Source of the DNA: Mesobacillus sp. S13
GTDB taxonomy: Bacteria > Bacillota > Bacilli > Bacillales > Cytobacillaceae
Direction of reading: 5' to 3'
Length of the DNA: 64,000 nt
Assembly (NCBI RefSeq): GCF_020422885.1
Contig: NZ_CP084622.1
Coordinates: forward strand, 2,933,001-2,997,000
Shown here: piece by piece, positions 1 through 64,000 of the stretch
How the letters are laid out: every line of letters starts with the position of its first letter
Numbering within the stretch: the first letter of the stretch is position 1
Notes under the pieces: generated by a model
What the model was told of the DNA's origin: nothing
The model's database searches: none
The model's input: only the letters and a program-made list of their open reading frames with translations
Translations under genes and position numbers: made by a program

Positions 1-74
1 AGCAGGCGGATGCTTCCTCTTACCTGTCCTTCGATCCTCTTCAAGCGATTCACAATTTCCTTATTGTACTCCAC
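1..74 (-). CDS. CsoR/CstR-family transcriptional repressor (N-terminus only, cut by window edge)
   Basis: The minus strand has a GTG start at 74 preceded by a very strong Shine-Dalgarno (AGGAGGTGG, 4-5 nt spacing). It opens a frame whose first 24 residues read VEYNKEIVNRLKRIEGQVRG and then SIRL before the window ends. The N-R-L-K-R-I-E-G-Q-V-R-G signature is the start of the CsoR/FrmR/CstR family of all-helical metal-, formaldehyde- or persulfide-sensing repressors. The short N-terminus before the motif is more like the CstR/YrkD branch than copper-sensing CsoR, and the preceding gene, 14 bases upstream, is a rhodanese-like protein. I infer a persulfide-type sensor. The cysteine positions that would decide the ligand lie outside the window. 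Confidence 0.75.
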   Translation of the reverse strand, partial: MEYNKEIVNRLKRIEGQVRGSIRL

Positions 75-88
75 CTTGCCACCTCCTA

Positions 89-412
89 CTATGATGGTCG
101 AGTAATTGTATAGCCTTTAACATGGTAACCATATTTTTTCAGCAATCTTGCACCGAAATTCTTTTCTAGCTCATTTGATGCAATAATGACGATATGCCTG
201 TTAGGAATTTCTTTAATATATCTTTTCAAATATCCGCAAGGAATATTAATTGCGCCATTTACCGGATTTTTAGCAGAATCCTGATAATCTCTAAGATCGA
301 CAAAGACTGCATCCTTTTCATATCCCTTTACTGCCGGAAGATTCCTTACTGGAACATAACGGTTGAAAGCTAAGGTAATCAAAAGGAGACTGATGATTAA
401 AGTTGTGAGCAA
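89..412 (-). CDS. membrane-anchored rhodanese-like protein lacking the active-site cysteine
   Basis: This 107-residue protein has one N-terminal transmembrane helix (about residues 3-17) followed by a rhodanese fold: AVFVDLRDYQDSA, then GAINIPCGYLKRYI, then a final alpha/beta unit. In catalytic rhodaneses the loop after the buried strand holds the nucleophilic cysteine. Here that strand reads HIVIIASNELEKN with no cysteine. The only Cys is in the GAINIPCG segment. It is therefore probably a non-catalytic rhodanese, or one using an unusual thiol. The start is TTG at 412 with an AGAGGTG Shine-Dalgarno 8 nt upstream. It is followed after 14 bp by a CsoR/CstR-family regulator whose ribosome site begins just after its stop, so the two are probably co-transcribed. 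Confidence 0.8.
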   Translation of the reverse strand: MLTTLIISLLLITLAFNRYVPVRNLPAVKGYEKDAVFVDLRDYQDSAKNPVNGAINIPCGYLKRYIKEIPNRHIVIIASNELEKNFGARLLKKYGYHVKGYTITRPS

Positions 413-533
413 CTACTCTTCACCTCTTGTTATATCTTGTTCATTACTGAACTTATAATATTTATTGTATACCATAAGGGGTATAAAATCAATAGTTGAA
501 GAAATATTTTTTGACATTTTTTTAAAAAAACAA

Positions 534-719
534 GGCTCTGTTAAACTTTGCTGTTGATTTTCGTTCCAGGCGCTTCGCTTTCCGCGGGCAGTCGGGGAGC
601 CTCCTCGGCGCCTTATGCGCCTGCGGGGTCTCCCCATGACTTTCTCATCCCGCAGGAGTCTACGCGCCTTCCACTACAATCAACAGGGCTTTAAAACAAC
701 AATGGACTTTAACAGAGCC
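534..719. repeat. 186-bp MITE-like inverted-repeat element
   Basis: The segment is bounded by perfect 12-bp terminal inverted repeats (GGCTCTGTTAAA at 534-545, TTTAACAGAGCC at 708-719). A second inner pair (TGTTGATT near 552 and AATCAAC near 678) and a GC-rich palindromic core (about 570-660) make most of it foldable. It is much richer in G+C than its AT-rich flanks and holds no convincing gene. Sequences of this type, with a GCGCTTCGCTTTCCGCGGG-like core, are in my memory dispersed many times in some Bacillaceae chromosomes. That part is recollection, not something visible here. Short open frames across it (413-637 minus, 615-962 plus) are chance products of the palindrome. Confidence 0.65.
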
Positions 720-833
720 AAAAACAAAAAAAGAAGCAAGAATTCCTTCCTTCCTTCTTTGATTACTATATCAATATTGGATCAAGTGCATCAGCAATCA
801 ACTGCCATTTTTCGCTTTATACTACTTGATTAT

Positions 834-1118
834 TTATTCTTCCACTCCAGCTTGGATTGCCTCAGCTGTTTCCAAATGAAGGTGGATCAACATGATTTTA
901 CTCTCACTTGGCACAGAGGACTCTACTATTCTTTTAGTGGCAAGGAAGTATTTTACCATTAATGGTTTTCTAGCTCTCGGATGTGAATTTTCATCCTTTA
1001 GGTCTCTTCTTATCGCTTCTTTTAATATGTCTTCCGGTACCTGTTCGGATTGGAGTTTTCGATTGTTCCAAATAGTCCTATACTCATCAAGTAATTTATC
1101 ATAATCCATTCCTTGCAT
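834..1118 (-). CDS. conserved hypothetical protein, 94 aa
   Basis: I do not recognise this family. The chosen start (ATG at 1118, MQGMDYDKLLDEY) has a GGGGGAG Shine-Dalgarno 5 nt upstream; the longer frame to 1160 has none. The product is soluble, charged and probably all-helical (DKLLDEYRTIW, EDILKEAIRRDLKDEN, KPLMVKYFLATKRIVE, then an amphipathic HLHLETAEAIQAG helix). It has no signal peptide, cysteines or obvious catalytic motif. It lies alone between the inverted-repeat element and a divergently transcribed zinc-ribbon gene, so context gives no function. Confidence 0.65.
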   Translation of the reverse strand: MQGMDYDKLLDEYRTIWNNRKLQSEQVPEDILKEAIRRDLKDENSHPRARKPLMVKYFLATKRIVESSVPSESKIMLIHLHLETAEAIQAGVEE

Positions 1119-1228
1119 CGTGACTCCCCCTGCAGTTAATTCGCCTAATAAAACCCTCATTAGTATATTTACATATTTCAGGCTGATAATGCAAAAAATA
1201 AGTTAAATAAAATTAAAGGAGAATAGCT

Positions 1229-1468
1229 ATGAGCAAACCTTACCGATGCCCTAATTGCAAGACGAACAGGACAAGATTCAATATGATATCCCAAGTTCCC
1301 CAACCTGTAAAATTGAATCCGCAATCAGGTGAAATTGTAGAGCAATATTCAAATGACCAGCTTGAACCTTTTCACCTTCCATACAAAGGTCCAGAACTGA
1401 AAATACAATGTGCAGCTTGTGGACTGGTTGAGGATGAAAAAACCTTTGCCAAATTTGGGGAGAGTTAA
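1229..1468 (+). CDS. small zinc-ribbon protein, 79 aa
   Basis: The protein starts MSKPYRCPNCKTNRTRFN and ends with IQCAACGLVEDEKTFAKF. The two CxxC pairs (residues about 7-10 and 60-63) form a classic treble-clef or zinc-ribbon site, with a proline-rich linker containing LEPFHLPYKGP between them. There is no catalytic domain. Zinc-dependent structural or nucleic-acid-related roles are typical of such folds, but no specific function can be claimed. An AAAGGAGA Shine-Dalgarno lies 6 nt before the ATG. A bidirectional terminator (1503-1528) follows, shared with the convergent gene at 1528. Confidence 0.75.
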   Translation: MSKPYRCPNCKTNRTRFNMISQVPQPVKLNPQSGEIVEQYSNDQLEPFHLPYKGPELKIQCAACGLVEDEKTFAKFGES

Positions 1469-1502
1469 CGATAATCAAAGCCCATTAAGAACATAAGTTA
1501 AA

Positions 1503-1528
1503 AAAGCTTGAGATTTCTCAAGCTTTTT
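1503..1528. terminator. bidirectional Rho-independent terminator
   Basis: A perfect 12-bp stem (AAAAGCTTGAGA / TCTCAAGCTTTT) with a 2-nt centre and A/T tracts on both sides lies between the convergent genes ending at 1468 (+) and 1528 (-). Confidence 0.85.
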
Positions 1529-2364
1529 TATTTGCCTGCCTTCATGCCTATATCATCAAAAAACTTTACAGAATCTACTCTCCATTGTTCATTTGGCATG
1601 TACCTCACAAGATGTACTTTACCTAAAAAATTCTTTCCGCCAGTCCCTTTTAACTGCAAATTAACCTCGACAGGGACAGATAGACTCAACTGATCTCCAA
1701 CATCCTCCGCAGGCAAAACTTCCATGCGGGAAATCCTGATATTCTCTATTTTGTACAGGAGGTTCTCCCATTCAAGGACTTGAAGAGAGATTAATGAAAC
1801 GATGTCACTGTCCTGCTGCTTTAGCCCAGCAATATAGGCATTGACTAGGTCGTAAGGATCGGTTTGTTCCAGGTATCCTTCGAGCTTGCCTGCTGATTTC
1901 AGGATCATCAATTTATGGGAAAGATCCATAAAGTTTGTCCTGTGCGTCGTGCTTCCATAAAAATGGATGCAAAAGTGACCTGGAAAGTTATTTTTCAAGG
2001 CACCACCGCCATGTGGCATTCCATGCATTGAGGCTGCAATTTTGCCATCTTCCGAGATCACGATAATTGCCCTCCGCTTCCAGCTCCACTTACCTTTATA
2101 AATCTCTTTCATGATTGCCGTATCCTTTGAAGTTAAAGGCTGAACATCCGCATGGTTACTGCCCGCTCTTCTTTGGACGCGGAACTTCATCCCTGTTTCA
2201 AAATCGACAACTGTGAACTTACTGTACCTTGGGAGAATTTCATTCACTTCTTCCCACTTCAGCATATTGATCTGGTCCCTTTTCGTATTATTCTTGGCTT
2301 CTATGTTGTTCCCAGTCATAGCAAGAAAAAAAATGACCATGATCATTACTTTCACTACTGGCAT
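1528..2364 (-). CDS. secreted protein with conserved HGMPHGGG / HFYGSTTH domain, unknown function
   Basis: This 278-residue product starts with a signal-like hydrophobic segment (VKVMIMVIFFLAMTG, residues 4-18). Residues about 48-150 contain a recognisable conserved block: FETGMKFRVQRRAGSNHAD, TSKDTAIMKEIYKGKWSWKR, ASMHGMPHGGG, and GHFCIHFYGSTTH. I recall the same block at the C-terminus of secreted Clostridia and Bacilli proteins next to copper-amine-oxidase-like or peptidoglycan-binding domains, where its activity is not established. The clustered His and Asp residues look like a metal site. The C-terminal 130 residues resemble an NTF2-like sheet (YDLVNAYIAGLKQQD, WRVDSVKFF). The Shine-Dalgarno is weak. 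It stands alone between terminators. Confidence 0.7.
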   Translation of the reverse strand: MPVVKVMIMVIFFLAMTGNNIEAKNNTKRDQINMLKWEEVNEILPRYSKFTVVDFETGMKFRVQRRAGSNHADVQPLTSKDTAIMKEIYKGKWSWKRRAIIVISEDGKIAASMHGMPHGGGALKNNFPGHFCIHFYGSTTHRTNFMDLSHKLMILKSAGKLEGYLEQTDPYDLVNAYIAGLKQQDSDIVSLISLQVLEWENLLYKIENIRISRMEVLPAEDVGDQLSLSVPVEVNLQLKGTGGKNFLGKVHLVRYMPNEQWRVDSVKFFDDIGMKAGK

Positions 2365-2502
2365 TTATAATCAACTCTTTTTCACTCGGCTTAATCTTGC
2401 TGTTTACTTTGCTAAAATCCAACAAAGCAGAATCACGCTCCATGAAAGTTTTTGCTTTTTTGCCCCCTGCTATTCAAAACCTCTTTTTAAAGCAAACAAA
2501 AA

Positions 2503-2520
2503 ACCCAGCAAAAGCTGGGT
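2503..2520 (-). terminator. terminator of the COG0523 GTPase gene
   Basis: A 7-bp stem ACCCAGC/GCTGGGT with a TTTTTTG tract follows on the minus strand, just past the stop at 2535. Confidence 0.8.
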
Positions 2521-2534
2521 AAATTAGTATAAAC

Positions 2535-3449
2535 CTACTTTTCCAGGTTCATCAGCTGTTCTGCTAAAAGACTCCAGTCTGTTACCTGACCGATGAAAAC
2601 GAGATTGAGCGGCATCTTCATATACTCCTTCATATATAAAGGCATCCCGTACGAATACTGGAACAGGTCTGGATATTGAGAATGATCAAATAATACATAC
2701 CCTTTTATCCGATAAATCGAATCTGGAAGCGCCCTCAAAAAGTCTTCAAAACCTTTTTGGCTGATAGGGCCTTTGAATTGATGAACATACGTGCTAAGCC
2801 TCAGATCAGCCTGTACATGCGCCCCAGTGCTTTTAGCTTTTTCAGTATAAGCCAATCCTTCCAGCAGTTTCATCGGCACTTTGGAATAGGTACTTAAAAT
2901 GCATTTAGCTTGAGAATTAAGCCTTTGGATATCCAGGTTTATTTTTGCCTGTTCTGCTTCATTGAGAAGGTCTGACTTATTAACGATGATGAGGTCAGCA
3001 TGCTTTACTTGTTCGAGCAAAAGCTGATGCACTTGTGGATCTAATGTCACCCTATTGAACCATTGAGGCCCATCCACTGTTGTAATGATTCCTTTGATCT
3101 CAAGCTTGTCCGCAAATAATGGGGATAGGACAGCATCCAAAACCTCAACCGGATGAGCGGCTCCTGTAGTCTCTATATAAATTGCATCGAGATCATGGTC
3201 AAATAACAATCCCTGAAGCTGGGATTCGAGTTTGTCCTGGATTGTGCAGCAAATGCACCCTCCCAGTAGCTCTTTCAAGGGAACATCTGTGTCCACAGCA
3301 TCGGAATCAATCGAAACATTGCCAAGCTCGTTCATCATAACGGCAATTGTCCGTCCGCTCTCTTTTTCATGCTGTAAAATTTGTTTAAGCAGTGTCGTTT
3401 TACCTGTGCCAAGAAAACCTGACAAAATGTAAACCTCTGTTTTTTTCAT
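2535..3449 (-). CDS. COG0523 (CobW/P47K) GTPase, probable zinc metallochaperone
   Basis: This 304-residue G3E-family GTPase has Walker A near the N-terminus (GFLGTGKTTLL), the hallmark metal-binding GCICC motif (GGCICCTIQDKLE, about residue 64), the ETTG motif (IYIETTGAAHP) and NKSD for guanine recognition. A shorter CobW C-terminal domain follows from about residue 225. Family members insert metals; those under Zur control act in zinc homeostasis (YciC, ZagA). No Zur box is evident upstream, and no zinc-dependent paralog is adjacent. It is a stand-alone gene with a terminator at 2503-2520. The metal and client protein are unknown. Confidence 0.85.
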   Translation of the reverse strand: MKKTEVYILSGFLGTGKTTLLKQILQHEKESGRTIAVMMNELGNVSIDSDAVDTDVPLKELLGGCICCTIQDKLESQLQGLLFDHDLDAIYIETTGAAHPVEVLDAVLSPLFADKLEIKGIITTVDGPQWFNRVTLDPQVHQLLLEQVKHADLIIVNKSDLLNEAEQAKINLDIQRLNSQAKCILSTYSKVPMKLLEGLAYTEKAKSTGAHVQADLRLSTYVHQFKGPISQKGFEDFLRALPDSIYRIKGYVLFDHSQYPDLFQYSYGMPLYMKEYMKMPLNLVFIGQVTDWSLLAEQLMNLEK

Positions 3450-3486
3450 TTTCTTTTCCGCCCATCTTTTCTATGTAATATGGAAA

Positions 3487-3508
3487 ATCTCCAGCAAATG
3501 CTGGAGAT
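3487..3508 (-). terminator. ctpA terminator
   Basis: A 9-bp perfect stem ATCTCCAGC/GCTGGAGAT followed by TTTT on the minus strand, 8 bp beyond the ctpA stop. Confidence 0.75.
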
Positions 3509-3515
3509 CCGCCTT

Positions 3516-5018
3516 TTATTTATTCATTTCCTGCTTTAACACTTCTAGTGCTTTCTGAATCTGCGGGTCGTCATTTTTAATCTGTTCACGCAAAGCATTC
3601 ATTAATTCAATCGTCGAGCTGCCCTTAAGGATACCCGTTTCCTCAAGTTCTTTTGATTTTTGGAAAGCCATCACAGCTTCCTTAGTTTTCCCATCATAAA
3701 AACCATCTTCACGACCTGGATCAAATCCAAGAGCTTTAAGCATTTTTTGTGCAGCCTTGACTTGTTCAGATGCTGTGGATTCCTTCAATTCAGCTTCAGG
3801 ATCAATGAATGGCAATGATGCATAGTCAGGCATTGATACTTCATGGTCCGGCTTAATGCCTTTCTTATGAATCCAATTGCCTTTAGGTGTCAACCATTTC
3901 TCTGTAGTGAACTTCATATTCGATCCATCTGAAAAATCTTCCGCTCGCTGGACCGTCCCTTTACCGAATGACTTCTCCCCTACAAGAGGAACTTCAGCAG
4001 ATTCGCTGACTGCTCCTGCCAGGATTTCGGATGCACTGGCACTCCCTTTATCGATGATTACAACCAATGGGAGGTTTTGGTTGTTTTCATTCTCTGATGC
4101 ATATTTCTCTACATTTCCGTTGCGGTCTTCAACCTGAAAAAGGATTTCACCTTCAGGGACAAAGAGACTGGATATTTTTATGGCTTGATCCAAGAGACCG
4201 CCAGGGTTTTGGCGAAGATCAAGAACCAAACCTTGCATTCCTTGTTTTTGAAGATCATTCAAGATATTGACTAGTTCATTTGCTGTGTTTTGGGAGAAAT
4301 TTGTAATCTGAACTTTCGCAATTCCATCTTCCAGCATTTCACCATAAACCGTTTCAATTGGTATGGTATCTCGGGTTATTGTGACGTCAACCGGTTTTTC
4401 TCCACCCTGGCGAAGAATCGAAAGCTTTACGTCCGTACCCTTTTCGCCTCTTATTAGAGCCACCGCTTCGGTTGTACTCATTCCTTGCAGACTTTTCCCG
4501 TCAACTGACATAATCTTGTCCTCAGGTTGAAGGCCAGCCTTTTCCGCCGGAGAACCCTTTAACGGAGTGACAATGAAAATGAATCCATCTCTCTCCTGGA
4601 TTTCCGCTCCGATTCCCTCAAAGGAAGAAGATAGGCTCTGATGAAAGTTTTTGGCATCTTCTTGGCTCATATAATCTGAATAAGGATCATCCAATGATTC
4701 AAGCATACCATCTATCGCACCATTTATTAGCTTTTCCTGATCGACTTCCTGGAAATAGTCATTTTTCAGTGTATCGTATGCATCGTATAGCTTTGCAAAT
4801 TCTTCTCTTTCCCTAATTACCTGTACCGCTGGCTTGTCCTCGCCAAAAGCAAGGGCAAAGGTAGTGATACCCGCTGTTAAAAAGACTAGAAAAAACAACA
4901 GCATTGCAAAGTGGAACTTTTTTATCCGAAGAAAACTATTCTTGGACTCTGTTTCTGCAGCCTTTTCTTGGCCCTTAAGATTTTCGCTGTTTTCTTCATT
5001 CATATTTTGCTGATCCAA
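3516..5018 (-). CDS. ctpA: carboxy-terminal processing protease CtpA (S41) with PDZ and peptidoglycan-binding domains
   Basis: This is a 500-residue, membrane-anchored serine protease. A cytoplasmic N-tail is followed by one transmembrane helix (about residues 37-57), an S41 N-terminal helical region, a PDZ domain (about 125-205, GIGAEIQERDGFIFIV and GSPAEKAGL) and the S41 catalytic core. The core holds the nucleophile Ser in DKGSASASE and the general-base Lys in GEKSFGKGTVQ. A C-terminal PG_binding_1 domain follows (about 425-480, LKALGFDPGREDGFYDG). Such enzymes cleave cell-envelope substrates, and paralogs signal in sporulation. The start is TTG at 5018 with a GTGGTG site 7 nt upstream; an ATG at 5003 lacks one. 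Synteny with yodJ and deoD to the right matches B. subtilis ctpA rather than ctpB. Confidence 0.9.
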   Translation of the reverse strand: MDQQNMNEENSENLKGQEKAAETESKNSFLRIKKFHFAMLLFFLVFLTAGITTFALAFGEDKPAVQVIREREEFAKLYDAYDTLKNDYFQEVDQEKLINGAIDGMLESLDDPYSDYMSQEDAKNFHQSLSSSFEGIGAEIQERDGFIFIVTPLKGSPAEKAGLQPEDKIMSVDGKSLQGMSTTEAVALIRGEKGTDVKLSILRQGGEKPVDVTITRDTIPIETVYGEMLEDGIAKVQITNFSQNTANELVNILNDLQKQGMQGLVLDLRQNPGGLLDQAIKISSLFVPEGEILFQVEDRNGNVEKYASENENNQNLPLVVIIDKGSASASEILAGAVSESAEVPLVGEKSFGKGTVQRAEDFSDGSNMKFTTEKWLTPKGNWIHKKGIKPDHEVSMPDYASLPFIDPEAELKESTASEQVKAAQKMLKALGFDPGREDGFYDGKTKEAVMAFQKSKELEETGILKGSSTIELMNALREQIKNDDPQIQKALEVLKQEMNK

Positions 5019-5110
5019 CCCTTTTCACCACTTTCCAATCAAGCTTAAAATCCTTAATGATTATTAGGATAACATTTTTGCTGTGAAATTAACAGAAAAA
5101 TAGGTATTGC

Positions 5111-5151
5111 AAAAAGAGGGGTCCCAATACTTGGGACACCCTCTCTTTTTT
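5111..5151. terminator. bidirectional terminator between copZ and ctpA
   Basis: A long stem pairs AAAAGAGGG-GTCCCAA with TTGGGAC-CCCTCTTTTT, with one bulged base and A/T tracts at both ends. It separates copZ from the downstream ctpA transcript. Confidence 0.85.
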
Positions 5152-5199
5152 GGTGGCAGTGAAGAGTTGATTTCGTCTTCACCCAACCAAATTGAATTC

Positions 5200-5406
5200 T
5201 TACTCTACATCGTAACCTTGATCTTCAACTGCAGATTTCATTTTGCTTACTTCTGCTTTTGAAGCATCATATTCGACTTCGGCTTTTCCTTCTGACAGGG
5301 AAACAACGACGCTTGAAACTCCGTCTACGCCCATCAATGCATTCTTAACTGCCTTTTCGCAGTGTCCACAAGTCATTCCAGATACGTTTAAAGTTGTTTT
5401 TTCCAT
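5200..5406 (-). CDS. copZ: copper chaperone CopZ
   Basis: This 68-residue heavy-metal-associated (HMA) domain protein has the Cu(I)-binding motif GMTCGHC at residues 10-16 and a beta-alpha-beta-beta-alpha-beta pattern ending EDQGYDVE. CopZ carries Cu(I) in the cytosol and hands it to the CopA ATPase. The gene lies 27 bp downstream of copA on the same strand. The order is copA-copZ rather than the copZ-copA order of B. subtilis. A strong terminator follows, so copA-copZ forms a complete operon. Confidence 0.95.
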   Translation of the reverse strand: MEKTTLNVSGMTCGHCEKAVKNALMGVDGVSSVVVSLSEGKAEVEYDASKAEVSKMKSAVEDQGYDVE

Positions 5407-5433
5407 TAGAAATCTTCCTCTCTTATTCTAAAT

Positions 5434-7833
5434 TTATAACTTAATCCGCTTCAAACGAAGGGAGTTAGTCACCACAGAAACTGAACTGAATGCCATAGCA
5501 GCCCCTGCTACCCAAGGAGCCAGAAGACCTATGGCAGCAATCGGGATTCCCGCTGAGTTGTATGCGAGAGCCCAGAACAAGTTTTGGCGAATATTTTGCA
5601 TCGTTTTTTTACTTAATGAGATGGATTTAGGGATCAATGTCAACTCCCCACCTAGAATCGTGACGTCAGCTGCCTCGATGGCAACATCAGTACCTGTTCC
5701 AATGGCGATGCCGATATCAGCTAGTGCTAGCGCAGGTGCGTCATTGATGCCATCTCCGACCATCGCGACTTTCTTGCCTTTCAGCTGAAGCTCTTTGACA
5801 TGATTCGCCTTTTCTTCTGGCAATACTTCTGCGATTACATTTTCTACTCCAACCTGTGCCGCAATTGCTTTTGCAGTTCGGCTGTTATCACCAGTAAGCA
5901 TATATACTTCAATACCCATGGATTTGAGCTCTTCAATCGCGGTTTTCGCTGTTTCTTTTACTGTATCAGCAACCGCGACGATTCCATCCACCTTATTGTC
6001 AATCGCGATCATCATCGCAGTTTTTCCTTCAGTCTCCATTTTTTCGAGACGGTCTTCGTAGCGTGTGTATTCAATACCTTCTCTGCTCATAAGCTTTCTG
6101 GTTCCGACAAAGACTCTCTCACCGTTGATGGTGGCTGCAATTCCGTGTCCAGGTATCGCAGAAAACTCATCCATTGATATTACCTCTATGTTTCTTGAGT
6201 TTCCGTACTCGACAATGGCTTCAGCCAGAGGATGCTCGGAAGCCTTTTCCGCAGATACTAAATATTGCAGTACCTTATCTTCTTCACCGAATATTTCCAG
6301 GTCGGTTACGCTTGGTTTCCCTTTAGTAATAGTTCCCGTTTTATCCAGAACTATAGCATTAATTTTGTGTGTTGCTTCTAAGTGCTCTCCACCCTTAAAA
6401 AGAATCCCATTTTCTGCACCTTTACCTGTTCCGACCATAATGGAGGTCGGAGTTGCAAGACCAAGTGCACAAGGGCAGGCAATAACAAGGACGGCAATGG
6501 CTGTTTCCAAAGCTGAAGCAAAGTCGCCAGGAGTGATAACAAAGTACCAGACAAGGAATGTTACGATCGCGATTGCAACAACAATCGGGACAAAAATTCC
6601 AGAAATCTGATCTGCCACACGCTGGATTGGAGCTTTGCTGCCCTGGGCGTCTTCTACTACCTTAATGATTCCTGCAAGAGCGGTATCTTTACCGACCTTT
6701 GTTGCTGTCATCGTCAAGGTACCATTTTTATTGATGGTAGCTCCTATCAAGGAGTCACCAGCTGCTTTTTCAACAGGAATGGATTCACCGGTGATCATCG
6801 CTTCATCTACAGCGGACTGGCCGGATACAACCTTGCCATCGACTGGAATCTTCTCTCCTGGTTTAACGAGAATGATATCATTTACTTTTACTTCTTCTAT
6901 TGGCAGTTTAATTTCCTCGCCATCCCTGATGACAGTCGCTTCTTTAGCCTGCAGGCTCAGAAGCTTGGAGATCGCTTCAGTCGTGCGTCCCTTTGCAAGC
7001 GCTTCAAACAATTTCCCGACAAGGATCAAAGTGATCAGGACAGCACTTGTCTCGAAATATAAATGCGGCATGTAAGACGGATTTCCAATTGTTTTAATTG
7101 CTTCTGCAAGGCTGTAAAAATAAGCAGCCGATGTACCTAGCGCAACCAGCACATCCATATTGGCACTCTTGTTCTTGAGTGACTTATACGCTCCAACATA
7201 AAATTGCCCGCCAATCCAGAATTGAACAGGAGTAGCCAATAATAGCTGGAACCACGGATTCATCAATAGATGAGGCATTGGCAGTCCCGTATCCCAGGGT
7301 GCGTGGCCAATCATCGTATAAAGAAGCGGTAGTGATAAAAGGATGGATATAAATAATTTTCGTTTCTTAGCATTTATTTCCTCTTCTTTTTGCTGAGCTT
7401 TTGCTTCCCTCTGAACCTTCTCTTTAGCATCATAGCCAAGATCCTGGATTTTCGAGATGATTTTCTCGGCTGAAAGGACAGCACTATTAAACTCCACAGA
7501 AGCGGACTCTGTTGCAAGGTTAACTGTGGCTGCTTCCATTCCATCCATCTTGTTGAGTACCTTTTCAATCCTAGTTGAACATGCTGCACAGGTCATGCCG
7601 AAAACATCTAAATCCATTTTTTCGTTTCTGACACCGTACCCCAGGTCGTTGATTTTATTGAATATATCGTCTGGTTTAATTTTTTCTGATTCGTATGTGA
7701 CTGAGGCATTTTCCATCGCCAGATTTACGGTTGCATCGACGCCATCCATTTTATTAAGGACCTTCTCAATCCTTGTCGAACAGGAGGCACATGTCATACC
7801 CGTTATGTCGACAGTCATTTGTTCTTTCATCAT
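5434..7833 (-). CDS. copA: Cu(I)-exporting P1B-type ATPase CopA
   Basis: At 799 residues this is full length for the family. Two N-terminal HMA domains carry GMTCASC (residues about 10-16 and 79-85). Eight transmembrane helices are expected. Motifs are present in order: TGES (actuator), the transport motif CPC in [13 protein letters not shown], phosphorylation site [13 protein letters not shown] nucleotide-binding motif, and [11 protein letters not shown]-terminal NSLRLKRIK is typical of Cu ATPases. It exports Cu(I) from the cytosol, supplied by CopZ downstream. A promoter with an overlapping inverted repeat lies upstream at 7879-7907. No csoR is adjacent, so the repressor must be encoded elsewhere or be the CsoR-like gene at the left edge. 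Confidence 0.95.
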
Positions 7834-7878
7834 CTACACCCCGTTTCAATCGAAATTTTCATTCCGTCTCTCATACTT

Positions 7879-7907
7879 ACTATACCCCTGTATAGTATAT
7901 TTATCAA
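7879..7907 (-). promoter_or_regulatory. copA promoter with CsoR-like operator
   Basis: On the minus strand a -35 TTGATA (7902-7907) and -10 TATAGT (7879-7884) are separated by exactly 17 nt. An inverted repeat ACTATACCCCTGTATAGT (7879-7896) covers the -10 and half the spacer and contains the C-run / G-run centre expected of copper-responsive CsoR operators. This fits repression relieved by Cu(I). It is assigned from position and sequence only. Confidence 0.6.
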
Positions 7908-8082
7908 CAATAAAGTTTGTGATATTTATTATTTTACCTTTAACCATTAATACTACTGTTAAAAATATCACTATTTATGAGGATCTGGCAGATGAAGTGT
8001 TGACATTTTTTAAAACAAGCCTTTAAAAATCTACCTGTAGTTGAGAGAACAACAAGGTTATGAAAAAAGTCGTTAGACAAAA

Positions 8083-8104
8083 AGCCTGGCTTATCGGCCA
8101 GGCT
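8083..8104 (-). terminator. yodJ terminator
   Basis: A perfect 8-bp stem AGCCTGGC/GCCAGGCT followed by TTTTTG on the minus strand, directly after the yodJ stop codon. Confidence 0.85.
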
Positions 8105-8109
8105 CCTCA

Positions 8110-8961
8110 CTAAATTTTCTTCACATTTTCGAAGTACTCTTCCAATGTCCATTCATTTTCATATATTTCAGTGGCAGCTTTGATGCCAACATACCGAAAA
8201 TGCCACGGTTCATACATATATCCTGTCAGGGTTTCTTTACCCTTTGGGTATCTTAGGATAAACCCGTATTTATGGGCATTGTGGGCAAGCCACACACCCT
8301 CTTTAGTTTTGCCAAACTGTTCATTCAGATTAAAATTATTGGTCTTGCTGGAAATATCCATCGTCAAACCGGTTTGATGCTCACTGCTTCCAGGTCTAGC
8401 AACTGCTTGAAGAGCTTTTTCCTCCCCAACCTTATTTACTTCCGCGTTAAAAAGAGTTTCCTGCCTTCCATATGACCGGTACCCTGAAACAGCAGCAAGT
8501 TCAATCCCGTCATTCCTCGCACCTGTAAACATTTTTTCCAGGGCTGTTGCAGCTTCTTGCCTCATAAGGCTCTTTTCAAGCTTAGCATCTCCAAAAGAGA
8601 ATGGGACATTCGGCCGAACCAAATCTCCCGGGATATACTGATCTGGCAACCCAAAAACCTTATTTACAAGCGCCATCGTATTCTGAGGGTTCTGAATGAC
8701 ATTCTTTCCGTCCGTATTCTGTACTACGTTGAAATACGCTGCTTCAAGTGTCAATCCTTCTTCTTCTACAGGCTTGTCCTCGACCTGAGTAGTGTTTTCC
8801 GTATTTTGTTGAGATTCTTTTACCTCAGTTGGCTGGTCTTCCTGCACATCTTGTCCAACCAATTTATCTCCCAAATAAGGAATTTTTTCAAGATACGGCT
8901 CTACTTGTGAGCAACCTGTCAATAATATCGGCAAAGCGATTATCAGCAATAGTTTTTTCAT
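8110..8961 (-). CDS. yodJ: D-alanyl-D-alanine carboxypeptidase lipoprotein, YodJ/VanY type
   Basis: This 283-residue lipoprotein has a signal peptide ending in the lipobox LLTGC (Cys17) and a low-complexity acidic linker (about 35-75). A peptidase M15B (VanY) domain follows. Zinc-site residues are visible in SSEHQTGLTMDIS (HxxxxxxD) and EPWHFRYVG (H). SGYRSYGRQETLF is the family substrate-loop signature. It trims the terminal D-Ala from peptidoglycan stem peptides outside the membrane. Its position between the copper/ctpA block and deoD matches the B. subtilis order. Confidence 0.92.
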   Translation of the reverse strand: MKKLLLIIALPILLTGCSQVEPYLEKIPYLGDKLVGQDVQEDQPTEVKESQQNTENTTQVEDKPVEEEGLTLEAAYFNVVQNTDGKNVIQNPQNTMALVNKVFGLPDQYIPGDLVRPNVPFSFGDAKLEKSLMRQEAATALEKMFTGARNDGIELAAVSGYRSYGRQETLFNAEVNKVGEEKALQAVARPGSSEHQTGLTMDISSKTNNFNLNEQFGKTKEGVWLAHNAHKYGFILRYPKGKETLTGYMYEPWHFRYVGIKAATEIYENEWTLEEYFENVKKI

Positions 8962-9100
8962 TTAGTCCACCAATCTTCAACATTTTAAGGCAATAACACC
9001 ATTCTAACATTTTTCGGCAAACTTTCGAATGGCCTTTTTTCCCATTATTCTTGTTAATCATTATGACAGTTTTGAGAATATGCTAAACTCATGAGGGTGC

Positions 9101-9235
9101 GTTCTTAGACATTTTGACTCTACAACGCCTTCAAAATATCCATTAAGTGCTGGTTCTTAGACATTTCGACTTCCCTCTGCATTCAAAATGTCCATTAAAC
9201 GCTGTTTGCATTTTGAAATGGCCATTATGTATATC
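9101..9235. repeat. 52-bp tandem repeat array A (about 2.5 units)
   Basis: Two clear units start at GTTCTTAGACATTT (9101) and again 52 bp later (9153), followed by a degenerate third from about 9204. Each unit has an inverted repeat: GACATTTTGA at 9108-9117 against TCAAAATATC at 9131-9140, and GACATTTCGA at 9160-9169 against TCAAAATGTC at 9183-9192. It fills the gap between deoD and yodJ and contains no reading frame. The period is identical to that of the arrays at 24813, 57317 and 60151. Confidence 0.75.
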
Positions 9236-9242
9236 CATATAA

Positions 9243-9269
9243 AAACCCTTTCCTCAAAGGAAAGGGTTT
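9243..9269 (-). terminator. deoD terminator
   Basis: A 12-bp stem AAACCCTTTCCT / AGGAAAGGGTTT followed by a T-rich tract on the minus strand, just beyond the deoD stop. Confidence 0.85.
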
Positions 9270-9277
9270 ACAAATAC

Positions 9278-9982
9278 TTACTCTTTGATTGCTGCTTCGA
9301 GTGCAACTTCGATCATGTCATTGAAAGTCGTTTGGCGCTCTTCTGCTGTTGTCTCTTCTCCAGTCAGGATATGGTCGCTGACTGTAAGAATCGAAAGGGC
9401 GTTGCGATCGTATTTAGCAGCCAGTGTATAGAGAGCTGTTGTTTCCATTTCGACAGCCAGAATCTGGTACTGTGCCCATTTTTCCAATTCTGCATTATCA
9501 TTATAGAACTGGTCTGCAGTGAATACGTTACCAACTTTAAGGTTCAAACCTTTTTCAAGCCCAGAATTATACGCTTTGTATAATAAGTCAAAGTTCGCTG
9601 TCGGAGCGTAATCTACTCCACCGAATGTAAGTCGGTTCATTTGAGAATCAGTTGAAGAAGTCATTGCCAAGATGACGTCACGGACTTTAACATCCTTCTG
9701 GATTGCACCGCATGTGCCTACGCGAATCAGGTTTTGGACGTTATAACTGTTCATCAATTCATTGATATAAATTGAAATGGACGGTACACCCATGCCTGTT
9801 CCCTGTACAGAAATTCTTTTTCCTTTGTATGTCCCAGTGTAGCCAAACATATTTCTAACTTCGTTATATAACTTTGCATCTTCAAGAAAAGTTTCAGCAA
9901 TGTATTTCGCCCTTAATGGATCTCCAGGAAGCAATACCGTTTCTGCAATTTCATTTTCTTTAGCACCAATATGTACACTCAT
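9278..9982 (-). CDS. deoD: purine nucleoside phosphorylase DeoD
   Basis: This 234-residue, hexameric-type (low-molecular-weight family) purine nucleoside phosphorylase starts [30 protein letters not shown]. It has the phosphate-binding GDPLRA and R-V-G-T-C-G motifs, [13 protein letters not shown] around the ribose-binding Glu, and catalytic Asp in LTVSDHI. It cleaves purine (deoxy)nucleosides with phosphate to free base and (deoxy)ribose-1-phosphate in salvage. It is a single gene with its own terminator. Position next to yodJ is conserved with B. subtilis. Confidence 0.96.
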
Positions 9983-10164
9983 TCAATAATCCTCCATCCT
10001 ATAGGTTGCTACCCCAAAACTATACCACAATATAGTTAAGCAGGAAAATCTTCAATCTCATGACATTTTTGTTAACGGGCATGCTAGAACTAGCTTTACC
10101 GAAGCTGAAACAAAAAATTCTTTCATATGCGAGTCGAAAAATCTGAAATAAAGGGGAATGACCT

Positions 10165-10296
10165 ATGGGTAAAAAACACCGCAACCGAATCAACTCACCT
10201 AAGAAAAACAATCACATTTCTCCTGAAGCAATCGTTGCTGAACAGGAAGCTCACGGCAAAGAATTTTCAGCTAATGGGAGAAAGAAACAGGGATAA
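10165..10296 (+). CDS. small basic protein, 43 aa
   Basis: The ATG at 10165 follows a good AAGGGGAA Shine-Dalgarno and opens a 43-residue frame (MGKKHRNRINSPKKNNH, then SPEAIVAEQEAHGKEFS, ending NGRKKQG). It is rich in Lys, Arg and Asn with no hydrophobic core and is likely unstructured. I do not recognise the family with confidence; its composition is like small spore-associated or nucleic-acid-binding peptides. It is transcribed opposite to deoD and spo0M and ends in a strong terminator (10302-10337). Confidence 0.7.
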   Translation: MGKKHRNRINSPKKNNHISPEAIVAEQEAHGKEFSANGRKKQG

Positions 10297-10301
10297 ATAA
10301 A

Positions 10302-10337
10302 AGACGATGAAGCAGCCATTGGCTTGCTTCATCGTCT
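10302..10337. terminator. bidirectional terminator
   Basis: A perfect 12-bp stem AGACGATGAAGC / GCTTCATCGTCT lies between the converging small gene (ends 10296) and spo0M (ends 10347). Confidence 0.85.
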
Positions 10338-10346
10338 ATATATTTT

Positions 10347-11117
10347 TTAACAGTAGCTTTCAATCGTGTTTTGAAGGTTTTGCTTTAATGACGGCAGGTC
10401 GGATGCATGGATATTCATCCTGACATATGTTTCATCCATACCCATCGCTTCCGACAAGAAGCCTCCAAGGCCCCGTGCCTTCCGGTCGACCTGCATTAAA
10501 ACCTCGACCTCGTTCTCACTAATTGGATAGAAAATCACTTCCAATTCATCGAGTCGTCCTCTAAATGGACCTGATGAAGGCACAAATTCAAACTCCTGGA
10601 TAAACGGCATGTTTCTGCGGAGATGTCTTGGCGCTTGTTCGCACTCAGCCTCCCTCAGTCGGAATCCAAGGTCGCTAACCGCGTTAAAAACCCCGTGCAT
10701 CAGCTGATTCGGCACTACGGTCAAGAAATCTTTATCGCTAGGGTCTACTGCATTTTTAATATCAAGCCCCGTTGATACCCAAACCTTCGTCCTGCCCATC
10801 GATAATGGCATTTCCATCGGGAGCCTGAAAGAGAAAGGAATTTCCTTTGTTTCATTCTCTTTGATGATGAATGACTGCGTTAGCTTGAATCGGTCAATTT
10901 GTGCTGTAGCAGTGTACTTTTTATCATCCGCTTCTTTTATATAAGTTGTATGTAAACTCAAATAGATGTCGTCGATATTCTGCTCAGTGTTTCCCCCACG
11001 AATCTCGACAATTCCGCGTACTTCTTCTCCAGGCATCACCCTGTCCTTTTCCAACTTCGTATCGACTTTAGCTGCACCTATGCCGACACTGGCAAAAACC
11101 TTATTAAAAAATGACAT
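10347..11117 (-). CDS. spo0M: sporulation-control protein Spo0M (arrestin-like)
   Basis: This 256-residue protein starts MSFFNKVFASVGIGAAKVDTKLEKD, characteristic of Spo0M. It has two arrestin-like beta-sandwich domains; conserved segments include VRGIVEIRGGNTEQNID, FSFRLP and GFRLREAECEQAPRH. Spo0M is cytoplasmic and affects entry into sporulation and cell division in Bacillus; its biochemical role is not settled. It is an independent gene with a shared terminator. The 400 bp upstream contains a degenerate repeat (see 11252). Confidence 0.93.
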   Translation of the reverse strand: MSFFNKVFASVGIGAAKVDTKLEKDRVMPGEEVRGIVEIRGGNTEQNIDDIYLSLHTTYIKEADDKKYTATAQIDRFKLTQSFIIKENETKEIPFSFRLPMEMPLSMGRTKVWVSTGLDIKNAVDPSDKDFLTVVPNQLMHGVFNAVSDLGFRLREAECEQAPRHLRRNMPFIQEFEFVPSSGPFRGRLDELEVIFYPISENEVEVLMQVDRKARGLGGFLSEAMGMDETYVRMNIHASDLPSLKQNLQNTIESYC

Positions 11118-11251
11118 ATCCCTTGCCTCCCTGATTATACAAAATTCTTTTTCATATAAATGTATACGTTTAAAAATTGAGAGAGTTTCAGCGTGACGGA
11201 ACTTTTTTTAAAAATTCATCGAATGAGGGTTTTGAGTAGGTATGAAAATTC

Positions 11252-11440
11252 ATAGGCGGAGTATTTCCTGCTATTGTATATAGAAGACGCTTTTGAAGCA
11301 GAAATAGACGGAGATATTCCGGTTAACTACTAAAAATAGGACAAAATTAATCGATTTGGATTTAATAACCGGAAAAACGACTTTTATTTTCATGAAATTA
11401 AGGGTGATTTTTAATTTAAGCGAAATTTTTCCGTTTATTT
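11252..11440. repeat. degenerate 52-bp-period repeat, array E
   Basis: The 400-bp gap between spo0M and yozD holds no gene. Two units, ATAGGCGGAGTATTTCC at 11252 and ATAGACGGAGATATTCCGG at 11304, are spaced exactly 52 bp. Two further, weaker CGGA-like cores lie near 11370 and 11420 (spacing 61 and 51). TTCCGGTTA (11317-11325) and TAACCGGAA (11366-11374) form an inverted repeat. The resemblance to the other arrays is in period and inverted-repeat design, not in base sequence. Confidence 0.45.
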
Positions 11441-11473
11441 TCAAATGCTGTTATAACAATGGTTAAATACAAA

Positions 11474-11501
11474 AAGACAGATTCTCATTAGAATCTGCCT
11501 T
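11474..11501 (-). terminator. yozD terminator
   Basis: Stem GGCAGATTC/GAATCTGTC followed by TTTTTG on the minus strand, 18 bp beyond the yozD stop. Confidence 0.8.
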
Positions 11502-11518
11502 AACCATGCATAACCTAC

Positions 11519-11692
11519 CTAGTCTATATCTTCTTCTTCATCGATGATACATTTTTCGATCAGATATTCAAAAGTGATATCTGCCATTTCTTCAAGTTCT
11601 TCCTCTGTGGGAACGTATCCCCTTTTTACAAGTTCATGAAAGAAAAATTCAGCAATCTCTTCTGTATCGATAATAACCTCAATCTCTTTCAC
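11519..11692 (-). CDS. yozD: YozD-family small acidic protein, 57 aa
   Basis: A GTG start at 11692 follows a GGGGGGCG Shine-Dalgarno. The 57-residue product reads MKEIEVIIDTEEIAEFFFHE and continues to an acidic tail ending DEEEDID. The length, opening sequence and ADITFEYLIEK segment match what I recall of B. subtilis YozD. It is soluble, acidic and probably helical; its function is unknown. It precedes the yodN/yozE/kamA region as in B. subtilis. Confidence 0.8.
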   Translation of the reverse strand: MKEIEVIIDTEEIAEFFFHELVKRGYVPTEEELEEMADITFEYLIEKCIIDEEEDID

Positions 11693-11828
11693 AGATTCGC
11701 CCCCCTTTATTCCAAATGTATGTGAAACACGCCTGTTTCATGCCGAGCTCAACCAATTTTCCGAAAATTGTTCTATTGCTTTTGGACAAGCATAGAATGG
11801 AATAAATTCAAATCGGGAGTGAACAGGT

Positions 11829-11999
11829 ATGGAGAGACTTGGTATCCTTGCAGAAATGTTTGTTGAGGACGTGAACAAGGAAAACAGTATGGTAGTTGAA
11901 TTGTTCGGCAATATCGTGAACTTCTTATTTAAAGCTGTTTTAGTGTTGGGAATTCCTTTTCTTGCTTATGTTCTTATTGAATTTGCAGGTTTATTTTAA
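11829..11999 (+). CDS. small single-pass membrane protein, 56 aa
   Basis: The ATG at 11829 has GGGAGTG upstream at 7-8 nt. The 56 residues begin MERLGILAEMFVEDVNKENS and end with a transmembrane helix (about 33-55, FKAVLVLGIPFLAYVLIEFAG). No family is recognised. Its TAA stop overlaps the stop codon of the convergent yodN gene, so the two 3' ends meet with no intergenic base and no terminator between them. Confidence 0.7.
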   Translation: MERLGILAEMFVEDVNKENSMVVELFGNIVNFLFKAVLVLGIPFLAYVLIEFAGLF

Positions 12000-12703
12000 A
12001 CATGGCTTTTGCCATCATTGTTAACGAGCGTTGACAGCTTACGAAGAATGACCCTCATGACATGCGCATATTCATCATCATTGAACCACTTATATAAAAT
12101 CCGGTAATCATTATAAATATCAAGCAGATTATCGATCGTCATCCTCTTTTGATGGATTTTCCGCAGTTCTTCTTTTTCACCTGCTCGCGGCTGTTGAGAC
12201 TTCTTATCAAGATTGACCGAAGGCTTCACTTCTTTATTGGCCGAAAACAAAAGACCCAACTTCTGGATGAACGTATCTGCACTGTCTGAATCCGCAACAA
12301 GTGTCAGTTCTTCCTCACCTGCTTCAAGCCATTCCCCATCTTTAATCCTGGATAGTTCATAAATGACATCCTCCCAGGCATCTTCTTTGTATCTCCAAAT
12401 TTCAGTGCGGAAGCCGACAACTTTAAATAAGTCTGAGCCATACCCTTTAACCTGAACTAAGTCCCCAAAGAAATATTTATATTCGATGTCGATTTGCTCC
12501 TTTTCAAGCAGCTTCCCATCGTATTCAGAGAGCATCTGCAAACTTGTTTCCAAATACAAGCCCTCGCTCTTATTTATCTCATATACATGAAGGCCGTCAA
12601 GCCATTTTACATCAGTCACTTTCCCCACAGTTCCATAAATAGTGATCACGACTGTATCACCGATGTTAAACTTAGGTTTCTTCCGTTTTTCCATATCCTC
12701 CAT
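11996..12703 (-). CDS. yodN: YodN-like protein, unknown function
   Basis: This 235-residue protein has an N-terminal part (about 10-150) that looks like two small beta-barrel (SH3/KOW-like) modules: FNIGDTVVITIYGTVGKVTDV and FFGDLVQVKGYGSDLFKVVGF. A disordered linker with QQPRAGEKEE and a C-terminal helical domain (MTIDNLLDIYNDYRILYKWF) follow. I assign it as YodN-like from domain order and position between yozD and yozE/kamA. The function is unknown; the barrels suggest binding rather than catalysis. A second ATG nine bases downstream (12694) is also possible. Confidence 0.65.
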   Translation of the reverse strand: MEDMEKRKKPKFNIGDTVVITIYGTVGKVTDVKWLDGLHVYEINKSEGLYLETSLQMLSEYDGKLLEKEQIDIEYKYFFGDLVQVKGYGSDLFKVVGFRTEIWRYKEDAWEDVIYELSRIKDGEWLEAGEEELTLVADSDSADTFIQKLGLLFSANKEVKPSVNLDKKSQQPRAGEKEELRKIHQKRMTIDNLLDIYNDYRILYKWFNDDEYAHVMRVILRKLSTLVNNDGKSHV

Positions 12704-12809
12704 CCTCTCAACGATGAGTCGTGAATTGTGATTACAACAGTATATGCAATTTTCTGAAAATCGCTACGCCTAGATATTAGATGGAAGCAGCTTTTATAAA
12801 AGGGAGTCT

Positions 12810-12869
12810 ATGATGGACTTTTTTAGGAACAATAACTCCTTGAAAAAAAATAAGACTCCCGCGGTTTGA
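12810..12869 (+). CDS. possible 19-aa peptide
   Basis: AAAGGGAG stands 4 nt before paired ATG codons at 12810 and 12813, giving MMDFFRNNNSLKKNKTPAV before TGA. The 3' end runs into the yozE terminator stem. Only the ribosome site supports it. It may be chance. Confidence 0.2.
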   Translation: MMDFFRNNNSLKKNKTPAV

Positions 12870-12885
12870 CCGCAAGAGCCTTATT
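12849..12885 (-). terminator. yozE terminator
   Basis: An imperfect 14-bp stem pairs AATAAGGCTC-GCGGT with ACCGC-GAGTCTTATT, followed by TTTTTTTTC on the minus strand. It overlaps the yozE stop codon. Confidence 0.8.
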
Positions 12886-13105
12886 AACTTTCTGCTATTA
12901 AATACTCCTCCCAAGCTTCGTCAAAAACAGCCATACTTTCCGGGTATTGACCGTTCAGTTCCAGATAGGAGCTAATCTCATCATAATCTTCGGAGTTTTT
13001 CGGGAATGAGAGATCATCGTATGCGGAATTTGCAAACCTGCTGATTGCATCCGTCGGTTTTGTGGTCCGGTACTTCATAAGAAAGTGGTAAAAGCTTTTA
13101 TACAT
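12884..13105 (-). CDS. yozE: YozE family protein (UPF0346, SAM-like fold)
   Basis: This 73-residue protein has the YozE signature: KSFYHFLMKYRTTKPTDAIS, FANSAYDDLSFPK and YDEISSYLELN, ending with a conserved FDEAWEEY helix. The family adopts a four-helix SAM-like fold and is restricted to Firmicutes; its function is unknown. It lies in the yozD-yodN-yozE order, as in B. subtilis. Confidence 0.92.
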   Translation of the reverse strand: MYKSFYHFLMKYRTTKPTDAISRFANSAYDDLSFPKNSEDYDEISSYLELNGQYPESMAVFDEAWEEYLIAES

Positions 13106-13190
13106 ATGAACGCCTGCCTATTGTTAAAATTAGTTTGTCCATACTATAACGGATTTGTTAAGTGTCCGTCCACTGTAATGCAAAAAACGA

Positions 13191-13216
13191 AGCACCTCCC
13201 GATTTGGTGAGGTGCT
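13191..13216 (-). terminator. terminator downstream of the 69-aa membrane protein gene
   Basis: A perfect 8-bp stem AGCACCTC/GAGGTGCT followed on the minus strand by a T-containing tract ahead of yozE. Confidence 0.75.
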
Positions 13217-13295
13217 CCCTTTTTGGATTAAAGAATAAATTTAGTGCTTAGATTAGGATTTAGCTACAGCGCTACTCAAGGCGCCTGCTCTTTTC

Positions 13296-13505
13296 TTACT
13301 GCCATCTTGCTGATTTCGCCATTTCCAGTAATGCCCATATGATATTGAACATTAAAATCGCCACGGTGATTGGCACGGCATGCAGCCAATTCATCCCATA
13401 TTTCTCAATAATCAGCCTAACATAATATCCGCAAAAGAATAAAACAACCATTGCTGCAACCAGCATGATTGATAATGCGATGGACATTTTCTCTCCCCAT
13501 TTCAT
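13296..13505 (-). CDS. small two-helix membrane protein, 69 aa
   Basis: The start MKWGEKMSIALS at 13505 has GGGGAG 9 nt upstream; an internal ATG (13487) has the same sequence too close. Two transmembrane helices are evident: residues 8-28 (ALSIMLVAAMVVLFFCGYYV) and 41-61 (VPITVAILMFNIIWALLEM). No family is recognised. It is encoded alone, terminated at 13191-13216, and lies downstream of the kamA-yokU operon. Confidence 0.7.
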   Translation of the reverse strand: MKWGEKMSIALSIMLVAAMVVLFFCGYYVRLIIEKYGMNWLHAVPITVAILMFNIIWALLEMAKSARWQ

Positions 13506-13617
13506 AAAAAATACTCCCCACTCTACTATAAAGAGGAGGGAGTAAATGGAGAAAAAGGAAGTATGAAATTTTTGTGAACAACACGCAGCAGCTGGTAATT
13601 TTTATCACACCAGGATA

Positions 13618-13899
13618 TCAGGATGAAAAGTCAAAGTAATTACGCTTCAACAACCTCGGCTGTGCCATCAATTCTTCAAAGGTGACCACTTTACCGAGTT
13701 TTTTTGTATCGATTAAAAACAATTGGTCTTCGATTTCCTTCGTGATCAATTCGGTCTGGTATGTCATATCGCAATCGAGACAATGGATGGCAGGGGTTTC
13801 ATTAATCTGAATTGCTTTCGTGCCGTCCGGAAGTTCCCAATAGACTTTGTCACTTACAGCTTTGGTATTTTCACTGCTGCACCACTCGCATTTTGACAT
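13618..13899 (-). CDS. yokU: YokU family / YgiT-type zinc-finger protein
   Basis: This 93-residue protein begins SKCEWCSSENTKAV and has HCLDCDMTYQTE about 30 residues later, giving two CxxC pairs for one zinc ion. The segment VYWELPDGTKAIQI is characteristic of YokU. The zinc finger resembles the MqsA/YgiT N-terminal domain but there is no DNA-binding HTH. Its ATG overlaps the kamA TGA (TGATG), so the two are translationally coupled. That suggests a role tied to lysine 2,3-aminomutase, for example maturation or regulation; this is inference. Confidence 0.85.
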   Translation of the reverse strand: MSKCEWCSSENTKAVSDKVYWELPDGTKAIQINETPAIHCLDCDMTYQTELITKEIEDQLFLIDTKKLGKVVTFEELMAQPRLLKRNYFDFSS

Positions 13900-15338
13900 C
13901 AGTCAACCCCCTTTGTCGTAGGAATAGCTCCCTGCCCATCAGCTGCTTCAGCTGTCGTCTTGTTCTGTTGCGCCATAAATTTCTTTTCCTTAAGCTCATC
14001 ACGTTTTTCACGCTTATCCTTCAGAGATGCATGCGCAGGATCTTCCTCATACTTTTCCCTGCGGTCAAGCCTTCCAAGACCTTCTGGAATCAGGTTAAAT
14101 TCACTGTCGTTCATAATCGCTGCGATTCCGGTGTTCGATTTTTTCTTCTCATAATCTGGGTACACTTGTTTGAAGTAGCCCTCCGCTTTTCCTGGAACAT
14201 AATTTTCCGGCTCAGGGTAAGAGGTGATCACACCTTCAAAATTGCGGAGAACGACTTTTTCCGGACTTTGGGAAATCAAGTAATTCGGCTGCAAGGAGAT
14301 TTTTCCGCCACCGCCAGGAGCGTCGACTACGAAAGTTGGGACAGCGTAGCCCGATGTATGTCCTCTTAAACCTTCAATAATCTCAAGTCCCTTTGTAACT
14401 GGAGCACGGAAATGACCTATGCCCTCTGACAAATCACATTGGTAAATATAATATGGGCGGACACGGATTTTTACGAGGTCATGCATAAGCTTTTTCATGA
14501 TCGGGACACTGTCATTGATTCCTGCCAGTATGACAGACTGGTTTCCGACTGGTACACCCGAGTTTGCAAGCATTTCACAGGCCCGTTTCGAGTCTTCCGT
14601 AATTTCGATTGATGTGTTGAAATGTGTATTCAGCCAGATTGGGTGGTATTTTTTAAGGATGGAACAAAGATTCTCTGTAATTCGCTGCGGGAAAACAACC
14701 GGTGCCCTCGTTCCAATTCTGATAATTTCAACATGGTCGATTTCTCTCAGGTTTTTTAAAATATATTCGAGTATATTATCGTTGATGAGGAGACCATCCC
14801 CGCCTGAAATCAATACATCGCGGACTTCAGGGGTCTCCCTGATGTAATTGATTGCAGCATCAAGCTGCTTCTTGGCAACCCCCATGCCGATTTGGCCGGA
14901 AAACCTTCTCCGAGTACAATAGCGGCAATACATCGAGCATTGGTTGGTCACAAGGAAAAGCACCCTGTCAGGATATCTATGAGTTAAGCCAGGTACTGGC
15001 GAATCCTCGTCTTCATGAAGCGGATCTTCAAGATCATATTTTGTTTTGTGAATTTCCTTTGAGATGGGGACTGACTGCATTCTGATCGGGCAGCGCGGAT
15101 CATCCGGATTCATTAATGAAGCATAGTAGGGTGTGATATTCAACGGAATGGTTTTCGTCGAGATCCTGACACCCTCTTCTTCTTCAGGCGTAAGATTAAT
15201 CACCTTCTTTAAATCGTCCAGTGTCCTGATTGTATTGGTAAGTTGCCATAGCCAATCATTCCATTGCTCCTCCGTAACATCCTTCCAAAGCTCAATATCC
15301 TTCCAGTGTCTTGAAGGCTTATATAAAGTCTGTTTCAT
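13899..15338 (-). CDS. kamA: L-lysine 2,3-aminomutase KamA
   Basis: This 479-residue radical-SAM, PLP-dependent enzyme converts L-lysine to L-beta-lysine (3,6-diaminohexanoate). The CxxxCxxC iron-sulfur motif is C134-C138-C141 (NQCSMYCRYC). The PLP-binding lysine is in the glycine-rich motif PGGGGK (K346). SGGDGLL and GTRAPVVFPQR are also typical. The C-terminal tail (about 420-479) is rich in charged residues and extends beyond the clostridial enzyme. It has its own perfect -24/-12 promoter and a GGGGGGAA Shine-Dalgarno, and is translationally coupled to yokU. In B. thuringiensis the kam locus is reported to depend on sigma-54 and KamR, which this arrangement matches. Confidence 0.96.
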   Translation of the reverse strand: MKQTLYKPSRHWKDIELWKDVTEEQWNDWLWQLTNTIRTLDDLKKVINLTPEEEEGVRISTKTIPLNITPYYASLMNPDDPRCPIRMQSVPISKEIHKTKYDLEDPLHEDEDSPVPGLTHRYPDRVLFLVTNQCSMYCRYCTRRRFSGQIGMGVAKKQLDAAINYIRETPEVRDVLISGGDGLLINDNILEYILKNLREIDHVEIIRIGTRAPVVFPQRITENLCSILKKYHPIWLNTHFNTSIEITEDSKRACEMLANSGVPVGNQSVILAGINDSVPIMKKLMHDLVKIRVRPYYIYQCDLSEGIGHFRAPVTKGLEIIEGLRGHTSGYAVPTFVVDAPGGGGKISLQPNYLISQSPEKVVLRNFEGVITSYPEPENYVPGKAEGYFKQVYPDYEKKKSNTGIAAIMNDSEFNLIPEGLGRLDRREKYEEDPAHASLKDKREKRDELKEKKFMAQQNKTTAEAADGQGAIPTTKGVD

Positions 15339-15375
15339 CCCAATTCCCCCCAGCTATTTTTATAGTTATTTATAT

Positions 15376-15391
15376 TGCAAGTTCCGTGCCA
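15376..15391 (-). promoter_or_regulatory. sigma-54 (-24/-12) promoter of kamA
   Basis: The minus strand reads TGGCACGGAACTTGCA, an exact match to the sigma-54 consensus TGGCAC-N5-TTGCW. It lies 38 bp upstream of the kamA start and directly downstream of the gene for a sigma-54 enhancer-binding protein. Possible activator sites lie upstream: CCCAGCT repeated at 15431-15437 and 15450-15456 (minus strand), the first within a CCAGC-N4-GCTGG palindrome (15423-15436). Confidence 0.9.
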
Positions 15392-15482
15392 AAAGTGACG
15401 GATTATTCTGAATACATTAAAACCAGCATCAGCTGGGAGTTCATACGATAGCTGGGGAAAATAAGTCAGTATAAAAAAAATA

Positions 15483-15506
15483 ACCTGCTGAAATTTCGGC
15501 AGATTA
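15483..15506 (-). terminator. kamR terminator
   Basis: A stem of CTGC/GCAG closing a self-complementary GAAATTTC, followed by TTATTTTTTTT on the minus strand. It separates the upstream kam genes from kamA, which then needs its own promoter. Confidence 0.75.
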
Positions 15507-16901
15507 GGTAGTTATATTTAATTTTTTGATTTTATATTGGAGTGTTTGCCTAGGAATATCCAGGAGGCTGGCTGCTTTTTGGATATTGCCGCCCGATGCA
15601 TCAAGCGCGTCCTTGATTAACGAGATTTCCAACTCTTTAAGGTGGTCCCTTAAAATAAAAGAGTTTCGTGATTTTTCATCAGGGGGACCTGGGACGATGT
15701 TTTTCAGCATCATTGGCAGGTCTTGTCCAGTCAGCATCGTGCCTTCACATACATTCATCATGTATTCAATTGTATGTTTCAGCTCCCTTACATTGCCTGG
15801 CCATTGGTGGTTGAGAAAAATGGCCTTCACATGGCCATCCAGTCCAGAGATATGCTTACTCAGCTGGTTGTTATATTGGCTGATGAAGATATCGGATAAA
15901 TAGAGGATGTCCTCTTTCCTTTGCCTTAAAGGCGTAAGTTCGAATGTCAAGACATTCAGGCGGTAAAACAAATCCGTTCTCAACTGGTTCTCTTCCATAG
16001 CCTGAACAGGGTATACATTCATCGCGGAGATCACCCTGACGTTGACGGAGATGACATTTGTACTGCCGATTCTTCTGACAGCCCCATCCTCTAAGACACG
16101 AAGGAGCTTGGCCTGCAGGTCGAATGGCATTGAATTCAGCTCGTCTAGGAAGAGTGTTCCACCGTTTGCCAGCTCGAAAAGACCCGGCCTGTCCACCGCC
16201 CCAGTATAGCTCCCCTTAGAGGTGCCAAACAGGATGCTTTCAAGCAGGTTTTCCGGTATAGCCGCACAGTTCTGCGCGATGAAAGGTCCATTTGCCCTAT
16301 TGGAGGCGTTATGGATGGATTGGACGAAAAGCTCCTTTCCAGTACCGCTTTCTCCATATACAAGAATCGGTGAATCAGACATTGCCAGTTTCTCGGCCTT
16401 TTTCTTTATCGTCATAAAATGCTTATTTTTTGTAAGCATGTCACTGAATGTATAACCCGCTTGCAGTTTGACCGCTTTCCCGTTGCGAGGCTTAAGCTTT
16501 TTTTGGATTTCGACCAGACGTTCAGAAAGCTGCTTAATCTGGGAGTAATCCTTTGCAATTTCCACTGCACCGATTAAATCTCCCTGAACAAAAATTGGCA
16601 AGGTTGTATTGACAGTGTCAATCTTCCGTCCATGCAAATTGACAAAGGACTGGGTTTCATTAAAAATCGGTTTCTTCGTTTCAATTACTTTCAAAAGGGT
16701 GCTGGATTGATTATTCAGTGAAGGAAACACACTAAGCAGCGGCTTTCCAATCACTTCGCTGATTTCAAGTCCATCATGCCTTGCTGCCACCTCATTATAA
16801 AAAATGGTGATCCCAGCTGTATTCACGACGTGGATTGCCTCGTCAATGCATTTCAATATTGCGCTTAAGATTTCTTCCGTCACATTGGATACTGAATTCA
16901 T
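15504..16901 (-). CDS. kamR: sigma-54-dependent enhancer-binding activator of the kam locus (KamR-like)
   Basis: This 465-residue protein has an N-terminal PAS domain (about 10-120, AIHVVNTAGITIFYNEVAA), a central AAA+ sigma-54 interaction domain and a Fis-type HTH. The AAA+ domain has Walker A GESGTGKE, the GAFTGA-loop variant GSYTGA and Walker B GGTLFLDELN. The HTH is at the C-terminus (AASLLDIPRQTLQYKIKKL). It should open complexes at the -24/-12 promoter of kamA. The PAS domain and the lack of a receiver domain suggest a ligand-sensing activator, possibly sensing lysine or a product. The start at 16901 (MNSVSNVTEE) has GGGAG upstream. It lies 52 bp after ablB and ends in a terminator. Confidence 0.9.
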   Translation of the reverse strand: MNSVSNVTEEILSAILKCIDEAIHVVNTAGITIFYNEVAARHDGLEISEVIGKPLLSVFPSLNNQSSTLLKVIETKKPIFNETQSFVNLHGRKIDTVNTTLPIFVQGDLIGAVEIAKDYSQIKQLSERLVEIQKKLKPRNGKAVKLQAGYTFSDMLTKNKHFMTIKKKAEKLAMSDSPILVYGESGTGKELFVQSIHNASNRANGPFIAQNCAAIPENLLESILFGTSKGSYTGAVDRPGLFELANGGTLFLDELNSMPFDLQAKLLRVLEDGAVRRIGSTNVISVNVRVISAMNVYPVQAMEENQLRTDLFYRLNVLTFELTPLRQRKEDILYLSDIFISQYNNQLSKHISGLDGHVKAIFLNHQWPGNVRELKHTIEYMMNVCEGTMLTGQDLPMMLKNIVPGPPDEKSRNSFILRDHLKELEISLIKDALDASGGNIQKAASLLDIPRQTLQYKIKKLNITT

Positions 16902-16953
16902 CTCATCACACTCCCATATTGAGTATATGACAGAGTGCCGAAAAACTGTCTTA

Positions 16954-17820
16954 TCACTGCCCAAAATTTGGCGTTTTTGCCAAATCTTTTACCCAAACGT
17001 TCATGTTTTCAATTTTATCATAGATATACACGTTGTTCACCAGCCTGCCGCGATACGCATAGCCCAATTGATACAGTGCTGCATTCATGCCAAAGGATAA
17101 AGCCCTGGCGATGGAGTAAGCGCAATAAATGCCATTTTCAATCAGTTCATCTTCAAGACGTGCCAGCAGCACCTTCATTAAACCGTGCTTTCTATGTTCT
17201 TTTAAGGTTGCGCAATCTGTCATTTCAGCATTTTTATAAAAAGAGTTCACATCCGCTGATGCCGCGCTGACAATCTGGCCGTCATTTACAAAGCCAAAAT
17301 AAATACTCCCTTCTTTCATCGTTTTGACAATATACTCCGGGTCATTCAATGGTGTCGGATAGATTTGAAAAACCTTGCTATATAAAACAGACAGGCCCTG
17401 AGCGTCTGTTTCGTCCATTTTTTTCAGGATGTAATCATTTGGAGGTGTGATGTTCTGCGCCGGTTCCGCCAGATGGTACACACTCTTGATGATTCCATCT
17501 TCCTGTACCCAATGCAGTGAAGTCCTTCTTTCATCGCTATAGAACTTCGAAAAGAACACACAGTCATTGCCGAGGAAAAATCCGTCAATACCTGCCTCAA
17601 AACTGAAGCCCCGTTCAAGCAGCTGCGTAAAATGCTCTTTCCTTCCCTTGATAATCAATTTGTCTGCTTTTTCGCTCTCCACAAGCTTCTCCGCATGATC
17701 CAAAACATGTGGTAAACTGCCTAAATAATCTTCCACCCTGACCCGCTTATTCTGTTGATCCAGGTAAACAGTCACATTATAATTCTTATCAGAAAAGCTC
17801 AAGGTTTTTCCTAAATGCAT
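16954..17820 (-). CDS. ablB: beta-lysine N6-acetyltransferase AblB (YodP)
   Basis: This is a 288-residue protein with a GNAT domain in the C-terminal half (GFVNDGQIVSAASAD, ATLKEHRKHGLMKVLLARLE). The N-terminal half is specific to AblB/YodP (NKRVRVEDYLGSLPHVLDHAEKL). The enzyme acetylates the epsilon-amino group of beta-lysine made by KamA, giving N6-acetyl-beta-lysine. In archaea this is an osmolyte; in this catabolic cluster it is more likely a protected intermediate. The start ATG at 17820 has GGGGG 7 nt upstream; a longer frame to 17841 reads through the ribosome site. A hairpin with a short T-run precedes it (17853-17873). Confidence 0.9.
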   Translation of the reverse strand: MHLGKTLSFSDKNYNVTVYLDQQNKRVRVEDYLGSLPHVLDHAEKLVESEKADKLIIKGRKEHFTQLLERGFSFEAGIDGFFLGNDCVFFSKFYSDERRTSLHWVQEDGIIKSVYHLAEPAQNITPPNDYILKKMDETDAQGLSVLYSKVFQIYPTPLNDPEYIVKTMKEGSIYFGFVNDGQIVSAASADVNSFYKNAEMTDCATLKEHRKHGLMKVLLARLEDELIENGIYCAYSIARALSFGMNAALYQLGYAYRGRLVNNVYIYDKIENMNVWVKDLAKTPNFGQ

Positions 17821-17852
17821 GTTCATTCCCCCAATTCCCAAAATGTATGAAA

Positions 17853-17873
17853 AGCCTGGCTTTGGGCCAGGCT
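17853..17873 (-). terminator. internal terminator/attenuator between the aldehyde dehydrogenase gene and ablB
   Basis: A perfect 8-bp stem AGCCTGGC/GCCAGGCT with a 5-nt loop is followed by only TTTT on the minus strand. It stands inside the operon and may reduce, rather than stop, transcription into ablB and kamR. The stem is identical to the one after yodJ (8083-8104). Confidence 0.7.
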
Positions 17874-17878
17874 GACGG

Positions 17879-19300
17879 TCAATCTAGTTTAATGGATACG
17901 AGCTTCAGTTCTGTCATCTCTTCTAAAGCATATTTAATCCCTTCTCTGCCGTTCCCGCTCAATTTGACACCTCCATATGGCATGTGATCCACCCGGAATG
18001 TCGGGATATCATTGATCATTACACCGCCAACATGAAGGATTTTTGCTGCTTTGAAAGCTTTTTGAAGATCTTTTGTATAGACCCCTGCCTGAAGGCCAAA
18101 TTGGGAGTCATTGACCTGAGCGAGCGCATCATCGAATTCTATGAAAGTGTTGATATGGACAACTGGCGCGAAAACTTCCTCACAGGAAATTTTGTCAGTG
18201 AGCTGTGCATTGAGCAGCACGGTCGGCTTCAGGATTTGCTTATCGCTTTCTCCGCCATATACCAGCTCCGCTCCATTTTCCACAGCGTCCTGAACCCACG
18301 TTTTTGCCCTGGCCACATCATTAGCACTGATCATCGCAGCTAAATCTGTTTGTTCATCCAGCGGATTTCCTACCTTCAGCTTACCAGTTTCTTCTACAAA
18401 TGTTGAAACAAATTTATCAGCAATGCTTTCATGCACAAAAATTCTCTGAATGGATATGCAGACCTGGCCTTGATTTGAGAATGCTCCCGTAACGATTCTT
18501 GGCATAACCTTGTTAAAATCAGTTCCTTCGTCGACAATCAATGCGGAATTCGAACCTAGTTCAAGAGTTACCCTTTTGAGGCCTGCATTTTCGCGGATAT
18601 GCTTTCCCACTTCAGGGCTACCTGTGAATGTGACCATTTTTACCCGATCATCTGAAATCAGTACATCGCCAACACTCTTCCCACTTCCAGTGACTACATT
18701 CAGAGCACCTGCAGGCAATCCTGCCCTATGAAAATAGGAAGCTATTTTGTATGCCGATAACGGTGTCTGGCTGGCTGGCTTAAGGGCGACCGTATTACCG
18801 GCAGCAATAGCCGGGCCGACCTTATGGGCCACGAGATTCATCGGAAAGTTGAAAGGAGTGATCGCAGCAATCACACCCAGCGGTTCCCTGACTGTATAAG
18901 CGACTCTTCCCTCGCCTCCAGGTGCCGCATCCATTGGGATTGTTTCACCATGAATCCTCCTAGCCTCTTCTGAAGCAAAAGTATAGGTCATGATCGTACG
19001 GTCAACTTCTCCTCGAGCTATCTTCAAGGGTTTGGAGGATTCCTCCGCAATCAGCCGGGCACATTCCTCCCTGTCTTCCTGGATGAATTCAGCCACTCTA
19101 CGCAGGATATCAGAACGCTTGTGGGCATCCATTTCCGCCATCACTCTTGCTGCTCCTGCCGCTGAATCAATTGCTTTTGTGACATCTTTATTGCCTGCTT
19201 CGGCAACATCAGCAATTTTTTCTCCATTGAATGGATTAAAAAGCGGACGATATGTTTCCGTTTCAACGCTCTCTCCATTTATCCATAAGTTCTGTTTCAT
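17879..19300 (-). CDS. NAD(P)-dependent aldehyde dehydrogenase of the kam locus
   Basis: This 473-residue aldehyde dehydrogenase superfamily member has the catalytic Glu in LELGSNSA and Cys in NQGQVCISIQR, NAD-binding PFNFPMNLVAHKVGPAIAAGN and FTGSPEVG. It is closest in appearance to the lactaldehyde / succinate-semialdehyde-like group. It lies 12 bp downstream of a GabT-type aminotransferase, so the natural inference is that it oxidises the semialdehyde produced when that enzyme removes the terminal amino group of a beta-lysine-derived intermediate. The exact substrate cannot be fixed from sequence. I do not recall this gene or its gabT partner in the B. subtilis kamA-yodT cluster. Confidence 0.9.
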   Translation of the reverse strand: MKQNLWINGESVETETYRPLFNPFNGEKIADVAEAGNKDVTKAIDSAAGAARVMAEMDAHKRSDILRRVAEFIQEDREECARLIAEESSKPLKIARGEVDRTIMTYTFASEEARRIHGETIPMDAAPGGEGRVAYTVREPLGVIAAITPFNFPMNLVAHKVGPAIAAGNTVALKPASQTPLSAYKIASYFHRAGLPAGALNVVTGSGKSVGDVLISDDRVKMVTFTGSPEVGKHIRENAGLKRVTLELGSNSALIVDEGTDFNKVMPRIVTGAFSNQGQVCISIQRIFVHESIADKFVSTFVEETGKLKVGNPLDEQTDLAAMISANDVARAKTWVQDAVENGAELVYGGESDKQILKPTVLLNAQLTDKISCEEVFAPVVHINTFIEFDDALAQVNDSQFGLQAGVYTKDLQKAFKAAKILHVGGVMINDIPTFRVDHMPYGGVKLSGNGREGIKYALEEMTELKLVSIKLD

Positions 19301-19312
19301 TGCATATCCCTC

Positions 19313-20641
19313 CTATCGCTCGCAGCATTCATTTATGACTGCTTCCAGCACATCGAATCCTTCCTCAATCTGATCATCTGTTATGACGAGAGGAGCCAAA
19401 AGCCTGATTACATTACCGTAAAGACCTGCGCTCATCAAGATCAAGCCTCGCTGATGTGCTTTAGCGAGTATTTCGCGGACCAATTGTCCGTTAGGTTGAT
19501 CATTCTTATCGAAACATTCAATTGCACACATTGCTCCAATTGAACGGATATCGCCAATCTCCGGGAAGCGGTCTGTCAGCTTGCCGAACCTAGCATGAAA
19601 TTTTTCACCAAACAAGTTTGCTCTATCAAGAAGATTTTGTTCTTCTATCATTTTAACGACTTTTACGGCCGCTACACAACCGAGAGGACTTCCTCCAAAG
19701 GTGCCGCCAATTTCGCCAACGCCTGCAGAATCCATAATCTCGGCCCTTCCTGTGACCGCACTGATCGGAAGTCCGGCAGCTATTGATTTTGACATGGTCA
19801 TCAAGTCTGGTACAACGTCGTAGTGCTCCATCGCAAACATCTTTCCCGTCCTGCCAAAGCCAGTTTGAATTTCATCTGCGATAAAGAGAATTCCATATTG
19901 TTCACAGATTTTTTTCACTCCCTGGACAAACGCCTTGGACGGAATATTAAATCCACCTTCCCCTTGAATTGGTTCCATTATGACAGCCGCAATTTCGGTA
20001 GCAGGAACCTCACTAAGGAAAAAGGTCTCAAACTTTTTCAGCATATAGGCGTCCAGTTCTTCAGGTTTCATCTCTTTCTCCTGGGAATACACCGGATATG
20101 GCCATTTATAAGTTTCCGGAGCGAATGGCCCGAACTGGTATTTGTATGGTTTCACTTTACTAGTCAGGGACATGGCCATATAGGTCCTGCCATGAAATCC
20201 TCTTTCAAAAGAAATGATTCCTTTTCGTCCTGAATATTTCCTCGCGATCTTGATCGCATTCTCAACTGCTTCTGCTCCGCTGCTTAGAAAGAAGGTTTTT
20301 TTATCATGAGTTCCTGGGGTGATCTCATTCAGCAATTCTGACAGTTCAATATATGGTTCATACATCATCACATGAAAGCAAGGGTGAAGGTAGCGGTCAA
20401 TCTGTTCATGCAGTGCATCCACAACCTCAGGCGGACAGTGTCCAACATTCAGCGTTCCAATGGCCCCGGCAAAATCGATGAAGGTATTTCCATCGACGTC
20501 AGTCAACAATGCACCTTCCCCTTTTTCCGCAAACGACTTGATTGTGTTGAATGGTCCAAGAGGAACACTTTTTTCTTTTCGCGCTAACAATGCCTGTGCC
20601 TTCGGACCCGGTATCGCTGTGTTAATCTTTATATATCCCAT
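19313..20641 (-). CDS. class III aminotransferase, GabT-like
   Basis: This 442-residue PLP enzyme is of the 4-aminobutyrate aminotransferase group. The Schiff-base lysine is in TMSKSIAAGLP, PLP-phosphate contacts are in LSSGAEAVENAIKIAR and FHGRTYM, and IADEIQTGFGRTG is the conserved aspartate region. GabT enzymes transfer a terminal amino group to 2-oxoglutarate. In this operon the substrate is probably an omega-amino intermediate of the beta-lysine route, with the aldehyde dehydrogenase downstream acting on the semialdehyde. A housekeeping GABA role is a possible alternative. It is spaced 21 bp after yodQ and 12 bp before the dehydrogenase gene. Confidence 0.9.
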   Translation of the reverse strand: MGYIKINTAIPGPKAQALLARKEKSVPLGPFNTIKSFAEKGEGALLTDVDGNTFIDFAGAIGTLNVGHCPPEVVDALHEQIDRYLHPCFHVMMYEPYIELSELLNEITPGTHDKKTFFLSSGAEAVENAIKIARKYSGRKGIISFERGFHGRTYMAMSLTSKVKPYKYQFGPFAPETYKWPYPVYSQEKEMKPEELDAYMLKKFETFFLSEVPATEIAAVIMEPIQGEGGFNIPSKAFVQGVKKICEQYGILFIADEIQTGFGRTGKMFAMEHYDVVPDLMTMSKSIAAGLPISAVTGRAEIMDSAGVGEIGGTFGGSPLGCVAAVKVVKMIEEQNLLDRANLFGEKFHARFGKLTDRFPEIGDIRSIGAMCAIECFDKNDQPNGQLVREILAKAHQRGLILMSAGLYGNVIRLLAPLVITDDQIEEGFDVLEAVINECCER

Positions 20642-20662
20642 TGCTTGATTCCCCCTTTTTCT

Positions 20663-21931
20663 CTAATCGCTGACCTCACACCACTTAAGTAATGCAAGGG
20701 CTATGATTTCAGCAGCTTCAAAAACATCTTCTAGCTTGATATACTCATTCGCCTGGTGTGCTGTTTCCGTTACTCCCGGTCCAAAGACCACTACAGGCAC
20801 TCCGCCAACCTTCGAAAGAATTCCTCCGTCAGTAGCCCATGGAGACGCCTCGATTAATGGAGTCTTTTCTTTAACTTCCTTAAAGCTATCTGAAAGGACA
20901 TGGATCAGTTCATGTTCGGGATCCAGGTCGCCTGGCAGCCAGCTAGCACCGAACCATTCAAGCTCAGGTGAATGATCTCTCAACCACGGATCTTCATTAC
21001 AGACTTCCGCAATGGCTTCCAACATTTCATACTTTGCCTCTTCCTGTGTTTCATTTGGGGCGACCCCCATCCTGCCCTCAATGACAGCTAAATCTGGTAC
21101 AGAAGATGGCCAATCTCCTGCATGGATTTTCCCTATATTGATAGGAATTGGGATTGGGATGCTCTCAAAAAACGGGTCTGTGATTCTCTCATTCCTCTGA
21201 GTCTCCAAGCTTCTCAGTCTATCTATCACCAGCATGGATTTTTCAATCGCGTTGACCCCTTCATACCTTGTCCCGCCATGTGCCCCTTTTCCTTTTACAG
21301 AGATTCTGAACCACATCGATCCCTGCTGTTTTGGAAACAGTTTCATATTGGTCGGTTCAGGGATGATGGCTGCATCCGCTTTATAACCTTTCAGGACCGT
21401 GGCAAGGGTACCGGCACCACCGCTTTCTTCTTCAATCACACTCTGAAAAATAACATCGCCCTTTAACTTTATTCCTGAATTCTTAATTGCCTCCATCGCC
21501 ATGAGCAGTGAAGTTGTGCCGCCCTTCATATCTGTCGAGCCTCTGCCAAACAACTTGCCGCATTCGATATGCCCGCTGAACGGGTCTTTATCCCAATCTT
21601 TTGGGTCACCAGCGGGAACAACATCAATATGTCCATTGAGGATCATCGACTTCCCTCCGCCTGTCCCCCTCATAATCCCGATAGCATTTGGATTTCCATC
21701 GAAGTCTTTTCGATCAGAACAAAACGCTGGGTGGACAGTAAGTGTGTTATCCCCGATTTCCCATATATCCATTTCAAGTCCAAGCTCGCGGCATTTTTCT
21801 ATAATGACTGCCTGCGCTCCGCTTTCATCCCCTCTTGTACTAGGTTCCTGGACTAACTTCTGTAAAAGCCGCGTCCCTCTGATTCTGCTCTCTTTAATGT
21901 AATTCCTCACCTTTTGCTCAGGAGTTTGCAC
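20663..21931 (-). CDS. yodQ: M20-family deacylase YodQ (ArgE/DapE-like)
   Basis: This 422-residue metallohydrolase has family motifs: ILNGHIDVVPAG (first His and Asp), GRGSTDMKGG (bridging Asp), IEEESGGAGTL (catalytic Glu pair) and a dimerisation domain (about 200-320, KGKGAHGGTRYEGVNAIEK). ArgE/DapE enzymes remove N-acyl groups from amino acid derivatives. In the kam locus it is expected to remove the acetyl group put on by AblB from a downstream intermediate. A CAGGAG-type ribosome site is not strong. It lies 14 bp after yodR. Confidence 0.9.
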   Translation of the reverse strand: MQTPEQKVRNYIKESRIRGTRLLQKLVQEPSTRGDESGAQAVIIEKCRELGLEMDIWEIGDNTLTVHPAFCSDRKDFDGNPNAIGIMRGTGGGKSMILNGHIDVVPAGDPKDWDKDPFSGHIECGKLFGRGSTDMKGGTTSLLMAMEAIKNSGIKLKGDVIFQSVIEEESGGAGTLATVLKGYKADAAIIPEPTNMKLFPKQQGSMWFRISVKGKGAHGGTRYEGVNAIEKSMLVIDRLRSLETQRNERITDPFFESIPIPIPINIGKIHAGDWPSSVPDLAVIEGRMGVAPNETQEEAKYEMLEAIAEVCNEDPWLRDHSPELEWFGASWLPGDLDPEHELIHVLSDSFKEVKEKTPLIEASPWATDGGILSKVGGVPVVVFGPGVTETAHQANEYIKLEDVFEAAEIIALALLKWCEVSD

Positions 21932-21945
21932 GATATCAGCCCCTT

Positions 21946-22605
21946 TTAATATTCGATAATCCGGACCTCAGCTGCGACTGTAAATTCGCATGCGGTCTTA
22001 GAGGTAACTTCAGGTATTGTATGTGGCGCAAAAAGTTCAGACAAAATCAAAGATCCATCCATTATTTTAAAAACTGCGAGGTCGGTAATCACCATGTCGA
22101 CACATTCAGCTGCCGTTAAAGGCAAGGTACAGGATGGGACAATTTTAGAAACCCCGTTTTTATCGGTATGGTTCATCAATACGGCAACTTTCTGGGCCTT
22201 CTGTGCCAGCTCCATTGCTCCTCCCATACCTGGAACCTTCTTGCCGGGGACAATCCAGTTTGCCAGGTCCCCTTTTTGGCTAACCTGCAAGGATCCTAGA
22301 ATCGTAAGATCCACTCTGCCCCTGCGAATCATTCCAAAGGCAACAGCGCTATCACAATAAGAGGAACCCGCCACGACAGTAACAGGGAAGCCGCCAGCAT
22401 TGCATAGGTTTTCATCCTCAAAACCTTTTTCAGGCGACTCCCCCATCCCAATAATTCCGTTCTCAGCATGGAACATGACTCTCGTATTCTTGGGAAGGTG
22501 GTTTGGGACCAGTGAGGGAATTCCTATGCCTAGATTGACAACCATGCCCGGAGAGATTTCTTCGGCAGCTCGTCTGGCCATTCTATTTCTGACATCTACT
22601 CCCAT
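21946..22605 (-). CDS. yodR: 3-oxoacid CoA-transferase beta subunit YodR
   Basis: This 219-residue subunit B of a class I CoA-transferase has GMVVNLGIGIPSLV and the active-site ENG motif (HAENGIIGMGESP) where the catalytic Glu forms the acyl-CoA thioester. With YodS it moves CoA between short-chain acids (acetoacetate/butyrate type). The start chosen is ATG at 22605 (MGVDVRNRMARRA) with TTGGAG 6-9 nt upstream; it overlaps the yodS stop by 10 nt, indicating coupled translation. Its substrate here should be a 3-oxo or 3-amino acid from lysine degradation. Confidence 0.92.
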   Translation of the reverse strand: MGVDVRNRMARRAAEEISPGMVVNLGIGIPSLVPNHLPKNTRVMFHAENGIIGMGESPEKGFEDENLCNAGGFPVTVVAGSSYCDSAVAFGMIRRGRVDLTILGSLQVSQKGDLANWIVPGKKVPGMGGAMELAQKAQKVAVLMNHTDKNGVSKIVPSCTLPLTAAECVDMVITDLAVFKIMDGSLILSELFAPHTIPEVTSKTACEFTVAAEVRIIEY

Positions 22606-23288
22606 GCCCATCTCCAATTCACCCCTCCAGAAGGAATTACCATATCTACAAATACTCCAGGTGTAACGATTTCTTCAGGATCCAGGCTGCCCAGGGGGAC
22701 AATTTCCTCTGCCTCTGCAATGGTGAAATTCCCCGCCATCGCTACAAGTGGGTTCGTATTCCTGGAACTTTTATCAAAAACAAGATTTCCGTATGGGTCT
22801 GCTTTTTTGGCATAAACGATTGAAACTTCGGCAGTTAAAGCTGTTTCGATCAAATAGTCTTTGCCGTTCAAGGTCATTCTTTTTTTTCCTTTAGAAACAA
22901 ACTCATGTTCAACGCCTACATCTGTCAAAATGGCGCCGAGACCCATTCCTCCAGCACGGATTCGTTCTGTAAGGGTTCCCTGTGGCGAAAACTCTACCTC
23001 CAGCTCCCCCTTGGTCATCAGTTCACCTGCAACTGGATTAGAGCCGATATGCGAGGCGACGACTTTCTTTGCCTTGCCGCGGCTGACAATTTTCCCAATT
23101 CCGATTTCAGGAAAACCCGTATCATTCCCAATCAGCACAAGGTCTTTTATTTCTTTTTCGAGAATGCCGTCTATCAGGTCAGGAGGAGATCCTACTCCGC
23201 CAAACCCGCCAAACATCAAGGTCATCCCGTCATAAAAATGCTCCATTGCTTGTTCAAGTGTGGCTATCTTTCCAAATGGATTTTCCAT
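22596..23288 (-). CDS. yodS: 3-oxoacid CoA-transferase alpha subunit YodS
   Basis: This 230-residue subunit A has the CoA-binding glycine-rich segment MTLMFGGFGGVGSPPDLID near the N-terminus, GNDTGFPEIGIGKIVSRGKAKK and the C-terminal IVTPGVFVDMVIPSGG typical of the family. It forms a heterodimer with YodR. The ATG at 23288 directly abuts the stop of yodT (23289), and its 3' end overlaps yodR, so yodT-yodS-yodR are tightly coupled. Confidence 0.92.
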   Translation of the reverse strand: MENPFGKIATLEQAMEHFYDGMTLMFGGFGGVGSPPDLIDGILEKEIKDLVLIGNDTGFPEIGIGKIVSRGKAKKVVASHIGSNPVAGELMTKGELEVEFSPQGTLTERIRAGGMGLGAILTDVGVEHEFVSKGKKRMTLNGKDYLIETALTAEVSIVYAKKADPYGNLVFDKSSRNTNPLVAMAGNFTIAEAEEIVPLGSLDPEEIVTPGVFVDMVIPSGGVNWRWAWE

Positions 23289-24650
23289 CTATTTCTCATC
23301 TCCATTTTCACAAGGAAATCCCAGTATTCTATATACTTCAAGGAATGTTGCCTTCAGCAGAGCTATCAATTCATCAATCTCTCGCCTGGTGATCGTCAGC
23401 GGCGGAGAGATAATGACTGCGTCCCCTGACAGGCCATCCAGGCCGGCACCTGCTGGATAGAGCAGAATCCCTTTTTCTCTTCCTGTTTTTACAACTAGCT
23501 CTGTTAATTTGATGCTTCGTTCAAACGGGATTTTTGCACCTGCCAATCTGACAAATTCAAGACCGAGAAGCAAGCCCTTTCCCCGGACATCACCGATAAA
23601 CTCAAACTGATTCTTCAACTTATCGAGCTTGTTTTTCAGGTAAATAGACTTTGATTCGACTTCATTAAGAATTTGATTGTTCTCAAGGTATTCCAATACC
23701 GCCAGTGCGGCTGCGCATGATTGTGGATTCGCGCTAAGCGTATGGCCGCTCATAATCGATTTAGAGCCATTCTCAATAGGCTCCATCACATGATCACTGA
23801 CAACCGTTGCTGCAATCGGAGCGTATCCTGCTCCCATTCCTTTTCCAAGGGCGACAATATCGGGGATGATGTTCCAGTGTTCAGATGCGAGCATCGGTCC
23901 TGTTCGGCCAAACCCTGTCATCACCTCATCCGCGATGAATAATATATTGTTTTCGTCACAAATCTTTTTAATCGTTTCGTAGTAGCCCTTTGGGGGAGTT
24001 ATTGCGCCTCCAGCAGCACCGATCACCGGTTCTGCAATAAATCCGGCGATATGTTCAGAACCAATCCGCTTGATCGCTCCCTCAAGCTCCAGCGCACATA
24101 AAAAGCCACACTCAGGTGCTGAGCTTTGATATGGACATCGGTAACAATATGGAGGTGAAATGGACGGAAATTCCTCAAGCAATGGAACGAACCTTGCTCT
24201 TCTCCCTGGATGACCTGACATCGATAGGGCACCAAGCGTGATTCCATGGTAGCTGATCCATCGTGATAAAATTTTTGTTTTTGACTTGATCCCCTTCTCT
24301 TGCCAGTACTGAATCGCAATCTTCAGCGCGGTTTCTGTAGCCTCTGAACCACTATTTACGAAGAAACTCCAATTTAAATCCCCTGGCAGAGCATCGGCTA
24401 GTTTTTCCGCAAGTTTTTCGGCTGCCTCACTAGTGAATTGGGAGCGATAGACAAATGACACCTTTTTCGACTGTTCATGCATGGCCAGGATAATTTCAGG
24501 AACCCCGTGTCCAATATTTGCCGTGACAGCCCCGGATGCAGCATCTAGATATTTTTGGCCTTCTTTGTCAAAAAGAAAGACACCCTTTCCATAGTCAATC
24601 TCTGGATAGCTTTCATCCAAGGCAGGTTTTATCAAGTAGGACGGCTTCAT
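23289..24650 (-). CDS. yodT: class III aminotransferase YodT
   Basis: This 453-residue PLP-dependent aminotransferase has its active-site lysine in VALGKGMGAGYAPI, IADEVMTGFGRTG, and VNSGSEATETALKIA. CYRCPYQSSAPECGF contains a Cys cluster found in this subgroup. It is the first gene of the kam operon. It probably removes the 3-amino group of a beta-lysine derivative. The ATG at 24650 (MKPSYLIKPAL) has GGAGTG 5 nt upstream; the open frame continues to 24875 but only into the repeat array. A weak sigma-E-like -10 lies 48 bp upstream. Confidence 0.92.
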   Translation of the reverse strand: MKPSYLIKPALDESYPEIDYGKGVFLFDKEGQKYLDAASGAVTANIGHGVPEIILAMHEQSKKVSFVYRSQFTSEAAEKLAEKLADALPGDLNWSFFVNSGSEATETALKIAIQYWQEKGIKSKTKILSRWISYHGITLGALSMSGHPGRRARFVPLLEEFPSISPPYCYRCPYQSSAPECGFLCALELEGAIKRIGSEHIAGFIAEPVIGAAGGAITPPKGYYETIKKICDENNILFIADEVMTGFGRTGPMLASEHWNIIPDIVALGKGMGAGYAPIAATVVSDHVMEPIENGSKSIMSGHTLSANPQSCAAALAVLEYLENNQILNEVESKSIYLKNKLDKLKNQFEFIGDVRGKGLLLGLEFVRLAGAKIPFERSIKLTELVVKTGREKGILLYPAGAGLDGLSGDAVIISPPLTITRREIDELIALLKATFLEVYRILGFPCENGDEK

Positions 24651-24697
24651 AAATTCACTCCATTCACCGCAATTAAAATTAAATGGACATTCTGTAA

Positions 24698-24705
24698 AGT
24701 GTATG
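24698..24705 (-). promoter_or_regulatory. possible sigma-E-type -10 element upstream of yodT
   Basis: CATACACT on the minus strand matches the mother-cell sigma-E -10 consensus (CATACANT). No clear -35 partner is found 14-15 nt upstream. As I recall, the B. subtilis yod operon is expressed in the mother cell, which makes the match plausible but not proven. No -24/-12 motif is present here. Confidence 0.3.
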
Positions 24706-24812
24706 AAATGAATAGGGGAATCTTTCTTGAAGATGTAAAAAATAAGTGGTACTTGCCTGAGGTTATTGATAGGGATGGATTTGACAACTCTTCGTAGTTT
24801 CGGAATGCCTAC

Positions 24813-25529
24813 ACTTCGGACAATTTCTGCTCTTCCGCTGGCTGTTTTGTCTGAACCTGGGGTGACTTCGGACAAAATCTACTCTTCCAACGGCTGTTTT
24901 GTCCGAACCTGGGATGACTTCGGACAATTTCTGCTCTTCCGCTGGCTGTTTTGTCTGAACCTGGGATGACTTCAGACAATTTCTGCTCTTTCACCGGCTG
25001 TTTTGTCTGAACCTGGGGTGACTTCGGACAATTTCCGCACTTTCACCGGCTGTTTTGTCCGAACCTGGGATGACTTCAGACAAAATCTACTCTTCCGCTG
25101 GCTGTTTTGTCTGAACCTGGGGTGACTTCGGACAATTTCTGCTCTTCCTTCAGCTGTTTTGTCCGAACCTGGGATGACTTCGGACAAAATCTACTCTTCC
25201 GCAGGCTGTTTTGTCTGAACCTGGGGTGACTTCAGACAAAATCTACTCTTCCACCAGCTGTTTTGTCCGAACCTGCGTTGACTTCGGACAATTTCTGCTC
25301 TTCCTTCAGCTGTTTTGTCCGAACCCGGGGTGACTTCAGACAAAATCTACTCTTCCGCTGGCTGTTTTGTCCGAACCTGGGTGACTTCGGAAAATTTTTG
25401 CTCTTCCTTCAGCTGTTTTGTCTGAACCTGGGATGACTTCGGATAAATTCTGTTCTTCCAACCGCTGTTTGTCCGAACCTGCACCTACTTCAGACTAATC
25501 TGCTTTTCTAAAAGCTGTTTTGTCCGAAA
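24813..25529. repeat. 52-bp tandem repeat array B (13 full units plus a partial one)
   Basis: Units start at 24813, 24865, 24917, 24969, 25021, 25073, 25125, 25177, 25229, 25281, 25333, 25384, 25436 and 25487. All are 52 bp except two of 51. Each begins ACTTCGGACAA and ends TTTTGTCCGAACCTGGGGTG or a close variant. Inverted arms TTCGGACAA and TTGTCCGAA are 23 nt apart within a unit, and 11 nt apart across the unit boundary. In units 4 and 6 both arms have changed together (TTCAGACAA/TTGTCTGAA). It fills the gap between the LD-carboxypeptidase gene and yodT. 52 is not a multiple of three, so it is not coding; open frames there are artefacts. Confidence 0.92.
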
Positions 25530-25546
25530 TATTTCGAGCAAAAAAA

Positions 25547-25566
25547 AGACACCCATAAAAGGTGCC
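25547..25566 (-). terminator. terminator of the LD-carboxypeptidase gene
   Basis: An imperfect hairpin GGCACC/GGGTGTC followed by TTTTTTTT on the minus strand, between the stop at 25583 and the repeat array. Confidence 0.7.
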
Positions 25567-25582
25567 TTAAAAAGTGAAAGAA

Positions 25583-26563
25583 CTATTCTTTTTGTTCAAT
25601 AAAGATCTCGGTTTGGCCAGCTGCTGCTTTTACAGTTGCGGTTGCTCCGATTGGCAATGTCGCAAATGGCTGGACATGGCCAAAGTTGACGTTTGCGATG
25701 ATGGGTATGTTGCGCAGCTCTTCCTTACTGGAAATAATCTTCCTTAGTGCCTCTTCTGTAATATTGGAGTTTTTTTGGAAGCGGCCAATCAATAGCGCTT
25801 TTATCGAGTCAGCATCCGGCAGATGCAGCAGCGACTGCAGATCCCTGTCGAAGCTCCTTGAATGGCTTTCTTCGTCATCCTCAATGAACAGGATGCTATC
25901 TTTCAGTGAAGGCATAAACTCTGTTCCCTGAAGCAGGTTCATCGTACAAAGGTTTCCGCCAATCAGTTTTCCCTCGGCTTCTCCTTCCTGGAGGATTAGA
26001 AAGCCGTTTTGTTCATGGAATGTCCGATTTTCCTGGTCAAGATACCAGGCATCGTCGGACCATGTTGCAGATGGAACGACTTCATAAGGAGCATCATTCG
26101 TGACTGCCTGCAAAAACGATTCCATCGTATATTCAAGTCCATGCTTCACGCCGAAGCTTGAAAAATGTGGACCTGAGTAGGTTACGAGACCTGTTTTTTG
26201 ATAGATCGCCAGCTGAAGCGCGGTAATGTCACTGTATCCACATAGAATTTTAGGATTAGCAGCAATCAGGTCAAAGTCTATATACTTTAGCAGCTGATTG
26301 GAATTATATCCGCCAATTGCCGTTAAGATTCCTTTTACATTTGGATCGGCAAAAGCATCATGCAAGTCCTCGATCCTTTCAGCAATGGAAGAGCTGAAGA
26401 ACTCGTCGTGTGCCTCCGCATTCTTCCCAAATGTCACATTGAAACCCAGCTTGGTCAACCTCTCAACAGACAAATCAACCTGGGCCCCCTTCAATATGAC
26501 CATGCTGGTCGAAGGCGCAATCACTCTTATTTCGTCCCCTGGCACTAATTTAGGTGCAAACAT
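25583..26563 (-). CDS. S66-family LD-carboxypeptidase / MccF-like protein
   Basis: This 326-residue serine peptidase is of family S66. The nucleophile Ser is in the CGYSDITAL elbow (about residue 117), with IGGNLCTMNLLQGTEF and the late His in VNFGHVQPFATLPIG completing the Ser-Glu-His set. Family members cleave the L,D-bond of muropeptides in cell-wall recycling (LdcA, YkfA) or inactivate microcin C (MccF). The opening FAPKLVPGDEIRVIAPS is shared by both. No other muropeptide-recycling genes are adjacent, so the substrate is open. Single gene with its own terminator. Confidence 0.88.
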   Translation of the reverse strand: MFAPKLVPGDEIRVIAPSTSMVILKGAQVDLSVERLTKLGFNVTFGKNAEAHDEFFSSSIAERIEDLHDAFADPNVKGILTAIGGYNSNQLLKYIDFDLIAANPKILCGYSDITALQLAIYQKTGLVTYSGPHFSSFGVKHGLEYTMESFLQAVTNDAPYEVVPSATWSDDAWYLDQENRTFHEQNGFLILQEGEAEGKLIGGNLCTMNLLQGTEFMPSLKDSILFIEDDEESHSRSFDRDLQSLLHLPDADSIKALLIGRFQKNSNITEEALRKIISSKEELRNIPIIANVNFGHVQPFATLPIGATATVKAAAGQTEIFIEQKE

Positions 26564-26628
26564 TATCTCCCCGCCTTTTCTAGATATATCAATTATTTTA
26601 TCAGAGAAAAGAGAGTGTGTAAGTACCT

Positions 26629-28095
26629 TTAAACGAATGCAGGCTCAGCTTTTCGGCCAACCTTTGACTTTTCGATGATGTCGGTGGCAATCCAGACACC
26701 GCATGCGCTTGCCTGTGCCAGACCTCTTGTGATGCCGGCTCCGTCCCCTCCGACATACAGGCCGCCAATTTCGGTTTCAAATTTGTCATTCAACTTCGGT
26801 CTTGCAGAATAGAATTTTGCCTCGACTCCATAGAACAAGGTATGTTCTGAAGCAAGCCCTGGAGTGACCTGGTTAAGTGCTTCTGTCATCTCGATCAAGC
26901 TCTTCAGTGTGTTATATGGAAGGACAAGTCCCAGATCACCTGGAACAGCTTCCTTTAATGTCGGCTCTAAAAATCCTTCTTTGATCCTCTTCTCCGTTGA
27001 CCTGCGCCCCTTTAAAATATCACCGTATTTCTGGACAATCAGGCCGCCGTTGGAAAGGCTGTTTGCCAGTCTGGAAATCTCATGTGCATATTCATTCGGC
27101 TTATCGAATGGCTCAGAAAAAGTATGCGATACAAGCAAGGCAAAGTTGGTATTGCTGCTTCCAAGTTTAGGATCTTTGTAAGCATGGCCATTTGCAAGCA
27201 TGATTCCAGAATGATTTTCGACAACGACATGTCCAGAAGGATTGCTGCAGAACGTTCTTACACTAGTCCCTACGGAAGTATTGAAGATGAATTTCCCTTC
27301 ATATAAATGCTCATTTATTTCCTCCATAACAACATTGGACGTTTCCACACGGACGCCAATGTCGACCTGGTTGTTCATCATCGTAAGCCTTCTTTTTTTC
27401 AAAAGCTGTGTCAGCCATTTGGAGCCGTCACGGCCAGGGGCAACGACCACTTTCTCAGCAAGGATTTTCTCACCGTTCTTAAGCTCAACACCTTTGACTA
27501 TATGGCCATCAGCAGTTTTCTCGGTAATCAAATCCTCGATCTCCGTCTTGAACGCCATATCAACTTTATCTTTTAAGTATTCAAAAATATTTTTTAAAAT
27601 CTCAAGATTCTGTTCAGTACCAAGATGACGCACCTGTGCTCGTAGCAGCTTCAATCCTGCGGCATAGCCTCTTCTTTCAATTTCCCTGACCTTATCTGTC
27701 ATCGGGTCGGTGATGCTTTCTGTAGCTCCATGCTTAAGGTTAATTTCATCTACGTATTTAATAAGCTCGACGACTTTTGAATCAGGAAGGTAATCCGTCA
27801 TCCATCCGCCGAATTCACTTGTTATATTGAACTTTCCATCTGAATAGGCACCGGCACCGCCAAACCCATTCGTAATCGAACATGCTGGAAGGCAACCGGC
27901 AAAATCCTTCTTCCCGGCTGGCGGCGGACATTTCTCAATTTTCTTCTGTAGTATCGGGCAATTCCTCCGATAAATATCGTGGCCTTTATCAACCAGCAAA
28001 ACCTTTGCCTCAGGCATCTTCAACGATAATTCATAACAAGTAAATATACCTGCCGGACCTGCTCCAACGACAATCACATCATAGTTTGTATTCAT
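26629..28095 (-). CDS. FAD-dependent dehydrogenase-like protein (COG2509)
   Basis: This 488-residue flavoprotein has an N-terminal Rossmann dinucleotide motif VIVVGAGPAGIFTCYELS, a Cys-rich insertion NCPILQKKIEKCPPPAGKKDFAGC, the GFGGAGAYSDGKFN loop and a C-terminal GGLYVGGDGAGITRGLAQASACG FAD-binding segment. COG2509 proteins are uncharacterised; the Cys cluster may be redox-active or bind a metal. The start at 28095 (MNTNYDVIVVG) has GGGGGA 6 nt upstream; the open frame to 28176 has no start signals. It stands alone. Confidence 0.88.
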   Translation of the reverse strand: MNTNYDVIVVGAGPAGIFTCYELSLKMPEAKVLLVDKGHDIYRRNCPILQKKIEKCPPPAGKKDFAGCLPACSITNGFGGAGAYSDGKFNITSEFGGWMTDYLPDSKVVELIKYVDEINLKHGATESITDPMTDKVREIERRGYAAGLKLLRAQVRHLGTEQNLEILKNIFEYLKDKVDMAFKTEIEDLITEKTADGHIVKGVELKNGEKILAEKVVVAPGRDGSKWLTQLLKKRRLTMMNNQVDIGVRVETSNVVMEEINEHLYEGKFIFNTSVGTSVRTFCSNPSGHVVVENHSGIMLANGHAYKDPKLGSSNTNFALLVSHTFSEPFDKPNEYAHEISRLANSLSNGGLIVQKYGDILKGRRSTEKRIKEGFLEPTLKEAVPGDLGLVLPYNTLKSLIEMTEALNQVTPGLASEHTLFYGVEAKFYSARPKLNDKFETEIGGLYVGGDGAGITRGLAQASACGVWIATDIIEKSKVGRKAEPAFV

Positions 28096-28228
28096 TCTGC
28101 ATCCCCCGCCAATCAGTTTTTTGCTTAACCATTGGTAAATATAACAAACAAAGGCGAAGGAGTCAACAATAATCACGAACTTTATTAAGGGTATATATAA
28201 ATAATGTTCGTGTTTTATCAGAACAATA

Positions 28229-28256
28229 TAAGAGACTGCCTGGCAGGCAGCCTCTT
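28229..28256 (-). terminator. terminator of the yjcZ-like gene
   Basis: A stem AAGAGGCTGCC/GGCAGTCTCTT followed by a T-rich stretch on the minus strand. Confidence 0.8.
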
Positions 28257-28277
28257 ATTTATCTCAGTACATTGTTT

Positions 28278-28475
28278 TTACCAGTTATAGCTGCAGCATG
28301 CACCAATGATGATCAACAAGATGAACAATACAACGATTAAAGCGAAACCGCCGTATCCGTAACCAGCACCTGCTACTCCTGCATAAGGATAACCTCCGCC
28401 GCAGAAAGTTCCATAAGTTGGTGCTGTTGCCATTGGTGAAGTTACAGGCATAGGGGCATTATCATATCCGTACAT
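28278..28475 (-). CDS. YjcZ-type small membrane peptide, 65 aa
   Basis: An N-terminal Gly/Tyr/Pro/Ala-rich half (PYAGVAGAGYGYG) is followed by the conserved hydrophobic tail GGFALIVVLFILLIIIGACC. That tail defines the tiny YjcZ/YhcZ-like sporulation peptides of Bacillaceae. Family members are usually made during sporulation and associate with membranes; function is unknown. A GAGGAG-type ribosome site precedes the ATG at 28475. The extended N-terminal half is longer than in the 25-50-residue family members. Confidence 0.85.
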   Translation of the reverse strand: MYGYDNAPMPVTSPMATAPTYGTFCGGGYPYAGVAGAGYGYGGFALIVVLFILLIIIGACCSYNW

Positions 28476-28694
28476 TAAAAACCACTCCTCGTTTGTTTTT
28501 GAATTGCTTTCCCTTTACGGTATGATATGGGTACTTGACCCGTTTGTGCATTAGCCCATTTTTTAAAATTTATGGGTTCTTCAAAATCTCCGAGGATTTA
28601 TGTTAAAGTCAAAAAACAGGAAAAAATATTACAAAGTTGGTAATTAGCAGTTAAAATAGTGATATAGATATTTTTCGGAGGGATACCAACAAGA

Positions 28695-29789
28695 ATGACA
28701 TCAAGCGCAAAAAAAATGTCCAGTATAATTCTCCTCACCGCCGCAGTTATGATCTTTTTAGCGATACAGTCCGAACATTACTTTTCAAAGAATTTAACGG
28801 TATATGAAAAAATTGAAGCTGGTTCGAAGATTCATTATTTAATAATCGGAGACAGCATTGGCCGGGGTGCTGGTGCAGAAGATAAGGACTTACGCTGGTA
28901 TAGCCAATTCGAGGTCCTTCTCAGAGATTTCAGCGGATCCCGGGCAAGAAGGAATATGATCGTCCAGAGCGGGGCAACCGCGTTCGAAGGAATTTACAAA
29001 CTGGAGAAGGCCCCGTATTTCCGGGACATAGATCTCATCTTTATTGTTTTTGGCGAAAATGATCGCAAATACATGGACTCTGAACAGTTTACTTTTTTTT
29101 ATGAAAAATTGATCCGAAATGCCAAGGAGCGCTATCCTGGCTCTGAAGTCATCACAATCATCGAAAGTCCTTTAAAACAGGAGGAATTTGCTGATGCGAT
29201 AAATAGAGTGTCGGTGCATTATGGAGCAAAGCCACTAGACATGCGGATTCCTTTTAAACAGTCAGGGATGCTTACTGAGCAGCTCACCACAGATACGGTC
29301 CATCCTAATGGGAAAGGATATCAGTTATACGCGGCTTCAATACTTGAACTGATTAAGAGTAATATCAATTCAGATACCGAGACTGCCAGTCTTCCAAAAC
29401 CTTTAACCATGGACCAATCCTTTACTCTGTACGAAAAAAAGAATTTATCTCGCAGCCAGGGATTCGTCTTTGATAATGGAATGAATATCAGCAGGAGAGC
29501 TGGAGATTACCTAGAATACGAGTTCCAAGGCCCTATTCTTGGAGTTAAGGCGATTCGAAGCCAGGAGGGAGGAATGCTGAAGGTGTTGATCGACGGAGAA
29601 TATGTCACGACGCTTTCGACATGGTGGCCCTTCACTCGGGAAAGATATCTATATATCGCAAGCGGGCTTGATAAAGGACGGCACACAGTCCGATTTGAAA
29701 CATTGGACAAAACTTCATCAAACAATACAAGTGAAAAGTCAGTCATCCAGATATCCTCAATTATCGTTGCGAAAGATGAACAAAAATAA
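28695..29789 (+). CDS. SGNH/GDSL hydrolase, membrane-anchored
   Basis: This 364-residue protein has an N-terminal signal anchor (about 8-24, IILLTAAVMIFLAIQ), then an SGNH hydrolase domain: YLIIGDSIGRGAG (nucleophile Ser block I), IFIVFGENDRKY (block III-like GEND instead of GxND) and DTVHPNGKGYQLYA (Asp-x-x-His block V). Residues about 240-360 form a separate beta-rich domain like those attached to extracellular esterases. It probably deacylates an extracellular glycan or lipid. The gene starts a plus-strand pair with a DUF502 gene 63 bp downstream. Ribosome site CGGAGGG. Confidence 0.85.
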   Translation: MTSSAKKMSSIILLTAAVMIFLAIQSEHYFSKNLTVYEKIEAGSKIHYLIIGDSIGRGAGAEDKDLRWYSQFEVLLRDFSGSRARRNMIVQSGATAFEGIYKLEKAPYFRDIDLIFIVFGENDRKYMDSEQFTFFYEKLIRNAKERYPGSEVITIIESPLKQEEFADAINRVSVHYGAKPLDMRIPFKQSGMLTEQLTTDTVHPNGKGYQLYAASILELIKSNINSDTETASLPKPLTMDQSFTLYEKKNLSRSQGFVFDNGMNISRRAGDYLEYEFQGPILGVKAIRSQEGGMLKVLIDGEYVTTLSTWWPFTRERYLYIASGLDKGRHTVRFETLDKTSSNNTSEKSVIQISSIIVAKDEQK

Positions 29790-29852
29790 TCATAGAAAGT
29801 TACATTTAAAAAGTGTATGATACTTCCATATGTTTAAAATAAGGAGTTCAAC

Positions 29853-30458
29853 ATGAAAAGTGTATTGAAGAATTTTATTAATGGGATTTTGACAATTGTC
29901 CCGATCATTCTCGTTATCTATGTCATTTATAAAACATTCATGTTCTTAGACAGCCTTCTAGGCAATGTCCTGAAGCCCTATTTACAAGAACGGTATATTC
30001 CAGGCATTGGCCTCCTGACAACCCTGATCCTTATTACTATTCTAGGATGGTTGTCCACCCGTTTCATTACTGGAAGTATCATTAAACTGATTGATAAATT
30101 GCTGGAAAAAACACCTTTCGTAAAAACGGTTTACTCTGTTATAAAGGACACGGTCCATTCATTCCTTGGCGAGAAAAAATCATTCTCCAAGGTCGCTCTA
30201 GTAACAATACCCGGTACCAATATGAAAAGTCTCGGTTTCATAACGACAGAAAACCTGAAATCATTCCATGAGCCATTATCCGAGCATGTTGCCGTCTATG
30301 TACCCCAGACGTTCCAAGTAGCAGGGTTCACCTTCCTCATCCCCAAAACCGAGGTGGAAATCATTGATGTAAAGCCTGAGGATGCAATGAAATTCATCCT
30401 CTCAGGGGGTATGACCTCTGCAAATGGCAAAAAGTCTGTTCATGAAAACAGCCGCTGA
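29853..30458 (+). CDS. DUF502 membrane protein
   Basis: This 201-residue protein has two transmembrane helices (about 7-27 and 48-70) separated by a short loop with LKPYLQERYIPG. A conserved soluble domain follows: LEKTPFVKTVYSVIKDTVHSF, GFITTENLK and VAVYVPQTFQVAGFTFLIPK. DUF502 proteins are widespread; their function is unknown. The GAG-type Shine-Dalgarno AAGGAG precedes the ATG. It ends in a palindromic terminator. Confidence 0.88.
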   Translation: MKSVLKNFINGILTIVPIILVIYVIYKTFMFLDSLLGNVLKPYLQERYIPGIGLLTTLILITILGWLSTRFITGSIIKLIDKLLEKTPFVKTVYSVIKDTVHSFLGEKKSFSKVALVTIPGTNMKSLGFITTENLKSFHEPLSEHVAVYVPQTFQVAGFTFLIPKTEVEIIDVKPEDAMKFILSGGMTSANGKKSVHENSR

Positions 30459-30470
30459 TCAGCGGCTGTT
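30447..30470 (+). terminator. terminator of the DUF502 gene
   Basis: A 24-bp perfect palindrome AACAGCCGCTGATCAGCGGC (continuing TGTT) followed by TTTTTG. It includes the TGA stop codon of the gene. Confidence 0.8.
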
Positions 30471-30507
30471 TTTGTTCATACCTGGTCCGTTTAAACAAAC
30501 CTGATCC

Positions 30508-31008
30508 CTATTCAAAGGTCACTTCCAAAATCGGTGTCGTTCCCTTATCTACATTTCCTTTTGTTAAAACCTTCAAGGAGGCAGCCTGATCTGTGTTGGT
30601 TATAATCACTGGTGTCACAGTACTTTTCGCCTTTTCACTGATCACAGAGAGATCAAAGGTTACCAGTTTATCTCCTGCCTTGACTTTATCGCCCTGTGCT
30701 ACATGCGTTTCAAAACCTTCTCCCTTTAGGGAAACAGTCTCCAGACCGATATGGATCAATAGCTCTGCTCCGTTTTTCGCCCTGATCCCGACAGCATGCT
30801 TCGTAGGGAAAACCTGAAGTATTTCACCTTCCACCGGGGACACGACCACTCCCTCTGACGGTTCGATCGCTACTCCATCCCCCATCATTTTTTCCGAAAA
30901 AACAGGATCTGGTACTGCAGTTAAACTTATGGCTTTACCTGTCATAGGTGCTACCAATTGGATTGTTTTAACCGGCTCTTCTTTTTTTCCGAATAGCTTT
31001 TTAAACAT
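30508..31008 (-). CDS. PTS EIIA component of the glucose family (YpqE-like)
   Basis: This 166-residue stand-alone EIIA-Glc domain has the phosphorylatable His in ELLIHIGLETVSLKGEGFE and the second active-site His near FPTKHAVGIRAK. Closing residues DLSVISEKAKSTVTPVIITN are typical. It accepts phosphate from HPr and passes it to a sugar EIIB; as a lone EIIA it could serve several permeases or a regulatory purpose. The start MFKKLFGKKEE at 31008 has AAAGGA 9 nt upstream; an earlier ATG is too near that site. It follows msrB at 32 bp on the same strand. Confidence 0.9.
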   Translation of the reverse strand: MFKKLFGKKEEPVKTIQLVAPMTGKAISLTAVPDPVFSEKMMGDGVAIEPSEGVVVSPVEGEILQVFPTKHAVGIRAKNGAELLIHIGLETVSLKGEGFETHVAQGDKVKAGDKLVTFDLSVISEKAKSTVTPVIITNTDQAASLKVLTKGNVDKGTTPILEVTFE

Positions 31009-31040
31009 CAGTATCATTCCTTTCAAACATTGAGCTTTGA

Positions 31041-31478
31041 TTAATCATGGAACAGCTTGAGATACTCTCCATAACCTTCCTCTTCCATTTTTTCTTTCGG
31101 AACAAACCTCAATGCGGCCGAATTAATGCAATATCGCAGTCCATTTTCTCCAGGCCCATCATCAAACACATGACCCAAATGAGAATCCGCCGTCTTGCTC
31201 CGCACTTCAGTCCGGACCATGAAATGGCTCCGGTCTTGCTTTTCAATTATTTCTTCATCCAAGATTGGCTTCGTGAAACTTGGCCAGCCGCATCCGGCAT
31301 CATATTTGTCCCGGGAGCTGAACAAAGCCTTGCCGGAGACGATATCGACATAAATTCCTTCTCTTAAGTCATTCCAATATTCATTTCTGAATGGCGGTTC
31401 GGTTCCATTATTTTGCGTAACCTCATATTGCATAGGAGTCAGTCTCTTCTTTAACTCCTCTGGATTATTTTTTGTCAT
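31041..31478 (-). CDS. msrB: peptide methionine (R)-sulfoxide reductase MsrB
   Basis: This 145-residue protein has the MsrB signature: [38 protein letters not shown], with the catalytic Cys in RYCIN. It reduces methionine-R-sulfoxide using thioredoxin. Its ATG overlaps the msrA TGA by four bases (ATGA), so translation is coupled. The CxxC zinc pairs of some MsrB proteins are absent. Confidence 0.95.
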
Positions 31479-32014
31479 TTCTTTTCCCCCCAATGATTCC
31501 TGATAAATGCTGAACGTCCCGATCCTACTTGGAATGCATTATACCTCTCAGGGTTCTTCTTATAATAAGCCTGGTGGTATGTCTCTGCTGGATAAAACGT
31601 TTTGGCCGGCAGAATCTGCGTGACAATAGGTTTCGTGAATACACCGCTTTCCGCAAGCTTCATTTTTGATTCTTCCGCTAACTGTCTTTGTTCTTCACTA
31701 TGATAAAAAATCGCTGTCTGATAGGACTGTCCCCTGTCGTAAAACTGACCTCCTGGATCTGTCGGATCGATTTGCTGCCAGTATAACTGCAGCAGGTCCT
31801 TATAAGGGAATATTTCCGGATTGTATGTGATTTGTACCGCTTCATAGTGCCCAGTTGTCTCGCTGCAAACCTGCTCATATGTAGGATTCTCCGTTGTGCC
31901 TCCAGTATAGCCGGACACAACGCTGATAATCCCCGGCTGCTCATCGAACGGCTTTACCATGCACCAGAAACAGCCTCCGGCAAATGTAGCAAGCTGGTAA
32001 TTACTATTTTCCAT
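31475..32014 (-). CDS. msrA: peptide methionine (S)-sulfoxide reductase MsrA
   Basis: This 179-residue protein has the catalytic motif [14 protein letters not shown], then [28 protein letters not shown] and the [21 protein letters not shown] block. It repairs methionine-S-sulfoxide. It forms an overlapping msrA-msrB operon, probably followed by the EIIA gene. The order and position match yppP-yppQ of B. subtilis. Confidence 0.96.
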
Positions 32015-32094
32015 AGTGACACCTCATCTTTTAAGCTTTTGATAAATCAATGTAACTGTCTACTCAAATACTTATTCCCTATTGTATAACTTTT

Positions 32095-32245
32095 AAAGCA
32101 AAAAACACATTCAGAGTGCTCAAATAAGAAAAGCGACTCGTGCTGCTCAGAGCTAAAGCTTCTCGCAAGATACTCGAGGAAGTTAAGTCAGGGATGCAAA
32201 CTGGCTAGGCGCTGGAGCTAGACAGTCTGCAAAGTAAATTATACA
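32095..32245. repeat. candidate dispersed intergenic repeat
   Basis: The 280-bp gap between msrA and rsgA contains no gene. A GC-richer stretch carries several CGCT / AGAGCT / GCTCAGAGC-type short repeats and ends in GGCGCTGGAGCTAGACAGTC. I associate that string with repeats scattered between genes in related genomes. Only one copy is in this window, so repetition is not demonstrated here. Confidence 0.3.
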
Positions 32246-32266
32246 TTTGCGTACTTATCTCTCAAA

Positions 32267-32291
32267 AAAACCCCTTCCGTAGAAGAGGTTT
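32267..32291 (-). terminator. rsgA terminator
   Basis: Stem AACCTCTTC/GAAGGGGTT followed by TTTTTTTG on the minus strand. Confidence 0.75.
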
Positions 32292-32296
32292 TTACA

Positions 32297-33370
32297 TTAT
32301 CTTCGCTTGTGCATGGAATTATGGCGAGCTTCTTTACTGATGTTTTTCCAATGTTTTTTTTCATCGGCTTGTGCCTTTTTATCCAATTTACGGTCAATAA
32401 AGGCCAACTCTTTTTGGAGCTTTTTATAGCTGACAAGCCTACTTTCTTCGAGCAGTCCCTCCTGGATTGCTGCCACAACTGCGCAGCCGGGTTCGTTTTT
32501 ATGGCTGCAATCACGAAATTTGCAGGCATCAGCATACTCCTTGATATCTGCAAAACTCTCGGTGATCCCATCTTCACTTGTCCATAGCTGTATTTCCCTC
32601 ATTCCTGGTGTATCAATTAAGATCGCCCCACCAGGCAGCAGGACCATTTCCCGATGGGTGGTAGTATGCTTGCCTTTATCGTCATTTTCCCTGATTTCCT
32701 GGACAAGCTGTTTTTCAAATCCTGTGAAGTAGTTGACAAGGCTTGACTTGCCGACACCTGACGAACCAATCAATGCTATTGTCTTACCTGGTGCCAGGTA
32801 GGCATGAAGTTCCTCAATGCCTTTTTCCTCAAGAACGCTTACGGCTATTACAGGTACACCGATAGCCACTGAGGAAACTTGATCCAGCTTCGCTTGTAGA
32901 TCTTTCACTAGATCCGCTTTGCTTAAAACGATGACAGGGTTTGAACCGCTTTCCCAGGCAAGCAGCAGGTATCGCTCAATTCGTCTTAGATTCAAATCAT
33001 CATTAAGTGAGTTAACGATGAAGACCGTATCAACATTTGCTGCGACTATTTGCTCCTCGGTAACTTGGCCGGCAGCCTTTCTGGAAAACTTGCTTTTTCG
33101 GGGAATGATTCCTTTTATGGTACCGCGCATCTCCCCGGGGGAAGCTTGAACGGCAACCCAGTCGCCAACTGCCGGCAAATCTTCACGGCCATTTGCTTCA
33201 AATGTCAATTTGCCAGCTAATGTACATAGATATTCTCCTTCTTCGAGCCATACCCTATAACTATGCTTATGCTCTAATGCTACCCTGCCAAGCTTCAGTC
33301 CATCTGGATAACTTTCATTAAAAAGGCTGTTCACTTCAGCACTCATTCCGATATTTTCAAGATTATTCAA
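32297..33370 (-). CDS. rsgA: ribosome biogenesis GTPase RsgA, long form
   Basis: This 357-residue circularly permuted GTPase has an N-terminal OB fold (about 30-105), then G4 VLSKADL before G1 IGSSGVGKSSLVN and G3 DTPGMRE. A C-terminal zinc domain is CKFRDCSHKNEPGC. RsgA checks 30S subunit maturation. At about 350 residues it is the longer type; the usual Bacillus YloQ protein next to prkC is about 300, so this is probably a second paralog. Single gene; the small peptide gene at 33456 lies upstream on the same strand but is separated by a terminator. Confidence 0.92.
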   Translation of the reverse strand: MNNLENIGMSAEVNSLFNESYPDGLKLGRVALEHKHSYRVWLEEGEYLCTLAGKLTFEANGREDLPAVGDWVAVQASPGEMRGTIKGIIPRKSKFSRKAAGQVTEEQIVAANVDTVFIVNSLNDDLNLRRIERYLLLAWESGSNPVIVLSKADLVKDLQAKLDQVSSVAIGVPVIAVSVLEEKGIEELHAYLAPGKTIALIGSSGVGKSSLVNYFTGFEKQLVQEIRENDDKGKHTTTHREMVLLPGGAILIDTPGMREIQLWTSEDGITESFADIKEYADACKFRDCSHKNEPGCAVVAAIQEGLLEESRLVSYKKLQKELAFIDRKLDKKAQADEKKHWKNISKEARHNSMHKRR

Positions 33371-33408
33371 TTCTTATTCCTCCATCATGCTTTTTTATAA
33401 TATAAAAA

Positions 33409-33435
33409 AACCACAGGCATACACAGCCCGTGGTT
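33409..33435 (-). terminator. terminator of the 26-aa peptide gene
   Basis: Stem AACCACGGGC/GCCTGTGGTT followed by TTTTTTTA on the minus strand, 20 bp beyond the peptide stop codon. Confidence 0.8.
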
Positions 33436-33455
33436 CATAAGCATGAAGAAAAAGA

Positions 33456-33536
33456 CTAGTCGTCTATTGATCCGCTCAGGTCAGGGGCCGTGCAAAAAGC
33501 AACAGTCATCATCAAAACATTTAACATTTTGCTCAT
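33456..33536 (-). CDS. free-standing 26-aa peptide gene
   Basis: The frame MSKMLNVLMMTVAFCTAPDL-SGSIDD starts with ATG at 33536, preceded by a very strong GGTGGAG ribosome site. A promoter (TTGAGG, 17 nt, TATAAA) lies upstream and a terminator 20 bp downstream, so it is a complete small transcription unit. The N-terminal half is hydrophobic and Met-rich, with one Cys and an acidic tail. It might be a signal-like or membrane peptide, a secreted pheromone precursor, or a dual-function RNA. No known family is recognised and no rap, agr or export gene is adjacent. Confidence 0.55.
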   Translation of the reverse strand: MSKMLNVLMMTVAFCTAPDLSGSIDD

Positions 33537-33560
33537 TTCACTCCACCTGCCTCTCTTTTA

Positions 33561-33589
33561 ATTATTTATAGTATATGGTAAAACATTCC
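33561..33589 (-). promoter_or_regulatory. candidate sigma-A promoter of the 26-aa peptide gene
   Basis: On the minus strand -35 TTGAGG and -10 TATAAA are separated by 17 nt, ending about 25 nt before the peptide start codon. Assigned by pattern only. Confidence 0.45.
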
Positions 33590-33692
33590 TCAAGTAAAGT
33601 CTTATTTTAACTATCCGCTGCCTATTTGCACCTCTTGCGCCCAATTTGCATACTTTACATTTGAGTATTCATTAATTTTAGGAGTGAGGGGT

Positions 33693-34448
33693 ATGACCAC
33701 TAGGAACCAGAATGATTACCTTCATAAAGCAGCCATTTATGATTTATTGGCCAATTATTATAAATACCTTAATCCAAGCTTACATGTCATGTATTACCAC
33801 AAACACTTACGGAATTTAAATAAGGCTGTCCAGTTAATGCGATCCCCTGCAGTTCCGGAAATTCCATTGACTCCAGCCATGGTTCGCTTCTTGCATGGTT
33901 CTCCAGGAGTAGAGAAAGTTGATATTTATGTAAATGGAAACAGGGTGCTCCGCGACTTCAGCTATAAATCCAACAGCAGCCATATGCAGCTTCAGCCAGG
34001 GAAATATCAGGTTGATATATACCCAGCAGGTGATAGTGTATCTACGGTGATCAGCAAAAAGATAGTGGTCGAACCAGGAAGGATATACACAGCGGCAATT
34101 GCCGGCCCTGTCAATAACCTTAGGCTGCTGATTTTCGAAGACAGCCCACAGACTCCTGTAGGAGAAACGAAAGCTAGATTTATCCACCTTTCTCCAGATG
34201 CACCAGCTGTAGATATTGCCGGGAAAAATGGTGATGTTATTTTCCCGAATGTGTCCTATAAACAAGCCACTACTTATCTCGCTTTGACCCCTATGACTGT
34301 TACACTTGAGGCGAAAGTTGCCGGTACCAAAAATACAGTAGTGACAATCCCCGATGTGAAATTGGAACCAAATAATGCCTATACGATCGTTGCGGTAGGT
34401 ACTGCAAAAGGGGAACCTCCAATTGAAGTACTAATATTGCAAGGTTAA
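33693..34448 (+). CDS. DUF4397 domain protein, probable spore or surface protein
   Basis: This 251-residue protein has an N-terminal helical segment (about 1-60, KAAIYDLLANYYKYLNPSLH) and two DUF4397 repeats: MVRFLHGSPGVEKVDIYVNG and ARFIHLSPDAPAVDIAGKNG, each about 90 residues, beta-rich and immunoglobulin-like. There is no signal peptide or cell-wall anchor. In Bacillaceae, proteins with this layout are often predicted spore-coat or exosporium associated, but their function is not established. The start ATG at 33693 has AGGAGTGAGGGG upstream. Confidence 0.82.
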   Translation: MTTRNQNDYLHKAAIYDLLANYYKYLNPSLHVMYYHKHLRNLNKAVQLMRSPAVPEIPLTPAMVRFLHGSPGVEKVDIYVNGNRVLRDFSYKSNSSHMQLQPGKYQVDIYPAGDSVSTVISKKIVVEPGRIYTAAIAGPVNNLRLLIFEDSPQTPVGETKARFIHLSPDAPAVDIAGKNGDVIFPNVSYKQATTYLALTPMTVTLEAKVAGTKNTVVTIPDVKLEPNNAYTIVAVGTAKGEPPIEVLILQG

Positions 34449-34478
34449 GGCGGCCGGGCGACCGGCCTGTTTTTTTTT
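34449..34478 (+). terminator. terminator of the DUF4397 gene
   Basis: A stem GGCCGG-GCGA-CCGGCC followed by a run of nine T. Confidence 0.9.
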
Positions 34479-34550
34479 ATGAAACCTCATTTCTTTGCAA
34501 GGAAAGTTATCCTAGCTTCCACATCAATGTTCCATCCGAAAAAAATCAAA

Positions 34551-34578
34551 AAGAAGGCACCCATATAAGTGCCTTCTT
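34551..34578 (-). terminator. ypmS terminator
   Basis: A perfect 10-bp stem AAGAAGGCAC/GTGCCTTCTT followed by TTTTTGATTTTT on the minus strand, touching the ypmS stop. Confidence 0.85.
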
Positions 34579-35161
34579 AATCTGCTGGAACAAGCAGCGT
34601 AAATTTAACGTTATCTTTTTTCAAATCAAATTCATTTACACGGACTTTTATGTTACTTTTCAACTTAAGCCTTTGCATTGACACATACACTCTTTCTTCC
34701 TTTGGCTGGATGTTCACGGCAGCCGGCAAATCATAGCTGTCGCGGACAAATTTAAGAACCGTTGATACAGGAAGGTTCAGTCTTCCTACCGAAATGGACC
34801 TCTGCTTTAAGATCAAATCTCCATTTTTCAATGCTTGAGGTTCGAAGGTTAGCCTTAACTCCAACTCCTGACTGAAGAGAGGCAGCGTTCCATATAACTC
34901 CACTTCATCTGTCAACAGAACTTGATAATTAATCTGGCTGTTCTTTGCTTCTTCTTCCAGGTAGTGATTGATGACCCGATTTAAATCCCGTTTGTTTGTC
35001 GAGACATTAAAAGCAACATCATCTCCATCAGATTGATTCGGAACAGGTTCTATTTTTGTTTCCTCAACTGGTGAAGCGATTAGGACCCAGACTGCGATGA
35101 ACACTGCAGCTATGATACCCAATAAAATAAAAAAGCCGATTTTCCATTTGTTTTTTTTCAT
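34577..35161 (-). CDS. ypmS: YpmS family protein (DUF2140)
   Basis: This 194-residue protein has a short cytoplasmic start, one transmembrane helix (about 7-28, IGFFILLGIIAAVFIAVWVLI) and an extracytoplasmic domain. Conserved family blocks are DLNRVINHYLEE, YQVLLTDEVELYGTLPLFSQ and PAAVNIQPKEERVYVSMQRL. Function unknown. It lies directly downstream of ypmR as in B. subtilis. The start at 35161 (MKKNKWKIGFF) fits the family; a frame extends to 35185 but without a ribosome site, and the site for 35161 (GAGGAG) is rather distant. Confidence 0.88.
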   Translation of the reverse strand: MKKNKWKIGFFILLGIIAAVFIAVWVLIASPVEETKIEPVPNQSDGDDVAFNVSTNKRDLNRVINHYLEEEAKNSQINYQVLLTDEVELYGTLPLFSQELELRLTFEPQALKNGDLILKQRSISVGRLNLPVSTVLKFVRDSYDLPAAVNIQPKEERVYVSMQRLKLKSNIKVRVNEFDLKKDNVKFTLLVPAD

Positions 35162-35196
35162 TACTCTTTGTAGCTCCTCTTCCATGACTTATTGCA

Positions 35197-36003
35197 TCAG
35201 TTCGATATTGAATCAATGACCTGCTCATCCAGCGTTTCATAGATCCGATCAGCAATTAATTGATAACCCCGGTCATTTGGATGAAAATAATCAGTATATA
35301 ACAGGTTTTCTTCATTGTTCAAGAAAATATCATGAATGTCGACAAAGTGCGCATTCCCGTCCTGCGTTACTATTGAGAGGCTTTGGCTGTTCCATTCATC
35401 CACTATTTGATTCATTTCTTCTACATCCGCAAACCAGCTATAAAATGGGTTATACAGTCCGACTAAAACTATTGGCGCTTCTTGATTATGGCTTCGGATT
35501 GATAAGAAAATTTCCTGAAGCTGTTTTGCGAACAACTTTTGTTCTGCATGAAAAAGATTAAGATTAAGACTGGAGAAATTCTGCTTAACCACCTTCATCA
35601 AGTCATTTCCGCCGATCGTTAAGATGATCAGATCGGCCTCCTTGATAGAGGATTGGACATTTTTGTTATTGAGCCTTTTAAGAAGCTGGTCGGTCCGGTT
35701 CCCTCTTACACCAAAATTTTCGAAATTCGCATTTTTTATTGCCTTTTCATTTTCAAGCTGTTCAGTAAGATATGGGATATAACCTCCTGTGTTGGTACTA
35801 TCCCCTACCCCCTGTGTAAGAGAGTCCCCAGCAGCCACAATATGCAAATCCCTTGGAAAGAATGATGTTGGCAAAGCTTCCTTTAATTCCACTCCCGTTT
35901 CTTTTACCTTATTGAAGTTCCCTTTTTGCAAACTTTCAAACTGGCTGCAGGAAGATAAGATCATGGCCAGCGCTACATAAAGTAAGGTGAATTTCTTCAA
36001 CAA
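35197..36003 (-). CDS. ypmR: YpmR lipoprotein, SGNH/GDSL lipase-like hydrolase
   Basis: This 268-residue lipoprotein has signal sequence LYVALAMILSSC with the lipobox Cys at about residue 19. The SGNH domain shows block I AAGDSLTQGVGDS, block II FGVRGNRTDQL, block III ILTIGGNDLM (Asn) and block V DYFHPNDRGYQLIAD (Asp-x-x-His). It should be an extracytoplasmic esterase or acyl hydrolase of unknown substrate. It is followed closely by ypmS. Confidence 0.92.
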   Translation of the reverse strand: MLKKFTLLYVALAMILSSCSQFESLQKGNFNKVKETGVELKEALPTSFFPRDLHIVAAGDSLTQGVGDSTNTGGYIPYLTEQLENEKAIKNANFENFGVRGNRTDQLLKRLNNKNVQSSIKEADLIILTIGGNDLMKVVKQNFSSLNLNLFHAEQKLFAKQLQEIFLSIRSHNQEAPIVLVGLYNPFYSWFADVEEMNQIVDEWNSQSLSIVTQDGNAHFVDIHDIFLNNEENLLYTDYFHPNDRGYQLIADRIYETLDEQVIDSISN

Positions 36004-36137
36004 TATTCATCACCTACCTTTAAAAAGTATTATCATTATATCATTTAATGCCTTAATGGGGCTTATTTTCCGATTCGCTTTTCCCATTTCCAAGCGTATA
36101 TTATAATCTGTTCAACCTGAATAGGCTTATTCCAGGA

Positions 36138-36163
36138 CAAAAAAAAGACCACATAATGCGGTC
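36138..36163 (-). terminator. terminator of the sco1/ypmQ gene
   Basis: Stem AGACCGCA/TGTGGTCT followed by TTTTTTTTG on the minus strand, overlapping the stop codon. Confidence 0.7.
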
Positions 36164-36747
36164 TATTGAAGTGCTTCGATATCTTCAATTATTTGTTCAA
36201 AAGGAACGTCCTTAAGCCCAGTATAATATTTCCTCATATCCCCGTTCTGGTCTACAAGATAAAAATCAGTTCCGTGGATGACCTGGTCCCCTGTTTCAGG
36301 CTTCTTGACTAAAGTCTTGAAATTTTCAAGCGCAAATTTCTCTATTTCCTCTTGGGTATAACCCGTTAGGAATGACCAGTTCTTGAAATCCACATTGAAC
36401 TTCTTTCCATATTCCTTAAGTGCCTCAGGAGTATCGACATCAGGATCCACACTGAAGGAAATGATCTCGACATCCTTAAGCCCTTCTTCTTTCATCATAT
36501 CCTGGAGCTTTGCCATATTGGCTGTCATTGGCGGGCACACATCTGCACAGTTCGTAAAAATAAAACTGGCAACCCAGACCTTGTCTTTTAAATCCGGTTT
36601 GCTTACTGACTCACCATCTTGATTGGTGAAAGTAAAATCCTCAATCGGATAGTTCTTGGCATCCTTTAATCCGCTATTCCCACATGCAGCAGCAAAAATC
36701 ATAACTGCAGCAAGCATGAGAATGGTATAAACCTTTTTCAAACCCAT
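36163..36747 (-). CDS. ypmQ: SCO1/SenC family lipoprotein YpmQ, copper delivery to cytochrome oxidase
   Basis: This protein of about 194 residues has signal sequence TILMLAAVMIFAAAC ending in a lipobox Cys. A thioredoxin-like SCO domain follows with the copper ligands CxxxC in TNCADVCPPMT and His in VIHGTDFYLVD. SCO proteins load copper into the CuA site of cytochrome c oxidase. The start is uncertain: ATG at 36747 (MGLKKVY) or TTG at 36741, whose distance from AGGTG is better; the frame continues to 36843 without signals. Upstream of ypmR as in B. subtilis. Confidence 0.9.
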   Translation of the reverse strand: MGLKKVYTILMLAAVMIFAAACGNSGLKDAKNYPIEDFTFTNQDGESVSKPDLKDKVWVASFIFTNCADVCPPMTANMAKLQDMMKEEGLKDVEIISFSVDPDVDTPEALKEYGKKFNVDFKNWSFLTGYTQEEIEKFALENFKTLVKKPETGDQVIHGTDFYLVDQNGDMRKYYTGLKDVPFEQIIEDIEALQ

Positions 36748-36843
36748 CACCTGCATCTCTCGAATAATGTCCATAGACAATTTTATCAGAGGCATTTGAG
36801 AGAAGAAAGAAAAAGGTATGAAAAAAGTGTGAAATTGCATCAT

Positions 36844-37818
36844 TTACCCTGTGCCATTGTGGGATTGTGAATTTTTCATCGTGGTGTAAAAATTCTTAAT
36901 GAACTCTGCATAATTAAAGTTAACAGCTACCTTATGGACAGGATAATCTGCTTTGTCAATCGATTTCCTAAAATCCCCGATACTCTGGCCAAATGCCTCT
37001 CCTTTGTTCACAACAATTTTGACAGGAATATCGAGGTAAACAACATGCTCTTCATGCACTAACGCCCAGAGTGTCAGTACATCATGGAGAGGAGCACCAG
37101 TCAATTCAGGATTCCTCTCTTTATAGAACTTGAAGTAATAATCGAACATGGGCTTGACTAGCTTCCCTACTTCACTGTCAATGGAATGGTAGTATTCATC
37201 AAGCTCATCAATCAAGGCAGGGGTCACGATTGCCCCGCTCGTCACATCTAACGGAATGATTTTCACAGGTGGTTTTGATTGTGTCAGGACGATATTGGCA
37301 GCATAGGGATCTCCATAGAAATTCGCTTCTGAGACCGGCGTCACATTTCCCGGCTCATTGAACGCTCCACCCATAACGTAAAAATCCTTAACCATTTTCA
37401 TAGTTTCAGGGTAGAGAATGAAAGCTGCCGCGAGCGATGACAGTCTGCCCACATTCACTATGATGATTTCACCGGGGTTTTTTTCGATGATATCCTGAAT
37501 GCCGTGGAAATTTTCTAGAGAGTAATCCACCTCAATATCAGGGATAATCGGTCCTAGCCCTTCAATCCCATGGACATCAGGAACATATTCAGGGGGTATT
37601 CCTGTCAATGGCAATTCGGCACCAGTAAAAACCGGAACATCACTTCTTCCGGTCAGCTTCTGCAAATAAGCGGCATTACGCAGTGCATCTTTCTTTGATA
37701 CATTGCCATAATCGGCAACGACACCGACCAAATCTATTTCCTTGTTAAAAAAAGCATATAAAACAGCGATATTGTCATCTATTCCAAAATCACTAAAGAA
37801 AAGCACTTTATATACCAA
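36844..37818 (-). CDS. inosine/uridine-preferring nucleoside hydrolase family protein
   Basis: This 324-residue protein of the IunH fold has the N-terminal calcium-binding cluster in SDFGIDDNIAVLYA, a variant of the usual DxDxxxDD. ADYGNVSKKDALRNAAYL, VNVGRLSSLAAAF, YVMGGAF and DVTSGAIVTPALIDEL are also present. It probably hydrolyses the N-glycosidic bond of a ribonucleoside; the changed first Asp makes activity uncertain. The start is TTG at 37818 with AGGAGGTG 8 nt upstream. Confidence 0.85.
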   Translation of the reverse strand: MVYKVLFFSDFGIDDNIAVLYAFFNKEIDLVGVVADYGNVSKKDALRNAAYLQKLTGRSDVPVFTGAELPLTGIPPEYVPDVHGIEGLGPIIPDIEVDYSLENFHGIQDIIEKNPGEIIIVNVGRLSSLAAAFILYPETMKMVKDFYVMGGAFNEPGNVTPVSEANFYGDPYAANIVLTQSKPPVKIIPLDVTSGAIVTPALIDELDEYYHSIDSEVGKLVKPMFDYYFKFYKERNPELTGAPLHDVLTLWALVHEEHVVYLDIPVKIVVNKGEAFGQSIGDFRKSIDKADYPVHKVAVNFNYAEFIKNFYTTMKNSQSHNGTG

Positions 37819-37879
37819 AGTCCGGACACCTCCTTGGTAAATTATATTGAGAGCTTTGAAAATAATGGCAAAAAAATAA

Positions 37880-37905
37880 AAAGCCCTGATATTTACTCAG
37901 GACTT
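37880..37905 (-). terminator. terminator of the histidine kinase gene
   Basis: Stem AAGTCCTGA/TCAGGGCTT followed by TTTATTTTTTT on the minus strand. Confidence 0.8.
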
Positions 37906-39518
37906 TCATCCAACAATGGGACCTTTATCTCAAAAGTGGTTCCTTCTCCTTTTTTGCTGTAGACCTTTATTTGACCTTTCATGCGTTCTACAATCTGATA
38001 GCATACCATCAATCCCATGCCTGTGCCCCGCTCTTTCAAAGAATAAAAAGCCGTACCAAGCCTTGAGAGTTCGTCCGTAGTCATGCCAATGCCTGTATCA
38101 TTGATGGTAAAAACACCGAAATCACCTTGCTTTTCCAATGCCATGCTAAGCTTACCGCCATCCCCCATTGCCTCAATACCATTTTTCAGGATATTGATGA
38201 GAACTTGTTTTAATTCGCTTTTATTCCCTCTAATTTTTACTTGGTTCTTTATTTCTGTATGCATTGAAATGTTTTTAGACATCATGGCATAAGAATTCAT
38301 CAAATCCATGACCTGCTCCGCCAGCTCTCTTCCATCGATGATTTCCAGCTTTCCAACATCAGGTTTCGCCAGACTCAAATAGTCATTGATGATATTTTCT
38401 GCTCTGTTCAACTCTTCAATCATCAATTTTAAATACATATGATCTTCTTCGCCCATCTCTTTTGAAAGGAAGATTTGCAGAAAGCCTTTAACAACAGTCA
38501 TAGGGTTTCTGATTTCATGGGCAACAGAGGCCGCCAGCTGGCCTATTGCGTTCATTTTCTCGGCACGCTGAAGCTCTTGCTGAAGTTTTGTTCGTTCAAA
38601 TATATTCTCCATTGTGTTGATTGCTTCCTCCAGCAACAGCGACTCATTGTCCTTAAGAGCGCTTTGGCCCAATTGTTTGGATGCCGCTGAGACTCGATCA
38701 AAAAGTTGGGAAAGCTTGTAAGCCATCTCATTAAAATTCTCACTCAATAAACTTAGTTCTGATTGGTCATGCACAGGCAGCTTGACGCTAAAATTTCCGG
38801 AACTGATTTCCTTAATCCCAAAAAACAAGTCGTCAACGGGTTTCATGACCTTCTTAAGGCCCCAATTCAAGATGACATACACAGCAGCCAATATGGCCGC
38901 CAGCTCCAATAATAACAGCATTAAAATTTCCATTTGATTTTCCTTGATGATGGATGCTTTTGCATCTATTCCAAGTATGGCTACAACGTTCCCGCTGTTA
39001 TCGGTAATTGGGGCAAATGCGGTGATCCAAGAGCCGTATTGATCAGTGAAAATATCGGTACTTGTTATAATCTTATTTTCCCTGGTTTCCCGATAAGCAC
39101 CGATAAATTCTTCGCCTGCATCATAAAACATCAAGGAATCAAAGGAATATTCATAATAAGCATCAGACGCAGACAGTATGTAAACTTTATGATTTGGATA
39201 TTCTTCAGGAAGTACAATATAAGCACCAAGGAAAGAGGCACTTTTGCTGCCTACCAAAGTCAAAAGCCTTTCTAGCCGCCTTATTGAAGGATTGGACGCA
39301 TCCCGGAACTCATTTGCCTTCTTAATATCTTCTGGATCCAGTGTGGATGACCAAATACCTGCCACTCCTTCAACCTTGTCTGCCATTTGGCTTTTCAATT
39401 GTTTTGACTGCAGGTAGAAGCTTGTTCCTATTGTTGACACGACTACGATCGTCGTGATCATAAATGAGAACATCAAGACCTTCTGAAATAATGGCATGTT
39501 ATTAACATTGAGCTTCAT
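37893..39518 (-). CDS. orphan sensor histidine kinase with extracellular sensor domain
   Basis: This 541-residue protein has transmembrane helix 1 (about 13-33), an extracytoplasmic sensor of about 170 residues (PAS/Cache-like, ending WITAFAPITDNSGNVVAILGIDA), transmembrane helix 2 (about 200-222), HAMP (about 223-280) and a coiled-coil. HisKA follows with SVAHEIRNPMTVVKGFLQ and HATPase_c with NILKNGIEAM, DTGIGM and GTGMGL. The H-box and FLQ are like those of the sporulation kinases that phosphorylate Spo0F. No response regulator is adjacent, which also fits a phosphorelay input; that is inference. Confidence 0.9.
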   Translation of the reverse strand: MKLNVNNMPLFQKVLMFSFMITTIVVVSTIGTSFYLQSKQLKSQMADKVEGVAGIWSSTLDPEDIKKANEFRDASNPSIRRLERLLTLVGSKSASFLGAYIVLPEEYPNHKVYILSASDAYYEYSFDSLMFYDAGEEFIGAYRETRENKIITSTDIFTDQYGSWITAFAPITDNSGNVVAILGIDAKASIIKENQMEILMLLLLELAAILAAVYVILNWGLKKVMKPVDDLFFGIKEISSGNFSVKLPVHDQSELSLLSENFNEMAYKLSQLFDRVSAASKQLGQSALKDNESLLLEEAINTMENIFERTKLQQELQRAEKMNAIGQLAASVAHEIRNPMTVVKGFLQIFLSKEMGEEDHMYLKLMIEELNRAENIINDYLSLAKPDVGKLEIIDGRELAEQVMDLMNSYAMMSKNISMHTEIKNQVKIRGNKSELKQVLINILKNGIEAMGDGGKLSMALEKQGDFGVFTINDTGIGMTTDELSRLGTAFYSLKERGTGMGLMVCYQIVERMKGQIKVYSKKGEGTTFEIKVPLLDESPE

Positions 39519-39758
39519 ATTTTCATTGTCACATTCCGTTCCATCTTAAAGTGAATATTGAAAATATTCGACACTATTCTTTGATTTTCCTGTATTGTTT
39601 AAAAACTTTGTTTTGGACCAGAAGAAAATTATTATTTAAGAATTGGATATTTGGTGAACCGGTTGTTTACATTCATTTGGTTATTTTTATAATGTAGCTA
39701 ATTCTCTTCCTAAACGATGTATCCGCACATTATCCGTTTTTTAGAGAAAGCTAACAAA

Positions 39759-39786
39759 AAGTCCTGAAATGTAAACTTCAGGACTT
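39759..39786 (-). terminator. degV terminator
   Basis: A perfect 10-bp stem AAGTCCTGAA/TTCAGGACTT followed by TTTGTTAG on the minus strand. The rest of the 280-bp gap to the kinase start shows nothing recognisable. Confidence 0.75.
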
Positions 39787-39799
39787 AGAGAGTAGAGCA

Positions 39800-40642
39800 T
39801 TATTCAAAATAATACATAAAACCAATAGCGCCAGGGCCTGTATGAGTGCTTACAATCGGCGTTGTGTCTTCGATAGTAAAGTTATCATAGCCAGATACTT
39901 CATACACAGCTTCCTTTATTTTATCAGCTAGTCCCATGCCTTCTGCATGAACAAGCCCTACACCTTTGATTGTTTTACCATCTACATCTGAAGCAAATTG
40001 ATTTCTAAGGTACTTTACAACCTGGGAATGACTTCTGGCCTTTGAAACTGGAGTGTACTCTCCACCTTCAAGTGAAGCGATTGGTTTGATATTCAACAAT
40101 GAACCAATCATCGCTTTTCCTTTGCCAATACGCCCTCCCTTGACCAAGTTCTCAAGTGTATCCACGACGACAAAAAGACGAGTCTGATTTCTTATTTCAT
40201 CCAGTCTTGACACTATTTCTTCAGCTGTTTTACCATCTGCCGCCATCTCTGCAGCCTCAAGAACCTGAAAGGCCAGCGCTTTCGATATAAAGCGGGAATC
40301 AATGACATTCACCTTTGCAGTGGTCATCTGCGCCGCGCTTTCTGCAGAGCGGACGGTACCGCTCATGCCGCCTGTCATATGTATCGAGATGATTTCATAA
40401 CCTTCCGCGGCCAGTTCGTCATAAATCTTTAAAAATTCACCGGCAGGAGGCTGGGAACTCTTTGGCAATTCAGGAGAAGCTTTCATCTTTTCCATGAATT
40501 CCTTAGGACTGATCTCCACTCTATCTAAATAATTATCCCCATTAATAGAAATGGATAATGGAACAACGATGATCCCCCACTTCTTAATAATCTCATCATT
40601 CAGATCACATGTAGAATCAGTTACAATTTTAATTTTAGACAT
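39800..40642 (-). CDS. DegV family fatty-acid-binding protein (first paralog)
   Basis: This 280-residue DegV protein has VTDSTCDLNDEII near the N-terminus, SSQPPAGEFLKIYDEL, HMTGGMSGTVRSAESA, GSLLNIKPIASLEGGEYTPVSKARS and the closing THTGPGAIGFMYY. These proteins bind a fatty acid between two domains; FakB paralogs present it to the FakA kinase for phospholipid synthesis. No fakA is adjacent. A second DegV protein lies at 60870-61718. Confidence 0.92.
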   Translation of the reverse strand: MSKIKIVTDSTCDLNDEIIKKWGIIVVPLSISINGDNYLDRVEISPKEFMEKMKASPELPKSSQPPAGEFLKIYDELAAEGYEIISIHMTGGMSGTVRSAESAAQMTTAKVNVIDSRFISKALAFQVLEAAEMAADGKTAEEIVSRLDEIRNQTRLFVVVDTLENLVKGGRIGKGKAMIGSLLNIKPIASLEGGEYTPVSKARSHSQVVKYLRNQFASDVDGKTIKGVGLVHAEGMGLADKIKEAVYEVSGYDNFTIEDTTPIVSTHTGPGAIGFMYYFE

Positions 40643-40775
40643 AAATTCACATCCCTATCAAAACACTGAACTATGACTATTATACCTATTCTTAAATACA
40701 ATTTAAAATATTTGCATACATTCTATTTGATTTTCCAAACAGCGAAGTTTACAAAAAGTCCCTGAAAAAGAACAA

Positions 40776-40797
40776 AAGCGCCTGTTTAAGGGCGCTT
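40776..40797 (-). terminator. ypmP terminator
   Basis: A 7-bp stem AAGCGCC/GGCGCTT with flanking T-rich tract (TTTTGTTC) on the minus strand. Confidence 0.75.
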
Positions 40798-40810
40798 CAA
40801 AAATGAATCT

Positions 40811-41062
40811 TCAGGCGTTATTTTTCAATTCAGCACTTTGGAATAACTGCTCATATTCCGGCCACTTCATAACTCTTTTTAAATACTCTTTAAAAGAATA
40901 AAACTTTCTTGCGTTTCTTTCCTGATAGATTGCTGTTATAAAAGTTTGCAAACGGACTTGGATCATAAAATAATAGGTGCTCTCTTCTTCCAACACAGGA
41001 ATATCCACGACTTTAACCTTCTGTCCAACAACATTTTTGAACTCTAGGCTTTTGAATAGCAA
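40811..41062 (-). CDS. ypmP: YpmP-like protein (DUF2535)
   Basis: This 83-residue basic soluble protein begins MLFKSLEFKNVVGQKVKVVD and has YYFMIQVRLQTFITAIYQER and FYSFKEYLKRVMKWPEYEQLF. I recognise it as the YpmP family found next to ilvA in Bacillus. Function unknown. Its place between degV and tat/ilvA agrees with that assignment. Confidence 0.8.
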   Translation of the reverse strand: MLFKSLEFKNVVGQKVKVVDIPVLEEESTYYFMIQVRLQTFITAIYQERNARKFYSFKEYLKRVMKWPEYEQLFQSAELKNNA

Positions 41063-41127
41063 AATATCAATCCTCTTTTATACCCGTTTGATTATATTAT
41101 ACCCTAAATCCTGGTCGAAATGTGTCT

Positions 41128-41230
41128 GTTTACGGAGATAAAAAAATTTTTTTTAGTACTTTCCGTAAACTTGATTCTTTCAAGATTAATGTAACAAACC
41201 TGTTGTACTTGAGACTCTGCTGAGTCCAAG
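41128..41230. other. non-coding gap with two inverted repeats
   Basis: Between tatC and ypmP, GTTTACGGA (41128-41136) and TCCGTAAAC (41162-41170) form a perfect 9-bp inverted repeat with a 25-nt A/T-rich spacer. A long imperfect hairpin centred near 41211 follows (TTGTACTTG-GACTC, loop, GAGTC-AAGTAACAA). Neither has a poly-T tail. No reading frame is present. Confidence 0.4.
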
Positions 41231-41260
41231 TAACAAGCTTGAGACGGAAAAGACCATAAT

Positions 41261-41291
41261 AAAAACGTGTGGAACTAACCCACACGTTTTT
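41261..41291. terminator. tatC terminator
   Basis: A 12-bp stem AAAAACGTGTGG/CCACACGTTTTT downstream of tatC. Confidence 0.85.
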
Positions 41292-41330
41292 AGGAATGTT
41301 TTATTAAAGCTTGATCAGGATCTAAATCCT

Positions 41331-42107
41331 TTATGATCTGGATGATTCCTCATCCAATTCCTCTTCCATATCACCATATTGCTCTTGCCACTCTTGTTCC
41401 TTTTTCAGCTTACGTCTGTAAACGAATTTGGACAAGTTCACGCTGATCTCATACAAGACCAGAAGTGGAATTGTAACAAGGATATCGGACATGAAATCCG
41501 GCGGAGAAATGACGACTGAAATCACGATTAGTATAAAGTAAGCATACTTCCTGACCTTTACCAGAACATAAGGATTAATGACTCCCAGTGATGTCAAGAA
41601 CATGACGACAACCGGCAATTCGAACAGTACTCCAAATGGGATGGTCATATTCATGATGAACTTGAAGTACTTTTCTGCCGTAAAGTTGGTTACAAGCATA
41701 TCCCCGCTAAGTTCAACAAGGAAGTTCAATACTGTAGGAAAAATAACAAAGTAGCCAAAAGCTAGACCAACGATGAATAGTATGAATAACGCCGGTATAT
41801 AAGAAAGCGATATTTTCCGTTCAATCGGCCTGAGTGCTGGTTTGACAAAAAGCCAAATCTGTGTGGCCAATACAGGAATCGTACCAGCTATCGCGATGAT
41901 GGTGGCAAGCATGAAGTAAATCCATACGATGTCACTTGGACCTAAGACTATTAACTTAACATCCAAGTCCCGGACAAAAAAGTTATATATTTCTTTAACA
42001 TAGAAAAACCCTACGCCGAAGAAAATAATAAATGCTACAGCCGTAATGATCAGTCTGTTTCGCAGCTCATCGAGATGATCCACCAGATTTAATTCTTTAT
42101 CTTCCAT
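41331..42107 (-). CDS. tatC: twin-arginine translocase subunit TatC
   Basis: This 258-residue membrane protein has six transmembrane helices and the family signature HLDELRNRLIIT at the N-terminus. A conserved first periplasmic-loop Pro-rich region, FGYFVIFPTVLNF and IPFGVLFELPVVVMFLTSLG follow. The acidic tail (EEELDEESS) is typical of Bacillus. TatC recognises twin-arginine signal peptides and works with TatA. The start at 42107 (MEDKELNLVDHL) has GGGG 8 nt upstream. A strong terminator separates it from tatA. Confidence 0.95.
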   Translation of the reverse strand: MEDKELNLVDHLDELRNRLIITAVAFIIFFGVGFFYVKEIYNFFVRDLDVKLIVLGPSDIVWIYFMLATIIAIAGTIPVLATQIWLFVKPALRPIERKISLSYIPALFILFIVGLAFGYFVIFPTVLNFLVELSGDMLVTNFTAEKYFKFIMNMTIPFGVLFELPVVVMFLTSLGVINPYVLVKVRKYAYFILIVISVVISPPDFMSDILVTIPLLVLYEISVNLSKFVYRRKLKKEQEWQEQYGDMEEELDEESSRS

Positions 42108-42180
42108 TTCACAATCCCCTGCCAATTCCTTTTGGTGCTGTTCTTGAATAGCTTGTCATTTACAAGCCTCTTTTTTAAAA

Positions 42181-42210
42181 AAGGTGTAAGACAAAAGTAT
42201 CTTACACCTT
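42181..42210 (-). terminator. terminator/attenuator between tatA and tatC
   Basis: A perfect 11-bp stem AAGGTGTAAGA/TCTTACACCTT with an 8-nt loop followed by TTTTTTT on the minus strand. The tatA TAA stop lies inside the stem. Confidence 0.85.
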
Positions 42211-42412
42211 ATTTAGTAACTTTCGTGATTTCTTTCTTTTCTTCTTCAAATTCTTCCATGACATCGCTTGTCAATTCGCGAGTTGATTTCTTGAATTCAC
42301 GAAGCGTCTGGCCAAATGCACGGCCAATCTCAGGAAGCTTTTTAGGTCCAAATATAATGAGGGCTAAGACAAGGATTAAGATTAATCCAGGAACTCCGAT
42401 GTTTGATAACAT
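42209..42412 (-). CDS. tatA: twin-arginine translocase subunit TatA
   Basis: This 67-residue protein has an N-terminal transmembrane helix ([36 protein letters not shown]) followed by an amphipathic helix and an acidic tail. The FGPKKLPE hinge is diagnostic. It oligomerises to form the Tat pore; in Bacillus one TatA replaces both TatA and TatB. The start at 42412 (MLSNIG) has AAAGGAGA upstream. Confidence 0.95.
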
Positions 42413-42584
42413 ATCAACATCTCCTTTTTCATATTGTAAATCTACTATGATTATAGTACTTTTACTCCCCAAAGTGGAGGAATGCCGTGAAAGTTCATAA
42501 GAAATTCACAAAGGCTGCCAGAAGCTAATTTTCTGTGACAGTTCTTATTCTATAACATTCACCCTTAATTATCTATTATTAATA

Positions 42585-43853
42585 TTATACCAGTAAATTA
42601 AACAACTGATTATCCTTATTCAATTCCATGAAGGCAAATCCCTTATTCTCCATGCTCGCAATCAGCCTATGGTATTCATGTTTATTTTTCAGTTCGATCC
42701 CCACAAGTGCCGGACCGCTTTCTTTATTATTTTTCTTTGTGTACTCAAACCTCGTTATATCATCACCTGGTCCCAACACATCATCGAGGAATTCACGCAG
42801 CGCACCTGCCCGCTGTGGGAAGTTGACAATAAAGTAATGCAGCAGCCCTTCATGGAGAAGAGACCTTTCTTTGATTTCCTGCATCCTGCTTATATCATTG
42901 TTTCCGCCACTTACAACACATACCACTGACTTCCCTTTTATTTCATCCCGGAGTAGGTCAAGTGCTGCAATTGGCAAAGCTCCAGCCGGCTCAGTGACAA
43001 TCGCATGCTCATTATATAACTCCAGGATTGAGGAACACACTTTTCCTTCTGGAACTGCAACGAGCTTATCGACATTTTCCTTGCAGATCTCATATGTTTT
43101 ACTGCCGACACATTTGACCGCAGCACCATCTACAAATGTATCGATTTCCTTTAGGGGAATAACGCTATTTTGCTCAAATGCAGCGTTCATGGATGCGGCA
43201 CCACAAGGCTCGACTCCAATAAGCCTCGTCGTCGGTGATACGCTTTTTATATATGTACTTACTCCTGCCATCAAACCTCCGCCACCTATACTGGCGATTA
43301 AAAAATTAACTGAGTCCTGACAATCATTTAAAACTTCCACTGCAACAGTTCCCTGCCCGGCAATTACTTGTTCATCATCGAAAGGATGGATGAATTCCCT
43401 ATTTTCTTTTTCTGCACATTCCCTTGCCTCCCGATAAGAGTCATCGAATGTATCCCCTACTAGGACGATATCAACGAATTCACGGCCGAACATCTCAACC
43501 TGGCTTACTTTTTGGCCTGGTGTTGTGGCTGGCATGAAAATTTTCCCATTCACACCAAGCTGCCGGCAGGCGTATGCTACACCTTGAGCATGATTCCCGG
43601 CACTGGCGCATACCACTCCCTGATCAAGCCCTTCTTCCCATAATAATTTCATTGAGTAATAAGCACCCCTTAACTTAAAAGAGCGTACATGCTGCAAATC
43701 CTCACGTTTCAAATAAATATTAGCTTCATATTTTTCAGATAAACGCTGGTTCAGTTGCAATGGTGTATGGGCAACAACCTCTTTTAGATGCCGATAGGCA
43801 ATGAGAATGTCTTCAACACTTACCCATTTTTTTTTCATTGTTTCTTGTTCCAT
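42585..43853 (-). CDS. ilvA: biosynthetic threonine dehydratase IlvA
   Basis: This 422-residue PLP enzyme has the Schiff-base Lys in VRSFKLRGAYY, SAGNHAQGVA and the phosphate-binding GGGGLMAG. A C-terminal ACT-like regulatory domain of about 95 residues follows (YFIVNFPQRAGALREFL), the single-domain Bacillus form. It deaminates threonine to 2-oxobutyrate for isoleucine synthesis; ilvD in the same window works later in the route. The start at 43853 (MEQETMKKKW) has GAGGGTGA upstream. Confidence 0.95.
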   Translation of the reverse strand: MEQETMKKKWVSVEDILIAYRHLKEVVAHTPLQLNQRLSEKYEANIYLKREDLQHVRSFKLRGAYYSMKLLWEEGLDQGVVCASAGNHAQGVAYACRQLGVNGKIFMPATTPGQKVSQVEMFGREFVDIVLVGDTFDDSYREARECAEKENREFIHPFDDEQVIAGQGTVAVEVLNDCQDSVNFLIASIGGGGLMAGVSTYIKSVSPTTRLIGVEPCGAASMNAAFEQNSVIPLKEIDTFVDGAAVKCVGSKTYEICKENVDKLVAVPEGKVCSSILELYNEHAIVTEPAGALPIAALDLLRDEIKGKSVVCVVSGGNNDISRMQEIKERSLLHEGLLHYFIVNFPQRAGALREFLDDVLGPGDDITRFEYTKKNNKESGPALVGIELKNKHEYHRLIASMENKGFAFMELNKDNQLFNLLV

Positions 43854-44018
43854 ACTGTCACCCTCACTTTGCAAAATATTAATTTTTCCATTATAACATG
43901 AAATAATCTAATATCAGTTGAATTTTTATAATATTTAAAAATTTTAGGCTTTTAAGATGAATATAATGGTAGTAAAATAACATATAATAACGGAAATTAC
44001 GCTGGAGGGAAATGAGAA

Positions 44019-44240
44019 ATGGAATTTTCTTTAAACAGTTATGACGGGGCTTTGCCAGTAGAGGTTACACTCGATGAGGATAATGGGCGCTACATGATTC
44101 GCAAAAGTGATACTAGTGGAGAGTATTTCAATAGTCCTTTGGAAATGGTGAAATGGATTAGAGACAACTTTAAGCCTGAGGATTTTTGCATTCCTGCAGA
44201 ATTCACCCAAATGATGAATAGCCTTGCACAATTCGAATAA
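44019..44240 (+). CDS. conserved hypothetical protein, 73 aa
   Basis: This small soluble acidic protein begins MEFSLNSYDGALPVEVTLDE and ends NSLAQFE. A GGAGGGAAATGAGAA ribosome site precedes the ATG. The sequence alternates beta (ALPVEVTLDEDNGRYMIRK) and helical (SPLEMVKWIRDNFKPEDF) parts. I do not recognise a family. It is transcribed opposite to its neighbours and shares a terminator with plsC. Confidence 0.7.
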   Translation: MEFSLNSYDGALPVEVTLDEDNGRYMIRKSDTSGEYFNSPLEMVKWIRDNFKPEDFCIPAEFTQMMNSLAQFE

Positions 44241-44276
44241 CTCCATTACATCATCCAGCCAGATTTTCTAAAAACG

Positions 44277-44306
44277 AACAGCCCCTGCCATTGTGCAGGG
44301 GCTGTT
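44277..44306. terminator. bidirectional terminator
   Basis: A perfect 12-bp stem AACAGCCCCTGC/GCAGGGGCTGTT between the convergent 73-aa gene and plsC. Confidence 0.88.
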
Positions 44307-44323
44307 GACATTTTTGGAATGAA

Positions 44324-45055
44324 TTATGAGGCAATTCTTTTCTCGTTCCTAGACTGGATGATCACTTCCCTAATTTCTTCAGCAAGGGAAATAGGATCTT
44401 TATCCTTATATTGCCGGCTGTAAACTGGAGGGCTGATGATGACTTTAATTTTTGCAGGTTTGACTAATCGGCCATTTTTCTCGAATACATCGGCTGTTCC
44501 TTGTATGGAGATCGGCACAATCGGAACACCTGAATCTTTAGCAAGCCGGAATCCCCCTGCTTTAAAGAGGCCAACTGGTCCACCCTTGCTTCTTGTCCCT
44601 TCTGGAAAAATCACAAGTGAATTCCCATTCTTTAAAAGCTCCACCCCTGCCATAATGGAGTCAGTCGATTTTTCACGATTCTTCCGATCAATAAAGACAC
44701 AATTGATGGCTTCCATCCAGGCAGACAAAACCGGGACCTTCTTTATTTCAACCTTCGCTATAAAGCCAAAAGGCTTTTCAAGGGCCCCAATAAGGACAGG
44801 GATGTCAAAATTGCCCTCATGGTTACTGGCAATCAACACCGGACCTTCGGGAATATGCTGAAGTCCATCAACTTCTATCTGTGAACCTGTCAGTGCCATG
44901 AACGTTTTTGACCATTTTTTTGGCGTCTCATGAATCAGTTGCTTCTTACTATCTGGAGTTAGATCATCCGGCAATCTTTTTAGTCGTGAAAGCCTTGGTA
45001 TGGTGTAAATAAGATAGCCACCCATATACAAAAAGCACGCAATTAATCGAAGCAT
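44324..45055 (-). CDS. 1-acyl-sn-glycerol-3-phosphate acyltransferase (YpkP-like)
   Basis: This 243-residue protein has an N-terminal membrane segment (LIACFLYMGGYLIY). It has PlsC-family catalytic motif I NHEGNFD (HX4D), motif II around CVFIDRKNR and motif III FPEGTRSKGG. It adds the second acyl chain to lysophosphatidic acid, giving phosphatidic acid. Position beside dfrA and thyA corresponds to ypkP of B. subtilis. Confidence 0.92.
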   Translation of the reverse strand: MLRLIACFLYMGGYLIYTIPRLSRLKRLPDDLTPDSKKQLIHETPKKWSKTFMALTGSQIEVDGLQHIPEGPVLIASNHEGNFDIPVLIGALEKPFGFIAKVEIKKVPVLSAWMEAINCVFIDRKNREKSTDSIMAGVELLKNGNSLVIFPEGTRSKGGPVGLFKAGGFRLAKDSGVPIVPISIQGTADVFEKNGRLVKPAKIKVIISPPVYSRQYKDKDPISLAEEIREVIIQSRNEKRIAS

Positions 45056-45137
45056 TGTTTCCTCCTAAGGTTATTCTGTTGTCATTATACTGGATTTAAT
45101 AGGAAGAGACTATATCTATCGGAAAATTGTATAGAAA

Positions 45138-45160
45138 AAGCAGCCCAAAAAAAGGCTGCA
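45138..45160 (-). terminator. dfrA terminator
   Basis: A stem GCAGCC/GGCTGC with a loop of T's, followed by TTTTTC on the minus strand, just downstream of the thyA-dfrA pair. Confidence 0.65.
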
Positions 45161-45164
45161 ATCA

Positions 45165-45653
45165 TTATTTTCGCTTATAGATTAAAAACTCATAATCGTA
45201 TGGATTTTTTTCATCCTTCATGCCGTTCTCTCTTGTCTCTAGCTCCCATTTATCAATGTCGAACACTGGAAAAAAAGTATCTCCTTCAAACTGGTGATGA
45301 ATCATAGTAAGGTAAAGCTTGTCTGCATGCGGGAGGACTTCCTTAAATATTTCTGACCCACCGATGACGAACACTTCTTCAGACTTGTTCTCAGTTGCAA
45401 AGGCTAACAGGTCATCAATTGAATGCATCACGGTGCACCCCTCAGGATCATAATTTTCGTCACGCGAAATGACGATATTTTCCCTTCCTGGGAGGGGCTT
45501 GCCGATCGATTCGTATGTTTTCCTTCCCATTGCGATTGGATGCCCCAATGTCATACGCTTGAAAAATTTCAGGTCTTCCGGGAGTCTCCACGGCAGCTGA
45601 TTGTGGTATCCGATGACTCTGTTTTCATCCATTGCCCAAATAAGCGATATCAT
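45165..45653 (-). CDS. dfrA: dihydrofolate reductase
   Basis: This 162-residue enzyme begins [32 protein letters not shown] with the catalytic acidic residue at E26, [11 protein letters not shown] and [19 protein letters not shown]. It regenerates tetrahydrofolate from the dihydrofolate made by thymidylate synthase. The gene overlaps thyA by 4 bp (ATGA), so the two are coupled. Confidence 0.96.
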
Positions 45654-46444
45654 ACACTGACAACCCCTTTAATATGTGGATGCGCTTCATAATTGACCAG
45701 TTCAAAATCTTCGTATTTGAATTCAAAGATTGATTTAACCTCAGGGTTGATCCGCATTTGCGGCAATGGTTTAGGATCGCGTGTTAGCTGCAATTTCACC
45801 TGCTCCAAGTGGTTCGAGTAAATATGGGTATCGCCAAAAGTATGCACAAATTCGCCGGGCTCAAGATCGCATACATGAGCGACCATCATTGTCAGCAAGG
45901 CATAGGAAGCAATATTAAATGGTACTCCCAAAAATACATCAGCCGACCTCTGGTACAGCTGGCAGGAGAGCTTGCCATCGGCTACGTAAAACTGGAACAT
46001 ACAATGACAAGGAGGCAGAGCCATCTTATCGATTTCAGCCACATTCCATGCATTGACAATCATCCTTCTTGAATCAGGATTGTTTTTTATAGTATCGATC
46101 AATTCGGTGATTTGGTCTACCGTCTCACCATCTGCACCTGTCCATGAACGCCACTGGTGGCCATATACCGGGCCGAGTTCTCCATTTTCATCTGCCCACT
46201 CATTCCAGATACGTACTCCGTTTTCCTGTAGGTATTTCACATTCGTATCGCCATTCAGGAACCATAGAAGTTCATGGATGATAGATTTCAAGTGGAGTTT
46301 TTTCGTTGTGAGCATCGGAAATCCATCCTGGAGGTTGAACCGCATTTGATACCCGAATGTACTGATCGTACCAGTACCAGTCCGATCTTCTTTTTTCACA
46401 CCTGTATTCAATACATGTTCACAAAGTTCTAGATATTGTTTCAT
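45650..46444 (-). CDS. thyA: thymidylate synthase ThyA
   Basis: This 264-residue enzyme has the catalytic Cys in [30 protein letters not shown] and the C-terminal Ile/Val SVV type end (HIKGVVSV). It makes dTMP from dUMP with methylene-tetrahydrofolate. It is co-transcribed with dfrA. The length (264) is the E. coli-like form (thyB in B. subtilis nomenclature). Confidence 0.96.
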
Positions 46445-46597
46445 GAATCTCCCTGCCCTTCAAAGCCTTCGATTTCTTTTTCTTATTTTAGCAAATTCAT
46501 CCCCTATGGTGGAAGCCTATACCTTTTATTTTAAATTCTCTTATAACTTAGCCAAAGTGTTCTATTTTTCCTGCCGAATGCTTCAATAATAGCAAAA

Positions 46598-46616
46598 AAG
46601 GCCTAATCCAGGCCTT
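46598..46616 (-). terminator. terminator of the M34 metalloprotease gene
   Basis: A perfect 7-bp stem AAGGCCT/AGGCCTT followed by TTTTTTGC on the minus strand, overlapping the stop codon. Confidence 0.75.
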
Positions 46617-47304
46617 CGATATATTGGTAGGTTTGCGGTGCTGCTTCCTTTAGCAGTTTTGCAGGCAGTCCGCCAATATAAAACATTGCAAAGCTTTCAG
46701 CAAAATATTCTTCAGGATAATCGAGGAAATAGCCACGCCCTGGGAAAAGCAGCCTGCTTTCACGTTTCCAGATTTTCTGAAACCGCTCCTCATGCCTGAT
46801 TCCGTCATAAACATGGCGGTCAAGTGAATGGGCAAATTCATGCAATTCAAGATTGACAGAACCGTGGCCCTTTCCTTTTTCACTGCTGCCTATTTTCACG
46901 AGGACCGTCCGTGATCCGCCAATACCAGGTACCTGATCCCATGTCTTATCAGATGTATATCCTCTAGGGATGATTCCCTTCAAATGGCTTGCTGTTGGAT
47001 TATCCGTCAAACTGCCTTCGAATAACTTTACTTTAATATTGTTGTTTACTGCTTTAAAAATCATGCTTTCTGGAAGGATCGTAAGTCTTTTTATGATCCT
47101 AGCTGCTTCTCCCTGATCGAAGTCCTTTTCCGGCAGGACAATCAATCTGCCAGCCAGCCTTGCGTCATCAGGCATCAGTGATTCATATAGCAAGGATTGT
47201 TTAGGATATTCATATAGGAAAATGCCGTCCATATTCGCATTGGAGCTTCCGAGCAAGGTGAAGGAAAGGATGATAACAACGAGTATTTGATAAAACTTTT
47301 TCAT
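46603..47304 (-). CDS. secreted Pro-Pro endopeptidase-like metalloprotease (M34 / anthrax lethal factor fold)
   Basis: This 233-residue protein has a signal peptide (FYQILVVIILSFTLLGSSNA). The zinc motif is ELHEFAHSLD (HExxH), with the downstream acidic ligand in YPEEYFAESFAMFY. Blocks KVKLFEGSLTDNPTASHLKG, DKTWDQVPGIGGS, SEKGKGHGSVNLELHE and the end PQTYQYIEGLD line up closely with what I remember of PPEP-1 (Zmp1) of Clostridioides difficile. That enzyme cuts between prolines in surface proteins. Compared with it there is an insertion between the signal and IVLPEKDF. It is likely exported and cleaves a Pro-Pro-containing surface protein; I find no obvious substrate in the window. Confidence 0.87.
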   Translation of the reverse strand: MKKFYQILVVIILSFTLLGSSNANMDGIFLYEYPKQSLLYESLMPDDARLAGRLIVLPEKDFDQGEAARIIKRLTILPESMIFKAVNNNIKVKLFEGSLTDNPTASHLKGIIPRGYTSDKTWDQVPGIGGSRTVLVKIGSSEKGKGHGSVNLELHEFAHSLDRHVYDGIRHEERFQKIWKRESRLLFPGRGYFLDYPEEYFAESFAMFYIGGLPAKLLKEAAPQTYQYIEGLD

Positions 47305-47468
47305 TTATTATCCCCTTTCCTGTAGTGTATTTAGCCGAAGATGCAAATAGGTGGAAGAGTCATCAATTCGCGGGAATTTCTCTATAGTAATCTACTAAAA
47401 TTATAACATATGATTGCTTGCCTGCTGATTGAGAATTTCAGGAAGGCCTTAATTATTTGCCATAAAAA

Positions 47469-47498
47469 AACTCACCCAAATCAGTGGTTGGGTGAGTT
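47469..47498 (-). terminator. telA-like gene terminator
   Basis: A perfect 11-bp stem AACTCACCCAA/TTGGGTGAGTT followed by TTTTTTATG on the minus strand. Confidence 0.88.
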
Positions 47499-47517
47499 TT
47501 TATGGCATACCATTTAA

Positions 47518-48606
47518 TTATGCCTGCTTACTGCTTGTAGATTTCACGAATCTGTTCAAGTGCTGTTTCCCCTCATCAAACAGACGCTTATTTTCTTCCT
47601 CAATTACCTTGATTTCCTTCATTCCTTTAAGAATGATCTGATAGCATTCTTCAATCGTCTCAATCCTGATGCCTGGTGTACCTATATGGCGGGCTAAATC
47701 CACATTGTTGGCGGCAACATCCTGGACATTCCTGACCACTAACTCTTTCGTGCTCCGCTCGAGCTCTTTCATCGAATCAATCATTAACTTTTTCCTTTTA
47801 GTTGCTGCAGCCTGTATCAATCCGTTCTTGAATATGGGAATAGTCATTAAAAAAGCAGAGTTGATTTTGCTGACCAGTTTCTCATTTCCACGCTGGAGGA
47901 GCTTTATTTGGGCTGCTGTCTGCAAAGCGATCGTCTTCGCGATTTCAAGATCATGGATTCTTTTTTCAAGAAACTCAGTCGCATTTCGTAATGAATCAAG
48001 TTCCATGGATGACAATTGATTCCCTTTCAATTCATTTTGTTCGAGATGCGGAAGTTTTTTTGTCTTCCATTCCTCTAACCTCAATTCGGCACCGACAACG
48101 TATTTTTCCAGTGTCAAGTAATCCTGAAGAATCTGTTCATGCAGACGATCAAGCATGTTCGTGGTTTCTGTCAATTCACATTTGTATTTTGATATTCCTA
48201 TATAAACCAGCTCTATTTCTTTCACCATCGACTGATATTTCTGGTACAGCCTATCCGTCATTTTTCCGCTGTTCCTGAATAACTTGCTTAAAATCCCCCC
48301 TTGGGCTTTTTCAAAATCCTTTTTGTCAAAACGATCCATGACCTTGCTTAATTGCTTGAGCAGTTCTACATAGTCCTCTGCATTTCTCATACTCATTATG
48401 TCAAGGATCCGTTCCGAGAAACGTGAAATTTCAACCGATGGCTCCTTGCCATATTGAAGGATATTGATGGTCTTTTCATCAATGCTCCGTGCAAGCCTCT
48501 GTATTTCAGGTTCATTCCTTAAAGCCAACTTAATATGAGAAAGCCGCGCTTCATTCATAGACTTGCCATTTGAAGAGCTGACACTTTGATCATGTGTTGG
48601 ATTCAT
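47518..48606 (-). CDS. yceH: TelA-family toxic anion resistance protein (YceH-like)
   Basis: This 362-residue, almost entirely helical, coiled-coil-rich protein belongs to the TelA family (YceH, YaaN). Conserved segments are YKCELTETTNMLDRLHEQILQDYLTLEKYVVGAELRLEE, SAFLMTIPIFKNGLIQAA and NNVDLARHIGTPGIRIETIEECYQIILKGM. It is associated with tellurite and other envelope-stress resistance. The gene follows the yceG-like gene by 3 bp, as in the B. subtilis yceC-yceH operon. Confidence 0.9.
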   Translation of the reverse strand: MNPTHDQSVSSSNGKSMNEARLSHIKLALRNEPEIQRLARSIDEKTINILQYGKEPSVEISRFSERILDIMSMRNAEDYVELLKQLSKVMDRFDKKDFEKAQGGILSKLFRNSGKMTDRLYQKYQSMVKEIELVYIGISKYKCELTETTNMLDRLHEQILQDYLTLEKYVVGAELRLEEWKTKKLPHLEQNELKGNQLSSMELDSLRNATEFLEKRIHDLEIAKTIALQTAAQIKLLQRGNEKLVSKINSAFLMTIPIFKNGLIQAAATKRKKLMIDSMKELERSTKELVVRNVQDVAANNVDLARHIGTPGIRIETIEECYQIILKGMKEIKVIEEENKRLFDEGKQHLNRFVKSTSSKQA

Positions 48607-48609
48607 CAG

Positions 48610-50238
48610 CTAATCTCTCCTTAGGATTTTTGAGATGCCATGGAAAATCACCTTCTTTATGACGGAAGGCTCCTTTAGCTCTTGTTCGAATACAACGTCC
48701 TCAAGCCAGTGGGAGACGAAGGCACTTTGATCGATGTAATTTTCGATGTCACTTTGCCCCGCAGGGTTATAAATCACTACGTCAACTCCAAATTGATTCA
48801 ATAACAGCAGGAGCGCGGCATCTGGTCTCGACAGCGATCCATTGAGTTGGTTATTGAAGAGAATCAACTTAGGCACATTCTGGGAGTAGTCGAATTTCTG
48901 CAGCATTTTCAAAATAATCTCCGGTATCTGCATTGCCTGATTGAACAAATAAACCTTGACATCATCTTCTTTCTCACTATTCCTCGGCTTAAGCTTAGGA
49001 GCTGCACATATGTTTCTGATTGCTGTAGCCAGGCCATTTTGCAGCCCGGCAGGCAGATGACTATACTTCCAATAATGGGCACCTGCCATCTTTTCCGGAT
49101 TGAGAAGCCCATCATGATCCAATGACTTTTGATAATGAAACCGAAAGTCATTATTCGCGCCTGGTGAAACAGGCAAGCTTTTTGCCAGATAGGTATTTTC
49201 CTGAAGAATCAAGCCATGAAGACGGTTCCAATATTCACGGCGATTACTTGTCACGCCATTGACTTTCGCAAATATGGCCGGAATCTTCACAACATTCTTT
49301 TGTAAGTCAAAATGTGGTCTGAACATCGCCTTTTCCCTGGAGACCAGAAACATTTCGTCATACGTTGTTCTTAACGTTATGGCATTAGGAATGTACTCTC
49401 TTAGCTGCCATGGTTTATAAATCACTGTGCCTTCACAGTCGAGTATTTTTTCAATTTCCTTAGAAGCCCTGAATGCCACTGTAGTGGGCTTCAACCGCTT
49501 TTCCTTTGGAAATGGCTTTGGAATACTGGTGTCCGGGAAAATATGAAAAAATGTTTTCAGCCCATCCTGTTCCCCTATCGATAATATGTCATTGCCCGCC
49601 GGATTGAAGGAAACGATGTCGCAGCCCATTTCAATTAGAAAGAACAACAAATACTGGTGACTTTTTCTATAGCTCCCATACCAAAGAAACGCAGGCATCC
49701 TTTCATCAGGGTCCGCGTTCTTAAGATGATTCTCCAGCTGGACAATCCATTCCATTACATCATTGAGAACAACAAAAAAATCCTTGCTCTCGAGCCCCTC
49801 TTTTTCCAAATTCGTATACAGTTCAATCATTTTAATCGCTGCTTCTCTTATTTGCCTATTGATCAGGAAGTTCTCTATCGTGGGCAGCAGCCTTTCTATA
49901 TCCAAATGGGAAACAAAGCTTTTAATGGATAATTTCTGTTCATTGACGAACCTGCTTATTTGCTGTACGGATTGAATATGGACGGTTGAATTTTTCAGTG
50001 AAGAGTCGCTTAACAAGACTAGCCCATGAGAGTGAACATAGTCATACAATTGGTTATAATATGCATCTTCATCATGAGGGATGCCAATGAAACTAGCAGC
50101 CACTTGGCCGATATGTGTATAAGGGCCCTCTTTTTTATAAAATGGCCGCTCACTAGAAGGAGTATTTAACATGGCCAAACAGTTATCGTATGTAACAGTT
50201 ACTGGGTGGATGACTAATTTGGTGTTTGTTGGATGCAT
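48610..50238 (-). CDS. yceG: YceG-like protein of the tellurium/stress-resistance operon
   Basis: This 542-residue soluble protein has a repeated internal organisation: SFNPAGNDILSIGEQDGL at about 215 and VIYNPAGQSDIENYID near the C-terminus. These two NPAG segments look like duplicated halves. It is recognised as YceG-type (putative component of the Ter stress system) mainly by partnership with a TelA protein 3 bp downstream and a TerC protein upstream. Biochemical role unknown. The start at 50238 (MHPTNTKLVIHP) lies close to a CAGGAAGTGATCC site. Confidence 0.82.
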   Translation of the reverse strand: MHPTNTKLVIHPVTVTYDNCLAMLNTPSSERPFYKKEGPYTHIGQVAASFIGIPHDEDAYYNQLYDYVHSHGLVLLSDSSLKNSTVHIQSVQQISRFVNEQKLSIKSFVSHLDIERLLPTIENFLINRQIREAAIKMIELYTNLEKEGLESKDFFVVLNDVMEWIVQLENHLKNADPDERMPAFLWYGSYRKSHQYLLFFLIEMGCDIVSFNPAGNDILSIGEQDGLKTFFHIFPDTSIPKPFPKEKRLKPTTVAFRASKEIEKILDCEGTVIYKPWQLREYIPNAITLRTTYDEMFLVSREKAMFRPHFDLQKNVVKIPAIFAKVNGVTSNRREYWNRLHGLILQENTYLAKSLPVSPGANNDFRFHYQKSLDHDGLLNPEKMAGAHYWKYSHLPAGLQNGLATAIRNICAAPKLKPRNSEKEDDVKVYLFNQAMQIPEIILKMLQKFDYSQNVPKLILFNNQLNGSLSRPDAALLLLLNQFGVDVVIYNPAGQSDIENYIDQSAFVSHWLEDVVFEQELKEPSVIKKVIFHGISKILRRD

Positions 50239-50466
50239 AGGATCACTTCCTGCTGAGGACGTTAATCTAAAATTGAATGTTGATTAAGAATTGTCTGATT
50301 ATACCATTATCATACCATACATAAAGAAATGTCTTAACTTTCGGGATTTAATAACCATACGCTTGAAGAACCGCTAAAGTTTCATCCATAGCCGCAATTC
50401 CTTTATTTCACCTTTCGCCCTACCCTCGCATATAGATGAATACTTAAATATGGAAGGTGAAATCAC

Positions 50467-50733
50467 ATGCGCTTTATTTATAAAAGAGAGCCTGTTGAAG
50501 AAATGCAGCTTGAATTACAGGAAGTAAGTCAGGCATTGTGCTCAGGCGGACTAATTTTGTTTGATTTATTATTTTATTCACTTATACTCACCGTTTTAAT
50601 CACTCCAGCTGCCTCCACATTGTTACACTTCACATGTACTTTTTTACTTACCTATGTATCATTTGCCTGCCTATTCTTATTAATCAGGAGAACAATCAAA
50701 GGAATCACCCCTGTCAGGCATTATGATAAGTAG
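50467..50733 (+). CDS. small two-helix membrane protein, 88 aa
   Basis: The ATG at 50467 follows GGAAGGTGA. The 88 residues have two hydrophobic helices (about 28-48, LILFDLLFYSLILTVLITPA, and 53-75, LHFTCTFLLTYVSFACLFLLI) and a basic C-terminus. No family is recognised. It is inserted, on the opposite strand, between the yceG and terC homologs. Confidence 0.65.
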   Translation: MRFIYKREPVEEMQLELQEVSQALCSGGLILFDLLFYSLILTVLITPAASTLLHFTCTFLLTYVSFACLFLLIRRTIKGITPVRHYDK

Positions 50734-50755
50734 AACCTTTTTTTCGAATAATAAA

Positions 50756-50780
50756 AAGGAACAGACCTGTATCCGTTCCT
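50756..50780 (-). terminator. terC terminator
   Basis: Stem GGAACGGA/TCTGTTCC followed by TTTTTATT on the minus strand. Confidence 0.75.
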
Positions 50781-50788
50781 CGATGCCA

Positions 50789-51577
50789 TTATTGAACATT
50801 TTTTTGCTGTTCATTCACTTCAGCTTTCTTCTTATTAATATAGTGTAGGACCAATGTTGCTGTGAAAGTAATCAGCAGGAGAATAAAGAAGTAGGCATGT
50901 TCTAAATGGAAACCAAACACACCAGCCAACATTTTTGCTGATATGATAAAAATCAGAATGTAAGCTGTCGTCTCAAGTTCGGGAATCTTTTCAATCAATC
51001 TAAGAAATACCCCAGCAACCCCCCGCATCATCAAAACACCAAGCATACCCCCAAGGAGCAAGACCCATACTTCCTCGCTAATCCCCAACGCAGCGAGGAC
51101 GCTGTCTACTGAAAATGCAATATCCATTAATTCTACTGCAGCTACCGTCCCCCAGAAGGTTCCAAATAACCGTATCAGCAAACCGCCCTGGTTGATTCCT
51201 GCAGCTTCCCCGCTATCCTGATTTTCTCCTTTTTTCTTTTCGATAAAATATTTGATTGCCAGCCATGACAGATATCCAGCGCCCAGCACTTTCACCCACC
51301 AGAACTCGATTAAATATACACCAATTCCAATTGCGATGAACCTGAACGCATATGCGCCTAAAAGCCCATAAAATAAAGCCCTTTTCCTCTGCTTTTCCGG
51401 CAAATGTTTCACCATCACTGCCAGCACTAAGGCATTATCAGCAGATAAAAGCCCTTCAAGGATGACAAGTGTTCCGATCAGCCCCCAGCTGACAGGATCC
51501 GTTAAAACCTCAACCCACATATCCCAATTAAAAAACTGGACATAAGTTTCAACAAAACCTTGCAGTATGTCAGTCAT
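50789..51577 (-). CDS. yceF: TerC family membrane protein (YceF-like)
   Basis: This 262-residue protein has seven predicted transmembrane helices and the TerC signature: LEGLLSADNALVLAVMVKHLP and AVELMDIAFSVDSVLAALGIS, two membrane-embedded Asp-rich repeats thought to move metal ions. TerC/Alx/YkoY proteins are linked to manganese export and loading of exported enzymes. Together with the YceG and TelA homologs it forms a tellurite-type stress set, but here the three do not form one operon. The start at 51577 (MTDILQ) has GGAGG 10 nt upstream. No manganese riboswitch could be recognised in the leader. Confidence 0.9.
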   Translation of the reverse strand: MTDILQGFVETYVQFFNWDMWVEVLTDPVSWGLIGTLVILEGLLSADNALVLAVMVKHLPEKQRKRALFYGLLGAYAFRFIAIGIGVYLIEFWWVKVLGAGYLSWLAIKYFIEKKKGENQDSGEAAGINQGGLLIRLFGTFWGTVAAVELMDIAFSVDSVLAALGISEEVWVLLLGGMLGVLMMRGVAGVFLRLIEKIPELETTAYILIFIISAKMLAGVFGFHLEHAYFFILLLITFTATLVLHYINKKKAEVNEQQKNVQ

Positions 51578-51623
51578 TCTAGATGTTCCTCCCATTTTTG
51601 GTTCTTAGGCTTTTTACAGAAAA

Positions 51624-51641
51624 ACCCGGCATCAGCCGGGC
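51624..51641 (-). terminator. ypjP terminator
   Basis: A hairpin CCCGGC/GCCGGG with a 4-nt loop followed by TTTTTC on the minus strand. It separates ypjP from terC. Confidence 0.85.
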
Positions 51642-51757
51642 CTCTATAAAAACTTATTTCGTTTTTCTTAATTTAAGTCCTAATAAGTCAAAATAAATGG
51701 GATTCACGCAAATTTTTTAAAGCAGAACAACTGGTTTCTGATGCAGGATTCGTATGT

Positions 51758-52336
51758 TCAGCTTCTCCATTTAGGAGGAGTATTTTTTGCCCAGAATATC
51801 TTCCCAAGTTCATAATGAGTCTGGAAGTTATCATGATAAGTGTGGTAATGAAAATTAAACCAGAAACCATCCTTTGGCGGCTGGTCTCTCCTCACATGGA
51901 ATCGAATAATGTCCTTGCCGCTGTCCCCGATAATATGAAAAATCTTTTCAGATTCACCACCACCAGGCATTTCTGTGATACGCAGCGAATTCAGCTTTTC
52001 TCCCGGATATTGCAGTGCTACCATTTCAATTGCCTTTTCAATGTTAGGCAAAATGGTCTGCTTAAATTCATCCTCAATTACCGGGCCAATTTTCGTTCCA
52101 AATTTCTGGAAAGATTGCAGTTCGGCTTCCCTCATTGCTCTATGCATGAATGTGTCCCTCTCCGCGTCCTCATCTATAGGGACATCCAGAGAATCAATGA
52201 AACTTGTTTCAGCAGCAGTCGATTTTTCAGATCTTTCAGTTGTTGTCAGAAAGCCATTCGCCTGGGCAGGAGATACCATCCCAAACGAGACAATTGAAAT
52301 CATGACAACGAGCGATTTGCGCAGCCATGCGGGCAT
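51758..52336 (-). CDS. ypjP: YpjP family secreted protein
   Basis: This 192-residue protein has a signal peptide (LRKSLVVMISIVSFGMVSPAQA), a variable acidic linker and the conserved C-terminal block FGTKIGPVIEDEFKQTILPNIE and FHVRRDQPPKDGFWFNFHYHTYHDNFQTHYELG, ending in NTPPKW. The last block is diagnostic of YpjP. The His-rich segment may bind metal; function unknown. The start at 52336 has AAGGA about 10 nt upstream; a GTG nine bases earlier is possible. Confidence 0.9.
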   Translation of the reverse strand: MPAWLRKSLVVMISIVSFGMVSPAQANGFLTTTERSEKSTAAETSFIDSLDVPIDEDAERDTFMHRAMREAELQSFQKFGTKIGPVIEDEFKQTILPNIEKAIEMVALQYPGEKLNSLRITEMPGGGESEKIFHIIGDSGKDIIRFHVRRDQPPKDGFWFNFHYHTYHDNFQTHYELGKIFWAKNTPPKWRS

Positions 52337-52428
52337 GTCGATCACATCCTTATGGAAATAGGAATTATTATCTGCAAATATATCAATCTGTCTTCAGTCG
52401 CGTAGAAAAAATCAAAATGGGTGATACT

Positions 52429-52500
52429 ATGAAAAATATACTTAGTTTTATTATAACTTGTTTATACGAAAAATTGGGCAAAGGGTTTCAGATTTTTTAA
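52429..52500 (+). CDS. possible 23-aa peptide
   Basis: ATG at 52429 with GGGTGAT upstream encodes MKNILSFIITCLYEKLGKGF-QIF and ends at 52500, 61 bp before the better supported peptide at 52562. Low support. Confidence 0.2.
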   Translation: MKNILSFIITCLYEKLGKGFQIF

Positions 52501-52561
52501 AAATGGTAATAAGGAAATAGTAGAGGCTTCTTTAAAGAAGTGAAAAAGGGAGGTCAAGAGT

Positions 52562-52633
52562 ATGGAGTGGGTCGCTGTTGCAGTCAGTCTAATAACGCTT
52601 GCTTATTTTGTCTATTTGGCAATTGCGGATTAA
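52562..52633 (+). CDS. 23-aa single-span membrane peptide
   Basis: An excellent AAGGGAGGT ribosome site stands 7 nt before the ATG of MEWVAVAVSLITLAYFVYLA-IAD. Nearly the whole peptide is one transmembrane helix, like small accessory subunits such as KdpF or CydX, though no kdp or cyd gene is near. A short hairpin (CTTCTTTAAAGAAG, about 52530) precedes the ribosome site and an inverted repeat follows (52643-52675). Confidence 0.55.
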   Translation: MEWVAVAVSLITLAYFVYLAIAD

Positions 52634-52642
52634 GATGAGCAG

Positions 52643-52675
52643 GACGGACAGCAGTAGTATCAGTTATTGTCCGTC
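52643..52675. other. inverted repeat GACGGACA / TGTCCGTC
   Basis: A perfect 8-bp inverted repeat with a 17-nt spacer lies just after the 23-aa peptide. It has no T-run. Its GGACA core and arm length resemble one unit of the 52-bp arrays. Confidence 0.45.
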
Positions 52676-52707
52676 ATGAATCTCCAAGGCTAAAGTAATT
52701 AGATCAC

Positions 52708-52737
52708 AAAAGAATGGGGCTTTGCCTCATTCTTTTT
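52708..52737. terminator. ypiP terminator
   Basis: A stem AAAGAATG-GGC/GCC-CATTCTTT with A/T tracts on both sides; it overlaps the end of ypiP. Confidence 0.8.
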
Positions 52738-53503
52738 CTATGACCCCAAAATGAAATTTAGCGGTTTTTCTTCTGTACACATTGAAACCAAGATCCTCAA
52801 ATCGCCTGCTTCTGAAATGATCCTTCAGGATGACTCTTTTCCGGGCAACACGGATTGCCTGTTGGATGACTTCTGGTGAAAGCCCCTCATATACAGCGAA
52901 GTGTGTTAGACCCCTGATTCCATCTGACTCTAGTATCGATTCATCGAACATGGGGTCAAAATAAACACAATCAAAGCTTTCATTTTCCTGCTCCATAAGG
53001 AACTCCATTGAATAATCTTGTACCACTTTTATTTTTCCCATAGCATGATTGATTTCTTCATATCCCGACTCCCAAGTTTTGAGACCGGTTTTGACTAGAT
53101 ATGCTAGCTCAGACCTTGCTTCTATCCCGGTGACAAATCCTGTTTTTCCTACAACAAAGCTAGCTGCGATGCTATCGGACCCAAGGCCGAGCGAACAGTC
53201 AAGAAAACTCATCCCTTCTTGGAGTTTTGCTGCTTCAATAAGAGGGTCAGTTTCCCCTTTCATTAACCGTTTGATTCGGAACATGGCAGAATTAGGGTGG
53301 AAAAAGAAAGGCTCCGCAGCTCCCAGCGGGAATAGTTCAAGACGCTCTTTGCCAACAACGAGGCAGTCATCCTTCACGATTTCCTGGAGCGCTGAAACTG
53401 ACCTTTTTTTCCTCGGAACAAAATCTGCTTTTAGTTCAACGGCAATAGATCTTGCATGAGCTGTCATCATCTCATTTGTCCTGCCTGCAGTCGTCACAAA
53501 CAC
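52727..53503 (-). CDS. ypiP: class I SAM-dependent methyltransferase YpiP (RsmJ-like)
   Basis: This 258-residue protein has a Rossmann methyltransferase core: SFLDCSLGLGSDSIAASFVVG (SAM motif I), TGIEARSELAYLVKTGL (motif II) and FDCVYFDPMF with DPMF as the catalytic loop. The layout resembles RsmJ, the 16S rRNA m2G1516 methyltransferase, but the substrate is not established for YpiP. The start is GTG at 53503 with AGGAGG 8 nt upstream; the frame continues to 53512. Neighbours match the B. subtilis ypjP-ypiP-yphP order. Confidence 0.88.
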   Translation of the reverse strand: MFVTTAGRTNEMMTAHARSIAVELKADFVPRKKRSVSALQEIVKDDCLVVGKERLELFPLGAAEPFFFHPNSAMFRIKRLMKGETDPLIEAAKLQEGMSFLDCSLGLGSDSIAASFVVGKTGFVTGIEARSELAYLVKTGLKTWESGYEEINHAMGKIKVVQDYSMEFLMEQENESFDCVYFDPMFDESILESDGIRGLTHFAVYEGLSPEVIQQAIRVARKRVILKDHFRSRRFEDLGFNVYRRKTAKFHFGVIEKE

Positions 53504-53559
53504 AACCAACACCTCCTGACAGAAAATTTCATATTGATTAACTCCTGATCAACATAGAA

Positions 53560-53585
53560 AAAGGACGTCCTTAGACATCCTTTTC
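53560..53585. terminator. hairpin terminator downstream of yphP
   Basis: Stem AAAAGGATGTC/GACGTCCTTTT on the minus strand, followed by TTCTATG, between yphP and ypiP. Confidence 0.65.
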
Positions 53586-53642
53586 CTAACTCATTGTAAT
53601 GTTCAAATTGAGAATTTCCTAAATTGATTGAAAATCAACAGC

Positions 53643-54077
53643 TTAGCAATGATCATCAAAAGCAGTTGTTAAGTTTTCCATGATAGCTTCCATTGGCTGG
53701 CCTTCGATATCATGACGAGGAATGAAGTGTACGACTTCTTTTCCCTTCAACAATGCCATTGATGGTGAAGATGGCTCAAGACCTGTGAAGTACTCACGCA
53801 TTTTTGCGGTTGCTTCTTTATCCTGGCCTGCAAAAACAGTCACAAGATGATCCGGCTTCTTCTCATTGCGCAAAAGTGCTTGAGTTGCAGATGGACGCGC
53901 AAGGCCTGCAGCACAACCACAAACAGAGTTCACGACGACAAGCGTTGTTCCCTCTACATTTTCCATGAATTCTTCAACGTCAGCAGCGGTTAGCAGTTCT
54001 TTGAAATCCGCACGTGTCAATTCCTCGCGCATTGGCTTTACCATTTGTCTCATATATTCTTCATATGCCATTGACAT
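53643..54077 (-). CDS. brxA: BrxA/YphP bacilliredoxin
   Basis: This 144-residue thioredoxin-fold protein of the UPF0403 family has the CxC active site in NSVCGCAAGLARPS. Bacilliredoxins remove bacillithiol from S-bacillithiolated proteins; B. subtilis BrxA (YphP) acts this way. The start at 54077 (MSMAYEEYMRQM) has GGGAGGGA upstream and gives exactly the expected length. Confidence 0.95.
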   Translation of the reverse strand: MSMAYEEYMRQMVKPMREELTRADFKELLTAADVEEFMENVEGTTLVVVNSVCGCAAGLARPSATQALLRNEKKPDHLVTVFAGQDKEATAKMREYFTGLEPSSPSMALLKGKEVVHFIPRHDIEGQPMEAIMENLTTAFDDHC

Positions 54078-54160
54078 AAATAAATCCCTCCCAAACAATA
54101 GTTTGCAGTGTTAGCATACTATATTATTTATGCCAAACGCAATAAAAGAACCCTTCATAA

Positions 54161-55873
54161 CTAGGAATGGACAGGCTCTTCGACAGTTTTCACATCGAAC
54201 AGATCGGTTACAGCGCCTTTTGAGGAACAAGATACAAGTCTGGCGTATTTAGCCAGTGCCCCTCTCTTAGGAAGTGGCGGCGGAGTCCAGTTTTGCCTGC
54301 GAACAGCAAGTTCCTCCTCACTTAAAGCAACCGAGATCAACTTCTGTTCACTATCGACCGTAATCAGGTCTCCATCTTTTATTAATGCAATCGGCCCGCC
54401 AACCTGTGCTTCAGGGGCAATATGGCCAATAACCAGTCCGTGACTTCCCCCGGAGAATCTGCCATCTGTAAGCAATGCAACACTTTCTCCCAGGCCTTTT
54501 CCGACAAGGATTGCTGATAAACTCAGCATTTCAGGCATGCCCGGACCACCTTTTGGACCTTCATACCGGATGACCAATACGTCTCCAGCGACAATTTCAT
54601 CCGACATAACTGCTTTTGAAGCTGATTCTTCATCATCAAAAACCTTAGCCGGGCCAGTCATGTTTTTCACCTTCAAGCCTGATACTTTTGCTACAGCACC
54701 ATCTGGGGCAAGGTTCCCTTTTAAAACAACGAGCGGACCATCTTTTCTAAATGGTTCGGCTGCAGGGCGAATGACTTTTTGGTCAGGTTTTAAGTCAGGA
54801 AAGTCCTTAAGATTCTCTTCGAGTGTTCTTCCCGTAACAGTGAGGCAATCACCGTGCAGGAGTCCTTCTTTTAATAAAAGTTTCATGACGGCAGGAACCC
54901 CTCCAGCATTGAAAAGGTCTTGCATGACATATTTGCCGCTTGGCTTCAAGTCAGCAAGATGTGGTACTTTTTCCTGGATTTTATTAAAATCGTCCAGCGT
55001 CAGGTCGACTTCTGCAGCGTGCGCGATAGCCATTAAATGCAGGACGGCATTCGTGGATCCCCCGAGAGCCATTACGACTGTAATCGCATTTTCAAAAGCT
55101 TCCTTCGTTAAAATCTGTCTTGGTCGAATGTCTTGCTCTAGCATCTGATAGACCACTTCTCCAGCTTTATAGCAATCCTCCCGCTTTTCATCCGTTTCTG
55201 CTGGATGTGATGAGCTTCCCGGCAGGCTCATACCAAGGGCCTCGATGGCGCTGGCCATTGTATTAGCTGTGTACATCCCTCCACAGGAACCAGATCCTGG
55301 ACAAGCTTGGCATTCAATCTTATGAAGTTGTTCATCACCAATCGCACCCTTGTTATACTGGCCGACACCTTCGAACGCTGACACAATGTCAATGTCCTTT
55401 CCATCGAGCTTTCCTGGTTTAATCGTGCCTCCATAAACAAAAACAGAAGGAAGATCCATCCTGGCAATCGCCATCATGCAGCCTGGCATATTTTTATCAC
55501 AGCCGCCGATCGCGACGAAACCATCAAGGCTCTCTCCCTGGACCACCGTTTCGATCGAGTCGGCAATTAGGTCTCGACTAGGAAGCGAATAGCGCATGCC
55601 ATCTGTCCCCATCGAAATTCCATCCGATACAGTGATCGTGTTAAAGATCATCGGCGCTCCACCGGCTGCCCTTGCACCCTCTTTCGCTTTCACCGCTAGC
55701 TTATCAATATGTATATTACAAGGAGTCACCTCGCTCCAGGTACTCGCAATTCCAATCATAGGCTTCCTGAAATCATCGTCACTGAAACCAACCGCCCGAA
55801 GCATGGCTCTGTTCGGGGCCTTTCTGGCATCATCACTAAATACATGGCTCTTGATTCTTAAATCTTTTTCCAT
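54161..55873 (-). CDS. ilvD: dihydroxy-acid dehydratase IlvD
   Basis: This 570-residue enzyme has the iron-sulfur ligands in [10 protein letters not shown] and [16 protein letters not shown], with conserved GRFSGGSHG near the C-terminus. It dehydrates the dihydroxy acids in valine and isoleucine synthesis. The start at 55873 has CGGGAGGGA upstream. It stands alone here, apart from the ilv-leu operon. The 210 bp upstream are A/T-rich; no convincing T-box or CodY site was identified. Confidence 0.96.
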
Positions 55874-56038
55874 TGATTTGTCCCTCCCGATTTTTTATTC
55901 ACTACATTACCTCTTTTTAGGGATGATTGCAATAATTATCTAAATATTTTAATTATTAAAAATAAGTAAGCGGATACATTATTCATTTTCATACAGAAAA
56001 TCATCCGAGTAAGCAAACCAAGGAACTTTTTCTCTAAA

Positions 56039-56082
56039 AAAAAGACACCCTGGACGTTCCGGAATGTCCAAAGTGTCTTGAT
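56039..56082. terminator. ypgR terminator
   Basis: A stem AAGACAC-GGAC/GTCC-GTGTCTT with A and T tracts on both sides, between ypgR and the ilvD start region. Confidence 0.85.
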
Positions 56083-56086
56083 TTTT

Positions 56087-57217
56087 TTATTGTTTTCTCG
56101 CTTCCGTCATTTGCTTCCAGACGGAGCCTTTTGCTTCCTCGCCATGCTCGATACGGGCAATCGCCAGTTTCACCTGCATGCTTACTTCGAATTCTGGATC
56201 ATCTTCTGCAGCCTTCAACGCAGGAAGTGCCCCTTCATCCCCTGCTTCATAAAGGAACATTGCCGCTCTCCAGCGGACAAGCTTGCTTGGATCCTTTAAT
56301 GCTTCCATCATTTCGTCCATTGCTTCCGTAAAACCAAGATCCGATAAACAATCACCCGCTGTCCTGCGAACCGTAACCGTTTTGTCGTTCAGAGCTTTGT
56401 ACAGCAATGGCAATACGTTTTTGTCCTCTATCATTCCCAAGTAGACAGTTGCCAGCCGGCGTATGGATGCTTTCTCATCATTCAATGCTTTTTCCAGCAC
56501 TGGCAGATCTTCTAAAGTTGGATCTTCCATTTGCTCAAGAAGCTGGTATCTAATCCGCCAATCCGGATTTTCCAAGTCAGCTTCTGTGATTCTAATTTTC
56601 TTCTTTGCTGCTTTAATTTGAGCTTCTTGTCCTGGATTTTTAGCCAGCTTTACGAGCTCCTCCAGTCTTTCAGGAGGATATGCCGCTAAAAGCTCTTCTA
56701 CAACATCATTTCCTACCTGATCGAATTCTCCGTACCGGACACCGAGTTCTTTCCACCGGCGGACCATTACCACATTATCGTCGGGAGTCTGGACCTCACC
56801 TACTTTTTTAACGAAGGATTCTGGCAGACCAAAGCGCTTTTCTTCTGTTCCGTCGGTCAATTTCACTTGCATCGGTATCCCCTTATAGACCTGGACAAGA
56901 ACCTTTATTTCTCCAAAATGCTCATTGATCTCAGGTACGGCGTTCCCTGATTCCTCTGCATCTTCTCCGAATGCCTTCCTCACTTCAGGAAGGATTACTT
57001 TCCAGTCATACTTTGCATTTCTTTCAACTGCCAGGAAATCTGCAACATGGTAAACACCTTTTACCCCTTCAATATCCAATATGTTCAAAATGACTTCCGG
57101 AGCCCCGGCCGCCGAGTCCTTTTTATAATTATTGCTCTTGCCCATAGGAAGTTCTTGATCCAGATTGATCTTCATCGTATTCGGGCTTGGCGTTGGTTCA
57201 ATTGATACAATTTTCAC
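56087..57217 (-). CDS. ypgR: YpgR: Nfu-like N-domain plus HEAT repeats (conserved virulence factor C type)
   Basis: This 376-residue protein has an N-terminal Nfu/NifU-N domain (about 1-90, SIEPTPSPNTMKINLDQELP), a middle domain and C-terminal HEAT-like repeats: YQLLEQMEDPTLEDLPVLEKALNDEKASIRRLATVYLG, then three more ending VSMQVKLAIARIEHG. Staphylococcal homologs are called CvfC. The Nfu domain suggests contact with iron-sulfur metabolism but lacks the CxxC of true scaffolds; exact role unknown. In the B. subtilis ypgR-ypgQ position next to ilvD. Confidence 0.9.
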   Translation of the reverse strand: MKIVSIEPTPSPNTMKINLDQELPMGKSNNYKKDSAAGAPEVILNILDIEGVKGVYHVADFLAVERNAKYDWKVILPEVRKAFGEDAEESGNAVPEINEHFGEIKVLVQVYKGIPMQVKLTDGTEEKRFGLPESFVKKVGEVQTPDDNVVMVRRWKELGVRYGEFDQVGNDVVEELLAAYPPERLEELVKLAKNPGQEAQIKAAKKKIRITEADLENPDWRIRYQLLEQMEDPTLEDLPVLEKALNDEKASIRRLATVYLGMIEDKNVLPLLYKALNDKTVTVRRTAGDCLSDLGFTEAMDEMMEALKDPSKLVRWRAAMFLYEAGDEGALPALKAAEDDPEFEVSMQVKLAIARIEHGEEAKGSVWKQMTEARKQ

Positions 57218-57316
57218 ATTCCCACCCCTTTATTTTTTTCAGGAATGAAGCCATTTTAACATAATGAGTGATAGATAGCATTTCGAAGCCCTTCAGACCA
57301 AAGCAGCCCTTTGTTC

Positions 57317-57490
57317 TGACAGCTTTTTCTCTTTTTTCTCTGTACGTGGCAGAAGTTGCTCGGTCTTTTGACAGCTTTGCTTCTTTTCTCGCCAAACCTG
57401 TCTTATGTTGGGCCTTCTTTTGACAGCTTTTCCTTTTTTCTTACCAATCCTGTCAGAAGTTGCAATACTAAGTCAGCTCTGCTGTTAAGC
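57317..57490. repeat. 52-bp tandem repeat array D (about 3.3 units)
   Basis: TGACAGCTTT recurs at 57317, 57369 and 57421, a spacing of exactly 52 bp, with a partial at 57473. The units are degenerate, pyrimidine-rich (long CTTTTTTCTC tracts) and contain inverted arms of TTCTGACAG / CTGTCAGAA type. It occupies the gap between the ABC-F gene and ypgR. Stop codons and loss of phase rule out coding. Confidence 0.75.
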
Positions 57491-57498
57491 GAAAAAAA

Positions 57499-57525
57499 AA
57501 TAAGACCTGGTTTCCCAGGCCTTAT
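57499..57525 (-). terminator. ABC-F gene terminator
   Basis: Stem AATAAGGCCTGG/CCAGGTCTTATT followed by TTTTTTTTTC on the minus strand, overlapping the stop codon at 57522. Confidence 0.88.
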
Positions 57526-59399
57526 TCGTTTTCGGCAAGCTCAGATAAATAGCTCCATCTTTCAATTAGATACTCTAACTGCTCATTCAGCTCATTTTCT
57601 TCATTCATCAAAGCCTGACCCTTTTCAAAATCACTTCCGATCTTGGCCATTTCTGACTGCACTTCTTCCAGGCGTTCTTCTGTACCTGCAATCTTATCTT
57701 CGATTTCTGCCCATTCTTTCTGCTCCTTGAAGGAAAGCTTCTTTTTCTTAGGCTTTTCGGTCTGTTCTACTCTCTCCTTCTTCGGCATTGAAGGAGCAGC
57801 TTCTGGTTTCGGTCTTTTTTCGAGGTATTCTGTGTAGTTGCCATAATGCAAATCTGTGTGGCCATTCCCTTCCAGAACTAGAAGCAAATCGACAACCTTA
57901 TCAAGGAAGTACCGGTCGTGGGATACGGTAATGACGACACCCGGGAAGTCTTCCAGGTAATCTTCCAAAACAGTCAATGTTTGTGTGTCCAGATCATTCG
58001 TCGGCTCATCCAGCAGCAGGACGTTTGGTTCTTCCATTAATAGCTTCAACAAGTAAAGTCTGCGTTTCTCGCCACCGGAAAGCTTCCTGATTGGCGTTCC
58101 ATGGGAATATGGCTGAAACAGGAACCTCTCGAGCATTTGTGCAGCCGATATTGTCTTGCCGTCAGTGGTATGGACGATCTCCGCAGTCTCTTTCAAGTAT
58201 TCAATTACCCGCTTATTTTCATCCATATCTTCATTTTCTTGGGTATAATAAGCAATCTTAACAGTTTGTCCGGTGACGATTTCACCGTCATCGAGCCTGA
58301 TCCTGCCTGCGAGAATATTTAACAAAGTCGATTTACCTGTCCCGTTACGGCCGATGATTCCCAGTCTGTCTCCAGGTTTTACGAGAAGGTTAAAGTGATC
58401 CAAAATCACCTTGTCCTCATAATTTTTTGATGCTTCTTTCAGTTCTAGCACCTGCTTACCCAGGCGACTGCCACTCAGAGAAATATCAAGTTTTTCAGAA
58501 GACTTCACATTTGCCACTTCTTCATCCAACTTGTCAAACCGTTGAATACGGGCCTTCTGTTTAGTTGTTCTTGCTTTAGCTCCGCGCCTGATCCACTCGA
58601 GTTCCTGCCTGAACAAATTCTTCTTCTTTTCAAATGTTGCGGCTTCGTTTTCCTCTCTGATTGCCTTGGCTTCAAGGAAGCTTGCATAGTTGCCTTTATA
58701 GCTATATAGATTTCCGCCATCAAGCTCAAAAATCCTGTTTGTCACCCGATCAAGGAAATAACGGTCATGGGTGACGAGCAAAAGTGAACCTGAATATCTT
58801 GAAAGATAATCTTCAAGCCATTTTACCGTCTCATAATCGAGATGGTTCGTCGGCTCATCAAGAATCAGCAAATCCGGTGATTCAATCAATACTTGAGCAA
58901 GGGCTACTCGTTTCTTCTGCCCGCCTGATAGTTCACCCATCTTCTTGGAGAAGTCAGAAATTCCAAGCTGCATGAGAATGGATTTCGCAGCAGTATTGGC
59001 ATCCCATCCATCTGAACTATCCATCTTCCTCTGCAGCTCATAAAACCTCTCCTGAAGTCCAGGGTCATCTGGTCTTTCTCCCAATTCAGAAAGAATGATC
59101 TCATAATCTCGCATTAATTTTAAGATAGGGGCTTCTCCGCTAAAAACCTGGTCAAGAACCGTTTTGTCATGTTCCATTTCAGGCTGTTGAGATAAAAACG
59201 AGATTTTATAATCTTTCGCAAAGATCAGATCACCCGAATCCGGCTGGTCAATGCCCGCTACAATCCTGAGTAAAGATGACTTCCCTGTTCCATTCACACC
59301 AATCAAGCCGACTCTTTCACGTTCGCCAATCGTAAAGGTAATCTCATTGAAAAGCTCTTTTTCTCCATATGTCTTTGTCACGTTTTCAATCGTGATCAT
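57522..59399 (-). CDS. ABC-F family ATPase, YfmR/Uup-like
   Basis: This 625-residue protein has two ABC domains without membrane parts: Walker A GVNGTGKSSLL and GRNGTGKSTLL, signatures LSGGQKKRVAL and LSGGEKRRLYL, Walker B LLILDEPTNHLD and VLLLDEPTNDLD. The arm/linker lies between (about 240-310) and the C-terminus is coiled-coil (SFKEQKEWAEIEDKIAGTEERLEEVQ). ABC-F proteins act on ribosomes in translation stress; the coiled-coil tail is of Uup/YfmR type. The ATG at 59399 starts 2 bp after the ypgQ stop (AAGG site 7 nt upstream), so both belong to one operon. Confidence 0.93.
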   Translation of the reverse strand: MITIENVTKTYGEKELFNEITFTIGERERVGLIGVNGTGKSSLLRIVAGIDQPDSGDLIFAKDYKISFLSQQPEMEHDKTVLDQVFSGEAPILKLMRDYEIILSELGERPDDPGLQERFYELQRKMDSSDGWDANTAAKSILMQLGISDFSKKMGELSGGQKKRVALAQVLIESPDLLILDEPTNHLDYETVKWLEDYLSRYSGSLLLVTHDRYFLDRVTNRIFELDGGNLYSYKGNYASFLEAKAIREENEAATFEKKKNLFRQELEWIRRGAKARTTKQKARIQRFDKLDEEVANVKSSEKLDISLSGSRLGKQVLELKEASKNYEDKVILDHFNLLVKPGDRLGIIGRNGTGKSTLLNILAGRIRLDDGEIVTGQTVKIAYYTQENEDMDENKRVIEYLKETAEIVHTTDGKTISAAQMLERFLFQPYSHGTPIRKLSGGEKRRLYLLKLLMEEPNVLLLDEPTNDLDTQTLTVLEDYLEDFPGVVITVSHDRYFLDKVVDLLLVLEGNGHTDLHYGNYTEYLEKRPKPEAAPSMPKKERVEQTEKPKKKKLSFKEQKEWAEIEDKIAGTEERLEEVQSEMAKIGSDFEKGQALMNEENELNEQLEYLIERWSYLSELAENE

Positions 59400-59401
59400 T
59401 T

Positions 59402-60046
59402 TCATGCCTTACCATTCCATTCACTGTAAAATTGATCAAGGAAATTTTCCATGAATCTATGTCTTTCCTCTGCCAGTTGTCTTGCATGCTCAGTATTCAT
59501 TTTATCTTTTAGCTTCAAAAGCTTTTCGTAAAAGTGATTGACTGAAGAACTGTCGCCTTGCCTGTATTCTTCCAGTGTCATCTGATCCCTGACATTCAGC
59601 TCAGGCTCATAGATCGGGTGGCCTTTTTTACCGCCAAATGCAAAAGTCCTTGCAACCCCTATGGCACCAAGGGCATCAAGGCGGTCAGCATCCTGGACAA
59701 TCTCCGCTTCAATGCTATCAAGCTCAATCACCCTGCCGCCCTTATAAGAAACTGTTTCGATACAGTTCTTGATTTTGGAAACGAGTTCGCTCTCGATTTG
59801 TATGCTATGCAAAAATGAATCCAGTTTCGCCCAACCTGCTTCTTCTGATTCATTCAATTTATCATCCGGTATATCATGAAGCAAGGCAGCCATTTCGATA
59901 ATGAACCAGTCACCCTTCTTCTCCTTGCTCCATATAAGTCGCGCATTTTTCCTTACCCTGTCAATATGATGCCAGTCATGCCCCGAAGAATCCTTTCCTA
60001 GCTCAGCTTTAACAAATTCCTCTGCTATTACGATTATATCTTCCAT
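59402..60046 (-). CDS. ypgQ: HD-domain phosphohydrolase YpgQ
   Basis: This 214-residue protein has the metal-binding H...HD...D pattern: GHDWHHIDRVRKNA, AALLHDIPDDKLN and IVQDADRLDALGAIGVAR. YpgQ-type enzymes hydrolyse (d)NTPs to nucleosides and triphosphate or pyrophosphate in vitro, usually with Mn2+. The start at 60046 (MEDIIVIAEEF) has GTGGGGG 5 nt upstream. It is followed immediately by an ABC-F gene. The 52-bp array C lies immediately upstream. Confidence 0.92.
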   Translation of the reverse strand: MEDIIVIAEEFVKAELGKDSSGHDWHHIDRVRKNARLIWSKEKKGDWFIIEMAALLHDIPDDKLNESEEAGWAKLDSFLHSIQIESELVSKIKNCIETVSYKGGRVIELDSIEAEIVQDADRLDALGAIGVARTFAFGGKKGHPIYEPELNVRDQMTLEEYRQGDSSSVNHFYEKLLKLKDKMNTEHARQLAEERHRFMENFLDQFYSEWNGKA

Positions 60047-60150
60047 GTGAACCCCCACTTTCCTACCGAACTCATTTTACCATAGAAACTGATTTGAGAT
60101 AGCGGGTTATATACTTGGTATGGCATTTCGCTTTCCCTTAAGTGAGTATG

Positions 60151-60790
60151 TATAGTGCCAGACTTTCTTCTGGACACTTTCCTAGGGGTCAGCTTCCTGT
60201 TTGTCCGATAGAGCCCTTCTATCGGACACTTTCTCAAGATCCAGCTTCCTGTTTGACCGATAGAGCCTTTCTATCGGACATTTTCTCAAGATCCAGCTTC
60301 CTGTTTGACCGATAGAGCCTTTCTATCGGACACTTTCTCATACTTCAGCTTCCTGTTTGACCGATAGAGCCTTTCTATCGGACATCTTCTCACGGTTCAG
60401 CTCCTTGTTTGGCCGATAGAGCCTTTCTATCGGACACTTTCTCATGCTTCAGCTTCCTGTTTGGCCGATAGAGCCTTTCTATCGGACACTTTCTCAAAAT
60501 CCAGCTTTTTGTTTGGCCGATAGAGCCCTTCTATCGGACACTTTCTCATGCTTCAGCTTCCTGTTTGACCGATAGAGCCTTTCTATCGGACACTTTCTCA
60601 TGCTTCAGCTTCCTGTTTGGCCGATAGAGCCTTTCTATCGGACACTTTCTCAAAATCCAGCTCCTTGTTTGGCCTATAGAGCCTTTCTTTCGGACACTTT
60701 CTCAAAATCCAGCTTCGTGTTTGACCGTTAGAGCCTTTCTATCGGACACTTTCTCATGCTTCAGCTTCCTGTTTGGTCTTTAGAGCACGC
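60151..60790. repeat. 52-bp tandem repeat array C (12 units plus partial)
   Basis: Units start at 60151, 60203, 60255, 60307, 60359, 60411, 60463, 60515, 60567, 60619, 60671 and 60723, in perfect 52-bp register, with a partial at 60775. The typical unit holds the hairpin CCGATAGA-GCCTT-TCTATCGG followed by ACACTTTCTC and AGCTTCCTGTTT. The first unit replaces the stem by CCAGA/TCTGG, keeping pairing but not sequence. It fills the gap between the DegV gene and ypgQ. It is non-coding (52 is not a multiple of 3). Confidence 0.93.
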
Positions 60791-60850
60791 CAATAAACAA
60801 TGTCTCCAAAATATCTCAAATCACAATACTTCTCCTAAAAAAACAAAGAA

Positions 60851-60871
60851 AAAAGTGCCGGTTCGGCACTT
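60851..60871 (-). terminator. terminator of the second degV gene
   Basis: A perfect 8-bp stem AAGTGCCG/CGGCACTT with 3-nt loop followed by TTTTTTC on the minus strand; it overlaps the stop codon region. Confidence 0.85.
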
Positions 60872-61718
60872 AAACATCTTTGTTATTCCAGCTGATTCCG
60901 ATTGTATGTTCACCTGCATGGACGCCGATTACAGCTCCAATTGGGCAGCTTAGGAAAGTGAGTTCAGGAAATATTGCCTCTAGTTCGCTTTGCCATTCGT
61001 CAGCAACCTCCTTATGAAGGCCATAGAGGATGTAAACTTCCTTAACTCCGTATTTCTCGTGAGATTTTCTTAAATAATCAAATATTTTCTCGCGCGCTTT
61101 TTTATCGCTTCGGACTTTTTCTTTAGTATTCAACGCTCCATCTTCAATGCTGATAATAGGCTTAATACTCAGCATGCTTCCCAGATAGAATTGCATTCCT
61201 GACATACGCCCGCTGCGATGGAGCTGTTCTAAGCTGCCAATCATCACATAGGTTTCATTGGAATCACGGATAATTTCCAGCTTTTCCTTAATCTCCTCGA
61301 TTGATGCGCCCTGTTCCGCCAGTGCAATTCCCTTTTTTAATAGGGAAGTCAATGGGAAAGTGAGAATTTTAGAATCAAAGGTTATGACAGGAATATTGGC
61401 GTCTTGTGCGGCTTGTACACTCGAGGCGACTGTTCCGCTAAGCTTGGATGAAATCAGAACTGCAAATACGAGATCATAATCTTTTTCTAGCTTCTCATAT
61501 AATTCCAAAAAAACTCCCACAGGTGGCTGAGAGGTTTTAGGCGCCGTTTTGACACTCTTTAATTTTTCATATAATTGTTCTGCAGTCAGATCCTTGCCAT
61601 CAAGGTATTCTACATCATCCAGCACAATGGTCATCGGAACCTGATATACATCTGGATGATTCTTTAATTCCTCATCCAGGTAGGCTGTACTATCTGTAAC
61701 CCAGGCGATTTTCTTCAA
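60870..61718 (-). CDS. DegV family fatty-acid-binding protein (second paralog)
   Basis: This 282-residue protein has VTDSTAYLDEELK, TSQPPVGVFLELYEKLE, ISSKLSGTVASSVQAA, GSMLSIKPIISIEDG and the end GVHAGEHTIGISW. It belongs to the same fold as the DegV protein at 39800 but shares low identity. It likely binds a different fatty acid. The TTG at 61718 (LKKIAWVTDST) has AGGGGGAG about 6 nt upstream; the frame extends to 61787 without start signals. Confidence 0.92.
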   Translation of the reverse strand: MKKIAWVTDSTAYLDEELKNHPDVYQVPMTIVLDDVEYLDGKDLTAEQLYEKLKSVKTAPKTSQPPVGVFLELYEKLEKDYDLVFAVLISSKLSGTVASSVQAAQDANIPVITFDSKILTFPLTSLLKKGIALAEQGASIEEIKEKLEIIRDSNETYVMIGSLEQLHRSGRMSGMQFYLGSMLSIKPIISIEDGALNTKEKVRSDKKAREKIFDYLRKSHEKYGVKEVYILYGLHKEVADEWQSELEAIFPELTFLSCPIGAVIGVHAGEHTIGISWNNKDV

Positions 61719-61876
61719 ACAATCTCCCCCTATTTTATTTTTCATTATAAATATGAAAATTTTTATCCACCAATTCCCCTTTTGCATACTATCCAGCCAA
61801 GCTTGTACAAATCACGCGCTTATATATTGAATAGAACCATCCCCGTGTTAATAGATTATTCTGAAAACAATACAGA

Positions 61877-61902
61877 AATTCCTGCCTATTTGACAGGAAT
61901 TA
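61877..61902 (-). terminator. terminator of the 177-aa gene
   Basis: Stem AATTCCTG/CAGGAATT followed by TCTGTATTGTTTTC on the minus strand, immediately after the stop at 61903. Confidence 0.7.
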
Positions 61903-62436
61903 TTATTCAACGCATAATTTTTTTAATTTTTCTAGTGAAGTTATCATATAATGGACCATTTCTGATAGGTCGTCGATCTGCTCTTCGTAAACAAGACGGT
62001 TAAAGGTTACCTTCACATGGTTTTGAATGTGTGATTTTTTCTCCAAGGGGTCCATCATGGTGGTCTGGCTGATCGCCCGGTCCCCTCCCCAGATTTCGGT
62101 GAGCACTTTCTGGACTTCCTTAAAAACATCTAATTCATTTTGATGCGTGAGCGTGAAGGAAATACCCACTACACAACCTGCAAGCTGTTTGGCATCTACA
62201 CTTTCTAAAAGCTCTGCAGAGAGGTTCTCCAATCCTGCCTCAATTGTCATAGTTGCCGACAACAGCCTTGATTCATAGCCTTTTTTGGTGAATGAGATTT
62301 CGTATTTACGCGACAACTTGGCAGCATTAATCCAGTCATTTCGGTCAATGACAATAATTTCTCCACTCAAATCCCTGTCGTATATATCGCCTTCGATGAC
62401 GACTTTGATATTTTCAAAAGCTGTCGGGTCAAACAA
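61903..62436 (-). CDS. conserved hypothetical protein, 177 aa
   Basis: The start is TTG at 62436 (LFDPTAFENIKVVIEGDIYD) with AAGGAGTGG 5 nt upstream. The sequence shows mixed beta/alpha structure (SGEIIVIDRNDWIN, YEISFTKKGYESRLLSATMTIE, VVGISFTLTHQNELDVFKEVQKVLTEIW) and a helical C-terminus. There are no membrane helices or catalytic motifs. I do not recognise the family. It is a single gene between fhs and the second degV gene. Confidence 0.7.
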   Translation of the reverse strand: MFDPTAFENIKVVIEGDIYDRDLSGEIIVIDRNDWINAAKLSRKYEISFTKKGYESRLLSATMTIEAGLENLSAELLESVDAKQLAGCVVGISFTLTHQNELDVFKEVQKVLTEIWGGDRAISQTTMMDPLEKKSHIQNHVKVTFNRLVYEEQIDDLSEMVHYMITSLEKLKKLCVE

Positions 62437-62560
62437 TGCTTCCACTCCTTTTAAAAACAATAGGAAATATGGCCAGCCCAATCTCACAGTGTGTTAGGTT
62501 CCATGAAAGTCAATTCCATGTTCACACTATGTCTGAAAGGACTGGCCATGCAATTTTTAA

Positions 62561-64000
62561 TTAGAACAATCCAACTGCATTGCCCTCTTCATCAACATCC
62601 ATATTCAAAGCTGCCGGCAGCTTTGGCAAACCAGGCATTGTCATGACTTCACCTGTCAACGCTACAATAAATCCGGCACCTACCGAAGGCTTAAGTTCCC
62701 TTACGGTAATAGTGAAACCTGACGGCCTTCCAAGTTTTTGCGGATTATCAGAAAGTGAATATTGTGTTTTAGCCATACAGACTGGCAGCACACCCCAGCC
62801 GAATCCTTCAAAGTCAATAAGCTGCTTCTTTGCTTTCGGTGAAAACTCGACTCCATCCGCCCCATAAACCTGACGCGCGATAGTCTTGATTTTGTCCTCC
62901 AGTGAATCCGACAAGTCATAAAGGTGGGCAAACGTATTTTCGCTTTTTTCAACTACATCAAGAAGTTTCTCTGCAAGCTCCACACCACCGGCGCCTCCCT
63001 TTTCCCAAACTTCCGTCAAGGCAACCGGGATTCCAGCATTTTCACACATTTCTTTCAATGTGTTGGTCTCAAGCTCTGTATCTGTAATGAATCGGTTAAT
63101 GGCAACTACATATGGCAGGCCAAAGCTGGCAATCGTCTCGACATGCTTTTTCAGGTTCGTGAATCCGTCCTTCAATGCTTGCACATTTTCGTTGACCAAT
63201 TCTGTTTTCTTCATTCCGCCATGCATCTTGAGTGCACGGATGGTTGCAACAATGACAACCGCTGACGGATCGATTCCCGCTGTTCTTGCTTTAATATTCA
63301 AGAACTTCTCTGCTCCAAGGTCAGCACCGAACCCTGCTTCCGTAACGACAAAGTCAGCAAGCTTGGACGCAGCCTCGGTCGCGATGACACTGTTGCACCC
63401 ATGTGCGATGTTCGCAAATGGTCCCCCATGGATCAGTGCCGGAGTATGTTCTATGGTCTGAACAAGGTTCGGCTTTACTGCTTCCTTCAATAAAAGAGTC
63501 AAAGCCCCTTCTACTCCCAGATCACCCACAGTGACAGGCTGTTTTTCATAATTATAAGCAACAACCATCTTTGAGAGGCGGAGTTTTAAATCTTTAAGAT
63601 CGCTCGCAAGGCATAGGACAGCCATGATTTCTGATGCAACCGTGATGTCGAAGCCATCTTCACGAGGAACGCCCTGCATAGGCCCGCCCAGTCCGACGAT
63701 AACTTTTCTTAATGCACGGTCATTCAAATCGAGAGCGCGCTTCCAAACGATTCTCCGCTGATCAATGTTCAGTTTGTTTCCCTGCTGCATGTGGTTATCA
63801 ATCAAAGCAGCCAACGCATTATTCGCTGTAGTAATCGCGTGCAGGTCTCCTGTGAAGTGAAGGTTGATATCCTCCATCGGGAGCACCTGCGCGAAACCTC
63901 CGCCTGTTGCACCGCCCTTGATTCCCATAGTAGGTCCTAACGAAGGCTCACGCATGGCAATCATCGTTTTTTTACCAAGCTTGTTCAATGCATCCGCCAA
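62561..64000 (-). CDS. fhs: formate-tetrahydrofolate ligase, 5' end cut by the window
   Basis: The visible 479 residues correspond to all but about the first 75-85 of a normal 555-560-residue enzyme; the P-loop lies outside. Seen are [77 protein letters not shown] and the C-terminal [26 protein letters not shown]. It makes 10-formyl-tetrahydrofolate from formate with ATP. The first visible codon is internal, so 64000 is not the start. Confidence 0.95.

Follow-up and report, generated by a model that had tools for sequence, protein, structure and literature searches.

We find that the 52-bp tandem arrays between the genes of this Mesobacillus genome are built on a common core geometry (GACA-N25-TGTC-N19), contain an inverted repeat whose arms covary from one array to another, and carry A/T blocks phased with the DNA helix. 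This kind of array is known and already in print, so ours is not a first sighting; the sequence is nonetheless less free than either the initial annotation of this DNA or the published papers hold. As to what the arrays do, we lean, at somewhat below even confidence, toward the interpretation that they may be scaffolds of double-stranded DNA that lie at the ends of genes and serve wrapping or bending, like BIME-2/gyrase sites.

Four arrays occur in the window, that is, in the whole 64-kb stretch of DNA analysed:

Array A, 9101..9232, minus strand: two clear 52-bp units and a partial third, F5 type.
Array B, 24795..25528, minus strand: about 14 units (13 in one count) of 52 bp, F1 type.
Array D, 57308..57463, minus strand: three 52-bp units, F4 type.
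Array C, 60151..60790, minus strand: about 12 units of 52 bp, F2 type.

Tandem Repeats Finder reports period 52 for both long arrays (B, 24813-25481, 12.9 copies; C, 60163-60776, 11.8 copies). By autocorrelation in 104-base frames, 52 is the best period near 9084 in A (58/104 matches) and near 57307 in D (73/104), and it gives 95/104 at B and 98/104 at C, where multiples of 52 score slightly higher (98 and 102); the noise ceiling is 50-52 matches, the highest score that any period reached when the window was shuffled five times under a first-order Markov model. These results bear out the arrays that the initial annotation had placed at 9101, 24813, 57317 and 60151, but not the degenerate array it claimed at 11252, where the best period is 32 with 49/104 matches, inside the noise, and where there is no signal at 52. 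Its remark that the long arrays almost never lose register is also correct: all 11 steps in C are 52 bp, as are 11 of the 12 in B (the other is 51). B (12.9-14 copies) and C (about 12) have the at least four repeats that define the published class, while A (2-3) and D (3) have fewer.

The motifs of array A are TTTAATGGACATTTTGA ... TCAAAATGTCTAAGAA on the leading (minus) strand, with the core in the consensus one base off. Those of B are TTCGGACAAAA ... TTTTGTCCGAA, with ten exact matches to the doubled core, and those of D are GACAGGTTT ... AAAGCTGTC, with one; in C they are TCTATCGGCCA ... TGTCCGATAGA, the left core being mainly GGCCA/GGTCA, one off the consensus core. The description of each array as repeating a different unit therefore needs qualification, since the core geometry is common to all four, with an exact fit in B and D and a consensus that deviates by one base in A and C. 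Used as a DNA query, array B matched 55 pieces of its own genome at 65-100% identity, itself included and with several pieces per array.

We extended the survey to 60 stretches of 20 kb, which with the window make 1.264 Mb of the 4.806-Mb genome (26%; 9 kb masked as N). The main period was 52 in 44 of the 106 periodic clusters in this sample, 53 in 11 and 51 in none; over families of different sequence the repeat length of these 55 is constant within 51-53 nt, as in the published class. Extrapolation suggests about 200 arrays of 52-53 bp in the genome. A stricter list of other periods from the same sample holds 25 arrays, mainly at 20, 21 and 40-42 bp, 15 of them outside called genes; against 55 non-coding arrays at 52-53 bp, this mostly favors the special status that had been given to the 52-bp period. 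All but one of those 55 lie in called gaps, and the remaining one, at the edge of a stretch, overlaps no called gene.

GACA-N25-TGTC-N19 is exactly common to 30 of the 44 sampled 52-bp arrays. Tandem GACA-Nk-TGTC at period 52 occurred 145 times with k=25 in the sample and never with another k; in 40 stretches of other genomes, themselves chosen by k=25, the count was 204 against at most two at any other k. The doubled core occurs 511 times in the whole genome (control, zero), in 138 of 193 genomes of the family and in 45 of 249 of the order (reversed control, zero in both). Because the core is common across arrays and genera, the proposal of a shared period without shared sequence is unsupported, while the suggestion that GACA is a core proves right. 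The core is not universal: the TGTC/GACA feet are missing from the 53-bp and CCC/GGTA array classes, and the doubled core is absent from genome G011. Substitutions between copies amount to 5.8% in the arms, 14.6% in the long loop and 15.9% in the spacer.

The N19 side of the unit forms a 10-bp inverted repeat, six variable pairs of which covary between arrays, so that each unit does have an inverted repeat as first described. The resulting dyad of 27 bp, TGTC-n6-N7-n6'-GACA, recurs every 52 bp, separated by a linker of 25 bp that is mostly purine-rich. Between arrays the arms pair in 353 of 492 cells, compared with 169 +/- 12 when arms are shuffled (maximum 214 in 5000 shuffles); for this genome separately the figures are 104 of 168 against 60 +/- 7 (maximum 85). 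This covariation indicates that pairing is kept rather than a fixed sequence. Compensatory double changes inside arrays are few (5, vs 388 single changes), and the support for pairing thus comes from the comparison between arrays. G.T outnumbers A.C on the leading-sense strand by 171 to 86 with a ten-pair stem and more genomes (29 vs 15 arrays, 29 ties), and the count is 139 to 153 with loosely defined arms in our own genome; the excess is weak, as both stem definition and data differ between the two counts. We note that covariation of the arms is not something that a wrapping scaffold demands.

One reading of the dyad, published as a suggestion (PMC8161180), is that the nucleoid is organised by a dedicated dimeric protein that recognises specific sequence and polymerises along the arrays. 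The invariant feet, conserved arms and constant spacing speak for such a protein. We consider it improbable, however, given that the outer left arms are of 14 different kinds over 28 arrays of our sample, too many for a single sequence reader beyond the 4-bp feet, and given the array classes that lack the feet and the genome that lacks the doubled core.

The orientation of the arrays mostly tracks replication rather than transcription. In our genome 50 of 55 arrays are purine-rich on the leading strand, a polarity kept at seven of nine head-on genes and in 12 of 13 convergent gaps, and it follows replication in 40 of 45 arrays from other genomes whose GC skew is clear. This bears on a role at the RNA level, in which transcribed hairpin arrays would act as 3' stabilisers, sponges, small RNAs or terminators. 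Several observations fit: stem pairing is conserved; five units of array C taken as RNA fold better than shuffles whichever strand is read (z -3.45 and -3.54), and the centroid structures place local hairpins at the dyads; the nucleotides that follow the hairpin are richer in T in the lagging sense (mean 3.3 vs 1.9 of 8); and repeats in B. coagulans are transcribed according to a published RNA-seq study (PMC8625621). Most arrays are nevertheless unlike terminators, and we reject that role for them: among 73 arrays, at least five of the 8 nt that follow the hairpin are T in 3 in the leading sense and in 16 in the lagging sense (at least four T, 12 and 34). Rfam gave no matches above the gathering threshold in eight sources totaling 88,888 bases (the window and seven loci), and its single match in six stretches from other genera was a T-box outside the array; a period set by the DNA helix, moreover, has no role in RNA. 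The initial proposal of RNA stem arrays processed by RNases is accordingly weakened by the replication polarity, although the pairing on which it drew is clearly kept between arrays, and we regard RNA-level elements as quite unlikely.

The main rival is that these are selfish or neutral hairpin minisatellites, whose units spread and contract with no gain for the host, either because a 27-nt hairpin footed by TGTC/GACA on the lagging-strand template provokes slippage or because a foot-reading enzyme copies them. The covarying arms, the replication polarity and the G.T excess described above all agree with this, and so does copy number. Five genomes hold about 14, 14, 22, 6 and 3 units at the B locus; copy number runs from a remnant to about 72 units at D and from 0 to 12 at C, the arrays differing by numbers of 52-bp units as the initial annotation had anticipated. 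G011 has no doubled core. Counts range from 0 to 656 within the genus, so the arrays are dispensable, which speaks against the scaffold. We did not find a clean empty site with target duplication: G005 lacks array C, its join shares only the 3-base ATA, and the other three sister genomes retain arrays there, making deletion as likely as insertion. The gaps downstream of degV in G011 and G017 hold no array; three further loci (L258, L259 and L261), where the DNA was different, were left out of this comparison.

Against selfish spread stand the few compensatory changes inside arrays and the distribution of possible vehicles. The IS200/RAYT-type transposase (PF01797) was matched in 18 of 21 genomes, but G016 and G019 (drafts) and G020 (one contig) gave no match and yet have 543, 68 and 544 doubled cores, so this Y1 transposase is not needed. 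In viral contigs the pattern is at chance level (9 matches vs 7 in the control). An origin in mobile elements was rejected on these two grounds. On balance we view the selfish minisatellite as a serious though rather unlikely explanation.

Regarding placement, all four window arrays do lie between co-directional minus-strand genes, as had been noted, but the generalization fails genome-wide, where the sampled arrays (n=54) occupy 37 codirectional, 13 convergent and 4 divergent gaps. Per gap of at least 150 bp the frequencies are 13/66 for convergent, 37/309 for codirectional and 4/129 for divergent gaps (convergent vs divergent, Fisher p=0.0002), which is the order expected for positive supercoiling. 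The divergent depletion is weak among gaps of 500-1500 bp (3/16 vs 22/49), and rarity in divergent gaps could simply be due to promoters. Following transcription from the upstream minus-strand gene, one meets an intrinsic-terminator-like hairpin just before each window array:

9237..9267, minus strand: hairpin, dG -14.1 kcal/mol, just before array A; upstream gene 9278-9982.
25537..25568, minus strand: hairpin, dG -11.5 kcal/mol, just before array B; upstream gene 25583-26563.
57489..57527, minus strand: hairpin, dG -18.9 kcal/mol, just before array D; upstream gene 57522-59405.
60834..60884, minus strand: hairpin, dG -18.3 kcal/mol, just before array C; upstream gene 60870-61787, which we take to be DegV-like.

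A terminator stands between stop codon and array in 27 of the 37 codirectional cases; among gaps of 250 bp or more that hold no array, the figure is 76 of 126 for a terminator no farther than 100 nt from the stop. Arrays thus follow terminators, yet this comparison does not clearly set the terminators at arrays apart. Gyrase sites would be expected behind highly expressed genes; a codon-usage proxy shows no stronger expression of the genes that precede arrays (0.208 vs 0.212, p=0.87), and hence no link by that measure.

The scaffold interpretation draws on helical phasing, together with the exact core geometry, the substitution pattern between copies, the placement in gaps and the published findings on E. 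coli gyrase. In spectra, A/T blocks are spaced 10.4 bp on average, five per 52-bp unit. Over 73 GACA-core arrays this harmonic is the strongest of ten (z +19 for AA/TT/AT vs linker shuffles), followed by k=7 (z 7.6), and an A/T-trinucleotide measure gives z 12 in our genome (28 arrays) and z 13 in other genera (35 arrays) separately. In the 11 sampled 53-bp arrays, which have another core, the harmonic moves to 10.6 bp (z 6.3). The earlier idea of selection on spacing over five helical turns gains support from both values. The signal is less uniform elsewhere: the result is mixed for ten of our 52-bp arrays that lack the GACA core, where k=6 (z 5.1) outscores k=5 (z 3.2), and among published consensus repeats the harmonic near 10.4 bp (k=5) is strongest in 14 of 27 and not in 13, with a combined z of 11.5 for the 24 of 51-53 nt. 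W-to-S change is 6.1% at phased A/T peaks and 14.5% at troughs; for the mid-linker peak taken alone, conservation is not significant (27 vs 18 arrays, p=0.097). Selfish minisatellites do not explain why linkers unrelated in sequence carry phased A/T blocks. Static curvature predicted from wedge values shows a modest rise in GACA arrays and scarcely any in 53-bp arrays. Strong static curvature was therefore dropped, and the scaffold interpretation requires wrapping rather than strong bending.

As a scaffold, a unit of five turns with about five in-phase A/T-rich blocks would offer one and the same face for bending or wrapping at every repeat along the array. A candidate DNA-wrapping protein, most likely DNA gyrase if E. 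coli BIME-2 is a guide, or alternatively the HU-like HBsu, could dock on this 52-bp lattice and manage torsional stress or DNA architecture where genes end. Whole units, whose gain and loss the orthologues show, would come and go by recombination or slippage, with persistence limited to those in phase. PMC6379681 reports that E. coli gyrase is concentrated 2-5 kb beyond terminators and that its BIME-2 signal goes up when transcription is blocked; hence placement at gene ends need not mean torsion relief.

Among known systems, CRISPR likewise has palindromic repeats at constant spacing, but here the intervening linkers repeat too (14.6% substitutions) and we estimate 200 arrays per genome. REP/BIME-2 elements of E. 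coli and relatives are closer, being intergenic palindrome arrays near gene ends with a tetranucleotide tag. They vary in copy number and are rare in divergent gaps, and their preference for unidirectional and convergent gaps is matched here. The REP tag is described in PMC3733652 as GTAG or CGTC at one palindrome end, whereas our arrays have TGTC/GACA on both feet, a strict 52-bp unit and no necessary Y1 transposase. According to PMC6379681 and PMC3733652, some BIME-2 are bound by gyrase; the former also describes gyrase enrichment downstream of transcribed units and in BIME-2, and a gyrase motif of phased 10-bp G/C variation. Our arrays resemble strong gyrase sites in their phased A/T-G/C variation of about 10 bp (mixed in the GACA-less 52-bp arrays), and differ in being periodic over many units. 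It is conceivable, though unlikely, that they are a Gram-positive BIME-2 counterpart in Bacillales, with phased 52-bp lattices behind genes, set in a preferred orientation to the replication fork, forming a docking and wrapping track for gyrase or another wrapping protein. If so, the constant length (52, or 53 in another class) would be a helix-phasing rule, and a genome would carry up to a few hundred lattices with five phased bending blocks per unit.

The closest relatives are the 52-nt Bacillus repeats of Subirana and Messeguer 2021 (PMC8161180; an earlier survey is PMC6749651), of constant size, variable sequence and unknown function. Like ours they have a period of 51-53 nt (49 of 82 repeats in B. 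selenatarsenatis, titled Mesobacillus), several families per genome, non-coding location and strain-variable length. That paper finds short signals conserved within species, often with the reverse in one repeat, and GACA or TGTC is in a listed signal for three of its four 52-nt species (Table 2); it states that sequence is not conserved from one species to another and that 52 is without explanation, leaving the puzzle of why unrelated repeats should have a length of 52 nt throughout so many species of Bacillus. Its main text does not use the words terminator, hairpin, palindrom or intergenic. To that description we add the common core, whose exact pattern finds GACA-class arrays in any genome whatever their sequence family, the covarying 10-bp inverted repeat, the replication polarity and the 10.4-bp phasing; core geometry, helix-phase rule and fork polarity together make "function unknown" concretely testable.

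That tandem repeats of about 52 bp occur in Bacillus-type genomes is already in print. In the survey of Subirana and Messeguer (PMC8161180), 51-53 nt repeats account for 1886 of the 4029 tandem repeats of 176 Bacillus genomes, constant in size and variable in sequence, with several families in one genome; B. selenatarsenatis is listed there with repeats in common with B. boroniphilus and B. subterraneus. An earlier survey of such repeats exists (PMC6749651), and B. coagulans repeats appear in RNA-seq (PMC8625621). The literature searched yielded no common core, polarity or helix phasing for 52-nt repeats. The initial annotation had named five 52-bp arrays in the window; the period is real for four of them, and the array proposed at 11252 is not real.

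9101 (approximate start), minus strand: array A
24795 (approximate start), minus strand: array B
57308 (approximate start), minus strand: array D
60151 (approximate start), minus strand: array C

Used as a query, array B matched 55 pieces of its own genome (a single contig of 4.81 Mb, of which the window covers positions 2,933,001-2,997,000), itself counted, and 18 of 21 genus genomes. We scanned every period from 15 to 300 in a sample made up of the window and 60 evenly spaced 20-kb stretches (1.264 Mb in all, or 26% of the genome; 9 kb are N, and N runs were set aside before clusters were counted). Among 106 periodic clusters, 44 had period 52, 11 had 53 and none had 51; extrapolation of these 55 suggests about 200 such arrays genome-wide. 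A stricter list held 25 arrays of other periods, 15 of them outside called genes. Arrays with periods of 33, 60 and 63 are coding, as are two of the three with period 36; one intergenic array (L027:3051-3274) has 36-bp units, likewise a multiple of three. The non-coding ones were mainly of 20/21 and 40-42 bp, near two and four helical turns. Two families recur among the latter, and the first apparently corresponds to the 20-21 nt class of Subirana and Messeguer.

Intergenic arrays of other periods, in sampled stretches of the own genome
L034:4902-5097, 20- or 40-bp period, units with TATAGCGA
L068:14770-14958, 20- or 40-bp period, units with TATAGCGA
L071:9449-9672, 20- or 40-bp period, units with TATAGCGA
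L078:12139-12318, 20- or 40-bp period, units with TATAGCGA
L065:217-445, 20- or 40-bp period, units with TATAGCGA
L031:16145-16389, 41-bp units, TATATCRGCGGATTT-like
L037:9577-9904, 41-bp units, TATATCRGCGGATTT-like
L072:13556-13784, 41-bp units, TATATCRGCGGATTT-like
L032:4640-4835, 41-bp units, TATATCRGCGGATTT-like
L072:4806-5036, probably also 41-bp units, TATATCRGCGGATTT-like

When units are turned to the leading strand, different sequence families share one frame: GACA, 25 bases, TGTC, 19 bases. In the sample, tandem GACA/TGTC pairs at period 52 numbered 145 with the 25-base spacer and none with any other, and periods 50, 51, 53 and 54 gave a single case, at 53; the opposite reading, TGTC-N19-GACA, gave 139 pairs at period 52, five at 53 and one at 51. 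The consensus carries the exact core in 30 of the 44 own 52-bp arrays and is one base off in four (arrays A and C among them); seven have CCC-N25-GGTA or a close form, and three fit none. TACC-N28-GGTA or a close form occurs in four of the 11 53-bp arrays, the other seven fitting no pattern tried; doubled, as TACC-N28-GGTA-N17, it is found in 14 of 21 genus genomes (control 0).

Two successive exact GACA cores at period 52 match 511 times in the own genome and occur in 20 of 21 Mesobacillus genomes (range 0-656), 138 of 193 family genomes (17 of 25 genera) and 45 of 249 order genomes, the reversed-pattern control giving 0 in family and order. A phylum-wide draw of 398 genomes yielded two, both Mesobacillus (control 1). 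Viral contigs gave nine pattern and seven control matches, thus chance. The exact core is present in four of 27 published consensus repeats and therefore characterises one class rather than all such repeats. At two places in the comparison genome G819 (C1:675725-676431, in L270, and C1:1967358-1968222) cores lie inside longer higher-order repeats, spaced 311 and 260 bp respectively.

Pairing was tested in 82 exact-core arrays from own, sister and other-genus stretches. For positions 5-10 of the 19-base side, composition predicts pairing in 30-43% of arrays, and 66-82% are in fact paired; pairing on the 25-base side is near the predicted level. When each array is represented by a single copy, 353 of 492 cells are paired; shuffling whole arms leaves 169 +/- 12 (at most 214 in 5000 shuffles) and sliding the partner leaves 77-154. 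The own genome alone gives 104 of 168 versus 60 +/- 7. Because pairing exceeds both shuffled arms and slid partners, the element, as read from sequence, is a covarying inverted repeat, TGTC-n6-N7-n6'-GACA, with n6 free in sequence but complementary. Within arrays the arms change less (5.8%) than the rest of the unit (14.6% and 15.9%), and compensatory double changes are rare (5 versus 388 singles).

A/T-rich blocks average five per 52-bp unit. The fifth AA/TT/AT harmonic (10.4 bp) is the strongest of ten (73 arrays; z +19 versus linker shuffles), and it is also present when 28 own arrays and 35 from other genera are analysed apart. In the own 53-bp arrays the maximum falls at 10.6 bp (z 6.3), and the ten own 52-bp arrays that lack the GACA core give a mixed picture, with z 3.2 for k=5 and z 5.1 for k=6. 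In published repeats, mostly coreless, k=5 is strongest in 14 of 27, and the 24 of 51-53 nt give a combined z of 11.5. Loss of A/T to G/C affects 6.1% of copies at phased peaks versus 14.5% in troughs, although the mid-linker peak, taken by itself, shows no significant conservation (p=0.097). Static curvature is raised only modestly, to a degree that depends on the wedge model. The pattern as a whole points towards duplex DNA that is readily bent or wrapped.

Arrays occupy 13 of 66 convergent, 37 of 309 codirectional and 4 of 129 divergent gaps. In codirectional gaps they lie closer to the preceding stop in 29 of 37 (median 78 bp, versus 142 bp to the next start). Across four sister genomes, families keep their loci and unit numbers vary: own genome first, about 14, 14, 22, 6 and 3 at B; 3, about 18, about 72, 1 and a remnant at D; 12, 7, 5, 2 and 0 at C. 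Mesobacillus boroniphilus (86%) and M. selenatarsenatis (87%) are among the species with the closest orthologues of the gene at 59402-60058; M. selenatarsenatis keeps one single unit at the array C gap, where less closely related species carry different families or no family at all. The D locus of genome G003 (L171:159-3887) holds an array 3.7 kb long, with about 72 units against three in the window; it lacks an exact doubled-core match because its cores are often changed. Draft contigs often begin inside arrays (G016 C12, C25, C35, C37, C54 and C59; G001:C200; G008:C72), so that arrays seem to interrupt assembly, and draft genomes probably understate their number.

The sign of the GC skew switches from the stretch at 2.48 Mb to that at 2.56 Mb, and we therefore place the terminus near 2.52 Mb. 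On this basis 50 of 55 own arrays have their purine-rich strand as the leading strand: 26/28 in fork-codirectional, 7/9 in head-on, 12/13 in convergent and 4/4 in divergent gaps, and 1/1 at an edge. Array-free gaps lean the same way but less (179/243 codirectional, 19/29 head-on, 29/53 convergent, 86/125 divergent), so the head-on arrays alone are not beyond background. Array polarity is clearly not aligned with transcription. For 37 of 38 same-family pairs, including 20 of 21 across replichores, the better fit is obtained with the same leading-strand orientation, pairs not being independent. In other genomes polarity agrees in 40 of the 45 arrays where local GC skew is clear (sister species 10/10, elsewhere 30/35), and in 45 of 55 without that filter. 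One sampled stretch (L071, 4080001-4100000), which contains a polarity exception, has near-zero skew (0.002) although the rest of that arm is skewed; a recent inversion or island may be the reason.

The geometry, pairing, phase, polarity, placement and unit-wise turnover of the arrays are established by these results; in the likeliest reading a wrapping protein would dock on this lattice at gene ends. Nearly as likely, the arrays are selfish hairpin repeats rather than a wrapping scaffold, since doubled-core counts in a single genus range from 0 to 656. For the wrapping scaffold, gyrase is a candidate, being the best-known protein with such a preference. The E. coli gyrase motif has G/C variation phased at 10 bp, and the enzyme builds up on the downstream side of transcribed units, mostly 2-5 kb away (PMC6379681); here an expression proxy, a weak measure, gave no support for a link to strongly transcribed genes. 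Some BIME-2 palindromes are bound by E. coli gyrase as well, and its binding there does not depend on transcription (PMC6379681, PMC3733652). Our arrays differ from REP/BIME elements in their tag and need no transposase, and we therefore limit our claim to one of analogy: they may work like REP/BIME elements without being members of that group.
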